Of a stretch of DNA of 64,000 bases, positions 1-64,000 are shown piece after piece (the first letter of the stretch is position 1; every line of letters starts with the position of its first letter). Below the pieces are notes generated by a model. That model ran no database searches and had not been told where the DNA came from. It saw only the letters and a list, made by a program, of their open reading frames with translations. This DNA comes from Bolinopsis microptera (Eukaryota; Ctenophora; Tentaculata; Lobata; Bolinopsidae), in assembly GCF_026151205.1 (NCBI RefSeq), contig NC_087084.1, positions 2,451,345 to 2,515,344 on the forward strand, written 5' to 3'. A program made the translations under genes and the position numbers.

Positions 1-1600
1 TGGAGCAACTCGTAGCTCCTTGAGCTGCGAAATGGCCTGCTGGACAGGTCACTGCTCCATCTAAGGTAGTTATAATGTAAGGTCATGTCGATCATATTTA
101 TAAATGAAAGGTATGTCATGTGTTTTACAATAAATAACATTACATGCCTTCTGTTCATAGTTGGTCCGTACGTACGTAAAAACAGCAGGGTACTCAAGGT
201 ACGACAAATTTGATTTAAGGTACGTAAAGCTTTAAAATTGTTTCACACGCACCAATTTTTTATTTGTCTACGGCTGAAGACAGTGAATCTGAGAATGATA
301 TGTCTGCATTGATTCCGCTTAATGTCTTTAACTTTATCTTGATGATAAATTGTACAATTTAAACTTTTTAAAGGTGTTTAAATCGTGTGAAAATAGCGTC
401 GAAAGTTGCGAAAGTACTTTAGGGTACTCTCGGGGTACTCTTGAGTACGGACTAACTATGCTTCTGTTAAGATATTAAGATGATAATATTAACAGTCTAA
501 ATAAGACCTTGAAAAGACTCACTTCTTCAGACTCAGGATAACAAGGTTACTACTTAGTAACTTAGGAACTAGTTAATTATACCTAGTAACTCAGTAACTC
601 ACCTTCTTCAGACTCAGGATAACTAGGTTACTACTTAGTAACTTAGTAACTAGTTAATTACCTAGTAACTTAGTAACTCACCTTCTTCAGACTCAGGATA
701 ACATTCATCTAGAGAAGCGGCACCGAGCCCCGCAGTGGTTTCACCTTCAGGACATGACGTACAGAACATGGCCCGACTTTCTGAGTAAGCCCCTTTAGCG
801 CACTTAGCGCATACTTCATCTCCAGCTGCGTTTCCAGAATAGTAAGTCCCCGGCGGGCAATCTAACAGGGATAGCACTTTATCAGATTATGTTAAACAGA
901 ATTATAGTGATTCGATTTGATCGGGTACTCCCAGTTTCAAATTCACTTGGAGATATTTTGAGATTTATTAGCTACCGCAAAGACACAAATAAAGTGTAAT
1001 AGTGATCAGTTATAGCGTAACGAAGGGCCCTGCCGACCCCGCGGCTGTGGGGGGGGGGGGGGGGGGGCGGCTCCATCTTAGGGGGGGGGGGGGGGGGGGG
1101 GGGCGCGGCCAAATCGTCGGACAATTTGAAAAAAACTTGACTAAGGTACTAGCAAAACTGCGCGTTTTGCTCTAGAAACGCACTTTTTTAGAGATTTTAC
1201 CGGCGTAAAATCTTTAAAAAATTTGTTTCAATTGGGGCGCCCAAAGGGGAGGGGGTGCCAACAGAGAAACGCTTTTTCAGCGGAAGAGGGGGGGGGGGGG
1301 GGGGGGTGCGGGGCCCGGGGGGCAACAGGCAACGTTACACCACTGATACTCTGATAGTGATCGAGGAGGATTAATTACTAATTATCAAAAACAGCTGGTA
1401 AATAATAATTGCGTCTTACCCGGATCACAAGACATTTGATCATCACTCGTTACCCAGCCATCAGTACAGTCATAACATATGTGATCGCCGCTAAAGGAAT
1501 CTGGAACTCGGAATATTGATTCAATATTATAATATGTTGTTGAATAATTCATTATAAACACAATTCTTTGTACTCTTTTGTTATTGTAGTTTACAAAATT
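1..1600 (-). CDS. Cysteine-rich (ephrin-receptor-like repeat) protein, 3 internal exons, partial
   Basis: Three minus-strand exons join in phase: 1600-1420, 861-682 and 60-1, the last running off the window. The first contains a 'CYDCTDGW' stretch, the second opens with 'CPPGTYYSGN' and has regularly spaced CxxC and CxxCP pairs, and the third has 'TCPAGHFAAQGATSC'. This is the pattern of ephrin-receptor-like / GCC2-GCC3 cysteine-rich repeats of secreted or receptor ectodomains. Both introns are phase 1, typical of shuffled extracellular modules. Acceptors (ttttcag, ctgttag, ccttag) and donors (gtaaga, gtgagt) are good. Exon 1600-1420 starts in phase 0 and has an N-terminal part without cysteines that I do not recognise. 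A 39-nt piece near 1739-1777 with an acceptor and donor could be the preceding exon, but this is weak. Start and end of the gene are not visible, so localisation and ligand are unknown. Confidence 0.75.
515..690 (-). repeat. Tandem triplication of an exon end plus its splice donor
   Basis: On the minus strand the last 20 or so bases of the 861-682 exon and the first roughly 50 bases of the following intron occur three times, with a unit of about 80 bp. The first two copies carry GAAGAAG|GTGAGTTACT. The third, near 515-545, reads GAAGAA|GTGAGTC after loss of one G. All three are usable 5' splice sites by consensus. Confidence 0.85.
1007..1353. mobile_element. hAT-type non-autonomous element (poly-G rich MITE)
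   Basis: The element is flanked by the same 8-bp direct repeat, atagtgat, at 999-1006 and 1354-1361. It starts CAGTTATAGCGTAACG and ends with the inverse of a CAG...TGGTGTAACG terminus; the right end carries a small internal duplication. Three long G runs fill much of the interior. The internal block with 'gattttaccggcg' and the near-terminal 'ggcaacaggcaacgt' are shared with the element at 61899-62118. An 8-bp target duplication with CAG/CTG termini fits the hAT superfamily. No transposase coding is present. Confidence 0.75.
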
Positions 1601-1861
1601 CTGAAAATAACATAAACGAAGTCCTGAAGGATATGATCATTTGATAGAGATTCAAAGCGATCGATTGTAATTCCGTTAGACTTGAGATCTGAATGATTCG
1701 AATCTTCAAACTTAAATAAAATTGTATATTTCTTACCCACAAAAACAGCTTGATGCTTCGGGCAATCTGTCCAAGCTGAAAGAAAACTGTTACCATTTTG
1801 TTTCCTGACAAACTTTATTGTACAATTAATACTCAGAGATTTACAAAATAGAATATTCACA

Positions 1862-4800
1862 CCTAATATTACCCTACCTTATATTGGGTCAGACATTACC
1901 ATGGCAATTTGACTTTAAATCGTTTAATCCGTTTTTCAAAAATATCTAAAACCTATAATAATAAAACCTATAATAATAATAATGCTTCGTAACCTGATGC
2001 TGTTTCTGTAAGATGGGCGATCAGGATAACGACCACTGCACGGCTCAGCATGATCATAGAGCTGTAAACAGTTATAAAGTGATGTTTCTATAATAATATT
2101 ATTAACTGCCTTTTCCCGTTTTCTGACAAAAGTGCTTAAAGACGACTTAAAAATGCAAGGTTTTGAAGCATAATATGTTTGACACATTTATAACAAACTT
2201 TGGCATTTTAAGCTGTTTCAAAAGGGGGTTTGAGGGAGCCAGCCTTTAAGCACATCTGTCAGAAAACGGCAGCATTTTAGGATGCATCAACAATATACTA
2301 ACAGTCACATTTGATAAGATAAATTTGCTGTTAGCTGCATATAGGTATAACTAATATCAATTATATTTCTAATGATGATTGTGCGTACTACGATCCATAA
2401 AATTTGTGGATAATTTGTGGATAAAAAATGAAAAGTATTCAGCAACATTGGATAGACACACTTGAAGACTAAAATAATGGTTATAGGATAATATTTTAAA
2501 GTAACGAAAAATATCATGCAAATCTCCTCCTAACATTCGATTCAAACACCTAATTAATTAAATACCTGGTTACTAGTTTGTCAATTCCGTAAATAAGCAA
2601 AACATTACCGTGTAGACAGGCTTTTAATTGACAAAAAGGAATTCGAAAAGAGCTTTCCAATATTCTGGCCAGTTGTCTAAAAATAACATTTGGAACATAC
2701 CCGCAAAAGAATTGTTTTACATGACACAGTCTGTATGTAAATAAAAATCTATTTTCGTTCGTCTTTACACACGTTTTATAAGGGCCGGGCTTGACTGTAT
2801 GTATATTGGATTCCAAAAGTGAATATTTCAATAGCTTAACTAAGTTACGCTGTAAAGTATACTTAACTGCCAACGTACCACACAAGCTGAAGTTCCTATA
2901 GTTCATGGTAACATTGTACTAGGTCACATCCATATTTGTCGCAAAAGAGAACCGCTTGAAGTTCTGATCTGTAGTCATCGAATTAAGTGTGCAGTGTCTG
3001 GACTCAGCTTACAAGGTTGATTTAATCACTAGAGAAAATCTTAAATAGCGCAGAGGAGAGTGAGCAAGAATAAGTCAATTACAATTTGACACGACATTGA
3101 AAAAGATGGAGCTGAAAGCACCCGGATTTATTTTAACTGTAATAATTCGTTTTTTGCAAGATAATCATATTGAATAAATTGCCAAAAATGTTCCGGCTAT
3201 ACCTTCGTATATAGGTTATAACACGTACAGAAAACGAAGGTAACAAAACTTTGGGGTGCATAAATTTTACCGCGAGATATTTGAGCATGGAATTTGTGGC
3301 CAATTTTGTATTTCTTGATACTGCAGTCAAAAGGCCATAAAAGCATTCGACATAAAAAAATTGTTCTTTGATATATATCTCTAACAGTTTTTACAGAATT
3401 TCGTGTTAAACTTTTTCCGTGAAAATCGTGAGAGATATACCACTGAAAATGTAAAGTTGATGTCATATTATGTATGAATGTATAACTTTTTTTTAACTTC
3501 AAAAAACTATATAATATATCGAATTGTTTTATGTGTAGTAGGATAGCTGTGTTGATTACTGCAAGATAAATTGTAAATGATAGGTATGCACTAAAATTCA
3601 AGTGAAGAATGAGTCTAGCGAACTCGATCCACATGTTAGTCAGGCAGTGGCTCACACTCTGAAGTCTGATGACATCTCTCTTTTGGAGATTTTCGGACTC
3701 ACTGACTACCTATAGTTGAGTGTGTACCACAACATATAGTGTACCACAACCTAGCTGCCTAAACGTTCGGACCCCCCGTCCTATGTGGCAAGCCTGCTCA
3801 CTGAACAAAACAAAGAAAAGAAAGCAAATCACTATGTACCCAACATTTATCAATTATCAATAAATATAATAGACATGGCACGAAAACGTTTACAATTCAG
3901 ACAGACCCCGCGGATCTAACTCAAGACATCACTGAGTGCCCCCAGTTTTCCCATGACAACGGAATACAATTCAACTTGTTTTGATAATAATAAAGTTTAT
4001 TTTATAACCCGGGTCATCCCGCTAATTCTCACTCAAAAACCCGGACAAATCATATAAATCTTGAGGCCAAATTGTCTAATGTCTAATATCTTCCTACGGT
4101 GTGATACCCATACTATGAATATTTTATTATATTATTATATTATATATTATAAAGAACGGTTTGACTGTAGAATATGATTCTTTTTCATTTCTGTAGAATT
4201 TCCAACTGGGCAGAGGATCGAATCATTGTATTTCCATTCTAATTATAGACCTACGTATTCATGAACTGCAACTTCTCGGCGCCTTTACTATCAGACAAAT
4301 CCTTTTCATTGATGTAAAAATTAATCGGACTGCATGTACTTTTTCCTGGACCTATTCAAAATTACTATTGAGAAATAGAAGGTTCGTCTGCAATATGTGT
4401 AACGAAGATATATAGTATATATAGATCGAAACAGCTATTTTCTAAAGAGTGTCTGTTTCATATCCGGCCTAAAAATAATATACGGATAAATTTTAGCGTA
4501 ATTTGATCACAAATTATGATTGTAACAATTTTTACTTATTCATATTGTATGATCATGTTTTTATCGAGACATATTTCTAAGAAACAATTAAGAATTCATT
4601 ATTAAATTAGACTTAATTATAATACCTCATTATCATCATAATTTGCAAAATGATCACACAAATCCTAATGTGCGAGCGAGAAAGTGTTTGAGATCATCAT
4701 AAGATTTTAAAATAACATCCTGCAATAACTGGAGCCACTGTAACTAGCGTGTACCAGGTACCTGTTAAACGATGAATATTTTGAATACATTGCTAAACAA

Positions 4801-4960
4801 CAGGCTACAAGCAGCCAAAAGTGAATTTATTAATTCCTCAGAGTAACTTTTAGTAGTTGATCAATTTCGTGCTCAATCATGCTATTAATAACTTAATAAA
4901 ATCATGATAGCTACTATTGAAGACGTTATAAAAGACGTTAAACCGATGCGGGTATAGTAC
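1862..4960. other. Intergenic, no supported gene
   Basis: AT-rich sequence; open frames here are short and show no coding character. The stretch 1865-1930 resembles 13075-13130, and 3240-3430 resembles 12740-12905, all in the same orientation, so these are probably copies of one dispersed repeat of roughly 170 bp or more. An AT-dinucleotide stretch lies at 4121-4150. Confidence 0.6.
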
Positions 4961-4970
4961 TTAGTAATAA

Positions 4971-5093
4971 TTGACGAAAAATTGATAAAAACAGGAAGAT
5001 CTAAATAAAAGTTGACGACAAGTTGATAAAAACAGGAAGATCTAAATAAAATTTGTCGAGAAGTTGATAAAAGCGGGAAGATTTAAATAAAAG
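4971..5093. repeat. 41-bp tandem repeat, three copies
   Basis: Copies lie at 4971-5011, 5012-5052 and 5053-5093, with a few substitutions between them. The shared core reads gttgataaaaacaggaagat. Confidence 0.9.
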
Positions 5094-6104
5094 TTTAAAA
5101 AACAGGTTTGAATAATCCTCATGGACATGATTACAAGGAAAAAAAAATATTATGAAGATCAGGATTAAAACGTCTAACAACAAACGGTAATGTAACTGTA
5201 CAAGAGACATCATTAGTAACCAGAGGCCAGCGCGCCCTAAATGATTTAGGCGGGGCCACAAAAACACAATAGCGGAGACAGGCCACTGTCTCCTCTATAG
5301 TAAAACACAGTAAAAGCGATCCAGATAATCAAGTTACAGTCAGTTAGGGTGGATGTCAAGTGGAAGCCGACTAGAAATCACACATTATCCTGCACAGAGA
5401 TCCTGTAGCAGACTCATAGGAAGTAAATTAACCACCTTATTATCCCGGCTACGGAGACTTGTTAAGATAATGAAATATTTCTAGTCACTGACTCGGACCA
5501 CTAACGAGCTCCAAACAACATTTCACGGCTACTTCCAGGTGCTAGTTGCTTCATGTGTGAAGGAGCTGTTTGGAAATCATACGGAAGTACTTGGAGAGCT
5601 GAGTGATTTGTAGGCGGAAGATTGTAGGTTATTTTTCTGGAAGAGTTGAGAGTTAAAGAGACGGATCTACATGATATTTTAACGTAACACGATATCTCCG
5701 TAAAATATGAGAATATCCAGATTTCAGTTCAAACTTAACTTAATGAAAAATAACGATCCAATCACCAATGTAATTTTAATACAGCATAGTCTTTTTCCCC
5801 ACACTACAAATTTATACCCAGCCAATAGACATAAGATAACGAGATATTCATAATTCAAGCACACATTATTTCTGCCAAAATCTTCGCAACAATAAATCAC
5901 AACGTTATTAAGAAATGAGAAATATAATGCCACGGTTAAGGATAAGTTTTCTGCAGTAAAAGAGTGTTAGTTAGGCGGTAACACCAGTGAAGTGAGAACT
6001 TTGCTAAAATATTTGTCCCGTTTTGCACGTACTGCAGCTCCCTCGCAACTTTTAAACACTTTTAGAGGGATTATATGATAATGGGTTTGGTTGGGATGAT
6101 CCCA
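5094..6104. other. Intergenic, nothing recognised
   Basis: No convincing ORF, RNA gene or repeat was seen. Confidence 0.5.
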
Positions 6105-6153
6105 ATGCTTTATTGGAACCTGATCCCAATGGGATCAGGTTCCAATAAAGCAT
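6105..6153. repeat. Perfect 24-bp palindrome with 1-nt spacer
   Basis: Arms 6105-6128 and 6130-6153 are exact reverse complements around the single base at 6129. Arm core: ctttattggaacctgatccc. Confidence 0.95.
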
Positions 6154-6339
6154 CGGAAACATTGATCTTTTGTTATCAAACTCAATTACAATTAGATCTT
6201 ACTAATACTATCTTTTAACAAGGTTTTACGACCCAGCAGAGTAGTAGATCATAATGGTACTTAGAATTATGTCTGGTAGCACTCCCTTAAACGCACTAAG
6301 CCATATCACTGACACGACAGATATCTAGTATCAAAGATG

Positions 6340-6765
6340 GAGCAGCTAGAATGCAAGCGTACTTCAGCCGGTTTTTACAAGTACAACTCCTGGTGCAAAC
6401 AACACTGAAGCACTGAATACGGAGACTTACTGCAAACCATAATTTACATTATCCCCAGCGAGACTATCAGATGCTTAGTGCTTCCCACAATCTGGGTCCC
6501 ACCTCTGGGAAAAAAGGGACGATAATTATAATTATATAATTATATAATTATAGATCAAACCACCATGAATAAACAATTCATCATAGATCTTCAAATACCG
6601 GTTCGAATAGAGAAATCTATCAAAACCGACCAATATACTGGAATGTTACTTTACCTTAACAACTCCTGGCGCAAAGATCAACACTGCAAATACAAAGACT
6701 TAGGTACTGCAAAACATCATAGACAATACCCCCAGCGAGGCAATCACCCAGAATCTGGGTCCTAG
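6340..6765. repeat. Diverged tandem duplication (about 170 bp unit)
   Basis: Positions 6340-6510 and 6600-6765 share an ordered set of blocks: aacaactcctgg/tgcaaa, then tactgcaaa, then cccccagcgag, then aatctgggtcc. Similarity is patchy, so the duplication is old. No reading frame is conserved. Confidence 0.6.
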
Positions 6766-6987
6766 ATGGGTCACGAACAGACTCCGGACGTGGGGTTGGA
6801 TACATATCACCAATGATAACTATAATTTACTACACTAGACTAACAATCTTCAAAAATTCCTGACTTTTGCACTGTCTATCACACAGATCTAACAGCAATA
6901 ATAGGGAAGCTTGTAAATACTTCTCACCTTATTCAAAAAATAACATCATCATACGGAATTGGATACTCTCGGAGATCCGATGGATAT

Positions 6988-7062
6988 TACTGGGCCGCGC
7001 TCAGCCTGTCATTCCGCCGAATCTCTATGTTTATGAACATGATAGCCTGAGGTCCCCAGGTA
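6988..7062 (+). repeat. Dispersed repeat copy A
   Basis: The block starting tactgggccgcgctcagcct and ending in the 'gatagcctgaggtccc' block recurs in reverse orientation at 60816-60904. It is about 75 bp here with high identity. It may be the conserved core of a SINE-like element; no target duplication was identified. Confidence 0.8.
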
Positions 7063-9800
7063 AGATGGATATAGCGGCACACACTGGATTGTGGGGAACT
7101 CAAAAATCAAATAAACTGAAAAAAAGCATAAAAGTTCTATTAACTGGTCAACATATTACCAATAGTTTTCACAAAGTAAACGGACGTTGCGCAATAACAA
7201 ATAGGATTATGCTATTTTAAGATTTCCGTTGTCGATCGCATCATTGTTAGAAAAATCTGTAAAGTCTCACGGAATTCTGCAGAGACGATTAATGATGTAA
7301 TTTTGACAACAATTGTCATGATACGAGACAATGCCATTTGAAAATAAACAAATTATATCTTTCTACAAGTATGCAGTATGATCTAATCAGCTTAACCAAG
7401 GTATCTGATAAGATCTTTAGTCAAGGAAACCTTGTCCAGGGAAAGTGTACTGCGTTATTGAAGAAGATTAAACCTGGCAGTGGCACAGAACAAAAAAAAA
7501 CTTAGGTGAGTCAGGAATCAGGATCCGATGTAGTGATGCCATTTTGTTTAAACATATCCGGTAATCATATTTGCCCAATTTCCTAGTTGGTAGTCGGTTA
7601 TATTCATTTAAAAAAACTTTAGTGGGTAAAACCGACACCGGAAACTCGATTGGTCATGCCCTTGAAAAATTACATAGAAGCCGGATAAAATTGCTAGTTA
7701 TAATTTGATGAGAACTGTGAACGTATAAGGTAAAGTTTGATGACGTAACAGAATCCGACAAGCCGGTAATGTCGTCAATGGTTCCAATGGAATAACCTAC
7801 TATACATATAATAGCGTTTACCGAACTATTTTATTCGATCAATACATGCCATTACTAACATCGTTGATCGCCATTAAAAGATTTAAGAAACAAATCTTCA
7901 GATTACTCAATGAAATAGTTTTATACAGCTTAATTTGTGGGATCTACGCAGTATCATTGGTAGGATTGGTTCAAAGGGTGCCGTGTGCTTTTACAACCTT
8001 CATATTTGTCATATACAATATACACAAAGCTGGAATTATATTTGTACGGCTTAGAAATCAGCATGCACCCTCTCCACCGAACTGAGATGATGGATCCGGC
8101 AGCGTCTGACAAAAATTATAGCTGATCTGAAACATATTTCATTCTTTTAAATGTTCTCATAGAAATAAAAATGTCCTTCGAAGCGGTCTTTGAATTTCTG
8201 TTCCGTTCGTTCCGCGGAACAAATTTTGACGAAAGTCGATTACCTCGAGATCCTATAACTATAATACAATAAGTAATAAGTGCTACACGTTGTATAAAGC
8301 CTCTCTCCGGCCGGCGCGCGAAAAGGGGTTAGGTACAACATGTATCAACGAGATCCTACTATACGATTTTCTTGCAAATAATAAAATTGCTATGAGACGG
8401 ATAATCTGTGCAAGTTTGAGCGAATTTGCTAACTTTTAGATATCACTTCAAACACAAGAAAATATTTCAAATTCAAATCGGTGGTCGGTTCGCACCGGTT
8501 CGCAAGTTTATAATTATATTTGGAGATCCTACTAATTAGTAATTACTATACGATTTTCTTGAAACTTTGCAGATAGTATTAGTAAGATGTGGAGATCTGT
8601 GCTCAGTGCTACTGAGAATAAGTATAACATGCAATTGCGTGAAAACTGGCACTATAATAATAGCAGTCATCTGTTTTTAAATACTGAATCTATTCTGACA
8701 GTTGAAGTTGCATTTTTTACCAGTTATACTGACCATGTGATTTATTTTGACAGTCGTGATACCCATCCCCTACTTTAGAATATACTCGAATACATTTTGT
8801 GACAGGGATTGGGAAGGAAGGAAATAGATCCGTGACCGAAATTCCGTAACTTTATTAAAAAGCATCATTCTTATAGCACAGAAGCGTTATGTGCTATAAT
8901 ATATAATGCGCCAAAAGCACTGGACCGAATTTACTTCAGCACATGACAATGACAGCCATTGGTTTCTAGCTGAGTAGCAGTAAGTAGTAACCAATCTATC
9001 TAGAAAGTTAAACTTAAAAGGAATAATAGTTCTGATCGGTGCGCCTTATATTGGGGTTTTAATATTCAATTTATTTATATAAATTTAATCGTTAAAAAAT
9101 GTAAACACGCAATTTTATCATTTAGTTAAAAAAGAGCGGAAAAAACATGAATAAACGTTCCTCAATTAGTAATTTACCGAGTTGTGGCACATTATAGTCG
9201 GGTGACTCTTTTTGTTTTTATAAACAACTAAAAGTTTTAACACTACCTATTTAGCTACTACTCGTGATTGTAGCAGTTCTTTTCGAAAATTTTAGAGAGA
9301 TCACATATAATGGCTTTTTACAGTCCTTGGATACAATTTGCCCGCATGGCTTATAATAGTAATTATACTGATATAATATTTGCTAAATGTCGTATCGAAC
9401 TTTTGAAAAAAAGCGCGATTTAAAATGCGCAATGTAAAAGTAAAAATGGTGGTTGTTAAAACATTACCGCAAAAAAGGGTTTCACGACTCGAAATTTTGT
9501 TGATGTATATAATAAATGTATTCTTTTGAGAGATCTGCTCAAGTCACTAGCTAGACCTAAAGTTCGAATAAAGTCCGATAACGTAGTTAAATTAAATACT
9601 GATCGTTCATTTAAATGTCCGTTCAAAATTATGTCCGTCCACGCAATGTCCGGTAAAATAACGTCCGATAAGGTATATTTGAGTTATATACATGGTCACT
9701 CCCTCAGAAGCTCGTGGAATTGGGAATTGTACATAATTGCAATGATTGTCGTGAGCCCACACAACTGATAATTAATAGTAATACAAGGTATAATAGAACA
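7063..9800. other. Intergenic, no supported gene
   Basis: Open frames are short and AT-rich with no recognisable protein. No RNA gene was found. Confidence 0.5.
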
Positions 9801-9807
9801 GTGAAAA

Positions 9808-10316
9808 CTGGTATATCTGTTTTTGATAGTTTTGAGATAAATGTATTTTACTGATTTATAAGATTCTATATCATGTGTAAAACACACTTCTAAAAAATGG
9901 TATATCTGTCTATATACCATTTTTAAAACTAGAATTATTCCAAACTGGTATATCTCACGATATACCATTTTTTCTATACTATTAACAATAAAATAATTTG
10001 ACTGAGAATGGTATATCTGAAGATATACCATTTGGGTTGGCTAAAGTCTATAAAATGTGTATAGATATACCGGTTTTATAGAAGATAAGTTTCTTGAAGG
10101 TGGTATATCTGCAGATATACCATTTTGTTTTCATGATTGTTAAAAGCTGAAACGGTATATTGTAACGTATACCAGTTTTGGAAAAATAAAATTTCACTTT
10201 TTTTCAAAAATTTCTTCAAAATTGTTCAAAAAAAGTTCCAAAGATGCACCTGTTCACCCTGAAGACTATGTGCTACCTGCGCAAAATTGGTATATGTTCA
10301 GATATACCAGTTTTGC
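9808..10316. repeat. Array of about eight short palindromes (tggtatatct..agatatacca)
   Basis: Full hairpins lie at 9893-9925, 9943-9972, 10006-10033, 10099-10126, 10149-10180 and 10282-10316; half-sites lie near 9808 and 10060. The core arm is (A/C)TGGTATATCT with its inverse AGATATACCA(G/T). Arms are flanked by A runs on the left and T runs on the right. Loops and spacers differ between units, while the arms stay conserved. Confidence 0.9.
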
Positions 10317-10600
10317 ATGTGGTCCCTCAAATACAAATATCACCCTCACGAAAAAGACGGTTCAGTTGGGGGTGTTAATATTTACTTGTTAACAAAACAT
10401 TGTTAATGTTACTAAAATACAATACTTTACACTGTTATAGCGTTCGCAGTAGTTTCCTTACATCTCAGGCAGAGGTTATAGCCGCGTGCCCATTAACATA
10501 TTATAGTATTATTGAGATATTCTTGTTATATTTCAGTTTTTAGCTAGGTCGAGTAGCCAATAAATTATTTCGCATATTTAGTAATAATCAAGGATCTGCT

Positions 10601-10689
10601 TGTAGGTTTACAACCTACCAGGACGCGCGCCGAGTTGGACTCGTCGACGTCCAATATATGGAACAGATATTTTACGAGTATCACCCGTT
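10601..10689 (+). mobile_element. 89-bp structured retroposon-like element with 11-bp target duplication, copy A
   Basis: The direct repeat aaggatctgct flanks it exactly at 10590-10600 and 10690-10700. The element can fold into two stem-loops: GTAGGTT/AACCTAC, and GGACG/CGTCC enclosing CGAGT/ACTCG. A nearly identical copy in the same orientation lies at 58343-58429. An 11-bp target duplication on such a short unit fits a retrotransposed small RNA or a SINE. No ribozyme core or tRNA boxes were recognised with certainty. Confidence 0.7.
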
Positions 10690-10867
10690 AAGGATCTGCT
10701 AAAGTAATAATCAAAGATCTGCGAATATGCCCGTAGACACGTCTTTCGCTCCGAGGTTTGAGACCTGGAACAGCTCAAGGGACCCCTCAGAAACAAATTT
10801 GGCTTGGGTAGACTTTCTGAATATGGGGTAGTTTTGCGCAATTGACAACGCCCTTTTTTGGCGCTTT

Positions 10868-11205
10868 TGCGATATCAAAACCCACATATCTCAACTTCTG
10901 ATTGGAGAAAAGAAATCAACTTCGGTATGAAAATGGTCAGAATCAACATATTTAGGGAGGTATAACATGATTTCGAAGTCCTCACACTTAAGTTTGATGA
11001 GTTATATGACCACACCCTTTTGCGGTCTCGCGAGTAACAATTATCACACTTATTTCAGGATATCTCAGCTTCTAATTGGAGCTAAACGCTCATATTGGGC
11101 ATTGAAATGGTCAGAATCATCACATTGAGTGAGGTAGAGTATGGTTATAAAGTCTACAGACTTCAGGTTGTTCAGTTATTAGGTCAAACCCTACTTTATT
11201 TATTT
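10868..11205 (+). repeat. Diverged tandem repeat, about 170 bp unit, two copies
   Basis: Both copies share 'atatctcaacttctgattgg'-like sequence, then 'gaaatggtcagaatcat', then 'gaggta', then 'aagtc..cac/gac', then a 'cacaccctt'-like end. The copies begin near 10880 and 11060. Confidence 0.7.
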
Positions 11206-11472
11206 TACAGTGTTCACTACTTCGGTCACTAATTGGCATGTCGTCAAGATGTATAGTTCACATAACTTTCCTATAATTACATACGCACTTAACTCATGGG
11301 GTATCTTAACTCATTGTGTCTAGTGTCTTTTATTTGTTTGTGAACTATATATTTATAATTATCTGATCTTATTCTTCGTTATTTGCCTCAACACAATATG
11401 TTTTGCTTCATGTTTGTTCAGTATAATCCCATACATAGGAATTTATCATGTGAATCTCAGTACATGTGATTA

Positions 11473-13617
11473 ATGATGATGAAGAACAGATTTGTATTCA
11501 TTTTCTTGGGATGTCTCCTTGTAGTCCATGCCAAGGGCTACACAGGTAAATAAGATAACTTATAGGTTTCTTTATCGAAATTAATTAGCTAAATAATGAA
11601 TATATAAAAAATGTGTATTCTCTTCGAATTGGAAAACATGAATTAAATTCTTGGAACTTTTAAAGGGAAAGCCTCGTTTAATGAATGTTTTATTATTTAA
11701 ATCCACATTAATTATGAAGGAATGGACTCGAAGATGTGACCTTACAATGATAGTAAAAATTAATGACTTCATATATTTGTATAATTAATCCATTTTAATC
11801 GATTACCTCTATTATATTCGTTATTTTAGAGACGAAGATAACGTGTGCTGACAAACTATGGGCTATCTCCCACATGGTCAATAACGAAGAAAATCTCGAC
11901 TATTCCTTGAATGCTGGCGCTAATGGCTTGGAAATGGATCTGACATTTGACGTAACCGGTACCCCGGCAGATTTCTACCATGATTGGCTTTGTGACTGCA
12001 AATGCTCTAGCTCAGCTGAGGTCTGCAAGTTTGATGTGTGTGAGAATGCTCGTCCGTCCAAAGAAGTCCTGGGGTATTTCATGTCCCACAAAAAGATGGG
12101 ACAAGTTGCCATGTTGTATATTGACAGCAAGGTGGACGAAGTCCCGGATAGTTTAATAGAACAAGCAGGAGTTAACATGGTTACCATGCTGGAGGAAGTT
12201 GTTCTAACTCAGGGTTATAAAGGAATTGTACTTATTGGGGCAGCTAACGAGGATTATTTGAAGTCAGTGGCCGCAACGGCGAGCAAATCACCTTTCAAAG
12301 ACCAGCTCTTCATCGGTTATGACTGGCATACAGACTTTAAAGACGGATTGGAGTTTCTAGCCGACTTGAAGTACCCCAATAAAATAGCCTCGACGGGTAT
12401 TTTCAGATGCCTGAAATGGTTGATTGGCTACGAAGATGAAGCTGTACTGGGACGAGTCAATAAAGCCCGAGGAGTGATCAGCGACATGATCATCTGGACA
12501 TTGGACAAAACTGGAGAATACGAGAAATACTACAGCTACGGAGCCAGAGGTCTCATTTCCAACAACATAAAACAACTAGTGGACTGGGCTAAAAGAAAGG
12601 GTCACGAGCTGTACACTACAGGTATTTCTTTGTTCGTTATGGAGTTTTTAAATTTTATAATAACTAGCAGGAACCCGTGTAACCCTAAAATGGTGTCAAG
12701 ACTAAAACAATATTACTTATTTAATTCGCGTTTTTGACACCACTTGGGGTACCAAATTTTGGGCCCTAAAACTCCTATTTCTTGGCCAATTTTTTATTTT
12801 TTCATGCTGATTTGGAGGCCATTAAAGCATTTGACCCAGTCAAAAAAGTTTCAGTTGTATATCTTTTACAGTTTTTTGCAGAATTTCGCGTTAAAGTTGA
12901 TGCCGTGGTGTCAGTAAAATGGCACGGATAAATAAATATATATATTAAACTTTAAAACTTGAAATTACCAAGGAGAACACTAACGAACTCGTTTTGGCTA
13001 TACATCAATTCAATATCGTCTCGCTTTATATATAGTAAGATGCTTTTTAACTTTTGGGTAGTATTACTTTTTCTGTTGGGTCAGAAATAACCATTGTAAT
13101 TTGACTTTTGGATCGTTAAATCGTTAATTATTATAATCGTTTGAGCTACAGAGGATACCATCTGCGGAGCTACTGCTGGACGAGAGAATTTAGTTACAGA
13201 TATTGGGGACTGTGGTTGCGAGAAGCAGAGACATGGCTGTAGGATAGACGAGCTGGGATCAGTAGCAGGATCTGCTTGCAGGTAACAAATTAAGATTTTT
13301 ACCTGTTAAAAATTGATGAAAAAAATGGGCGTGGCATGGGGGAAGGGTTCCGGTAGGAGTTGAAGCTTCAACATTTTTTTGGTTGTCATTTGGCCTACGG
13401 AACAACAGATAAGCCTATTACCGCAATTATTGGATAATATTTTTGTTTTATGAACCGGGCTAATTGCAGGTGTTCTAAGCAGTGGTTCTTTGGGTTTGTA
13501 GGGTGTAAGGGAGATGTGGTAGGGTGTGAGGACGTGGGGAGTGCAAAGTGTTTGGAGCCTGATCGGAGTAAGTTGAGCTGTAGGCAGGGAGCTGGAAACT
13601 GTGATGGATATTGGTAA
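11473..13617 (+). CDS. Secreted sphingomyelinase D / phospholipase D-family enzyme (SicTox-like)
   Basis: Four exons, 11473-11545, 11830-12621, 13152-13281 and 13470-13617, join in phase (1, 1, 2) to a 380-residue protein. The start (three ATGs in a row) is followed by a hydrophobic signal peptide. The family active site is visible: His in 'SHMVN', Glu and Asp in 'LEMDL', the second His in 'YHDW', Asp and Lys in 'IDSK', and Trp in 'IWTLDK'. The cysteine-rich loop after the second His is also present. These match the GDPD-like TIM-barrel fold of spider and cnidarian sphingomyelinase D-type enzymes, which cleave the choline head group from sphingomyelin or lysolipids. Exons 3-4 add about 90 residues with some eleven cysteines, a tail I do not recognise. 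The gene appears intact. Whether it is a venom component or acts in ordinary lipid metabolism cannot be told from sequence. Confidence 0.88.
12740..12905 (+). repeat. Dispersed repeat inside SMase D-like intron 2
   Basis: This stretch ('ggccattaaagcatttgac', 'gcagaatttcgcgttaaa') resembles 3240-3430 in the same orientation. The downstream block at 13075-13130 resembles 1865-1930. Confidence 0.55.
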
Positions 13618-14720
13618 ACAGACTGGTTTATTTCCCGTGTTAAATTCAGTTAATTTTATTCTTTGCTTTCAATTTTTTTAATTTCGTAGTTAGTTTTACC
13701 TTGTAACAACTTTTTAACAACTTAAAAATTATTCTACTGAAAAATTATATTGGTTTATTTCCCGTGTAAAATTCAGCTAATTTTATTCTTTATTTTTGAA
13801 TTTTTGAATTTCGTAGTTATTTTTACCTTGTAACAAATTAAAAATTGTTCTACTGAAAAATTATATTGAAATTTATCGTTTTAATTATGGTCCCATAAAT
13901 GCAATTTGAAATTGATGAAATGATTTCAATTATTCGTGTACACTTGTATAGTATTGACTTAACAATCTAAAGCATTGCAATTACAGTGCAACATCGTACG
14001 GTTGTCTGAAGATGTACATCGAGAGCCTCGGACAAGTGATGCGATATTGATAAAGATTGTGACTAAGCGAAGTTCAAGTACACTTACAGCGTATAACTGT
14101 ATAACTATAAACCGAAATCTTTCCCTCCGTCAATTCTCGAATTCTGATAAGAATAATATGCACAAATGCAACTTGATGCTTTATTATTTACAAAAATGTA
14201 CTATGGAAAACTGGCAAACTGAATGAGAATCTAAACAATTCACGCTCTAGAGTCTAGCTAAGTGGCGAAAATAGTATTATAGACTTATAGACTCAATAAT
14301 CAACCAAAGACGGACCATTAACCAAACTTAGCGCAACGATCGAATATCAAATGACCATCATTATACAATTATATCAAGGTGATGAGTAATATTTCATACG
14401 TAACTTCGAGTAATTGAAAATTAAACAAAAATTCCAAGCAGCTTTTCGGTATGTCATTTCTGGAGTAAGAATGCAAGCCAGACAAATCAAAATACAATGC
14501 AAAATTTCATTATTAAAATTAAATTTAGTTATCGAGTCAATGTTTGACCTGATTAACTCCGAAGTTCCATTAATAGTGTCCAATAATAAGCTTTTAAATT
14601 TTAACAAAACTTTTAAAAAGAGCTAGAAGTAATAAAGTCATCCATCATCAGGCAGCAGCGTCATTTCGTCCATTGTCCGTGATTAGATTATATAGTTGCA
14701 GTGCAGAACAGTAACAAGAT

Positions 14721-14776
14721 ATTATAAGACTCCACTGCTCTGTCTCAGTCTGAGACAGAGAATGGAGTCTATAATC
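14721..14776. repeat. Near-perfect 56-bp hairpin
   Basis: Left arm attata-agactcca..tgtctcag pairs with ctgagacagag..tggagtct-ataat, with one bulge and a short mismatch. It is short for a microRNA precursor and more likely a palindromic repeat remnant. Confidence 0.75.
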
Positions 14777-14865
14777 GTCATTCCACAAAACTCTATAAAA
14801 CTGACGCTACCCACAACTAATAAAATAATAATAATATTTAATTCGAAATTCGTCTGAAATGATTG

Positions 14866-14935
14866 GTATAAAGACTAAAGATGTGTCCGTACCAAGAAGA
14901 AATGATTGTTAAGACTAAAGATGTGTCCGTATCAA
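14866..14935 (+). repeat. Direct repeat (two copies, about 38 bp)
   Basis: The block 'aagactaaagatgtgtccgt' followed by 'a(c/t)caa' occurs twice, each time preceded by 'atgattg'. Confidence 0.8.
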
Positions 14936-15265
14936 AATGATGATCAACAGTATTATCCGGTAGAAACCCCACGATAGCAACATGTGAAGTGTAATCACCA
15001 TATCATGCACTACATTGTGCAGCACACCCAATACCAGTGTGTATCTCACAGTACTACGCCCTCACACTGTCTAGATAAAAGCTGTGTGGACCTTGTTATC
15101 ACAGTCGGTAAAGCTGTGGGTTTGTACTTATGCCCTCGCGTCAGAATGGAATTTAGATACTGTTACCAAGAGAATCCTCATTTATAAAATTCTGATATCG
15201 ATGGTAAAATCTATTTTTATGATTTTATTGATACATGTTTCGTATCCAAATATCACGATAGCCTT

Positions 15266-15292
15266 CGGCGGCGCGCGCTTCGCGCGCGAAAA
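15266..15292. repeat. GC-rich palindrome in AT-rich DNA
   Basis: The core cgcgcgcttcgcgcgcg is an inverted repeat of C and G in an AT-rich setting. A related 'ggcgcgcgaaaag' motif occurs at 8313-8325. Confidence 0.7.
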
Positions 15293-15487
15293 GTGGCATG
15301 CAACGTATGTCAATGATTTTATAAAACTGAGACACTAATACAAAACCTAAATTGTTCTTTATTGAAAGCTGTGTTGAAACTGTTTTCTGTTGACACCATA
15401 GCAGTACAATTAATGCCTTACAAAGGATACACACGAGGGACGTAAAAAGGTTTAAAAAGTAGCAGAGAAAGTGGACTCCAAATTATT

Positions 15488-15632
15488 TAACTAGGGTTAC
15501 CGAATCATCAAATATTCGGTAGTAATATTTGTAATATTTGTAATATTTGGTATTCTGTACCAAATATATTATTCGTTGACCAAATATCCCGGGATTCGGT
15601 CGAACTGAATACCGAGTACCGAATACCGAATC
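15488..15632. repeat. Low-complexity 'accgaata/aatattcggt' repeat cluster
   Basis: Repeated units of ccgaata and its inverse tattcgg alternate with aatatttg runs. This is dense short palindromic sequence without coding potential. Confidence 0.6.
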
Positions 15633-16867
15633 CGGAGATAACTTAGTCCCAACGTTTTTACGTAATGATAAACAAAGTCGCACAACTTAAATTGATTTGT
15701 GTATTATAACCAGCCCACATGCCATACCAAACACGAAAACAAAGCCGGTAAGGGTGGAGGCTTGGTATAGGTATGCTGGACATGAATCCCGATTATCCAG
15801 GTTTTAAACCGTAAATCCTTAAAACATGACCGGTCCGGCGGTCGTCAACTCGTTTCAACCAATCCCAGGCTCTCTTTGCTTTGCAGCGATTAGTGACTAT
15901 AATTGTAAAGTATGAGCATCAGTACGGGACTATAATCATTCCGTTATATCTTCATTCGGTGTTTCTGAACACTGAAGCCTAAGATCCTCAGGTAACTCTT
16001 TGCAGTAAAGTATGAGTAGTAGTACGAGCCAGCCCGCGCCTGAACCTCCCCTGGTCCCTTCAACCCAAACAGTTTCTCAGTTTCTGTGTCTTTAGTAAGA
16101 ATTAAAATAATGTTTTAAGATTTATCAAGCTGCTCTGAGTCAAAGGTGCGCTTCAACTTGGTCGTCAACACCTGGTCTTTATAGAAAATCACAAAGTCGT
16201 GTGACGTTGACATAATGGGATTGGGACTATAGGTGCCACTTACTAGGGTTATTATAGATGCAACTGAGCGAGGTGCCACACTGTCACTTAGGATTTTAGA
16301 TGAATCAAGAGAATCCCTTGGAGTAGTTGTGCTAGATTTACTTTAAGTTGGAATAAATTCGGAATTTACATTGAAATAAACGACCTCCAGCGGATTTCAA
16401 TGTCGAATAATTGAACAATTTGGGAGAACAATTTGGGCGAGAAAGCCGCTCAAATGTTTCCTCGCTCAAATTTTTGGGAACCAAGGTTTCTCAAATACTC
16501 ATTTAAAAACTTAAAATCAAATTCACAGTTTCTAAGAAATGTGAAAATTTCCACTGATCCACCATGTTACTCGAATATATAGTAATCATTAAATCTAGCA
16601 TATAGTGCTAAATGCATCGATTTAGGTTTTTAATTCGATTATAAATTGTCTGATCACATCTTTTATAATTTTTGATGGATTATGTCTACAGAATTCTCTT
16701 TGATGAATCCTGGCATCATAATACTTCTACCCTGATTTAGAAGTTTTCACCTTCCCTTCATTCCAATCAAATAAAACTGAATGAATGAAGGAGCAAAACT
16801 CCAGCTAGAGCTCATTTAAAACAGTTCCATAATAACTTAATTAGGTAGGAATATCTTACAGATAGCG

Positions 16868-17090
16868 AACTTCCCAAAATCACTAAATGCGTATGTGACT
16901 GAGATGACCTAGATATGATAAGAAAACTGCAAAAAGTGCAAGGAGATACCAAAAGAAGCAACATATAAGAACTTCCCAAAATCACTGAATGCGTATGTGA
17001 CTGAGATGACCTATAACATATTATTAGGTTATGATATACTACTACTACAAAAACTGCAGGTTGATACAAAAATAAGCAACATATTGCCGC
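16868..17090 (-). repeat. Tandem duplication, about 106 bp
   Basis: The block 'gaacttcccaaaatcact' followed by 'gcgtatgtgactgagatgac' occurs at about 16868 and again at about 16972, followed by related 'aaaactgca..agataccaaaa' sequence. A minus-strand frame stays open across both, but it shows no protein signature. Confidence 0.8.
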
Positions 17091-17683
17091 ACCAAGGTTA
17101 CAACACAAGAATTCAAGAATCGATACTATATAGGTAGCTTTGTAAGGAGCATGCAGCAGGACCATAACAAAGTGCAGGGTAGCAGAGTGCCTAAAAGTAA
17201 ACACGGTAGTACACTTCTAATGTTTGATAGATGTGTCTTCATGCAGACTACCTGACTATGTACATAATCCATTATCGGTTCTGGGCCTCACCTCTCACTT
17301 CACCAGTACTTCATGTTGATTAGGGAAACCTTAGTGAGCATGTGGGCTCATGGGCAGTGTGTCAATACCAAATCATTGCTTCCCAAAATGGTTTTAAACC
17401 CATTCTAATCCTGTGGTTCAGGTATGGCTTTCGACAGTTATCAGTTGTAACAAGCTAGGACAGCTCTGTTTTCAGACTTATGGAGTTTGAATCTCACCCT
17501 ACGTAGGCACATGTTTCATTGAACCGATAGTTTACGGCTCAGGGCAGTATTTAAGTATTTATAGCAGCAGGTAGAAGCCCGCGAGGGTAGTGAGTGCCCG
17601 GTGTAAGAGGCGTGCTGTGAGTACCCGGTGGAAGAGTGATATGTAATTCCTAGTGACGTGGCTGAGAGAGAGTGTCAGGGGAA

Positions 17684-18407
17684 AATGAGATTGATCTGAC
17701 TACGTGTACATTTCTTCAGCAACTCTGCGAATCCATTGGTCCTCCGGGTGGTTGGTGAATTTAATTGTTTATTTGGTATACTAACGGTGGTTGGCCCGTT
17801 TCCGCTGCTACACTTTGTAGGGTATTTGCTTAGTTAAGTGGCATACCGCCGTTTTAAACTTTATAACATACCACTTTTATTGATTTTTTGGGTAAACATG
17901 CGAGTTCTTCCATGCACCGCAATATAACACTCAGTGATGAGCCACGTGACCTAGTTTCTTCACCCGCTGTTTTCTTTATACTTTTATAACCACACATTAC
18001 ATTCAGTAGTTGCCCGTTTCCGCTGATCTATTAGCTGAATTAAACTGTACATGGCCACATTTCATTTCGCCACGTTTCACATTGCCACGTTGCACATCGC
18101 CACGTTTCATGTTTTGAACATCTTCTATCGATTTTATCATAACTTTTAATGGTCTTTTTGATTTGTGTAACACTAAGCAAGGGGTTTCATAGTCCGAAGT
18201 GTTTTGTACATTTTACTTTTTATACGCCTGCTGATTTTACCAAAAAGTATACTCCTGTATGATAAACTAATTTAAATGTTTACAAACTTCAAAAATACGA
18301 TTATGCTTTGCTGTCAAATTGGCCAATCAATTAAGAGTCTGATATAGTTATTACAAGTAATTAACGGTAATTACAAGTGATTAACGGTTTATATTACCAC
18401 CACAGAA
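17684..18407 (+). promoter_or_regulatory. Upstream region of SDR paralogue 1, duplicated with the gene
   Basis: Blocks 'gattgatctgac..acgtgta', 'tttaattgttta', 'gcccgtttccgctg' and 'gccacgttt' recur in the same order at 23230-23400, upstream of paralogue 2. A short block just before both ATGs (ataccaccacagaaatgttg-like) is also shared. The 18061-18115 stretch repeats 'cgccacgttt'. This marks the left edge of a roughly 5.5-kb duplication unit and likely holds the promoter. Confidence 0.55.
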
Positions 18408-21400
18408 ATGTTGCCAGTGTTAACACTCTGTCTGCTCCTCGGTTCTGTGCTCTGCGATGAAGGTAATTCGATCATAAATAATTTATCTCATGTTTCGTTT
18501 ATACCACCGCAGTATTACATACCAATAATTGTGTCGGACAGAGGCGTTACGGCCAAAACATACCACGACTGTGTTGCTAAGAGACTTAAAATAACAAAAC
18601 CCTACCGGTTAAAGTTAATTCACTACTGTGCGATTTTTTACTCACGATCAAACTTTATCAGGAACGGTCCTTGTGTTAGGAGGACAAGGATTAGCAGGAT
18701 CAGCAACACTCACCGCTCTTCTGGACGCAGAATTCCAAGGTACGATTTTATTATCTCCCCTCTCCCCTCTCCCCTCTTCCATCTCCTTCTCACCATCCCT
18801 GATCTCCATCTCCCTACCTCTGACCTATACCTCCTTCTCACTCCCTCTCCTCCCTCCCTCTCCCCACCTCTTCCCTCTACCTCCCTCTCCATTTCCTCTC
18901 CCCTCTACCTCCCTCTCCCCACCTCTCCCCACCTCTTCCCTCTACCTCCCTCTCCATTTCCTCTCCCCTCTCCCCTACTCTTCCCTCTACCTCCCTCTCC
19001 CCACCTCTTCCCTCTACCTCCCTCTCCCCACCTCTTCCCTCTACCTCCCTCTCCATTTCCTCTCCCCTCTCCCTCCCTCTCCCCACCTCTTCCCTCTACC
19101 TCCCTCTCCATTTCCTCTCCCCTCTCCCTCCCTCTCCCCACCTCTTCCCTCTACCTCCCTCTCCATTTTCTCTCCCCTCTCCCTCCCTCTCACCACCTCT
19201 TCCCTCTCCCTCCCTCTCCATTTCCTCTCCCCTCTCCCTCCCTCTCCCCACCTCTTCCCTCTACCTCCCTCTCCATTTTCTCTCCCCTCTCCCTCCCTCT
19301 CCATTTCCTCTCCCCTCTCCCTCCCTCTCCCAACCTCTTTCATCTCCCTCCCTCTCCCCACCTCTTCCCTCTACCTCCCTCTCCATTTCCTCTCCCCTCT
19401 CCCTCCCTCTCCCCACCTCTTCCCTCTACCTCCCTCTCCATTTCCTCTCCCCTCTACCTCCCTCTCCCCACCTCTTCTTTCTACCTCCCTCTCCCCACCT
19501 CTCCCCTCTACCTCCCTCTCCCCACCTCTTCCCTCTACCTCCCTCTCCCCACCTCTTCCCTCTACCTCCCTCTCCATTTCCTCTCCCCTCTACCTCCCTC
19601 TCCCCACCTCTTCTTTCTACCTCCCTCTCCATTTCCTTTTTGAACTAAACTATATTTCCTTACAGTTAGTGCCCTAAATGATGACAATCCCCGTTACGAC
19701 TACCATGAACTGTTTGAAGATAAGATCGAACGTGTTGTCTGCAACCGTGCTTCCGGTTTGGACGGCTGTTTTGAGCTTCAGAACTTTATTAACGGTGAGT
19801 CAAGTTTTAGGTTGCATTTGAATTTAAGTTTTTAAAGTTTGCCTCTTAATTTTAACAAATTTTTGTATTATTGAATTGATTAGAAATAAGGATATTGAAT
19901 ATTTATGCATGATTATAAGTTAGAACTATAAAGCTCAGTTGTTCAAGTTAACCATAGTTTTTTAAGTTTTACCCACCACTGATCACCAGGCAACAGCAAA
20001 GTGAAAGCGATCGTAGATTTCACGTCTAGTAAGAAAGATTTGATGGAAGAAGCAGTAAGAGTACTTGCTCCTCTTAATCCTGATGTCTACATATTCGTCG
20101 GTGCCGCTGCTGTATATGATGTCAGCGACAATCCTAAACATGTAAGTGTTGTTTTTATTGGCCACCCACATCTCCCTTGAAATATGGGTGAACTACAGCG
20201 TAATCTTCCTAAGACCATAATATGGCTGAGAGTGAGAGCACCGAGTGCAAGAGAAATTGAGTTAATTTTATCTTCTACTCGCCTATTTCTTTAAGTTTAT
20301 GAATTACGCTATGATTTTAGTAATTTGCTCATTTAAATTACTTCAGCCTCTGAAAGAAAGTGACGCAGTAAGACCAGAAGACCCGCTCCTGAAAGAAACT
20401 TACAGTGAACACAACGTCTTTGGACACAACATGTAGGTTATTTTGTTCATTATTATTACTAATACAACTACAAGTAAAAACAAATCTTATTTGTGAAGTA
20501 AATTAAACAGTTCAGCAATGAAACTATTCATTCCTTTAAATAATTCGTTTATTAAAAACTTGTGGACAGAAAATTGTAAACAGAAAATTAAGTACCTGAG
20601 GGTTATGTAATTTGTAGATTTCAAATTTTTAATCAAGAAAAAAATGTTTGATAATAAATATAATCTGTCCAATCCTTTTGCTCGTTATTGGTTATGAACA
20701 TTTTTGTTTGTATTCATTTTTATTATCAGGATTTTAAGAGAATGAGATCCAGGAGGCATTTTTTTTTAAAATTTTAAAAATCCAGGAGGCATTTTTATCC
20801 CCATAAAATATTTCTGATCATTGCAGGCTTGGTTCAGAAGAGGCTCTGATAGCTAGTGGACTACCCTACGTGATACTGAGATGCGGGGATCTGATTGGAC
20901 CACGTGACACCACTCTCAGATGGTGGCAGTACCAGGTAATACATCATCAGCTATTATTCTTCAGCATTCTATTACACTGAACGTACTGTATGAAAAGCAA
21001 ATACATCTCCTGTGCTACTATGGTGCTATTAATAGTTTTTGTTCAGTTATTAACGGTTTTTGTTCAGGTTTTTGTTCAGGTTTTTGTTCAGGTTTTTGTT
21101 CAGGTTTTTGTCCAGGTTTTTGTCCAGGTTTTTGTCCAGGTATTAATAGTTCTTGTTCAGGTATGGATAGTTCTTGTTCAGGTATTAATAGTTCTTGTTC
21201 AGGTATTAATAGTTCTTGTTCAGGTATTAATAGTTCTTGTTCAGGTATTAATAGTTCTTGTTCAGGTATTAATAGTTCTTGTTCAGGTATTAATAGTTTT
21301 TGTCCAGGTATTAATAGTTCTTGTTCAGGTATGGAGTGAGCATTTCGATCTGATCGGAGCTGGATTCCCAGTTCCAGGAGAGTACGAGCACCTACCTTTC

Positions 21401-23079
21401 TCTCTGACGTACGGTGATGACGTGGGTAAAGCTGTCGTCAGCGTCATCAAAAAAGGGTTCGTGCCTGTTTTGTGCCTATTTTGTGCCTGTTTTGTGCCTA
21501 TTTTGTGCCTGTTTTGTGCCTATTTTGTGCCTATTTTGGGGCTGGTCTATGATTAAGTAGTTAAGAGAGAACCACGTTTGTACCACATAGATTATGTTGA
21601 TTTATCAGCATCACAAAGTTTTTCATGACTTTTAAAATGCAGGGTGATGAATGAGATTTACAATATTGCTATGGAGAAAACCTTCACTCTGCCCCACTAC
21701 CTACTGGAACTGTGTATTTACTTTGGAAATGGAGAGAGCTGTTGGGCCGACTACACTGCTGTTAGTAATTGTTTTAATAACCTTATTTATTTAGATTTTG
21801 ATCTTTATTTAGATCTATTTACCCTATTTAATCATAATGCCTTCGCTGTATATAGGCTCATAGAGGCAATCCAGTTTCTTTTTCTTCAACTTTTCAATTG
21901 AATTCAAAACTTCAAAATAACCCCTTTTGAACATTTCTTTTCATTATAACTGCTCGTCTGATCATGAGGATCTTTTCAACTCTAATAAAATATAACAATC
22001 GCAGACAGTAGAATCATACAGCATGTATCCTAGTAACTCTAATAAAATATAACAATCGCAGACAGTAGAATCATACAGCATGTATCCTAGTAACTCTAAT
22101 AAAATATAACAATCGCAGACAGTAGAATCATACAGCATGTATCCTAGTAACCACATAACAATCGCAGACAGTAGAATCATACAGCATGTATCCTAGTAAC
22201 ATGAGGATCTTTTCAACTCTAATAAAATATAACAATCGCAGACAGTAGAATCATACAGCATGTATCCTAGTAACTCTAATAAAATATAACAATCGCAGAC
22301 AGTAGAATCATACAGCATGTATCCTAGTAACTCTAATAAAATATAACAATTGCAGACAGTAGAATCATACAGCATGTATCCTAGTAACATGAGGATCTTT
22401 TCAACTCTAATAAAATATAACAATCGCAGACAGTAGAATCATACAGCATGTATCCTAGTAACTCTAATAAAATATAACAATCGCAGACAGTAGAATCATA
22501 CAGCATGTATCCTAGTAACTCTAATAAAATATAACAATCGCAGACAGTAGAATCATACAGCATGTATCCTAGTAACCACATAACAATCGCAGACAGTAGA
22601 ATCATACAGCATGTATCCTAGTAACCATATGGGCACACTAGACATTGAACATGCTAAGACAGATCTCGACTTTGAGGCTAGCTCTTGGGAAGACGTACTG
22701 AAGGACACAATCATTTTCTACGAGAGAGCGAGACACAATCATACAAAAGAGCGTGATATGGGTTTGTGGAAAATTTATCTTCACTTACTAAATCTTAATT
22801 TAATATTTACTGAAATCTTAACTTACTAATGCCATTTTTTCATCGAATATCATGAAAATATTCCTGTCAATTTTCTCAATTTTCAATGTGAGCCGGTAAC
22901 CACGTTGTGAAAATCATTTGCCTCTTCCTAAATAAACCGATTATGTTTCAGTGCTATCTCGATTGAACGAAAATGTTGTACCATATCTACGAGTAGAGCC
23001 GTTGAACGAAGCAGTTCTTAAAGCAGAAGAGAAACTTTTGGAGTTACCAAAGCCAGTGTTAAATAGAGTTGAATTATGA
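18408..23079 (+). CDS. Secreted/ER-lumen SDR-like protein, paralogue 1 (catalytic Tyr and Lys missing)
   Basis: Ten exons: 18408-18462, 18662-18739, 19666-19794, 19990-20141, 20347-20432, 20827-20935, 21329-21456, 21643-21760, 22593-22761, 22952-23079. All join in phase to 383 residues. A signal peptide (MLPVLTLCLLLGSVLC) precedes a Rossmann motif 'VLGGQGLAGS', then 'VYIFVGAAAVYDVS', 'GLPYVILRCGDLIGPRD', 'LTYGDDVGKAV' and a C-terminal 'AKTDLDFEASSWEDVLKDTI' helix region. This is the order found in extended/atypical short-chain dehydrogenases (NAD-dependent epimerase family). The active-site YxxxK aligns to FxxxM in 'FGHNMLGSEEAL', so dehydrogenase or epimerase chemistry is doubtful; NAD(P) binding may remain. 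CSP41-like SDRs, which bind RNA, have a similar layout and also lack the catalytic residues. Three introns carry arrays at their splice sites and a fourth is nearly G-free. Function unknown. Confidence 0.85.
18750..19640 (+). repeat. Nearly G-free polypyrimidine minisatellite filling intron 2
   Basis: About 890 bp of C/T-rich units such as 'tctacctccctctcc' alternating with 'ccacctcttccc' and 'atttcctctcccctc'. From about 18835 to the end the sense strand has essentially no G, hence no AG dinucleotide. The paralogue has only a short CT-rich remnant at the same place (25140-25215). Strand asymmetry of this kind can form triplex DNA. Confidence 0.95.
21040..21328 (+). repeat. Acceptor-ladder minisatellite in intron 6 (12- and 21-bp units)
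   Basis: A proximal block of 12-bp units (gtttttgttcag) gives way to 21-bp units that start gtattaatagtt and end cttgttcag. Every unit ends in CAG|GT. I count fifteen such sites before the true exon 7 acceptor at 21328/21329. Both unit lengths are multiples of three and the frame is open into exon 7, reading VFVQ and VLIVLVQ repeats. Confidence 0.95.
21458..21542 (+). repeat. 11-bp tandem array at the intron 7 donor
   Basis: About seven copies of gtgcctgtttt / gtgcctatttt start two to four bases after the exon 7 donor (gg|gttcgt). The frame from exon 7 stays open through the array to a stop at 21553. Confidence 0.9.
21963..22620 (+). repeat. Array of exon 9 acceptor-plus-exon-head copies (57-bp unit, higher-order)
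   Basis: Each 57-bp unit contains branch-like AT-rich sequence, the acceptor 'acaatcgcag', and 33 exonic bases coding TVESYSMYPSN. Ten copies precede the true exon 9 start at 22593; one has attgcag. Units are grouped: 'atgaggatctttt' leaders start blocks at 21965, 22200 and 22389, and two blocks end in a short 'ccacataacaatcgcag' form, the last being the true exon. Using an upstream copy would bring in a stop codon within about 15 codons. Confidence 0.95.
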
Positions 23080-23229
23080 CTATTAGGAAAACCATCTAAA
23101 CAACCAAAATGTTCAAAGTTGTAATATATGAGTTGTAATTTGTGCCAAATTTACTCTTTTTATTCTTTACCTTCATAAGAGTTTTATATTTTGGGGGTTT
23201 GTGCGAAATTATTTTAAAATGACTGAAAA

Positions 23230-23751
23230 ATGGGATTGATCTGACGTATAATACGTGTAAATTTCTCCGCTGATAATGCAATAGTCCGGTGGTGACTGGT
23301 GACTTTAATTGTTTATTCGGTGCGTTGTTTGCGGTAGATGCCCGTTTCCGCTGTTTCTTTTGCAGCACGTTGCACCAACTGAGTTGGACACTGCCACGTT
23401 TTACTATTTTACGCTTTGGTATTGTTGCTGAGTTGAATAGTTTTATTATTTTATTATTTTTTTATAATTTTATTTCGACATTTATCAGAACCTTGCTGTT
23501 ATCTTTGAGTTGGGTAAGCGTGTGTTTTTCATGCGATGCCTCTGACAGAATATGAACCGCGGTGATTTTAAACATGGCAAAGTTCCTTGGCGGAGGCCCA
23601 TTTATTATACAAATTTATGATCATTTTTATTCAAAAACTTATTAAAATTTTTTAAATACGGCTATTTGTTGCTGATGAATCAGTGACTAATTAATAAAGA
23701 GCATAATATTTTAACTCGGAGATATTCACATTTTATATCACCACCACAGAA
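23230..23751 (+). promoter_or_regulatory. Upstream region of SDR paralogue 2
   Basis: Homologous in block order to 17684-18407. The sequence 'tatcaccaccacagaaatgttg' immediately precedes the start codon. No canonical TATA box position was identified with certainty. Confidence 0.5.
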
Positions 23752-26700
23752 ATGTTGTCAGTGTTGATACTTTGGTTATACATCAGTTCTGTGCTGTCGG
23801 ATCCAGGTCCAGGTAATGGCAGTTAATTAAGATAAACTGTTTTGTATACCTTATCGGACCTTATTTGGGGCGGACAGTCCGCTAGCGAACGTTGATATTT
23901 TGTTGACGGTACGTGTTAACTGGACTTAGCCGCTGAAGCCCCCAGTGCTGACGTAATGTCCGACCAAATAAAGTCTGATAAGGTATTACCATTTATAGCC
24001 AAGCATTGCAGTGTCCCCCATGAAAAAAAATTGATTTTCCGAAACATTTATCAACAATTTTCGCGGATCTACACCCCTTGAGAACCAAGCTGGTTTACAA
24101 ATTTTTAAAGATTTCAGTCGCAAATTACCTACACCCATTTAGAAACAATATTGAATATATTCTGCTGCCATGAATTTCGCATATTCTCCTTATACTGAAT
24201 TTTTATCAAGTACTTTGGGGATCATTCACATATTACCGGATATTACGTAAGCTGTAAGTATAGGAGAGAGAGTTTGTACATCGAAAAAGCTTACGGCGCA
24301 CGCCGTAAAATAATATATTTCCTACTATAAGTATACAGGGTATGTATAAAGTGCCTTACGGAAGTACGACTTAAATGGCTAAAATATCTGGCTTACGTAA
24401 CAATTTGTGAATTTGCCCTATAATTGGAGCTCCTTCTCCTGTGCACTAAAAGTGTTCACACCACGTGACACAAACCAACCAATCAGAGCACTGTATTCAC
24501 ACCACGTGACACAAACACTAAAGTCTAACCCACTTTGTTTTAAGGGGCAGTAAAACTATAAGCGGGCTGTGTTGAATTTTTGTATTTTATTTGAAAATTC
24601 AATTAATTATCATATATATAAATCAAGCGTTACATTTCAGCCATGCAAAATTACAATGACATATTTTGATATACTAAATGATAAATGGTACTGCAATATA
24701 AGAAATGGGGACCACCCCATGGCAAAATTATATATATTGGCTTACATTGCTTCCTGTTAATAAAAAACATAATTTAATGTCATTTCTTTTTTCTACTACT
24801 CCTCCAAATTTCCGGAGTTACACCTCTTATGTACCACATTTTAGTGCGGATATAGGTTAAACATTTTCCGGAAAATTTTTGCAGGCTTCTCCATAATTTT
24901 GTCAATACAGCAAAATTCGTAAAAGATTATAGATTGAAAACAATTTCCCACCTGTAAAAGTTTGACTTCTGTGTGATGTCATTATGTGGTCCCGTATAAT
25001 AGTACCCTTAGGTCACTACTCACATTTACAGAGCTAAACTTTATCAGGAACGGTCCTTGTGTTAGGAGGACAAGAATTAGCAGGATCAGCAACACTCACC
25101 GCTCTTCTGGACGCAGAATTCCAAGGTACGATTTTACTATTTTTCCCTCTGATCTCCTCCCTCTGATCCCTCTCCATTTTGACCACCCTCCAATCTCCAT
25201 GTGATCCCTCTGATCCCATCCCTTTTATTTCACAATTTGATTCCTGATCTCCATCCTGATGACCTAAAACCAGATTTTCCTATTTACCGCAGTGAATACC
25301 CTAAACGAAGATAACCCCCACTACGACTATCACGAACTGTTTGAAAATAAGGTCGAGCGGATTGTTTGCTCTCGCTCTTCTGGTTTGGATGGCTGTGTTG
25401 AGCTTCAGAACCTTATAAATAGTGAGTAATTTCTTTAAATGTTAACGTTTTCGCCCTGAATTTGGCAGTTGAACTCCTAATTTAAAAGCAGTTTCTTACT
25501 ATCAAAGTTAAACTGACTATAATTTTTATGCATGAAAATAAATTGAATGTATTTATTGCCTTGAACGTAATTTAAAAGATGTTCTTACTAATGAACTGAA
25601 TATAATATTTATGCATGATTATAAATTAAACTTATTTGACCTGACTAATGAATTAGATTTTTCGCCCTGAACTTAAGTTTAGTTTGAAAGTTAAACTCCT
25701 AATTTAAAAAATGTTCTTACTACTGATTCTGCAGAATTGCCTTGCCTGACATGCGCGCATGTCCCCTCCTTGAAGTTGCAACGTGAGACAACTATTGAAC
25801 TGAATATGATATTTATGCATGATAACAAGTTAAAATTATTGGAAGTTTAGTTACTCAACCGGAGCTATTCAATTTTAAAGATTTTAAATTTGTATAACAA
25901 CCTACCAGGCAACAGTAAAGTGAAAGCGATCGTAGATTTCACGTCCGATAACAAAGAGCTAATGGAAGAAGCAGTAAGAGTACTTGCTCCTCTCAGTCCT
26001 GATGTCTACATATTCGTCAGTACCGCTGCTGTATACGATGTCAGCGATAATCCTCAGGATGTAAGTTTTTGCTTTTTTTTCTAATGCCGATCATCCCGTT
26101 TTCAAATCCTCTTTTTGGTACGTATATATATGATAGATATGGGTGAACCGTGACCGATTGACCGAAACCTAGTAAAAATATTTAGCGGCTTTCCGATTAC
26201 AGCTATTACAATTTTTCCACCGCTGATCGTATTTTCGTTTCAGAAATATTTGACATCTCTTCGATTTTTTTGTTTCATTTTGTATTCACTTTTAGTTTTA
26301 TTCTCTCCTAACAGTAACATTATTCTATGAATACTGCTTTTGGTTTTAATTTTCTAATTCTAACTATTGCAGCCGCTGAAAGAAAGTGACGCAGTAAGAC
26401 CAGAGGACCTGCAACTGCAAGACACTTACAACGAAAAAAACGTGTTCGGACACGACATGTAATACATTTTTGTAAAATTATTAAAGAAAAATTATTAAAA
26501 AAACTATTAATTATTAAACAAATTATCAAAGAAACTTATGAGTTATGGATCCCATTATTAGTTCATTCATATATTTAAAATGAAGTATATATTTGAAATA
26601 TAAATAAATAATAATCCATTCAACATTGTTTCTGATCATTGCAGGCTGGGTTCAGAGGAAGCTCTGATAGCTAGTGGACTACCCTACGTGATACTGAGAT

Positions 26701-29700
26701 GCGGGGATCTGATTGGACCACGTGACACCACTCTCAGATGGTGGCAGTACCAGGTAATAATACATACATACAACGGTCTTTTAGTTTGCGGTTTTAACGC
26801 CTGGTGAAACATAATATATAATATAATAGGCCTATTTGTTAAACTGACTTCTGAGTCGTATGGTTTTGATAATCAAGGATTATCATAATCGACATAATCG
26901 TAGCTGCTTGACTCAGGAGGTTCGCTAAGATTATAAACGCTTAACTACGTTTTGTACAGGTATGGTCGGAGCATTTTGTTTTACTTGATGAAGCATTTCC
27001 AGTTCACGAGGACAAACAACACTTAAAATTCTCAATGACATACGGTGACGATCTTGCTAAAGCTGTCGTTAGTGTTATCAACAAAGGGTTTGTGCTGTTT
27101 TTTACTGTTTCAGGTCAAGTTTATTGGTTTAGCTTTTTAATTACGTAAGTGAGGACAATTTGTAGCAAATAGATTGGTTTATGTTGCTCTTAGTTATGGC
27201 ATCATGAATATTTTCTGGGAACTAATTTGGCACAAGCGGTTATCTTAGTAAGTTAATAATTATCCAGAAGTCGAGTTATGGTCGATATAATATAGGCGAA
27301 AAGGATAATTTATGCTCTTATTGCGAAAAATATGCTTTAGTTTTACGACGACAACTTTTTAAATAAGCAGTAGATAAATATGGCCATTACGAACATTTTG
27401 CACCTATTCGGAAGTCTCTGTGACCTATTTATAACTCACCTATGTTTTCTCTAAATTTGCGAAGCCAAAAATCAGTTTTTCGCTAATAATTTGAAAAGTG
27501 ACTGCTTTAGGTCATATACTCATATACTGCTTCATAAGTTGTAGATAAATATGCTAGCAGCGGCTGTTTCGCACGTATCCAGAAGTTTGTAATATCTTCC
27601 CAACGAAAGTTACGAAAATTGACCTCAAAATACCAACCATTTTAAATTTTTCCAAAAAAAGGAAATACTTTGCGATAGTCCGACCACTTTCAGATCATAT
27701 TCACCGGCAATAATATGACCATAGGGGTTATTTTGCACCCCTATTTAGCTCCAGAGTGCCTTCCTAATGGCAGAAATCAATTTCTTAAGGGGGGGGGGGC
27801 CAATGGATATTTTTTTGTGAAACTTGATTTTGAGATAGCAGTTGACCAACAAACTAAGACCAGTGACCGAACTTTTGAGGGGGTCCCGGACCCCAACCGC
27901 CAAACGGTGCCCGCGGGGCAGCCACGCCCATATTTGGTCCAAATTAGGCCCAATTTAGCCAAATACTCTGAACATGCCCAAAACCCAAATTTTAGGTGCT
28001 CTACTTGTAGCTAGTGGTCTCTTGAAGTCGTATATGAAATTTCATCAAGATTGGACAAAAAATGACTGAGTTATGAGCCAAAAACCATATGCCCATATTT
28101 GGGCATACGCACCAAATTTGGTAGATTTCGTCCCATAAATTGGTCAAATATCAATATTTTTCACTGAAACTTACTTTATATGAAAGGTAAGCCTAAACTA
28201 CATATTCTCTGTAAGTTATAGCTTTATATCTGTTCAAATGTGGATACTAAGGCGAAAAGACCACAAAAAATGAACTAAATTGCCCATATCTTGGTTCGCG
28301 ATATTCGCGGAATTGATTTCATTAAAATTGTAACAACTCGATCAGTTTTCAAAATTTTTCCATGAAATTTTCGGAATCGACTCGAAATCGCATTTCCACC
28401 TTAGTTTGAGAACAGATTTTTGATTAAGGCCTCAAAAAAAATTTGGCGGCCAAATTCTGAATTTCTCCGGGAAAATTTTGGAATTTGGCCGCCAAATTTT
28501 TTTGGAGGCCTAAATCAAAAATCTGTTCTCAAACTAAGGTGGAAATGCAATTTCGAGTCGATTCCGAAAATTTCATGGAAAAATTTTGAAAACTGATCGA
28601 GTTGTTACAATTTTAATGAGATCAATTCCGCGAATATCGCGAACCAAGATATGGGCAATTTAGTTCATTTTTTGTGGTATTTTCGCCTTAGTATCCACAT
28701 TTAAACAGATATAAAGCTATAACTTACAGAGAATATGTAGTTTAGGCTTACCTTTCATATAAAGTAAGTTTCAGTGAAAAATATTGATATTTGACCAATT
28801 TATGGGACGAAATCTACCAAATTTGGTGCGTATGCCCAAATATGGGCATATGGTTTTTGGCTCATAACTCAGTCATTTTTTGTCCAATCTTGATGAAATT
28901 TCATATACGAGTTCAAGAGACCACTAGCTACAAGTAGAGCACCTAAAATTTGGGTTTTGGGCATGTTCAGAGTATTTGGCTAAATTGGGCCTAATTTGGA
29001 CCAAATATGGGCGTGGCTGCCCCGCAGGCACCTTTTGGCGGTTAGGGTCCGGGACCCCCTCAAAAGTTTGGTCACTGGTCCTAGTTTGTTGGTCAACTGC
29101 TATCTCGAAATCAAGTTTCACAAAAAAATATCCATTGGCCCCCCCCCCCCCTTAAGTTTGTTTTTAGACACCTGAAGAAAATTTGCTATACCTAGTTTTC
29201 CCCATCAGATTTACTTTTACAACTCTTTGGGGTGGTTGCTGGGACTATGGGCAATACATTCCTTTACAGAAATTCTTGTGACATATCAATTCCCAAATCC
29301 CAAGTGGTTTTATATTTATGCTTATTGTACTGTTTATAAGCGATACAAAGTTAAGTTTTTTATGACTTTGGTCAGCAAATGTTTTAAGATTTAATGGGTC
29401 CAAGTTACTGCGGACATAGTTCACTATGTGTTTACCGTGTTTGGGTGCCCATCATATTTTACAGATGGGGTGATATTTTGAACGATTCTATTTTATATTC
29501 ATCTATTGCTGTACTCTGTAAAATTTGAAAAGTATTTAATTTCAAAAAAATTGCAGGGTGATGAATGAGGTTTACAATATTGCTATGGAGAAAACCTTCA
29601 CTTTACCCCACGTCCTGCTGGAACTGTGTATCTACTTTGGAAACGGCGACAAATGTTGGGCCGACTACCATTCTGTTAGTAATCGTTTTCAATAACTCCA

Positions 29701-30283
29701 TTTTAACATTTCTTGCAATTCTCAGTGCTCTTCTGGCCCTGTGAATTTTTTCCAGGAAGGTCAACTTTCACTAAGTCTCCTTGCGTCCTAAGTTTCTCTT
29801 CTCTCACATATCATAACAATCGCAGGCAGTTGACTCATACAGCTTATATCCAAACAACCACATGGGAATGCTAGACATTGAACATGCTAAGACAGATCTC
29901 GACTTTGAGGCTAGCTCTTGGGAGGACGTACTGAAGGACACAATCACTTTCTACGAGAGAGCGAGACACAATCATACTAAAGAGCGAGATATGGGTTTGT
30001 GGAAAATTAATCTTACTAAAACCATTTTATATCGAATGTCATGAATTAATGAGTGTATCCATTATCCATGCATAATAATACCTATCAATTTGCTCAATTC
30101 GAGGCTATCACTACGTTGTAAAATATCATGTGCCCTAAATAAACCGATCATTTTTCAGTGCTATCTCGATTGAACGAGAATGTTCTGTCTTACCTACAAT
30201 CGGAGCAATTGATCGCCGCAGTTATGAGACAAGAAGGTGTGGAGATGGAGAATGAGCCAAACATACCTAGTATTGAGTTGTAA
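23752..30283 (+). CDS. Secreted/ER-lumen SDR-like protein, paralogue 2 (catalytic Tyr/Lys missing, Gly motif altered)
   Basis: Ten exons: 23752-23812, 25048-25125, 25293-25421, 25909-26060, 26373-26458, 26645-26753, 26960-27087, 29557-29674, 29826-29994, 30159-30283. All phases and the lengths of exons 2-9 are identical to paralogue 1; the product is 384 residues. It has a signal peptide (MLSVLILWLYISSVLS). Exons 2 and 6 are almost identical at DNA level to paralogue 1, while the last exon has diverged strongly. YxxxK is replaced by FxxxM ('FGHDMLGSEEAL'), as in the other copy. In addition the middle glycine of the Rossmann motif is Glu: 'VLGGQELAGS' against 'VLGGQGLAGS'. Cofactor binding may therefore be weakened. 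The splice-site arrays of paralogue 1 are absent. Intron 7 (27088-29556) holds a 1.37-kb palindrome. The gene looks intact; its function is unknown. Confidence 0.85.
24452..24510 (+). promoter_or_regulatory. Duplicated CACGTG E-box in paralogue 2 intron 1
   Basis: The block 'ttcacaccacgtgacacaaac' less its first base occurs twice, with CCAATCA between them. An intronic or alternative-promoter role is possible, but unproven. Confidence 0.5.
27784..29156. repeat. 1.37-kb near-perfect palindrome in intron 7 of SDR paralogue 2
   Basis: Both ends read cttaag followed by a long G run (left) or preceded by a long C run (right). The arms run inward to 27784-28458 and 28481-29156, about 675 bp each, with only scattered mismatches, and a loop of about 22 nt. 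Innermost arm: aatttggcggccaaattc and its inverse. No coding capacity is conserved; the 60-100 codon open frames are arm sequence. It resembles a foldback element; a target duplication is not obvious. Confidence 0.95.
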
Positions 30284-30322
30284 CTATTGGCGAAACGATA
30301 TTAGTACAGTCAGATACATATT

Positions 30323-30422
30323 TTTGTCGGAAATAATTCGTAACAAAGCGATTTCAATGGGAAATGGTCGGGACAGGTCCCACTCCCATGAGAAATCATC
30401 CCATAGAATTATTTCCGACAAA
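30323..30422 (+). repeat. 100-nt imperfect hairpin in the 3' UTR of SDR paralogue 2
   Basis: Terminal arms tttgtcggaaataattc (30323-30339) and gaattatttccgacaaa (30406-30422) pair perfectly over 17 bp; an inner stem gatttc..atggg / cccatgagaaatc follows. It lies between the stop codon (30283) and the AATAAA at 30591. It could be a MITE remnant or a structured UTR element. Confidence 0.8.
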
Positions 30423-30590
30423 GACTTAAATTGTGACATATTTGACTGCACTTTATAGACCGACACGATGAAAGCTTTAATATATTATTTATGATTTAAT
30501 ATTCAATTTCACAATTAAGATTAATTTCACAATTTATTTTTTAAAAACTTTACAAGAGTTTTATAATATGGGGTTTTTAGTTCATTTTAC

Positions 30591-30596
30591 AATAAA
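30591..30596 (+). terminator. Poly(A) signal AATAAA of SDR paralogue 2
   Basis: Canonical hexamer about 310 bases after the stop codon. The surrounding 'agagttttat..tggggtttt' stretch resembles 23170-23205 after paralogue 1, so the 3' UTR was duplicated too. Confidence 0.6.
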
Positions 30597-30913
30597 CTTT
30601 GTATTAAAGTTACATTCAAAACTTATCTAAACTGGTTTTTATCTTTTCTTCAATTTTGACATTGTACTTGTCCGTTTTCAGAAGAAATATAATGATGATC
30701 TAATTCAAGTTTTCAAGTTAAAATACGCACACCGGTTAAAACGTCGGACTGAAATCAAAATTAAACCAGATTGTTACTTTAGGACTCGATATCATAGCTA
30801 GATAACTGAGTATCATCTCTACCCTATTATAATAGTCTTATAACTTAAAACTAATTGATAAGAAGCTGCTCACTTCACTACCTTAAGATCTTATTATCTA
30901 TATAAAGATAAGC

Positions 30914-31626
30914 TTAAACAAACGAATGTCGTTCTGGCTCCGTTTTAAGGACGCTAAACTCCGGCCTGGCCGTATCCAGTTTTTGTAGGTTCATCTTGAG
31001 AACCGTCTTCTCCCGCACATATCTCACTTTTCCATCCAGTTTACCCTGATTTCTCTGTTTCGTGTTGGGTTCCAATGCTATGAATCGGAGGACAGAGTTC
31101 ATGATGAGTTCATGGGTAACATCACGGGGTTGTGAGTCTAGCTCACTGAGGTCCTGTTAAATAATTACTGTAGTTGCATAGACCATAACCTTTGTCAAAT
31201 TTTGTGAAGTGATGATAATCATAGCTTACGTTGGTAGTGTAGTGTACCGTGCAATAGAAACGTTCACATTAGCTTAGGTTTGTAGTATCTAATTCTTAAT
31301 AACTTTGTATCGCGACAGCGGCAATTAACTTTTGCTGTTAATGTTATCATTCAAAACTGTTCAAACTTCGAATGTCATATTAAGGAAACATGCTGAATAA
31401 TATTTTTGTAAGCGCTCACCATCTTTTTTTTTTCAATCAGCAGAACTATTGATCACTGATCGATTAAATAGTGAATGTTTTTATTGTATGCACTATGCAG
31501 CTACATGAATTATAAATAAAAAATTAACAAGAAACAAAAATTAACTACTACAAAAGTACCTGTAGAGAATGATGAAACTCTGATGAGATATTCTCAGTGT
31601 TCACTGAATTTTCATAGTTTTCTCCC
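30914..31626 (-). CDS. Unrecognised gene, two 3'-terminal exons
   Basis: The terminal exon 31153-30914 (acceptor ttatttaacag) codes 79 residues to a stop, including 'HELIMNSVLRFIALEPNT' and a lysine/arginine-rich end. The exon before it, 31626-31560 (acceptor ttattag, donor gtactt), joins in phase 0 and codes a short Ser/Asn/Glu-rich stretch. Composition and the open frame across good splice sites support coding. I do not recognise the family. The upstream exon would have to end in phase 2. Confidence 0.5.
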
Positions 31627-31795
31627 CTAATAACTTGCAGTGCATTCTCTTTACTTTTTAATACCTTTAATTGGGTTGTTAGTCATTAAATGGTATGAGT
31701 TATAAGTAGTTCTTCAGAGTAATAGCTCTACTTCTACTACTACCTGCTAGTACCAGTACTACTTCTATACTACTAGTAGTACCTGGTACCAGTTG

Positions 31796-31830
31796 TATTA
31801 CTACTACTACTACTACTACTACTACTATTG
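31796..31830. repeat. Microsatellite (TAC)n
   Basis: Run of 'tac' trinucleotides, with related 'tactac/tagtac' sequence just upstream. Confidence 0.9.
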
Positions 31831-32463
31831 TTTTTGTGACGCTGCTACGCGTACGTGTCCGCTTGTAAACACGACGTGAACCAAAGTTTTCACAGCTGCT
31901 GAGTCGCGGTCGAAGCCATTTTTAGTGTTTAGAGACGAACCTATAAGTTAAAGTACTTTAGTAAAACGTCAACAGTTCGCGTCTATTTTTTAAACTTTGG
32001 AAGGAGCTGCGACATCCGGCTATTTTAAAAGTCAAGAAGTCTGCTGTAACGATAGCTTTTGGGCATTGTGAGCCAAGTACTTCATACTTGTTAAGTACTG
32101 CACGCAGATCAGTTGTTAATATTAGTCTGCTGCAAGTTATACGTAACAAAGTAGCGTGCGCGTAATCTGGCAGTGATTTTCAAAAACTTGCAAGTCAACC
32201 AACAAAATCGCCTAACACTACCTTAGTAAGATGCAGGAATGAAGAATTTTGTCATTTTTTAATTCGTAAACCTCGTAATGTAAAGGCGCACGTAACGCAC
32301 TTTACCGCACTTAAACGCACGAAAAAAACTTCACGAACTAAACGCACTTTTCCTGGAAAAGTAACGCACGAACCAACTATGAAGAAAAGTAAATTGAATA
32401 TAGTTTGTCTAGTTGCCCGTGAAGAGCAGCGTAGTGATACCGGATCAAAATAACAATATTCAC

Positions 32464-32562
32464 CTTTTCATTTGTCTCTTTATATTTTCCCAGGCAAGAT
32501 AAAGGATCAGTCCCCATAGACTGTGAAATATTTCTTGGTTTATTCACTTTACGTTTTTCCCT
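32464..32562 (-). CDS. Possible internal exon (33 codons)
   Basis: Open frame between acceptor tgtattttcag and donor gtgaat, coding 'REKRKVNKPRNISQSMGTDP' and a further 13 residues. Phase 0 at both ends does not join directly to the 31626 exon, so either an exon is missing between them or this belongs to another gene. Confidence 0.3.
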
Positions 32563-32599
32563 CTGAAAATACATTACATACACTGAAAAACAGTTTTCG

Positions 32600-35500
32600 A
32601 ACACGTACAGGTAAGGTATTTATATTAAATATCATAATTAAGGGGGAAATAACTTTATGATTATCTCATTTGTACTTGTAGTCACTATCGAGCGAATGAA
32701 AGTAAATTACTAAAAGTAAAGATACTGCCATTTTACACGAGCTATGTTTTGTAATACTGAATGATTGTTCATGAAAGTTCGAGGAATTTTTCTAGATATT
32801 ATCATCTACGAAAATTTAATTAAAAGTTTAAAACTCATTCATTGTCTGATTGCGGGAAATATTTATCTAGATATTATCATTTACCCACACATACGAGTTG
32901 GGAGTTGATTCTAACTAGCCTGACTTAGGTCGGCTCCAAATTCCAAAGTCCTGACTACCCTGATTTACCTATTGTATACTCGTACTAGTATGCGAAATAA
33001 CATGCTCCCTGTCTCTATCATGGGCCTGGGAGACAAGTTCCTGCAATGTACCAGTAAGCTCCAGGAATGTTCCAGAGTTCAGTAAATAAGAAGTTAATTT
33101 ACTAAGGAGGTGGTAAGTACGGACAATGCGATATAAGTGCTGGTGAATGCAATTCGAACTATTAATGTTAGCATTCTTGAGGCTTTTTTATAACTATTGC
33201 CCAATACAGGGTTTGGAGTCGCGATTAGTTTTATCACCGCTGCAATCAAGACCAGAATTTTTGGTCCATATATTTCCTGTCAAGAAAACCTCCCAAATTT
33301 CCAAATTCTTGTGCTCATTTTATAATTATACGTATTGGTCGTCCAAATATCAAGGTATTGACTCCAATTCTGCGGAAACTTCGAAAGGTATATCTCGAAA
33401 ATAAAGATACGGACACATTAGCAAATACTAACTGTCCGAAGAAATTAGGTGTGTTATAAGTTAATAGATTTACATGAATAAGTAAACCTTTAAAGTATTA
33501 CTTAATACTTTTATGGTGCAGTAAATGATTATATAAAAGACTGTGTGTAATATTCTTTGAAAAATGTATAGCATATACAGAAGGATTTGATGGTGACATT
33601 GATGGTTCGATTTGTCCCGTGAACTTAATGCAACAGACTTAGAAAATGTGAAAGTTTTTGGTATAAATGATAAAATATAACAATTCTCACGTTTCGCGAA
33701 AAACCGCTTAGATATGACAAAGACTCTGTATCTTTAGCAAATGAATGGTCCGGTGGGGTTTGGTAAAATGTCGAGTGCATTTTTTAGCACTGATAACAAT
33801 ATTTCCTAGATAGTATCAGCGCAAGAGCACTTGTATCAATGTATCAAACTGCTATGATCAAGTTCAAAGTCAAACAAGGATTTATTTGTATGTACTACTG
33901 TGCACCTTAACATTTCAATCAATCATGATACGTTTACTTTCATCAGTGTGTGAAATATTAGCGGTAAACAGATTGTGGATGATTTGCTAGCACAGTACGC
34001 ATTATTTTCTTATTTCTCAACAATAAACATGACACTTTGAAATTATCGTATAACACTGGTATTACAAGCTCAACACTCATATCATTATAAAGTCATAAAC
34101 AAGGTTTGACGTAACAAAATGGGTTTAAATTCAAATCTTTCAACAGTACTAGTATTACTTTATCACCGAAATTCGGAATATTTTTGACGAAAAACTCGGG
34201 AACACTTGGATAGTGGTATTACCGTGAATTTCTATGAATCTGTATGATGCTGCTTTTAAATTCCTGACCATCATTTAAGAAAGATTGCAGATATCGATCA
34301 AACTAAGATCTCCAATATCAATTTTAAGTAAGTTTTAACTTGATAATAATTGGTAATAGTTGGTACTCATTCTGATTTCTGGCTATTTTGGTGGAAAGCG
34401 TGCATAGTCATACTGTTTTGATCCAAAATATTTTGAATTTTACCGACTGAACTTGAAAAAAAACTATACATAGATACAAATTGAGGAATCTAAAATCTTA
34501 TCGTTGGACGATTGTTCGTTTGAAGAAGTCCGGTTTTAGAGTTTAAGTTCTGTTGACTGCTGATTCCGGAATTGGAGGAATTATTAATATAGATTTCTAG
34601 GCCTTACCCTTCACACTTTGTTTCTGTCTGGTTCTAATATACCGTTACAATAATGACTTTAATATATTATTTCAATCCCGTCCCAAATCCAAGTTCAACC
34701 ATTTTTAATGTCGAAGTTGAAGATAATATCAAAACAGTCTATGCCAACACGAATTTAACGTTTTGAACCAGAAAAAGTCTTTAAGAAAGACACGGATCAT
34801 GGCCATCATTATGACATAGATTTTTTATAATATGCAATTTTAACATTATTCTCTTCTTCCCTTCGAACCATATTATTACAGTGGTTAGACTATGATATCC
34901 ATCCCTATTCTATGGCATCTGCCCCTATCTGTCTGCTATTAATGTAGCATGCACTATTGAATTCTATTCAGATGAATTGGAACAAAAATATAATTCACTC
35001 CTTTTATGGATATCTTTAAAGATTTGGCTTGCTGACCATTGTTGGTGCTAAATTCTTCAAAATGTTCGATGCTATGGCAGGTTTATATAAGAGTTTTTAT
35101 TTCTGATATCAATAAAATTTGACAAAAGCATTGTATCGTTTGTCAACAGGGCAATTAATTAGGACATCATATCAATACGTAATTACTGCTCCCGCGCCTT
35201 CCGGATATTATTCTTTATTGTTGACAAGGGTAATTAAAGATGGAGACAGAAATTTCGATGATATATAAAATGCGTAAACGTTACTTACAAAAACTGAAAA
35301 CTATATCAAACACTGCTGCTATAAAATCCCCTAGCCTATCAGTAAAAACTAAAACGTGCAGAAACTAAATGCTCCTGCACAAATATAACTAATAGCAATC
35401 ATGAATTTTAAGTTTCAGTGTTTTTATTTGTTATTCTATTTCCACTATTTTATGATATATAGAGGAGGTGATAATAATATCAGTCAAACAAATTTAAATC

Positions 35501-36100
35501 TTATGCAGAATTATAAATTGAAAAATATCAATACTAACCAAATAAGGAACTTAATATCATCACAAGATAAGAGTATGAAATTCTTTTCATAACCTTACTC
35601 ATAGCAATTAAATTTCTTTAGTCGTAATTGAACATAAAGCTCTATTGTTCAGGCTTCCAGCAAGGGAGGTAACGTTAAGTTGAATAATGAATAAATCAAG
35701 AAAAAGATGTTCATCAAAGGAACAATATTTAATAAAAACGTTTATAATCGGACCTCGCTAAATCCTGACCTATTAGTTATTATGATCTTAGCGATCGGCT
35801 ATTTTTTATGTCTTTCAAAATGTTTAAAACTTTTAAATCATTAACAGAAAATAACTCAGCGAAAATTTATGATCTGCAGGTCCTCACTCGTTTTGTTGGG
35901 GAAAAAAACGCTAAACCCATTGAACTAATGATATTGATAAATAAAGGAAAACGTCACTCATTTCCCGTAAAATAGAAAACTAAATCTAAATGTTAATGTT
36001 AACAATTTTATCAGAAAGAAATGGAGAGCTGAATCTTTTGTGCATATAACACGTCAGTCTTAAATTAGAGCAATATAATCGTCCTTCTCGACAATTATGA
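32600..36100. other. Intergenic, nothing supported
   Basis: Very AT-rich. A short frame at 35401-35580 is open but has no signature. No RNA gene or clear repeat was seen. Confidence 0.5.
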
Positions 36101-36118
36101 GCTCCATGGTTGTGTTTC

Positions 36119-36328
36119 CGCCACATGTACAACGTCACCACGTGCAACGTCACCACGTGCAACGTCACCACGTGCAACGTCACCACGTGCAACGTCACCA
36201 CGTGCAACGTCACCACGTGCAACGTCACCACGTGCAACGTCACCACGTGCAACGTCACCACGTGCAACGTCACCACGTGCAACGTCATCAAGTGCAACGT
36301 CACCACGTGCAACGTCACCACGTACTAT
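36119..36328. repeat. 15-bp minisatellite carrying a CACGTG E-box in each unit
   Basis: About thirteen units of caacgtcaccacgtg, one with 'catcaagtg' changes. It lies 0.35-0.55 kb beyond the probable stop codon of the follistatin-like gene. All three frames on each strand stay open simply because of the unit length. Confidence 0.95.
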
Positions 36329-36670
36329 TCTCAAAACATCATCTAAAAACTAAGTTTTACACACACATGTGATATCAGTCATTTGTTTCTCATAGCTATA
36401 ATAAGCTATGATATTGGTAATCAGTCTGCAGTAGCAGCTTTCTTCGCAGGTCCTATAATTCTCGTGTTACGCTGCCTTTTTATCTTGAGCCATTTATTAC
36501 AGTTATCTGGAGGTCTTCTCGGAGTTAGAGAGTCCGGATTTTTGTTTGCTCCGGACATCGTCAACAAGAAATGGTAACCGGATCTGCTCATTCCGGACTA
36601 AAAGCTACGCTAGCCCTGTGTATTCTTCTTCTTCTGTCATCTGGTGGAAATGGAACTGTGAGATCGAGTC

Positions 36671-39600
36671 TCAATCATTGAGCAACCTCAAATTATACAA
36701 CCTACAGGCTGCTGGTAATTATCGGGAGGTTAAGTGGTTCGTAACTTTTAATTATAAAACAACAATTTTATCGAATAATTACCGTAAGCATTGCAAAATC
36801 CGTCGCTGACTTTCCTAATGTAACCTCGAGTCATGCAGTTCTCAGCATCCAAATGGCATTGATTATAGTAAGTTTTACCATCGTCAGCGCACACTTCTCT
36901 CTGCTTTGCTGGACAGTCACTGTAATTAAATAAGTTAACACAAGCGTAACATAACTGTAACACAAGTGTAACACAGAATGTGGACGTGAAGTGTAACACA
37001 AGATATTGACGTGACATGTAACACAAGAGATGGAAGTGAAGTGTAACACAAGATATGGACGTGAAGTGTAACACAAGATTTGGACGTGAAGTGTAACACA
37101 AGAAATAGAAGACAAGATATGGACGTGAAGTGTAACACAAGATATGGACGTGAAGTGTAACACAAGAGATGGACGTGACATGTAACACAAGAACTAGAAG
37201 ACATGATATGGAAGTGAAGTGCAACACAAGATATGGACGTGAAGTGTAACACAAGATTTGGACGTGAAGTGTAACACAAGAGATGGACGTGGCATGTAAC
37301 ACAAAAACTAGAAGACAAGATTAGGACGTGAAGTGTAACACAAGATTTGGACGTGAAGTGTAACACAAGATTTGGACGTGAAGTGTAACACAAGATATGG
37401 ACGTGACATGTAACACAAGAACTAGTGTAACACAAGATAATAATATCTGGACGTTACCTGTTACAGACACAGGAGGGTCCCCTCTGGATTGTAACTTTGC
37501 ACACTTGCCCCCAGGGACACCGCACATGACTGCACGCGTTCTCTGTAAAGGTTAAAGTTGTCTAGTGATGCACAATTACTTGGTATTATGGCTTGCAAAA
37601 TATGCAAAATCATCTTGCAAGCCATAAAATCATCTTGCAGCAAGATTATTGCTAAGTAATACCAAACCACGTGACTGGTTAATCAGCAGACAGATTCGGT
37701 AAAAGCTGTGGTCCCTTTGACGCAATCATGATGCTGGCACACCAATGTGAGTCACTGCCAAGAATAAATCATATCCGATATAATTAAATACGATTCGACG
37801 ACATTTATTTAACTACTTGATAAGTTTACAGAGCCAGCATTTCTGTCGTGTTAAATTGTTAAAAGATATTGAGACTGTAATTTTCGCTTACCTTGACAAG
37901 GTCCGTAGTGCACGAATTTAATTTTAAAATCGCCAGATCTCTTGCAGGCAGCCTTGGTTACCTCGCAGAAATGCGAGTGTCTGTAGGTGTTTCCGTCGGA
38001 AGCACACACGTGCTGTGCCCCAAAGTATGAACAGTCCATGTCACATATCATTTCGGGATACATCCTGAAGAGGTCGGAATGTTGGGGGGTTTGTTTGTAT
38101 ATCTCGTTATAGGGCTGAGATCTCTGTATAAAAGTATAGGGCCGAGCGTGAGTTTTTAACATTGTAGTGGTCAGTAGGAAGCGTCACTGTCAAGAGCCGT
38201 TATGCTCCCTTATACTGAACATTACAATGGAGCTTTCATTTAAAAATATCTAAATTTGTTGAAGCAACGCACAATAAGATTTTTGGCTTGTAATGAACTT
38301 TGAGGGTTGTTATTCATCAATAAGTGGCAGAAAATATGGTTTACACAACGAAGGAGTTATCATGTTACCAATTTCTAAATTTTGTGAGAGTCTTAACTTT
38401 TGTACTCCTGTTTAAAGAACGTTAATAGCTCATGCTATGACTACTGCCTGTTACTTCAAAATATTCAAAAGTCACGAAAGATGAAATTCGCTTTCTGCAA
38501 TTCTTCAGAATACTGTAACGGAGTAATGCCACTTTAAAAAGACTGCCGCAAGCATTGCGACAGATCACCGCTAGGCCTAGTAAACTCTGTCAAATTAGAA
38601 AACCTCAGTAATCCGCTAGAAATGTAATATTCGTTGGAGGGTTGGTATTCAGGAGCCTTTCATGAGTCATCATTCAAGCAAAGTCTGACCTTCTATTCAG
38701 AACTTTCTCATTTGCGCACCCAATTTGTCATCAATTTCAGGATACCAATGATTTATGGGCTGACTTTAGATCGCCAAGTTTAGTACGAGGGTTATAGAGG
38801 TGGTAAGTTAAATATTTGCCAAATCTTAGGACGCTTTGAATCCACAGTATTTATGTTGCAATGATCTGGAAACTAACTTTTCAGGGAATTTAAAGTTAAT
38901 AGAACGGAATTGCGATTAAGTGAATTCTTACAGTAACAAATTTCACGAGAGTAGACGTTTTCAAGGATTTATTGGCAAATTGGCTCTGTTAATTTTGGCC
39001 ACCCTCTCTTCAAGTATTTGACTTGAGTAACATTGTTGAATAAATTAATCGTCTTAATGATATTTACTAGACAAATTGATAGATTTTAGAAATTCTAGCC
39101 TATCACCAACTTAGATTTATAAATTGAAAATTTCGCTAAATCGGACTTCCATTAAATTGGAGTATGATTTTTTGATACTGAACGATCGTCGATTAATAAT
39201 TTTATTCATGGTTCAGTAAAATTTCGTAATAGTGGATAAGTAGCCCGGAAAATAACCTGTGATTTTCTATTTGGATGGCAGCCATATTCAAAGTTCATAA
39301 TAAAAATATTTAGTGATAATTAACTCACGAGTAAGATTAGAATTGTTGTCAGTGAGTGAAAGAAGTATTTTTTCGCGTCTAAAAATAGAATTTGTTTTTA
39401 TATTTCTGCAACAGCTTATTTTGGTTCACGTTCAATCATTTTAAATAAAATTGGTCGGGCCGGAGTGGTACGATTAATGATGAATTTTCGACAAAAATAT
39501 GTGGCCGGATTATTTCTTATTCTATTCTGCTTTGGTGGCTAATATTTACATCTTCACCTATCTAAAATTCAAATTAACTATGCCTAGTTTGGTCTTTTGA

Positions 39601-40524
39601 GATCCGTCAAACGAAAATATATTCCTAGAAATTGTAAAAATTAATTAATAATTAGTTGACTCACGGTATGTTGGATGGACATTCCCCTCTTGAAGCTACC
39701 GTGATTTCTTTGGACAGGTGGCAATTACGCATTTTCAACAGGCACTTGTTTAAATAAGTTTCTCCATCACTCCCGCATACCGGGCTTTTCCTGTGATAAT
39801 TGCTCTTTAATTAACTTAATCAAATTTTAATTAGGTAATTAATGCAATGATTAAAGTCTTAACAGGATACGTGTTTAATTGGAGATATGGGAAAGGTGTG
39901 CTGGGAGAGCAGAGGTAATAACAAAGAGCATGTCTTTAAACATTGCACGCAATGGTACTTGTAGTTCTGAACCAAAATAAGCTTTAAAAACTTAGAAGCG
40001 ATTGTCATAAGACGTTCCTTTAACTAACTTAAGTTATTCTAACTTATTTAAGTTATTCTAACTTATTTAAATTGTTCTAACTTATTTAAGTTATTCTAAC
40101 TTATTCAAGTTATTCTGACTTACTTAGTAGGACACGATCTGGGACAGCTGGGGAGACAGGTGACAACATTGTTTTTATAAAAGCACGTGTCTGAGTAGGC
40201 GCATGCTCTTGAACACCACCCTGAAAAAAGTTTATTACTTAATCAAGGAAATATGAATTGATTAGCAAAGGAATTCGTTGATTACCCCATAAAGTATTCA
40301 ACTATAAGCATTTAAATAATAAGGTAAATGAGACAACAATTTACGTACAAGCTCATAAATATGGCTACTGATTAGCTGCAGGTCACAATTATAAAGTAAT
40401 AATATAACTGTCACTCACTATGTGCGAAGTAGTTTTGGTTGATATTATCGATGACAGGCTGGCTTTTAGTGGTAACCAGAAGGGACAGGGTCACTAGCAG
40501 AGAGTTCATGTGTCCGGTAAACAT
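36671..40524 (-). CDS. Follistatin-like secreted protein (FOLN and Kazal modules)
   Basis: Exons in order of transcription: 40524-40419, 40220-40124, 39790-39665, 38064-37892, 37542-37458, 36919-36783, and a probable last exon 36708-36671. Phases agree throughout, giving about 253 residues. The first exon is a signal peptide ('NSLLVTLSLLVTT'). Next come a follistatin-N-like module ('WCSRACAYSDTC'), a Kazal domain ('SPVCGSDGETYLNKC'), a second Kazal domain ('HVCASDGNTYRHSHFC'), a second FOLN module ('ACSHVRCPWGQVC') and a third Kazal domain ('EVCADDGKTYYNQC'). Three Kazal-containing modules in a small secreted protein match follistatin, which binds and blocks activin/BMP-type TGF-beta ligands. 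The usual vertebrate N-terminal domain before FS1 is not seen, and the second module lacks a clear FOLN part. Alternative: a multi-Kazal protease inhibitor. The last exon is the least certain part. Confidence 0.82.
36945..37450 (-). repeat. 25-bp tandem array filling the last-but-one intron of the follistatin-like gene
   Basis: About 20 units of cttgtgttacacttcacgtc plus 'catat' (minus strand) run from immediately after the 37458 donor, which itself reads ctgtaacag|gtaacgtccagatat, to about 25 bases before the 36919 acceptor. The unit resembles the donor-proximal sequence (gttacA..cgtccagatat). Confidence 0.9.
40018..40124 (-). repeat. 20-bp tandem array starting at a splice donor
   Basis: On the minus strand the donor gtaagtcagaataactt is followed directly by about five units of (g)aataagttagaataactta. 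It is in the intron after the first FOLN exon of the follistatin-like gene. Confidence 0.9.
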
Positions 40525-40573
40525 AGTCTTATCTAGCTGGGGGTAATAAATACGTGGTTAAAAGTGGTTATAA

Positions 40574-40850
40574 CCCCCCAGTTCCATAGCGGATATTATG
40601 CCAAATTATTAGACGGAGATCGTCATATCATCGTCTACTGATATTTCTCCGGAGTTTGCAGTTCCATAACCGGAGACCATCTACGGCAATTTTGTTGATT
40701 CTGTATGAATTAATCTCCGTTAAATTCCCGGAGAGCTTCATCTCCGTCTAAAACAGTAGACGGAGCCGGAGATTCATCTCCGGAGATGATCTACGGGAAA
40801 TGGATCTCCGTCTAATAATTTGGCATAATATCCGCTATGGAACTGGGGGG
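40574..40850. mobile_element. 277-bp PIF/Harbinger-like MITE
   Basis: Terminal inverted repeats of about 48 bp start CCCCCCAGTTCCATAGCGG and are essentially perfect. The 3-bp direct repeat TAA flanks both ends (40571-40573 and 40851-40853). The interior holds many ccggagat / atctccgg motifs, themselves inverted. TWA-type 3-bp target duplication fits PIF/Harbinger. It lies 47 bp upstream of the follistatin-like start codon, so it sits in that gene's likely 5' UTR or promoter. Confidence 0.85.
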
Positions 40851-41637
40851 TAACAGCTACTATTATAAGGTAGAGGTTGAGATTATTTTATTGAAGACGA
40901 TCAAAAAATGTAAATATTACAATTTAGAATGAAAATCTGAGGCGGCACTGATAATATAAATGACTATAATATGATACAATACTTTACATATGATCGTGAT
41001 TTTGGTTCATAAGATTGTAAAGAAAGAAAAAGAAATACCTATGCCAAGTCGAATATTGTGTCGGGTAGATATGCAGTTATTTTTGTATGAAAATATCTGT
41101 AGAGAGATTGCATATAAAGATACGGTGATATGGAGGAGTTGGCAGACGTTGCTAGTGACGAAAAATGTGTCAATAAAACCGATGAGTGCTACAACAATCT
41201 AGATTCGGTTTAGAGCTTGGTGTTATGAACTATAATTCCTAGCCCACTAACCCTCCTTTATTGACGTATCATTGTTACGAATCAGAATTAAGCTGCAAAT
41301 TTAAGGTTTGACAGTTATCGCTTACTATCCTGTAGGGCTCTAATCGTAGATAGTATAATGTTGAGCTTTTAAAAAATCATAGGGATGATCGGTAGGAGCC
41401 GGATTGGTGGAACTGGACAAGGATATACGTCATTAATGTGACACAGTATACCCGGCTTAGTCGACTACTGGGGGGTTGATCTGGTCGGTGACAGATTATT
41501 CTCAGCTACTTAGACTTTATCAGCAAGTGTAACGACGCCGAGATACTCTCCTAAAGTGGGGGAGAAGTGAGCACATTTACTTAATTAAATAAGAAACATT
41601 TAACTTTATACTATACCGGTTCATCGATATGACGCTA

Positions 41638-41930
41638 GAATATAAAAATAGTCCGAGACTAAATCAGTCAGAAACCGTCCTTCTTTGCGGCCGGTAGCCG
41701 TTCTAAACAACGCAAGGAACCAAAACTCAAAAATGGAAACATCGCCCAACTTCAACTCGAAGCCGGGTCGCGAGGTGGTGCGAACTCATCACAAATCAGC
41801 ATCACAAGGTCCGTGTACTAATGCCCAGGCCGGGTCCCCCAGGACCAGCTACTTCCCCGGAAGGTTCGATACGGTCGGTAAATGTGAGCCGGACAACTGT
41901 ACACTACACTCCTCATACAGCCCTGTTTAG
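41638..41930 (+). promoter_or_regulatory. TATA-type promoter candidate with a 65-codon ORF
   Basis: 'agaatataaaaatag' around 41640 is followed some 25-30 bp later by 'aaatcagtcag'. The first ATG (41733) opens a 65-codon frame, Ser/Pro/Asn-rich and higher in GC than its surroundings, with a donor-like gtcg|gtaaat at about 41880. It may be a first exon; the product is unknown. Confidence 0.3.
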
Positions 41931-42388
41931 AGTCTTTATCGGTCCGGAGCTCACAGAAACAAAACTCTATATAAATACACTGTATATCCTTTTCAAAGCT
42001 CGCTGTCCCTCGCACACAAAGCTGCGTCCTAGCTCCCACAGACCACTACGTGAAACAGAAATCAAGCTTAAAAACGGCGGAGGAGGTAACAGGGCGGTGA
42101 GCGGCGCGGTACGCTGTAAACATCTGTTTCTAGAGACAAGGGGGAGGCAATCAAAGAGAGGAGAGGAGAGCGCCAGGGTACCCGATCAAAGGTTACCTCA
42201 CTTATCTTTGAGCTGCTTTGTAGGGGGACTGTTTGTTAAAATTAGCTGCTAAAAAACCGTCCACCCGCTGTGAGATCAAAGCAGATGGGCCCGTGGCGAG
42301 ACCACCGTTCTAAATAAAAGTGTACGTTAATTACACCACCATATGACGCCCCCGACGCTCGTGGACGAGTAACCAACCCGGGACAAGA

Positions 42389-42500
42389 ACGGTAACACGT
42401 GCTACAACACCAACCAATGAAGTGTTGTTAAGGTAACAGCGGTACTAACACGTGCTACAACACCAACCAATGAAGTGGTATTAAGGTAACAGCGGTACTC
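42389..42500 (+). promoter_or_regulatory. Tandem duplication with CACGTG and CCAAT boxes
   Basis: Two copies of a roughly 57-bp unit, each with 'taacacgtgctacaacacca' directly followed by 'accaatgaagtg' and then 'aaggtaacagcggtact'. The pairing of an E-box and a CCAAT box is promoter- or enhancer-like. Confidence 0.55.
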
Positions 42501-45180
42501 ATCCTACTCACAAAGTACCTTATAAACACCAGCGCCCAACAAGCCGGCACTGTGCAGCACTTCTCCTCTCAGGTCATGTGACCACCCAACTGCTTGTAGC
42601 TGTAGGTATATATAGCTATGCGTGGTATTTGGCACCACATAAGGTAAAGGTAACTGAAGAAAGATGTGCTGCAGGGCAACCTCCAAAGTGTCTTCTCTCG
42701 CTCGGGCTATAATGGGTTGGTAAGTACTCAAGTAGGCTACCTGTGATATACAGTACACTTCCAACGTGCAACCCTGTAAACTATGCCAGACAGGAAATTG
42801 GTTGGTTGTTCAAGCACGTGACCGTTTTAGGTACCAGCACGTGGTACCAACATATGATGTGTTTTTGAAGGAGCACGTACAATTTGGTGTTCACTTGGTG
42901 GAACACGTGGAGTTAGACAGACAGTAGGGCTCTGGCAGGAATTTGAAAGTATGATAAGATGTCCAGTAAGATGTCCAGTCTGGTGTGCCCAGCCTTTAGA
43001 CCTTGTTGATATGGATATCAGTTGGAGCTTTAACAACTGACTGCAACATACGTTTAGAATAAGAGAACCTTCTCGCACAGGTTTAGAAGAAATTTCGGTG
43101 TAGTCACACCTTGCGAGATATTAGAATATGGACTGCAGTCTTCAACAAGGGCAACAACATGGGCGTTTTATACTGTAATGTAGAAAATTGGAACGGAGTT
43201 GTAACACAGCAAAGAGGAGAAATTATTCAACGGTAACTGATCGGAGGTTGGAGGTGCAGAGTCTCTTATACTGTCTTTTCCAACACCTGGCTATGACATG
43301 GAAAACCCGGATGTTTGGTTGAAAGCGGGGGAGGTGCAGCGGGGGAGGTTCAGCCTATCTGGTCCATGATCCCAATTACCCACCCAGCCCCACCCAGCCC
43401 CACCCAAACCCCCAAATAATGGCATGCCAGTTACCTGACGAGTATGAAATTTTTTGGAACCCGCTTTATGAATACTATGTCCGGATGAAAGTCCTGGCCC
43501 AAATTTTACTCCATTTACCATGCTCTGCTATCTGGTCACTTGGTGAAAGGACCCACCCCCTCCCCCCCCCCCCTGGTTGAAGTGGAATACTACATTTGTT
43601 TAAAATATAGATCGTTGATTACTTTTATAAAATGTACAGCTCAGCTGTTATTATTATAAAAGTATTTAATAGAATCTCAGATTTAGGACACGTCACAGAT
43701 GTAGATGATTATTAATGGAAATTTAAAAATTGACGGTTTCGTTCCAATTGATTAAATTTCTCTTCGATCTGAAAAATCGTCCCTTTGAATAACATGGATA
43801 TGCTTTTAATAGAGTTATAGCACGTAAAACTGAGAGTTATGGACAGAAAATCCTATGTCCTAAATTATTGGAGCAGCAGATGGTGCTAGATATATAAATA
43901 TTTCAGCTAATAATAGTTTTATAACAGACGCTATTAAAGCTAATAATACTTTCACAACAGAGGAGACTGTCGGCTGCTCTTTTTGATCATATCACTTTAA
44001 AGACCAAGTCGGTGCTGCTTGTTCTAATAACAAATAAAAAGCAATCTCTGCTTTGTTTGCAAAGGATGAAAGTATTTCAAAGTGCATAGTAAGATGATAT
44101 ATTGGAATAAGTGATGAATTTTAATGCATCTTAGCAAGTCATCTAAACGATCTGGAGACAGCTGTTGAGTCTACATCTTTATAGCTGGATAAATTTCAAA
44201 GGTGGGAAAGTCCATCAAAACTTATTTCTAGAATTCTTTGCCTTTGAAATTTCTCGACGGTAGTTGTTTATCATGAAAAGCTCCGATGAGAATGAAACAT
44301 TGCTTCTGATAAATGTTCAATCAGTGATCAAGAACAAAAATAGCACATTTGAAAATTAATAAAAACGAATTTAGAAATTGTTGGGGTCAAGAAAAGTCTA
44401 GAATCGGTGTTTAATCAATTTAATCAGAAGCTCTTGAAATTTTATTACAATCGTGGTCTAATTCTTAAATATAGAACCAGCCTTTTTGCTTCTGAAGTAG
44501 AATTGTGAAAACCTTAAATCATACTGACTACCGAGTCACCGACATAGGGGGTTTCCCTCAAAATTGAACTGAACTATAAGATTATCAGCTGAGAATAATA
44601 AGTTAGTATGTAATATATATGTAAGAATATTTTTAAGTTTTATTCAGGACGATAACTACTGGAACACCCAGAATCAAAGAAAAACGCCAATTTTTCTTTG
44701 CTTAAAGTCGGATTTAAAATTTTACTCTCTAGTTCCCACTCCCCAGGCTCGATTAATTTTTATGCATATTTCAAGCTAAAGATAGATTGTTTTTCAACAA
44801 AAGAGTTTTGTTCCAAGAAGCAAGTATTCATAATACTCAGTGACCACGACTTAATTAAAAATACAATAATTATACGTAAAAAGTTTCCAAAATGGCAAAA
44901 ATAGAGCATCTTTACTTCTAATTTCCTTAGAACTAGAACAATTGTAACTTAATCCTGGGCTACAACATATAACAATAGGTGGTTTTAAATTCTCCTGGGG
45001 ATATATAATATATAATCGACCAAAAAAGACTGATCGCAAAATTAATCCTATGATGATGAAAATCTAATTAGCACTGGCTACAATGAGAATTTTTGGTAAC
45101 AATTAAGAATTAACAATAACATTAGATTAAAATTATCTGACAAGGAAATAATTCGCCGAGCACACGAGGACATCTCTGTG
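42501..45180. other. Mostly non-coding; GC-richer start, then AT-rich
   Basis: 42500-43080 is GC-richer with several CACGTG sites (near 42818, 42839 and 42905) and a minus-strand open frame (42764-42504) of mixed composition that I cannot support as a gene. 43370-43410 repeats 'cacccagcccc'. From 43600 on it is AT-rich with no supported feature. Confidence 0.4.
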
Positions 45181-45233
45181 TTTTCACCCACCGCAAACAC
45201 GTCCACTACACGGACAACCCGGGTCCTCCAGCA

Positions 45234-45310
45234 GTCACGTGACCAGAATACAGCTCTCTTATTGGTTAATTTTAGTCACGTGACCCGAATACAGCTCTCC
45301 CATTGGTCCT
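45234..45310 (+). promoter_or_regulatory. Second tandem E-box/CCAAT duplication
   Basis: Two 41-bp copies begin at 45234 and 45275: gtcacgtgacc..gaatacagctctc..attggt. Each has the GTCACGTGAC palindrome (USF/TFEB-type site) and an inverted CCAAT box. It lies 75-150 bp upstream of small candidate ORFs, consistent with a core promoter. Confidence 0.6.
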
Positions 45311-45384
45311 GATGGACAGCCCGGCTGACACTACGACAAGAGTATCACTTATCAGAGTTATCAGAGCAATCTTTATCAATTAGA

Positions 45385-46170
45385 ATGAACGATTTTAAAA
45401 AGTGTCAACATACAGATTGCTGCATGGAGTTTCTACGGAAAATTTCGTGCTATGATAAGGAATTTGTCGAACTCGCTGCTTTTATATCCTCTCATTCATT
45501 CCACCCCCACGGCAAAAATTATGATCACGTGATAAAATGAACATCGAATTTGAGCAACTAATGGAGGTCGGCAAACGAAAAGCTTCCGCCTCTAAAACTC
45601 AGGACAAACCGGTATAGTGTCCCGGAACACCTCAAGTATCCTTCAGTTTGTAGTAGTACTACACAGCTTCCTGGATCAACAATAGAGGTTGTGGGGGGCA
45701 AGTGTGTCGTGGCACTGCTCCCTGGACGTCCCTCCAAAGCATTTTTGCCGAATTGCTAACGGAAACTAACACGTTACTGGAATATCAGAGTAAAGAAGAT
45801 GCCGCTTTAGGAGCTGACCTATATTGTGACGTCACAAGGAGGGATAAGCGCGTCAACCGAGGAAAGAAGACTGATCTGGAAAATATTTATAACAGGTTCG
45901 TATGCATCGGCCCACTTGTTTACACTTTTTCAATTGAATTTAATTTAACAGTCCATATTCTCGGATATATCCTACGCTTTAAAACATGTATTTACAAGTT
46001 TTCTGTTCCCCTGTTGTTCCGTGACTCAGGTGGCCCGAAACGGTCAAATATTTGAGGCGGATGACTGTGCTGTGTGGGGGAACACAGCTTTAAACTGTGT
46101 GGCAATTGTGGGAGAGTGGGGGAAGTGCGAAGCAGGCCAGTGCGCGGCGACTGGTGCCGGCTTTTGATGC
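45385..46170 (+). CDS. Candidate small-protein locus, structure unresolved
   Basis: Several pieces look coding but do not join into one certain model. ATG 45385 opens a 51-codon ORF ending at 45540. ATG 45537 overlaps its stop and opens a short basic peptide with 'VGKRKASASKTQDKP' before a donor-like ccg|gtatag. An acceptor-bounded frame, 45669-45896, is Glu/Asp/Lys-rich ('ETNTLLEYQSKEDAALGADL') and ends at a weak donor ag|gttcgt. After an acceptor gtgactcag (46030), one frame reads cysteine-rich 'FEADDCAVWGNTALNC' to a stop near 46168; the phase-matched frame stops sooner. The upstream paired E-box/CCAAT boxes support transcription. Family not recognised. Confidence 0.3.
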
Positions 46171-46179
46171 TCTCACCAT

Positions 46180-47960
46180 CTGTTCGAAATAGCCATCACA
46201 CGCACGACCACCGAGCCGATATTATTATTATTATACGCGTTTAATTCTGTTTTTCCGGGATTAGGTTGGATGTGAGGGTGTTGGAGCTGTGAATGACAGG
46301 AATGCAATTAGCAGATTCCAGTCATTTCACCCGAGCGTCCAATTAGTAGTACTGTTAATACCTGGATATAACCGTGACGTGACTATATGTTAAGTGCTAA
46401 ATTGCAGCTGGGAAGTTTGCGGAGTACTGAGTAGTTATAAAAGTACAATAAAGTAAGAAGCAAGTTGACTACAGCTGACTACAGCAAATTGACTACAGGC
46501 AGTGAGCAACTCTGAAACCCGGTTAATGCACAGAAACAAGCGCATCTTTTTTGCATTCTTCTTAAACAATTGTCACGGGTACAGAAAATTGATTGTGAAA
46601 TATTAGTCTCCCGTATATATAATAATATATATATATAATATCCTGTAATATAATATATAATACAAAAGATTGAGCGGTATACAAATTAACTAATTCAAGT
46701 TTACAACTCAACTAGGTTTCCACGGAAATGTTTATCAAGGATTAATCTTTTCAAGAAAACATAAGATCAGGGCAAGAAAATCACTGAAATGAATATTAAA
46801 AACAATGCAAAATGAATAAATATTAATTTAGAAAAAAAAAGAACAAAGTCCACATCGAGCTTGCAATAAGCAACAAAACCATTGTAACAAAATCGAAACA
46901 AAAGCCACAGTACAATTAGGTTTACAACTTACAAGGTACCAATTAGGTTTACAGGGTTCGCAGTTATACGTATGACGATATAAACGACAGGGAGGATCAA
47001 AGGCGTGTTTTACCGTTGATAATGTACGCGTGTATAACTTTGGCAGGAGCTTCCGTCCGCAAGTTAACCACTAATCCCACAACCATAACGACTCCCGACC
47101 CCAACAAGCTATCCCGACCCCATACCAACAGGCTATACTCATTCTCCCCTACACGCTTTCCATGGAAGAAGCTGCTCCACGGTAGCATATCAGACCGTGC
47201 AAGTCCGGGTGAAAATTTTTTTAATATTAGATGGTAGTTATGTCCTAGTTAAGTAAACTTGAAATCAAAGTACTTTAATTGATTCGTTTGTGTTACGGTA
47301 ACCTGTAATATAACTGTATTGTCTCATAACACTATTATAAAATCATTCGAATTTCGTCTTCAGAGCTTTTTAAAGAGATTCGATTACTGGCTACGTTATT
47401 TATTTCGCAATTTAAACAACTCTCATTTCCTTCACAACAATTAGTTATCTAAAAATTCCTTCATCGCGGACCATATAATAAAGCCAGAAATTCTGCAAAA
47501 CAGGACCGATAAAATTAAACAAAACACACATAAAGCTGTTTGCTAAAATCTGGTACAAACCAATTGCAAAATGTGAATCTGATATAGCCTAAGAAAGTTA
47601 GTCCCGTACTCATTCCACGACTGCTGTCACCTAGCGGAAAACACCAACTGTCTGCTCCGGGAGACGAAGGTGTGAACGCTAAATGGAAAATGTGTTTTTT
47701 CTTATTGCTTTTATATGCAACGATCTGGGGGTAAATCGTCGGATTCTGTTCAAATTTAATCGGGCTAGTGTTTCTCGATAATTTATTTCGATGTTCCAAA
47801 TTATAATTTTTTTTTCGAGTTTTCAATTTACCATGTCAAACGGCTGTATTTTGAGTAGTAAAAACCTTTAAAGTAGCCTTCTTTTATTAATAAAATATTC
47901 AATTAGTGGCGGTGAAATTTTTTCCATAGAACCCATGAAAGAGTCTTAAAAAAGACAAAT
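46180..47960. other. Intergenic, no supported gene
   Basis: AT-rich; (TA)n-rich stretch at 46612-46660. A block 'acaattaggtttacaactta' near 46911 is partly repeated at 46935 ('accaattaggtttacag'). Confidence 0.5.
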
Positions 47961-49369
47961 AAATCAAATAGTAAGGGGAAAAGTGGTCGATTTAAGGGTT
48001 CCGTTGGATTTAAATGTTCACAAGGATTTAGCAACGGAATATGGTAGTTGGAACCCCTACGAACATAATTAGACTTGTCACCAATTTTGTATCTCGACAG
48101 AAACACCACTTTTTACCACTTTTTACCACCTTTGTACCACCTTTCTGGTTTGCCAAATATCTTTAGTTGTGAACGTCGTAGAAGGCTGAAAATTGACCAA
48201 GAATGTTTATCTTATCAAGGAGTAAAACTTTTGTAAGAAAAATTTTTACATTGGACAATCAGCTAATTGGATAATTACCAATTAGTTAATTACCAAAAAA
48301 AGTGAAAAATTTTTATTGGCTCAAAATGATTAAAATCGTTTGAAACACGGAGAAATGTAGTTTTTAGAAAAACTTCAAAATTTTTTCAGTTAAAAATTTT
48401 TTTCGAGACTTCAAAAATTTCGAAAATTTGAAGAAAAAAAAAATGTCCGCCAAAAGTAATCGAATTGCATGAAACGTGGATAAAAATGCTTTGCAGAAAA
48501 ACTTCGAACATTTTTAGATTGGGGAATACTAAAATCATCAATATTTGAAGTTGGAGTTCAGTAAATCTCGGCATATTTTAGTAATTAGGAATAGCTTAGC
48601 GGAAAGGGCTGAACCTGAAAAAGGTTAACCACACAATATTAGAGTTTCATAACTAATTACAATACAGCTTTACCAAATTCCACATAAAGAAACAGCACAA
48701 AAGGACCGTTTAAGATCGAACCGATTTTACCTGCTGTATACTATCATTTTATTGATTTCAATGATCAAAACCTCTCTGTACCGTCAATCTTGCCAATATA
48801 TACCGGGTATCTGAATGTACCGGACCTCTTCTTTGCCTCTATAATAATTAGACCCAGTTGTGCAAGAAATGCGATTTCTCACAGGGGCTTCTTTTAACTG
48901 TGCACTTTTTGTCACTCTCGCAAGAGGCCCGGTATTATAGGGGGGTATAATAGGAAGTGTAAATATACCTTCCATCATCCACTGTGGCTTTTTTGTGTTG
49001 TGAATGCACATGCCGCTTCGTTTGCTATGCAAGATACCTCGAATAACCCCCATATGTCATTGCCAGGGTCGGGATAGAGCTGGAGATAGCATTGAGAGGT
49101 TGCTAGAAATAGCTAGACTTAGAATAAACTGGTGGTAGCTGGGTGGTGCTAGCATGGAGGTAGCAGAACGTAGCTACACGGGGTTTCATTGGAGTTGGTT
49201 ATTTTAATGGCCAAAGAGTGCCGGAACTAAAGTTACTTAAGATTGCAGTTTAGGGGCAGTGCAAACCACGGTGGAGTCAGGGACACAGAGCTACAGTGTA
49301 ACAGTGCAGGAGCACTGCAAAATAACAGTGCAAGTAATACAGTCTGCAACAGTAAAACGCCGAAGAAGG

Positions 49370-49570
49370 AGATAAGATTGTGGCTGCAAAGGAGGAGAGG
49401 AGCAGGAACCTGATTGTGTTCCGGTTGAAAGAAGAGGAGGAAGAAGAGTTTCCTGCTCTGGTAACCGAATTTTTGGAAGAGGTGGGGTGAGAACTTACTT
49501 CCAAGCGACACGGTGGGCTGGAACCAATCAGGTACAGCTATCCGACCTATCAAGATCACCGTCCTGAGCT
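49370..49570 (+). pseudogene. Fragment of a non-LTR retrotransposon ORF1-like protein, frameshifted
   Basis: The plus strand reads 'EERSRNLIVFRLKEEEEEEF' then a stop, and after a one-base frame change 'ENLLPSDTVGWNQSGTAIRP' followed by 'IKITV'. The 'RSRNLIVF.L.E' start and the 'RPIKITV' end match the pattern of LINE ORF1 RNA-binding domains. It sits in the spacer of the large inverted repeat and is clearly broken. Confidence 0.55.
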
Positions 49571-49577
49571 TTGTACC

Positions 49578-49971
49578 GCGACAATTGACCCCCTTACAAT
49601 TGACCCCCCGACAATTGACCCCCTATGTAATTACACTGGCGTCAATTGTCGCAAAATCTAGGGCTTAGTACGACAATTGACCCCCCATGTAATTACACTG
49701 GAGTCGATTGATCGGGTTAGGGTCAGGGTCCTGGGTCACGGTTAGGGTTAGGGTTAGGGTTAGGGTTAGGTTTAAGGTTAGGGTTAGGGTTAGGGTTAGG
49801 GTTAGGGTTAGGGTTAGGGTTAGGGTCCTGGGTCAGGGTCAGGGTCAGGGTCAGGGTCAGGGTCAGGGTCAGGGTCAGGTCAGGGTCAGGGTCAGGATTA
49901 ATTGTATTAAATTATATTGTCGGGGGTCAATTGTCGGAGGTCAATTGTCGGGGGTCAATTGTCGGGGGGTC
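49578..49971. mobile_element. Short inverted-repeat element with telomere-like core
   Basis: The left end has three or four copies of gcgacaattgacccc-type sequence, and the right end their inverse, ggggtcaattgtcg, also in tandem. The core is (TTAGGG)n at about 49739-49826, then (GGGTCA)n to about 49895. It is nested in the spacer of the 3.2-kb inverted repeat. Confidence 0.8.
49739..49826 (+). repeat. Interstitial TTAGGG telomere-type repeat
   Basis: About 14 units of ttaggg with one 'tttaagg' variant. It grades into ggtcag units, which suggests replication slippage within the element rather than a fused chromosome end. Confidence 0.9.
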
Positions 49972-51179
49972 AATTGTCGCCCACCCCTAAGCTTAACAGC
50001 CTTTCATCATAATCTGATAGCTAGACTTTATTCTAAGTCTAGTTATTTCTAGCAACCTCTCAATGCTATCTCCAGCTCTATCCCGACCCTGGCAATGACA
50101 TATGGGGGTTATTCGAGGTATCTTGCATAGCAAACGAAGCGGCATGTGCATTCACAACACAAAAAAGCCACAGTGGATGATGGAAGGTATATTTACAATT
50201 CCTTATCCTATTATACCCCCCTATAATACCGGGCCTCTTGCGAGAGTGACAAAAAGTGCACAGTTAAAAGAAGCCCCTGTGAGAAATCGCATTTCTTGCA
50301 CAACTGAGTCTAATTATTATAGAGGCAAAGAAGAGGTCCGGTACATTCAGATACCCGGTATATATTGGCAAGATTGACGGTACAGAGAGGTTTTGATCAT
50401 TGAAATCAATAAAATGATAGTATACAGCAGGTAAAATCGGTTCGATCTTAAACGGTCCTTTTGTGCTGTTTCTTTATGTGGAATTTGGTAAAGCTGTATT
50501 GTAATTAGTTATGAAACTCTAATATTGTGTGGTTAACCTTTTTCAGGTTCAGCCCTTTCCGCTAAGCTATTCCTAATTACTAAAATATGCCGAGATTTAC
50601 TGAACTCCAACTTCAAATATTGATGATTTTAGTATTCCCCAATCTAAAAATGTTCGAAGTTTTTCTGCAAAGCATTTTTATCCACGTTTCAAGCAATTCG
50701 ATTACTTTTGGCGGAAATTTTTTTTTTTTCAAATTTTCGAAATTTTTTCGTCTCGAAAAAAATTTTTAAGTGAAAAAATTTTGAAGTTTTTCTAAAAACT
50801 ACATTTCTCCGTGTTTCAAACGATTTTAATCATTTTGAGCCAATAAAAATTTTTCACTTTTTTTGGTAATTAACTAATTGGTAATTATCCAATTAGCTGA
50901 TTGTCCAATGTAAAAATTTTTCTTACAAAAGTTTTACTCCTTGATAAGATAAACATTCTAGGTCAATTTTCAGCCTTCTACGACGTTCACAACTAAAGAT
51001 ATTTGGCAAACCATAAAGGTGGTACAAAGGTGGTAAAAAGTGGTAAAAAGTGGTGTTTCTGTCGAGATACAAAATTGGTGACAAGTCTAATTATGTTCGT
51101 AGGGGTTCCAACTACCATATTCCGTTGCTAAATCCTTGTGAACATTTAAATCCAACGGAATGCCACTTTTCCCCTTACT

Positions 51180-52260
51180 AAAATGCAGAGAAAGAAAAAA
51201 TTTAAAAACGGCATTTATCGCGGAAATATAGGGAAAAAGCTGCAATGAAAGCTAGCTTAGTTGCATCCTATAGGAATAGGCCTCAATGAGTTGGGGGGTT
51301 GAATATTCTATGGTATGCAGTTTTTGTGGGCCTGCCATCCAGCGACACATGAATTTATGTTTACGGTGTCTCAGTGCATTTTACGCTGTCCCATTTTGCA
51401 CTAATGTCTTATACGATCCATTTTAACAAAAATCGACATAATTTTTAGAATTTACGTATCCGTACCATATACTCATACAAAATTAAAAATGCTTTTTTTG
51501 ATGTACTGATATATTTAAAAAACCAATTTTTGTCGAAACGGCAAGGATAAATATAAAATTCTGGGCATAAAAATTTGTAAAAGTTGGAAATTAGTACGTG
51601 TTTTAACTTTTATAGCTTCAAACTCCTTGTGGTCCAGTTTTTATGACTTTTAAACGACTATTTTATGATAGATGTTAGTTGTTATGTCAATACAATTACA
51701 ACCACTAACAACTTACCATCTAGCCAGTACCAGTGTAACTACAACCACTTAATAGCTAGCCAGTCCACCGTCATCCTCAACACCGGACCACGACCGGTCA
51801 ACTGTTACAATTTTAACTTTTAGAGCAAAGCAAGCAAAATACTCTAAGCAGTTTAAATCAAATATGAATGAAGGATATATTTGTGGTTTACAATGGTCAA
51901 CGGACAGAACTGCACTTTCGTAATTCGTGGGCGGGTGTGGTCAGTTGTATTACTGAACTTGTGCCAGCTCTCAACAATTCGACCACATCTTGTCGATACG
52001 AATATCAAGTTTACTGTCTGCTTTCAAATTAAATTCCGTCTGTCACCAATGTGTACAGAATAGAGCTTAAAATTATACTGCTTATTCGCCAAGATATAAT
52101 AGACATTATAAATACCCAATAGAGACTATAGTAGTAAAATAAACCAATGGATTTATTTAAGAACCAAGCCGTGCAAATCAATATCTTTCTTCCCAGCATT
52201 CCGTCCCCAGTCAAATTTTCCACTTCCCCCAAACTTCCCCGTTGAGACGAGAGGCCGGTC
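51180..52260. other. Intergenic, no supported gene
   Basis: AT-rich. A short direct repeat, 'acaaccact..agctagccagt'-like, is seen at 51700-51770. No gene signal. Confidence 0.5.
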
Positions 52261-52269
52261 GGCAAGATA

Positions 52270-52503
52270 AAGATACGAAGGACCAAGGGGATGGAAACTC
52301 CCTGAGTGTGCCTCCCGCGGTACCAGGGACAACACTCCCGCACCCTCAGATATACCCAGCCACACCTCGACACCAGAGTCCAGTTTAGCGGAATTCGGCA
52401 TCACTCTTCGCCGATCATTGGAAGATTGGACCCGTCTGATCCAGCAAGATCACGACTCAGTCGGCAAACACTGGACTCAAAGCGTACCAAAGTCAGGATA
52501 GTC
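52270..52503 (+). CDS. Possible 3'-terminal exon, GC-richer, strand uncertain
   Basis: A plus frame is open from after a TAA near 52277 to a stop at 52500. It codes a Ser/Thr/Pro-rich stretch followed by 'SLAEFGITLRRSLEDWTRLI', which looks helical and protein-like. The minus strand is also open over 52404-52153 with a Gly-rich frame. GC content is above that of the neighbours. No family recognised; only one strand can be real. Confidence 0.3.
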
Positions 52504-52539
52504 TGCGCCCTAATTCGTTTAGCCAGGGATTTTTAATGG

Positions 52540-53680
52540 GGCGCGTGTGGTAAATACGAATGAACGGCAGTTAGTTTCAAGTTCCTGTACAGGCGGAAAA
52601 CGGCCCTTATCTTAACAATTAGCTGACAGGGGGTGAGATGTAACAATTGGAGACGGTCAGTTGACGGTTACAAATTAACCAGGTAAGTGAGAACTGGGCC
52701 CGGTATTGTTCGAACGATCGAGGGAGTGAGGGACGGAATATAAGGCAACCACCGTGACTAATTGAAGAAAGTCCATTATACTCACGCCTTAGTGTGTAAA
52801 TATCACATATTGGCTGCGAATTGTCAGGGTGAGGGAGATTACAAACTTGGTAATTTGTGTGCAAGGTTGGTTCTGCAATCATTCGTGAAAATGTAAAAGA
52901 TCGGGATTAAAATCATTCGGTTGTAACAAAAGACCGGGAACTAATGTCAAGGTATTATATTTAATGCATTATCCCATTGTTTTGTTGGGACATTTTTTAT
53001 TAAATCCTTTTCCATTGTGTTATAGCTATAATACTAATAGAGCGAACTTCATGAAACAGATCGTCCTGGCTTAGTTGCATTGGAACTGATCGAATTAAAC
53101 TTTCTTTGTCTCTGGTATAGAAAATTATTACGTGACTAATTATTTAGACAAATTTTTAGTTTTACATATTATAACAAAACCTTTTATTCGAAAATAATTT
53201 CTATTAATTCGAAAAAGAGAAAACTTTAATTAGATCAGAGACTCGCCCCGCAACTATATTCATTGATAACAAAGCTAAGTCTGAAAGATTTCTCCACCAG
53301 TGTCAGACTGAAAAGTTCATTAGAGAAAGCTACAGACAGAACAACGTTGGGAATTCTCTTCCCCCGGTCCAAAACATTAATCTTAATTTACCCTCCCGAA
53401 ATACAAAGGTTCCCAAAATAGTTCAAATCGTCATGAAAGATGATGCGATGCACAAAAGGTATCAATCTATCGATTTGATCATTTGCCGATAATAGCGGCA
53501 CGACGGTCGGGGCTGAAAATAGAACTGATGATGAAGAGATGCTTCAGATATAGAAGTTTCCGTCTAGCTAGCAATAAGCAGGCCGGATGAAAGCACAACG
53601 AACAGAGCAGCAACGGATATGCAGCCGCAGGCGGCACGCAAAACCACACTTCCTGACCGCCGCGTCTTGCAAGACATTAG
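52540..53680. other. Intergenic, no supported gene
   Basis: Nothing beyond short random frames was seen. Confidence 0.5.
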
Positions 53681-53682
53681 AT

Positions 53683-53740
53683 ATCACGTGACCCGACCCC
53701 AGGACGGCCGGACCACGTGATCAACCCTCAAACCACGTGA
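53683..53740. promoter_or_regulatory. Cluster of three CACGTG E-boxes
   Basis: 'atcacgtgacccgacccc', 'accacgtgatcaaccct' and 'accacgtgacccagcg' fall within 60 bp, in a GC-rich local setting. Confidence 0.55.
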
Positions 53741-54160
53741 CCCAGCGACCGGTCAATTGAAACCCAGATCCCAAGCTAGCTAAATCTAGCTGTACAGAGT
53801 ATCATAATGACTACAAAGTTCAACACAAAAACATGGTTCGGGGTTTTGCACGGTTGCAATATTATAAAGCTGACTGACGGCTTTAATTTTAAATTCCTGG
53901 ACATCGGTAGAGGTAGCAGATAGGTGCCATCAGCCCGTGTTGGTGAGGTGGCATGAGTCTGGGCTCCGGTTGTCGAGACCCATGTTGTCTGCACCTTTGA
54001 TTAACCTGCTGAGCCGCCCACCTCGCTCCGGGCTCCGGTTACCTGCTGATCTAATCACACTGCGATAGTTTGCTGCCTGAATAGGGGCAGATACCCGGTA
54101 CTTTCTACTCTCTTATGACATCAGCTGTTGGGACTGTCACCCTATATGTGGCATGGTGGG

Positions 54161-54250
54161 ATATGACGTCACGGGGGGATATGACGTCATGATCTGCGGG
54201 GATATGAGAACATGTCGGTATAACGACACAGTAAGAGAGATATGACGTCA
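54161..54250. promoter_or_regulatory. Cluster of three palindromic CRE sites (TGACGTCA)
   Basis: Full CREs at 54164-54171, 54182-54189 and 54243-54250, each preceded by 'gatatg/gata', so a 'gatatgacgtca' unit is repeated. More TGACGTCA sites lie at about 45828, 56118 and 58926. Confidence 0.6.
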
Positions 54251-54464
54251 GCTAGCATTAGATAAGGCACCTAAAGAAGCACAGTGACTGTGGAGTGGCC
54301 TAACTTCAAAAATGGTATTCGAATTAGTGCTGCTGAAATATTTACAAGAACTTGCTATAATATCTGCACTGCAACGCAAGTTCCGGTACGAATCAGGAAA
54401 TAGACCTTAGTAACACTTATAAACACTAAACAGCTTGTCTACCGCACGATTAGTCGATTATCAA

Positions 54465-54581
54465 ATGAAGTTTTGTCTTGTTGAAGGAGGGAGGCGTGAT
54501 CATGGCGTGATCTCCGTCACTCTAGCGGATGTGGAGATCATCATCGGCTACACCATGCGGCAGGAGAGAGTCCGTCCCTAG
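54465..54581 (+). CDS. Small ORF (38 codons), doubtful
   Basis: ATG at 54465 opens a frame ending 'GYTMRQERVRP' and a TAG at 54579. It is GC-richer than its surroundings. It could be a real micropeptide or exon end; there is no family match from memory. Confidence 0.2.
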   Translation: MKFCLVEGGRRDHGVISVTLADVEIIIGYTMRQERVRP

Positions 54582-55526
54582 GACCTATCCATTTGTTCCC
54601 TTTCATTTCATTAATAGATATAATATTAGATAAAGTTTCTCAACCATGAATAAAGTGCAGTCATCAGTACTCCCCCTCCATTATAAAGTTATAACGCTCC
54701 CAACATTAATTTCAGATAGTCAAAAATTCTAGAATACCCCAGGGAACATTCCAATAATATCACGATATGGAATTTCAGAGCATCACGTTTGAACTTTGAA
54801 ACAAGATAGATGCGTCACCTGCAGCTGCATCCCCCCGCATACCGGAGCTGTAGAATGATAATCCCATAGAAAAAGGTGGTCTATGTTAAATGCCACGTAT
54901 GCTCCTTATCCGGTTCATAACAACCACACTCGGTCAGACACCCCCACGATATTGCACTCTTCATAACTCCAGAGGAATTCCTGGAATTATCTAGTTTCTC
55001 CTCTGTTTTAGCCGCTCAGCGCTATTCCAAACAACTCGAGGGAAACCGGGTACTTCGTAGTTATTCCGAGGTGTAATAGCTGATATTGTCTCCGATTATG
55101 GACCCTTCAAGGATCAATAATACCAAACAATATGACCAATCATAATGGTCGGTGCCTGGTCATGTGACAAACTATAGACCAATCAGGCTGCACCAAATCA
55201 GCAGATCTGCAATAGTCGGTCACACCCTCCTCACGAAGTAACATCCCGGATTGTGGACATGACCACAGGTTAAAATTATCTGAAACAAGTTATAGTTAAA
55301 AACTAAAATTGGGCATGATTAGTTCACCAGACTGGCTGTACGGGTCGGGGCTTTTTCTTTTTAGAGATTAAACGAGGCCGAAAAACCACTTAACCACGAG
55401 TCTAAATTAAGGTATTATAGAAGTAAAATCTAGAAATATAAAGCAATTCATTGTTTCATCATCAACACTAGCCAAATTGTTAACGTTATTACCAGGTTAG
55501 AATAAAACCAAAAGTGGACTTCCTAC

Positions 55527-58304
55527 CTCACGATCAGGATCTGGTAGAGGTAACCCAGACAGGTCTCTCAGTCCTGGTTCTTCTGTCACCTCATCACCAG
55601 GGTTACACAACAGGGTTACAGTCTTATCACCAGGTTTACACGGAGGAGGAGGGCTAGTTCTCCTTTTACCTCCAACATTTTTTCTCTCTGCCGGCTCATC
55701 AACTGAAAAAATAAATCGTAAGACTTGGAATTTTAACAATGACGGAAGCTGAGTAGAGGTTAAGCTTGCAAACTGATACTGCCATAATTCCACCAAATCG
55801 TGCATATTAATACCATGTCCTATAAATGTCCTTATCGATTGTGGGAACACCTAGCCCTGATGTATAAAATAGGTCGAATTCTTTAACGCTACTTTAAGAT
55901 TGAATTAAGTGAAAACTTATTTCTGTGGCCACGTTCGCACGTTGTGGACAGATAGTGATAATTGTTTCAGTGATCAGCTTAGGTTTAAAATAAATCTATT
56001 AACAGTAACAGTACCTGGGTTAGATTCGACCGGAACGGAACCATATAAAGTACTAATACTGAACCCTCCAACATCCCCACCCCACCTTACCGCTGATGAC
56101 CTTATTAGCGGATTTGATGACGTCATAGGGTCACAGTTAGCGAGTTCAGGATGAGCTCTTATCTTTGTATCTTTGGGTTGTTCCCCTGGAACAGGTGCAA
56201 TGCATTCCTGACAGTGCAGGTGTCCACGTGTGACCAGCCTTTTGGTATTACTGTCTCCAGGGCAAGTCACGTGACCTTGCACATTGTCACGTGATCTTGT
56301 CACGTGACCTTGCACATTGTCACATTCCTCAGGAGTAGGATCAGTATGATTGAAGCAAGAGCAGTTAGGACAGTGATTCAGTCTATTATTATCTAACTGA
56401 GGAGGGATGATAGTTCCGGCGTTATTTTCAACACAGCTGGGAAGATGGTCCAGTTCCATGGTACTGGGTTCCTCTTCATCTAGGATGTCTCCAAATGGAT
56501 ATGGTGTTTGTCCATCTAAAGACGGCGAGGTGGACGATGCCAACAAAGGCAGTCCCAAGTTTCCAAACAGTTGTTCACTTATCTTGTTTGGGAACATGTT
56601 TCCCGGGGTATTTGGGAACATGTTTCCCGGGGTATTTGGGAACATTTTTCCCGGGATATTTGGCTTACCATGTTTCTTAGATAACCTTTTTTTATGTTCT
56701 GTAACCTTATCCCTAGGTGTAATGGATGTTGCAGAGAGGAGCTTATCCTTGAACCTTACACACACAGTGGAACCGTCCTCTCCAGGGAAAATATCACAAC
56801 CTCGAACTCTTACAGTTGTCCCAAACTCAGGTACGAACACGTCATACAACTCACTAGGATCTACGGGAACTCCTAGACAGTTCACCGGAGGTTTTGTAAT
56901 AGTGGACCCTACAAAAACTTTGTCCTCAGTTAGAACCAGGATGGTGTTAGGATTTCCTGGATCGACATCATTTGGATTTGACCTTAGATCTAATCCGGTC
57001 ACTGATAGGTCAGTCCCCAAATCAGGAATGTGAACCAAGTATTGGTTGTTTGGTAGAATCTCTACTCCCAGATAAAGTGTAGGGGGTGGATCCCTAAGGG
57101 CCTTGTAGATAGAAGCACAATTGTAGCAACCCCCACTGATAAGATCTGAATGGCAAGTGTGACATTTTATTTCTTTAGGAGCCGGGCAAACATTGTTGTT
57201 GACTGGAGAGTGATGGGGAGTTGTGGTTTGTTCCGGTCCTGTTGGAGGTAGATTACGGTTTGGGTGGTCTGCAGGTGGATTTATCAGGTGGAGTAGATCT
57301 TCAGTGTTTTTGTTGGGAGAAGAAACTATCTTACAGCCAGGAAATACAGCACTATCTGTCGAACATTTAACGCAGTCTACAGTAATTGTAGGATTGACTC
57401 CTTCTACCTTCAGCGGTTCTTTCTTACAGCTATCCTCTGTTACTGGTCTAAGTTTAGTCCCTTGATGCTGATTCCCCTCAATAAGAATAATAAAAGTTGA
57501 GGGATTGCTAGGATCTGTTTTTTCATCTGGCATCAGATATTTTCCTTTAACAGTTATCTCCGATAACAAATCTGGTACATATACATAATAAGAGTTTTCA
57601 GGATAAATTGAATGTCCTAAAATAGATAAAACTGTATCTTGAAGCTCTTGCGGAGGACGTATATTTAGCTGACAGTCAAGAGTCTCATTAGAGATCGAGG
57701 TTATTTCCCTAATTTTACCACCGGGAACATTAGCACCGGGAACATTAGCACCGGGAACATTAGCACCGGGAACATTAGCACCGGGAACATTAGCACCGGG
57801 AACATTAGCACCGGGAACATTAGCACCGGGAACATTAGCACCGGGAACATTAGCACCGGGAACATTAGCACCGGGAACATTAGCACCGGGAACATTAGCA
57901 CCGGGAACATTAGCACCGGGAACATTAGCACCGGGAACATTAGCACCGGGAACATTAGCATCATTATTTCCTGGATGAACTTTACATTGGGGACACCACC
58001 TTCTTCTAAATTGTTGTTTCTTCCGCCTACTAGGTCTCTTACCGAAGCCATTGCACGCGGAACAATCACTAAAATTATCGTCCTCGATGTCGGAGCGAGG
58101 GATGGAGTCCGGGCTTAAACAGGGCTCTGTTATAGAAAACTCTGCTTCTGGACTCCCTGGGAGTATACACGAGTAAATGAATATTATTTTTCTTTGGTAG
58201 CTTTGAGTTTGTTGCATTATTGTTAATTGTTTATTTCCCATGCAAACCAAAATCGTATACAAAAATAAAATTAACAATTTGAAATTAAAAATACGATTCA
58301 TCAT
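55527..58304 (-). CDS. Unrecognised large protein: three internal repeats, CxxC pairs, 16x pentapeptide
   Basis: The exon 58304-56015 (763 codons) joins in phase 1 to 55702-55527; the gene continues beyond. The start is uncertain. ATG 58304 gives a hydrophobic leader ('LLILFLYTILVCMG'), but an acceptor-like tatactcccag near 58160 could instead begin an internal exon. Order: CxxC pairs ('CSACNGFG', 'CPQCKVHPG'), sixteen identical NVPGA units, then repeat domains 'YYVYVPDLLSEITVKG', 'YLVHIPDLGTDLSVTG' and 'YDVFVPEFGTTVRVRG', each followed by a D/P/N-rich turn and a strand such as 'TFIILIE' or 'TILVLTE'. More CxxC pairs lie between them (CVKC, CHTC, CYNC) and later (CPNC, CQEC). An MFPNTPGN motif is triplicated. 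The next exon repeats 'C(K/N)PGD'. The repeated 50-60-residue unit looks beta-rich. No known family was identified. Confidence 0.75.
56591..56662 (-). repeat. 24-bp coding tandem repeat, three copies
   Basis: Units of gggaacatgtttcccggggt plus 'attt', coding the MFPNTPGN-type octapeptide in the same unrecognised protein; the last copy is slightly diverged. Confidence 0.9.
57721..57960 (-). repeat. Perfect 15-bp coding minisatellite, 16 copies
   Basis: Sixteen identical units of ccgggaacattagca (plus strand), coding NVPGA in tandem on the minus strand. No substitutions, so expansion or homogenisation is recent. Confidence 0.97.
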
Positions 58305-58342
58305 ACTTATAATAAGTATAATATACTAGTCTATATATATAT

Positions 58343-58429
58343 TGTAGGTTTATAACCTACCAGGACGCGCGCCGAGTTGGACTCGTCGACGGTCCAATAT
58401 ATGGAACAGATATTTTACGAGTATCACCC
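58343..58429 (+). mobile_element. Structured retroposon-like element, copy B
   Basis: Nearly identical to 10601-10689, with one base changed in the first loop (tat for tac) and one G inserted in the second stem. AT repeats flank it, so a target duplication cannot be read. It lies 39 bp upstream of the 58304 start codon. Confidence 0.7.
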
Positions 58430-58439
58430 TTTACGTAAT

Positions 58440-60290
58440 ATATATATTATATATTTAATAATAAACTAGTACTAACAAACGACAGAGCTATTTCCCAGGA
58501 GGGCTGTTTCCAACTTCAAATCTGCTTTTCTCGGCTTGTTTCCAAACTCATTAGAGTTTCTTTCATGATTTCGTGATATACACACTTGTAACCTTTTCGC
58601 TGCGGGGTATTTGGGGTTATAACTTATAGTTCGCATTGTTTTCCTTAGGGCTACAGAAAAGACTGCATTATTCATTAATATGGCTCGTATACTTGTTAAC
58701 TGATATCCTGGAAAAGGCGAGAATTATAGATTGTCATTGATTTCGACTTTTGCATTTTAATTTTTAACCCTATATCATCAATCATGTAGGATGATTCCGA
58801 ATCAGTGTTCAAAAATACATCGAATCAAGTTTGTTTCAACCCTTCTAGAAAAATCTCGAAGTTCGAGTGTAAAGTAATTTAGCACGTTCGAGACGCAAGG
58901 ATTTCACAGTATTACCCAGGAGTCATGACGTCATACTCTGAAAGTCTAAACTAGTCCCTGACGACTTCGTTTTCCAGATAAAGACGGGAAAAACGTTGCA
59001 CCTTTTTTAATGCTAATCAAAAGTCCCACGCATGTTCTATAAAGTTGCGTCAGACTTTTTTGCAGAGATACGCTGATGTTAGGTTATGTGCGGTATTCGT
59101 CTCCATGTAATGTATCGACACCAAATACGCAAAGTGTTTCAAACGGTCCGCAAAAAACGGGCACGATCATGTGTCAGCTGAAAAAATAACTAGGACCCAT
59201 AAATCAAGAGTCAAGTTCCGACGCAAATCGAAGTTCTTACTAAAACGTTAAAAGAAGCCAGCCTATAGACAGGCCTCGATTTGTTGCGCGAAATTAAAAA
59301 TAGTTTAAGTTTCTTCTGCAGACTCACAAATTTGTAAATAAAACCATGATTTGTTGAGGTTATTATACCTACATGTATTGTATGGTATCTGCTTCTTTTT
59401 AGTTTAGTGTGGTTTAAAATAAAAAATGTTTTAATTTTGTCTTGGTCTTATATTAATTTTACGTTATACTCTTGTTCATTTTTACACATTTGCTCACATC
59501 ACTCACAGCTTCACATTCAGCCGCTCTGACATGGTTAACCACCTTCCTTGTGTTGTTGGTTAATCATATGAGCGGGATATAAATACATCATTTCATTTCA
59601 TTTCATTTCATTACAGTTTATTGTTAAACTTTCAAGCGGTAAACTAGTTTATTTTCTATATTCTTTCAGACTTTTATTTAAGTCTAGTTAATAGTTATAC
59701 ATTATTATATCATATTTTATTGTTCTAAGGTGTAGTATTGCGGATTGCCAGATCCTAGTTCATTTTGTAACGGAGTTTTATACTAACAGGAAACGATGTA
59801 ACAGAGTCGATATATTTTAATGTTGCCATGGGGTGGCAAGTCCCCATACATCGCAGTCCGGTAGTTTCATTGCGTCTTAATATATCATGTTTGAAAGCAG
59901 GAATGGAGACCTCACATCGTATATTTAGGTGACATGCCTGGTTCTGAGGTCCGGATCTCTTGTCTCACCTCGGGGGGTTCGGTTTACATGACTTGTCGTT
60001 AAGTTTAGATCACGAGGGTCATTAGCAGATTTGGAGATCTCGTTCCGTCATTTAATGTAAATACACCAGATATGCTATTGAACCCTGAGATTCGAACCTA
60101 AAGACTAAAAATTGTTTCCTGCTGATATCTGGTAACTTTCAAACCGGGCCAGAACCGAACATTGTAGCCGAATATAAGTTTACCTTACTAACTACTCGAA
60201 CTAAAATCATGTTAGATGACTGATTATTGAGTATCTCTCTTACATCTGGTTCTAACAGAGATCAGATCACATCACCCAGACAATGACAAT
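58440..60290. other. Intergenic, no supported gene
   Basis: No supported exon. A short (atttc)n run lies at 59590-59612. Confidence 0.5.
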
Positions 60291-60299
60291 TAATTGCTG

Positions 60300-60623
60300 A
60301 TGCCTGATATGAACCATGGATTTCAGTGGGTTGACTTAGAAACCATGGAGCCTCTCGCTCAAATAAATCAGCGCAACATGGACCCTCCTGAACAAAACTC
60401 TGCTGAAAAGAACATTTGTCCAAGGAGCCCAATTGATACACTGTGGACCATTCGTGAACATTAACAGACCGTAGATACATTGGCAACAGCTATATTGTTT
60501 CAACTAATTGCAGTCGATCAGAGGATAATTGAGGAATTGAGGGACAGAAGTCTTTTACACACGCCAATTAATGGATTAACATTTGTCTACAAAATTCCTG
60601 AAATACTGCAACAGTTGTCTTGA
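60300..60623 (+). pseudogene. 108-codon ORF interrupted by one in-frame TAA
   Basis: The frame from ATG 60300 reads 54 codons ('MPDMNHGFQWVDLETMEPLA' at the start), then TAA (60462-60464), then continues open in the same frame for 52 codons, including 'LIAVDQRIIEELRDRSLLHT', to TGA at 60621. Both halves look protein-like. The TAA is followed by CAG (acattaacag), so it could lie at a 3' splice site. Alternatives: degraded gene or transposon fragment, stop readthrough, or a missed intron. No family recognised. Confidence 0.4.
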
Positions 60624-60815
60624 ACAATAGACTTCCACATTCCATATCCTATACCCTTAATCCCTTGAGCGTTATAAGTTAAGTGATTATGTTTTCGATG
60701 TTGTGAATTTCATATTAGACGAGTTTCCTCGAAAAGAAAAATTCCTTTTTTTGCGCGGCAAAGATTTGAAATTCACTTCGAATACCAGTTGTACAATTAA
60801 TTTTCTGATAAAATG

Positions 60816-60904
60816 TTACCTTGGGACCTCAGGCTATCATGTTCATTATGATTAACAAATAGAATAGAGATACGGCGGAATGACAGGCTGAGCGCGGCCC
60901 AGTA
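60816..60904 (-). repeat. Dispersed repeat copy B
   Basis: Reverse-oriented counterpart of 6988-7062. It has a roughly 10-bp insertion between the 'gaacatgatagcctgaggtcc' block less its last base and the 'ctgggccgcgctcagcc' block. Confidence 0.8.
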
Positions 60905-61120
60905 AATAAAATGCAATTCTTGGAATTGTGGAATACGAAGAAACGTAACGGTGACAAGGCAGTGGACAGAACGTTTTACTTGTAGTTCACGAGCACCTAG
61001 TTTTGAAGTTGATACGAGGGCTATACAGTTATATTTTTAACTTTTTAACTTTTAACCCAGCCGTTGCCGATCTGAAAAACCTGTATTAAACAGAAATTAA
61101 ACAGCAATTAAACATGAAAC

Positions 61121-62615
61121 CTGTATAAACGAGATATTCCCCGTCACAATTGTCCGAGTCCATTACAATCTGACTGCCGCTATCCGTACAGTCATCTTCC
61201 GGACTGTTCCTCTGTTCTGCAAGTGGTTTAGTTTTCTCTTTATTTATTAAACCAATACGTCTGTGTGTCTTCTCCACTTTGCAGTGTAATGTGAAATCTT
61301 ATCTTCTTTTAACTCGACCATATTGTAGTTCTTAGGGCTTACTCTGTCTTAATAAACGAGTTTACGTTCAACTCTTCATCACCTCGCTTTGACAACACGA
61401 AACAGTCCAAACAAATTAAAATAAAACGTATACCAACGTCTACCTAACAAAAGTTATCCCTATTCGGCAACGTTAAGTAATTATGAGCGTTAAAATTAGA
61501 TTGAAATAAGACATATATAAAGTCTCCTGGTAAGATGATCATTAAATACTATAGTGGTGTTTGAGGACAGACAGCAGGTCTGCAGCTGTACTATAAGCCA
61601 ATCACGTTAGGGGTAGTCACTTAAACCCCCCCCCCCCCCGGCACCCCCCCCCGGCACCCCCATTTTAAGGTAAATTCGATAACAAACAATCAAAGCACCA
61701 TCGGTGATTCTATCTCCTCAATTTTCGAAAAATCTCTAATCCAATTTGCCCCATCATATCTCTCCCCTTGATTCTTTTATTGATAAAAGTTTTATCCACA
61801 TCTTCCAAAATGACTACTCATTTAAATGGACGGAAATGCATGACCTGCAGGCAAAATTTCCATAAGATGTAAATCCAAGCACTGGCCTGTTCTTGGTCCA
61901 GTGGTGTAAAGAAAATTGATTTTTAGAGATTTTACCGGCGTATCCTCTAAAATCATCTAATTTGTTCAATTTTAGGGAGGGGCCGTGCGCCACAAGGGTA
62001 AGGGGCAAACGGGGGGTGGGGGGAGGGGGCGCTTTTTCAGTGGGGGGGGGGGGGGGGGGGGGGCTTTTCAGCGGGCGGGGGGGGGGGGGGGGGGTGGTGC
62101 CAACAGGCAACGTCACTGTCTTGGTCAGATAAGAATGAGAGAAAACATGCATGGGTAGCATGATACCAAATTCAAAACCATCAACAGGCTCACAATTTCT
62201 AATATTGAAAATAAAATAATTTCAATACATTGATACAGTTCGCTATTTATGTTCAAATACTGACAAGAAATTCCTCATGCGGCGTGTGTTATAGTTGTAC
62301 TACACTATACGTGTATAACGCTATAATGTAACCGAGCAGCCATTTCAAATGCTATTGTTCCTCAATTACCTACTATACCAAGCTGTATTGTTTTCCATAT
62401 ATTTTACATTGCCCTTGACTGAGGTTCGCTTTTACATAGCCCTAGACTGTGTACGCTTCTCTCGTTAATGCTGGTTTTATTTGGTAGTTGACGTTCGGTA
62501 TAACCGGATTTTCACAATGGTCAAGATCTCAAGATCTGGTCTCACCGTCTTTTAAAATATTTGTCCGCTCACTTTTCAGATCACGGTCTTCCGTTCCCAC
62601 TTTCGATAAGTCTTC
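61121..62615 (-). CDS. Unrecognised charged protein, two internal exons
   Basis: The exon 62615-62546 (acceptor gtgacag, donor gtgagacc) codes 'EDLSKVGTEDRDLKSERTNI' and ends in phase 1. The exon 61276-61121 (acceptor actgcaaag, donor gtttca) continues in phase with 'VEKTHRRIGLINKEKTKPLA', then an acidic Asp/Glu/Ser stretch, also ending in phase 1. The intron between them holds a hAT-type MITE. A strong donor-like gcaaaag|gtaagc at about 62672 may end an earlier exon. Highly charged and hydrophilic; nuclear or cytoplasmic by composition only. Family unknown. Confidence 0.45.
61625..61662. repeat. Poly-C tracts
   Basis: Two C runs separated by 'ggca' in AT-rich DNA, probably a remnant of a G-rich element end like those at 1049-1105. 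Confidence 0.8.
61899..62118. mobile_element. hAT-type non-autonomous element with exact 8-bp target duplication
   Basis: The direct repeat tcttggtc lies at 61891-61898 and 62119-62126. The element begins CAGTGGTGTAAAG and ends CAACGTCACTG. The interior shares 'agagattttaccggcgta' and 'gccaacaggcaacgt' with 1007-1353 and is filled with long G runs. About 220 bp, no coding capacity. Confidence 0.9.
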
Positions 62616-63039
62616 CTGTCACTCTGTAACATGGTTTATCAATAGAAGAAGCTGTCGAGATAATTGCTTACCTTTTGCGCGTAAGCCCAACTTATTATAG
62701 CTTATGATCGTTTTGGATTTTTATTGTTAGCCTTCTCAATAGTTTTTCTGTTGCTCTCGGATTTATGATGTATAGCGATAAAAAACGAGCGATCTTAATA
62801 CGTTATCTCTTTACAAAACCAGGTTCCTGACTCGTTATTTCCCTTTAAAAATACATTAATTCCTCGTCTCTAAAAATGTTATGGATTTCCTATCTCACAT
62901 CTCATAACGTAGTTGCTGCTCCTTATTAGCAAGCAGTGACACAGCTGTAATTGGTGTTAGAAATTAGTGTTCTCAAAACAGGTCTTCAGTCGTTCAGTGA
63001 AGAGTTGTTTCTCAACATGGTGGTGAGCAAACGAATAAT

Positions 63040-63890
63040 GATTGAAGTGTACAGTAAATGAACATTTATACGAGAAAGAGCGAGGAAAATAATCCATTTG
63101 TATAATACTCTTGGAATGTTAGAACTCTGGAATAATTTTCCGAATTGAATTGCACTTTTTTGACTTTCATAATTCTATAAATTTGCGAAGAAGATAGATG
63201 CACATTTTGAAGTTTTGAGTTTTCCTTATGTCTCAATACAGATGTCTGGAAATTAGAGACATTCTAATTTTAAAGTTACTGATTCCCACACTATAATCAA
63301 GACAGTGAGTGAATGTGTGAATCATGATGCTTCAATGTGTGAATCATCATGATGTGTGACCTCCATATTTGTTCAGTATTACATAACGAACCCGGACCAT
63401 GAAAGCTTCACGTCTGCACTTTGCAGGCTGTAGGATCTGCAGCAACAATAGATCGTATATAGATGGCAGAAAAGCTTACAACATAAAGTTAATTCTCAAT
63501 ATTTACATATAACCATTGTCTAGATGTACTATACATAGTGTGTCTTATGTTAATGACTAACGGTTCCTTTAGTGTAAGAGCGTTTGCTTAGAGAGGATGG
63601 TGCTTCATTTTTGCACATTTTCCGTGAGACTGATGTTAGGTTGTGTTTGATCGGATAAAGTTACTTCTGGCGTGTGCAGTAAATGAACATTGCGAGAAAG
63701 ACCAAGGAAAATAATTCATTTGTATATTATACTTGGAGGAAGGTTGGAATGATTTTCCTAATTTAATTGCACTTTTTTGACCTTCCATATTTCTAATTAG
63801 GACGGTTTTGAAGTTTCATTTCTGCACATTTTCCGTGAGACTGATGTTAGGTTGTGTCTTGTGTTGATGGGATAGAATTACTTCTGATGG
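63040..63890. repeat. Duplicated blocks at the right edge
   Basis: 63045-63160 and 63678-63790 share 'cagtaaatgaacatt', 'gaggaaaataat(c/t)catttgtat', and 'ttgcacttttttgac' blocks. A second pair, 63607-63670 and 63818-63885, shares 'tgcacattttccgtgagact' and 'gatgttaggttgtgt'. The offsets are about 635 and 211 bp, so two overlapping duplications occurred. No coding was seen. Confidence 0.75.
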
Positions 63891-64000
63891 GCTGGATCCG
63901 TCTGATGCTGTTCCTCGTGTGGTGGGCTGTAAATTTGAGTGCTGATTTCTGACAGTTTAATGGTTGATTATTGCGCTGCTTGTAACCGTATGATACAGTG

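Follow-up and report, generated by a model that had tools for sequence, protein, structure and literature searches.

It is not obvious from DNA sequence why tandem arrays should lie at the exon–intron boundaries of unrelated genes. The window analyzed here, a stretch of 64 kb from the lobate ctenophore Bolinopsis microptera (Ctenophora, Lobata), raises this question. In a sequence-only reading of it, six junctions in three genes were described at which arrays start at, or copy, splice sites. The arrays may be seeded by a process that acts at the boundaries, they may be new introns, or they may be duplications of a repeat-rich genome that are tolerated where they cross a junction. The gene models of the window were built by hand and showed zero internal stops on translation. 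The B. microptera genome searched comprises 264.65 Mb; the species is tabulated at 265 Mb and 13 chromosomes in a Mnemiopsis genome paper (PMC11797021). The following genes and exons were modelled in the window:

456-2051, minus strand: gene A, Ephrin_rec_like; hand model
682..861, minus strand: exon 4 of gene A, Ephrin_rec_like (Pfam PF07699, E 2.1e-6); the exon end is 682
11476-14050: a further gene; hand model
18408..23079, plus strand: gene B1, NAD-dependent epimerase family, 10 exons (Pfam PF01370, E 3.5e-9; 383-aa relative P0013)
23752..30283, plus strand: gene B2, tandem paralogue of B1; hand model
Minus strand: gene C, Kazal domains (Pfam); NCBI agrin-like P0030
40124..40220, minus strand: exon 2 of gene C, donor at its 3′ end (P0030)
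37458..37542, minus strand: exon 5 of gene C, donor at its 3′ end (P0030)

The hand-made B2 protein is identical to the NCBI protein P0016 (LOC134825333 isoform X1, uncharacterized, Bolinopsis microptera). The agrin-like protein P0030 agrees with gene C across the array introns, but it splices onward from the last modelled exon of C. The end of exon 6 of gene C is therefore placed near 36783, not 36748, and the same position was given by a home-made predictor. Gene A has no independent protein and its model comes from hand annotation; its last exon (8 nt) is doubtful.

All six junction arrays were found at the described places, and their junctions fit the stop-free gene models of the window. 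Donors are touched or copied in gene A, in intron 7 of B1 and in introns 2 and 5 of gene C, and acceptors in introns 6 and 8 of B1. A seventh array, beyond the six described before, fills intron 2 of B1. The arrays are:

517..703, minus strand: gene A array, 81-bp unit in 2.4 copies, consisting of the last 22 exon bases, the donor and about 59 nt of intron
18754..19630, plus strand: CT-rich array filling intron 2 of B1, from donor +14 to 35 nt before the acceptor
21027..21332, plus strand: acceptor ladder of B1 intron 6, made of units of 12 and 21 bp that all end in TTCAG|G
21461..21538, plus strand: array of B1 intron 7, 11-bp unit from donor +4
21978..22627, plus strand: array of B1 intron 8, acceptor and about 33 nt of the exon head, 57/49-bp units, 11 copies
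36936..37425 (TRF), minus strand: array of C intron 5, 25-bp unit, filling nearly the whole intron
40021..40126, minus strand: array of C intron 2, 19-bp unit from the donor, edge 3 nt before the donor

The gene A array holds three donor copies, the third of which is one base short, and its edge determined by TRF lies 22 nt within exon 4. The ladder in intron 6 of B1 reaches the real acceptor (exon start 21329) with an array edge 4 nt beyond it, and in intron 8 the last of the 11 copies is the real acceptor, with the edge 35 nt beyond (both by TRF). The array in intron 5 of gene C starts at donor +32 according to TRF; by eye, likeness to the unit extends to about 37450, beside the donor. In gene A and in intron 8 of B1, the repeat units contain both exon bases and the splice site beside an intact exon, and these arrays are regarded as junction-crossing minisatellites.

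The paralogue B2 provides an internal control for B1. The two genes have nine intron positions in common, their exons 2 to 9 are equal in size, and the introns of B2 are free of the arrays of B1. Small arrays of its own were found in B2 by TRF, one of 63 bp from donor +15 in intron 5 and one of 61 bp in intron 7. The lengths of the introns in B1 and B2 are 926 versus 167 (intron 2), 393 versus 206 (intron 6) and 832 versus 151 (intron 8). The shared positions and the very different lengths imply that the B1 arrays postdate the duplication, or that B2 lost them after it, and that the change took place inside existing introns. The active intron remodelling that had been suggested for this genome is thus borne out for B1, where existing introns were remodelled and not gained. 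Intron gain through duplication of AGGT-containing segments, which had also been brought up, was ruled out for this gene, as its nine intron positions are also present in B2, which lacks the B1 arrays.

The copy of the splice site that is used was deduced from related proteins. P0013 (383 aa) differs from B1 in 2 residues and is encoded by a contig of 1561 bases (source jgi/lgn), compared with 4.7 kb for the gene. It encodes the B1 protein unbroken through introns 6, 7 and 8, with the joins WQYQ|VWSEH, VIKKG|VMNEI and YTA|TVESYSMYPSNHMG. These three joins require that the last acceptor be used in introns 6 and 8 and the first donor in intron 7. We read the contig as a transcript, a point on which the source label is silent, and judged from the protein it encodes the arrays of B1 are spliced out. 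The array-derived residues are absent from the B2 protein and from two relatives at 81-86% identity. Introns 2 and 5 of gene C are joined at the exon-proximal donors in the predicted NCBI protein P0030; P0031 from Mnemiopsis can be aligned across the array-intron joins of C. In these genes, B1 and C, the joins seen at the protein level involve one site inside the array and one outside it.

The reading frames were examined for the remaining copies. Skipping of the first donor leads to a stop after 17 nt in gene A, after 1 nt in intron 2 of gene C and after 1 nt in intron 5 of gene C, and within 1-21 nt in each of the six exon-crossing loci described below. The first stop in intron 7 of B1 is met at 97 nt, past the end of the array, so the inner donor copies of this intron are not barred by stops. 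A stop is met after each of the nine upstream CGCAG copies tested in intron 8 of B1. Of the 13 upstream TTCAG sites in intron 6, 12 can be read through to exon 7 in an open frame. Among the proteins compared, none derived from an inner copy was found. Most reading frames demand the exon-proximal copy; the proteins of B1 and C bear this out.

Similar arrays were found elsewhere in the genome. Twenty loci, 13 with CAGGTAAGT arrays and 7 of the 12 with AAGGTGAGT arrays, were fetched, all from the matches listed. A coding-like exon runs into 4-39 copies of the motif in six of the 20 (L036, L038, L042, L046, L049 and L050). The coding score just before the array is at least 2.9 in those six; scores above 3 occur at 10% of random positions, compared with 79% of annotated donors. 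L051 is a possible seventh locus at a coding-like exon end. Six, perhaps seven, of 20 is close to the approximately 38% of CAGGTAAGT words that lie above background, which is a rough estimate and holds for CAGGTAAGT only. The units of the six loci include from about 4 to 33 exon bases. In L049 the last 33 exon bases and GTGAG are present in about 10 copies, the L046 unit combines 23 exon bases with 9 from the intron, CAGGTAAGT (CAG|GTAAGT) recurring there in 39 exact tandem copies, and the units of L042, L049 and L050 are nearly wholly exon-derived. Junction-crossing minisatellites as in gene A are thus present in all six loci, with the exons recognized by coding score and, in L042, also by Pfam (MABP1/WDR62 WD40 family, E 1.7e-5). 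Seven exon peptides were submitted to Pfam in all, and the six besides L042, including that of L044, gave no match, nor did a PDB search with the L049 exon. Unique sequence follows the array in L036, L038, L042, L049 and L050 and an acceptor-like site was recognized downstream by eye, which indicates that these arrays sit at one end of an intron. L044 resembles an acceptor array by eye; for the other loci, no coding exon is evident beside the array or the array starts outside the fetched piece. Units of the CAG|GTAAGT type would permit one site to serve as both donor and acceptor.

Donor words were counted genome-wide, a pair being defined as a word that recurs 12-42 nt on. CAGGTAAGT forms 493 pairs compared with 2 for the backwards word (2462 versus 1212 single occurrences), and AAGGTGAGT forms 210 compared with 43. 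The anagram GATGACAGT, which is matched in composition and has no splice meaning, forms 258 pairs and its reverse 187. CAGGTAAGTY gave 44 matches in 10 arrays and its control 0. As the pair counts of the six words range over 493, 2, 210, 43, 258 and 187, they are heavy-tailed, and the comparison was limited to approximate numbers of distinct arrays. Among the matches listed, there are at least 13 distinct arrays for CAGGTAAGT (reaching C10), at least 12 for AAGGTGAGT (reaching C3) and at least 6 for the anagram (reaching C10). With four arrays from CAGGTAAGTY added to the 13 among its listed pair matches, the number of known CAGGTAAGT arrays is 17 or more. In the random sample described below, 0.79% of same-composition words (bootstrap 95% 0.33-1.35%) start such an array, which corresponds to about 16 arrays expected for CAGGTAAGT. 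The CAGGTAAGT arrays show no clear excess over the genome background (at least 17 versus about 16), although an excess is possible; in pairs, CAGGTAAGT is far above its backwards word. Strong enrichment of donor words in arrays was considered and dropped in view of the anagram and the same-composition background rate. Arrays that hold the donor consensus nevertheless recur across the genome.

A random genome sample of 250 kb (L009-L033) was annotated with a home-made gene finder. In four rounds on the window, this program recovered 28, 26, 24 and 26 of the 31 hand introns among 32 to 37 predictions; the hand introns had been in its training set. The sample yielded 68 introns with both flanking exons scoring >5. 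Some predicted genes of the sample resemble transposons or fusions, some predicted exons are mostly repeats, and one open frame of the window carries a coding array. In an AP-1/AP-2 beta gene (L029), two of the 14 predicted introns open with donor arrays whose first unit lies no more than 4 nt from the donor, GTGTACCGTACT at donor +4 and GTGGGTTAGA directly at the donor. Across the array introns, the AP beta protein follows PDB chain 7r4h without a break after one hand correction, in which one donor and one acceptor of intron 5 were corrected against AP-1 beta (7r4h). One other intron of the sample consists of two 95-bp copies.

Repeat coverage was measured as 10-mers recurring at 8-150 nt in about 50 sample introns of 100-1000 nt. 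On the donor side it amounts to 0-0.1% in the exon (-90..0), 5.4% at +0..10, 6.3% at +10..25 and 11.6% at +25..50. Mid-intron coverage is 6.0% in the sample and 22% in the window, which is richer in repeats. At the acceptor, coverage is 1.0% at -10..0 and 1.6-6.1% on the exon side. A boundary-specific process, as proposed from the window, is not reflected in these values, the coverage next to the donor being no higher than mid-intron and that on the intron side of the acceptor lower. Nor do the splice-donor 9-mers stand clearly apart from the meaningless word of matched composition.

The ends of 35 intron arrays were compared with uniform placement in 20000 simulations. The set includes the window, in which the phenomenon was discovered, together with the 250-kb sample, and mostly exonic arrays were left out. 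Ten of the 35 arrays have an edge within 15 nt of a donor compared with 3.4 expected if arrays are confined to introns (0/20000 simulations reached 10), and with 4.4 and 4.8 expected if they may slide 20 and 40 nt into exons (p 0.0023 and 0.0066). Within 6 nt of the donor there are 7 edges compared with 1.9, 3.2 and 3.9 for the confined, 20-nt and 40-nt models (p 0.0001, 0.024 and 0.066). Among the same 35 arrays, no clear excess was found for acceptor edges (4 versus 3.4-4.7 within 15 nt; 4 versus 1.9-3.8 within 6 nt, p 0.06-0.56) or for junction crossings (6 versus 4.4 and 6.2, crossing being impossible for confined arrays). In the sample alone, 4 of 24 arrays have donor edges versus 1.2-1.9 expected (p 0.001-0.07). 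One of these four lies at a doubtful A-rich junction and another is the intron of two 95-bp copies. Restriction to introns <1 kb keeps 18 of the 35 arrays; in the sample, 3 of 8 then have donor edges compared with 1.2-1.6 expected (p 0.011-0.093 within 6 nt, 0.064-0.167 within 15 nt). The placement test is small, since the sample is just 250 kb. The excess of array ends is found on the donor side only and depends on the null, so that a donor bias is possible. The statement that the six junctions exceed chance is not confirmed in that form: in sequence of which arrays make up about 10% (314 kb examined), the excess is clear against confined arrays and is weaker, and limited to donors, with sliding.

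We propose that the arrays probably reflect a repeat-rich genome in which junction-crossing duplications are near-neutral and splicing takes place at the exon-proximal copy. Short-range tandem duplication, by slippage or unequal exchange, would occur at a high rate genome-wide. Frame-breaking products in coding exons would be removed by selection, and those in introns would be neutral. A duplication that crosses a junction would be nearly neutral, because splicing would keep the copy beside the exon body, that is, the first donor or the last acceptor. Everything beyond the used copy would become intron and be free to grow to dozens of copies. As introns are short, many arrays would touch or copy a junction. 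We infer this mechanism of duplication, its neutrality and exon-proximal choice as a general rule. Such tolerance is supported by the number of crossings, about equal to the free-crossing expectation, by the near absence of repeats from the last 90 exon bases before donors in the sample, by the joins of the B1 and C proteins, by the stops met where a first donor is skipped and by B2, which lacks the B1 arrays at the same intron positions. Several observations speak against it: neutrality predicts no asymmetry between donors and acceptors, so the donor-edge excess that survives the sliding null counts against it; the donor pair counts exceed their backwards controls; exons carry arrays too, as seen on the exon side of acceptors; stops do not bar the inner copies of B1 intron 7; and dozens of identical donors would be expected to meet some selection.

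The donor-edge excess would be accounted for by a process acting at splice donors, for example transcription- or splicing-linked slippage or repair at the exon end, that seeds the arrays. The excess is seen in the full set of 35 arrays, in the sample alone and in its introns <1 kb; the two AP-1/AP-2 beta introns, the coverage of 11.6% at +25..50 versus 6.0% mid-intron and the pair counts of the donor words point the same way. We nevertheless consider this process unlikely and give it a lower probability than tolerance, as the coverage at donor +0..25 equals that mid-intron in the random sample, the anagram and its reverse form many pairs in heavy-tailed counts, acceptors show no comparable excess and the window is the discovery set. 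Of the repair or slippage process suggested for the boundaries, slippage-type duplication that remodels introns at junctions is retained, with similar arrays elsewhere; the targeting of boundaries is not supported. A stronger version is doubtful: a donor-biased process of ctenophores would preferentially re-copy in tandem the transcribed segment of exon end and donor, some 20-35 exon bases and 5-20 intron bases, perhaps by transcription-linked repair, and the spliceosome of the phylum would select, without error, the outermost one among dozens of identical donors. Maintenance of the arrays by selection, as redundant donors or acceptors, splicing enhancers or in-frame alternative acceptors, is very unlikely. 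The 12- and 21-nt units of B1 intron 6 with their frame-open acceptors would suit it, but stops follow the upstream acceptors of intron 8 and, in most cases, a skipped first donor, B2 and the two relatives encode the protein without array-derived residues, and inner-copy products did not appear among the proteins compared. That the arrays are new introns, gained when exon segments with AGGT were duplicated in tandem, agrees with the AG|GT boundaries of many units and the nearly all exon-derived units of L042, L049 and L050; it is made very improbable by the intron positions that B1 shares with B2 and by the location of arrays at one intron end in five loci. An artefact of gene prediction or assembly could be suspected in gene A, which lacks an independent protein, and at the sample junctions, which come from a home-made predictor tested on its own training introns. 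It is hardly credible given the agreement of B2 and C with NCBI proteins, of B1 with P0013 and of the AP beta protein with the PDB chain.

The arrays may be compared with known systems. Intronic minisatellites are arrays in introns with high copy turnover; the units described here differ in that the working splice site lies within them, together with exon bases at several loci. The gain of introns through tandem duplication of an AG|GT segment (Rogers 1989 and Hellsten 2011, cited in PMC4974935) likewise involves a tandem AG|GT-bearing segment and duplicated exon sequence inside an intron, whereas here existing introns are lengthened, the exon-proximal site is still used and there are many copies, not one. 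In the potato RdRp gene (PMC4974935), the duplicated segment also spans an intron–exon boundary with its splicing signals, but a single duplication led to a new intron, compared with up to 39 exact-motif copies here and, in B1, an old intron. The fission yeast introns of SPOG_01682 and SOCG_00815 (PMC3629103) are composed of repeat units with proto-splice sites; unlike the present arrays, they are gained introns in two genes. The dual-specific sites of human UBC (PMC10809524) are similar in that AG|GT-bounded units are able to serve as donor or acceptor, and the authors argue there that repeats removable by splicing are less harmful. In UBC, the units encode protein and keep the frame, whereas most units examined here are frame-breaking and intronic. 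In the ctenophore Hormiphora, repeats identified by TRF make up 14 Mb, or 13% of the genome. No report of splice-site ladders in ctenophores was found among the titles listed in searches of the open-licence PMC literature.

The observation made in the window is real and recurrent. Whatever seeds the arrays, the loci are natural experiments in splice-site choice. They also show how introns can grow from their own boundaries, absorbing exon sequence with the protein unchanged. As most frames demand the exon-proximal copy and the B1 and C proteins agree, the rule of choice among identical sites becomes testable in an early-branching animal. L046 offers 39 exact donors after one coding-like exon, and exon 9 of B1 is preceded by 11 near-identical acceptors, the last of which is used.

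Frame is largely preserved in the array of intron 6 of B1, the first of two tandem paralogues of the NAD-dependent epimerase family (array at 21027-21332). Because its units are 12 and 21 nt long, 12 of the 13 upstream TTCAG sites are in frame with exon 7. These sites may provide optional in-frame extensions of this exon. The second paralogue, B2, carries a shorter duplication at a donor:

23803-23814, 6-bp tandem duplication CCAGGT|CCAGGT at the donor of B2 exon 1

Protein comparison shows that at this donor the B2 protein is two residues longer than that of B1, and the B2 protein with the added residues is present as the same sequence in NCBI.

Outside the window, the donor array of L046, a locus picked by splice-donor motif pairs, displays a higher-order period of 160 bp, corresponding to five 32-bp units, which implies that blocks of units were amplified together. 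In L031, a piece of a random genome sample (S31), the predicted 193-nt intron g0.1 consists, from donor to acceptor, of two 95-bp copies.

An open frame with an array and three further repeats are located in the window:

55974-58325, minus strand, 783-aa open frame
27789-29149, inverted repeat with 680-nt arms inside B2 intron 7
48500-50661, inverted repeat whose arms measure 456 nt (100%) and 177 nt (99%)
1015-1347, element with long G-runs

The open frame holds 16 copies of a 15-bp repeat (NVPGA-like), and this array seems to lie within coding sequence. The inverted repeat in B2 intron 7, whose arms are 98% complementary and separated by a 1-nt spacer, is a foldback element. In the repeat at 48500-50661, approximately 0.9-1.25 kb separates the arms. 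The G-run element has at least about 40 related matches genome-wide.

One further gene was modelled by hand:

11476-14050, plus strand, five-exon gene

A Pfam scan of its product gave no match, and the 12 relatives found by protein comparison (34-95% identity) are all labelled only "hypothetical protein". The product may resemble the phospholipase D family, which includes venom enzymes.
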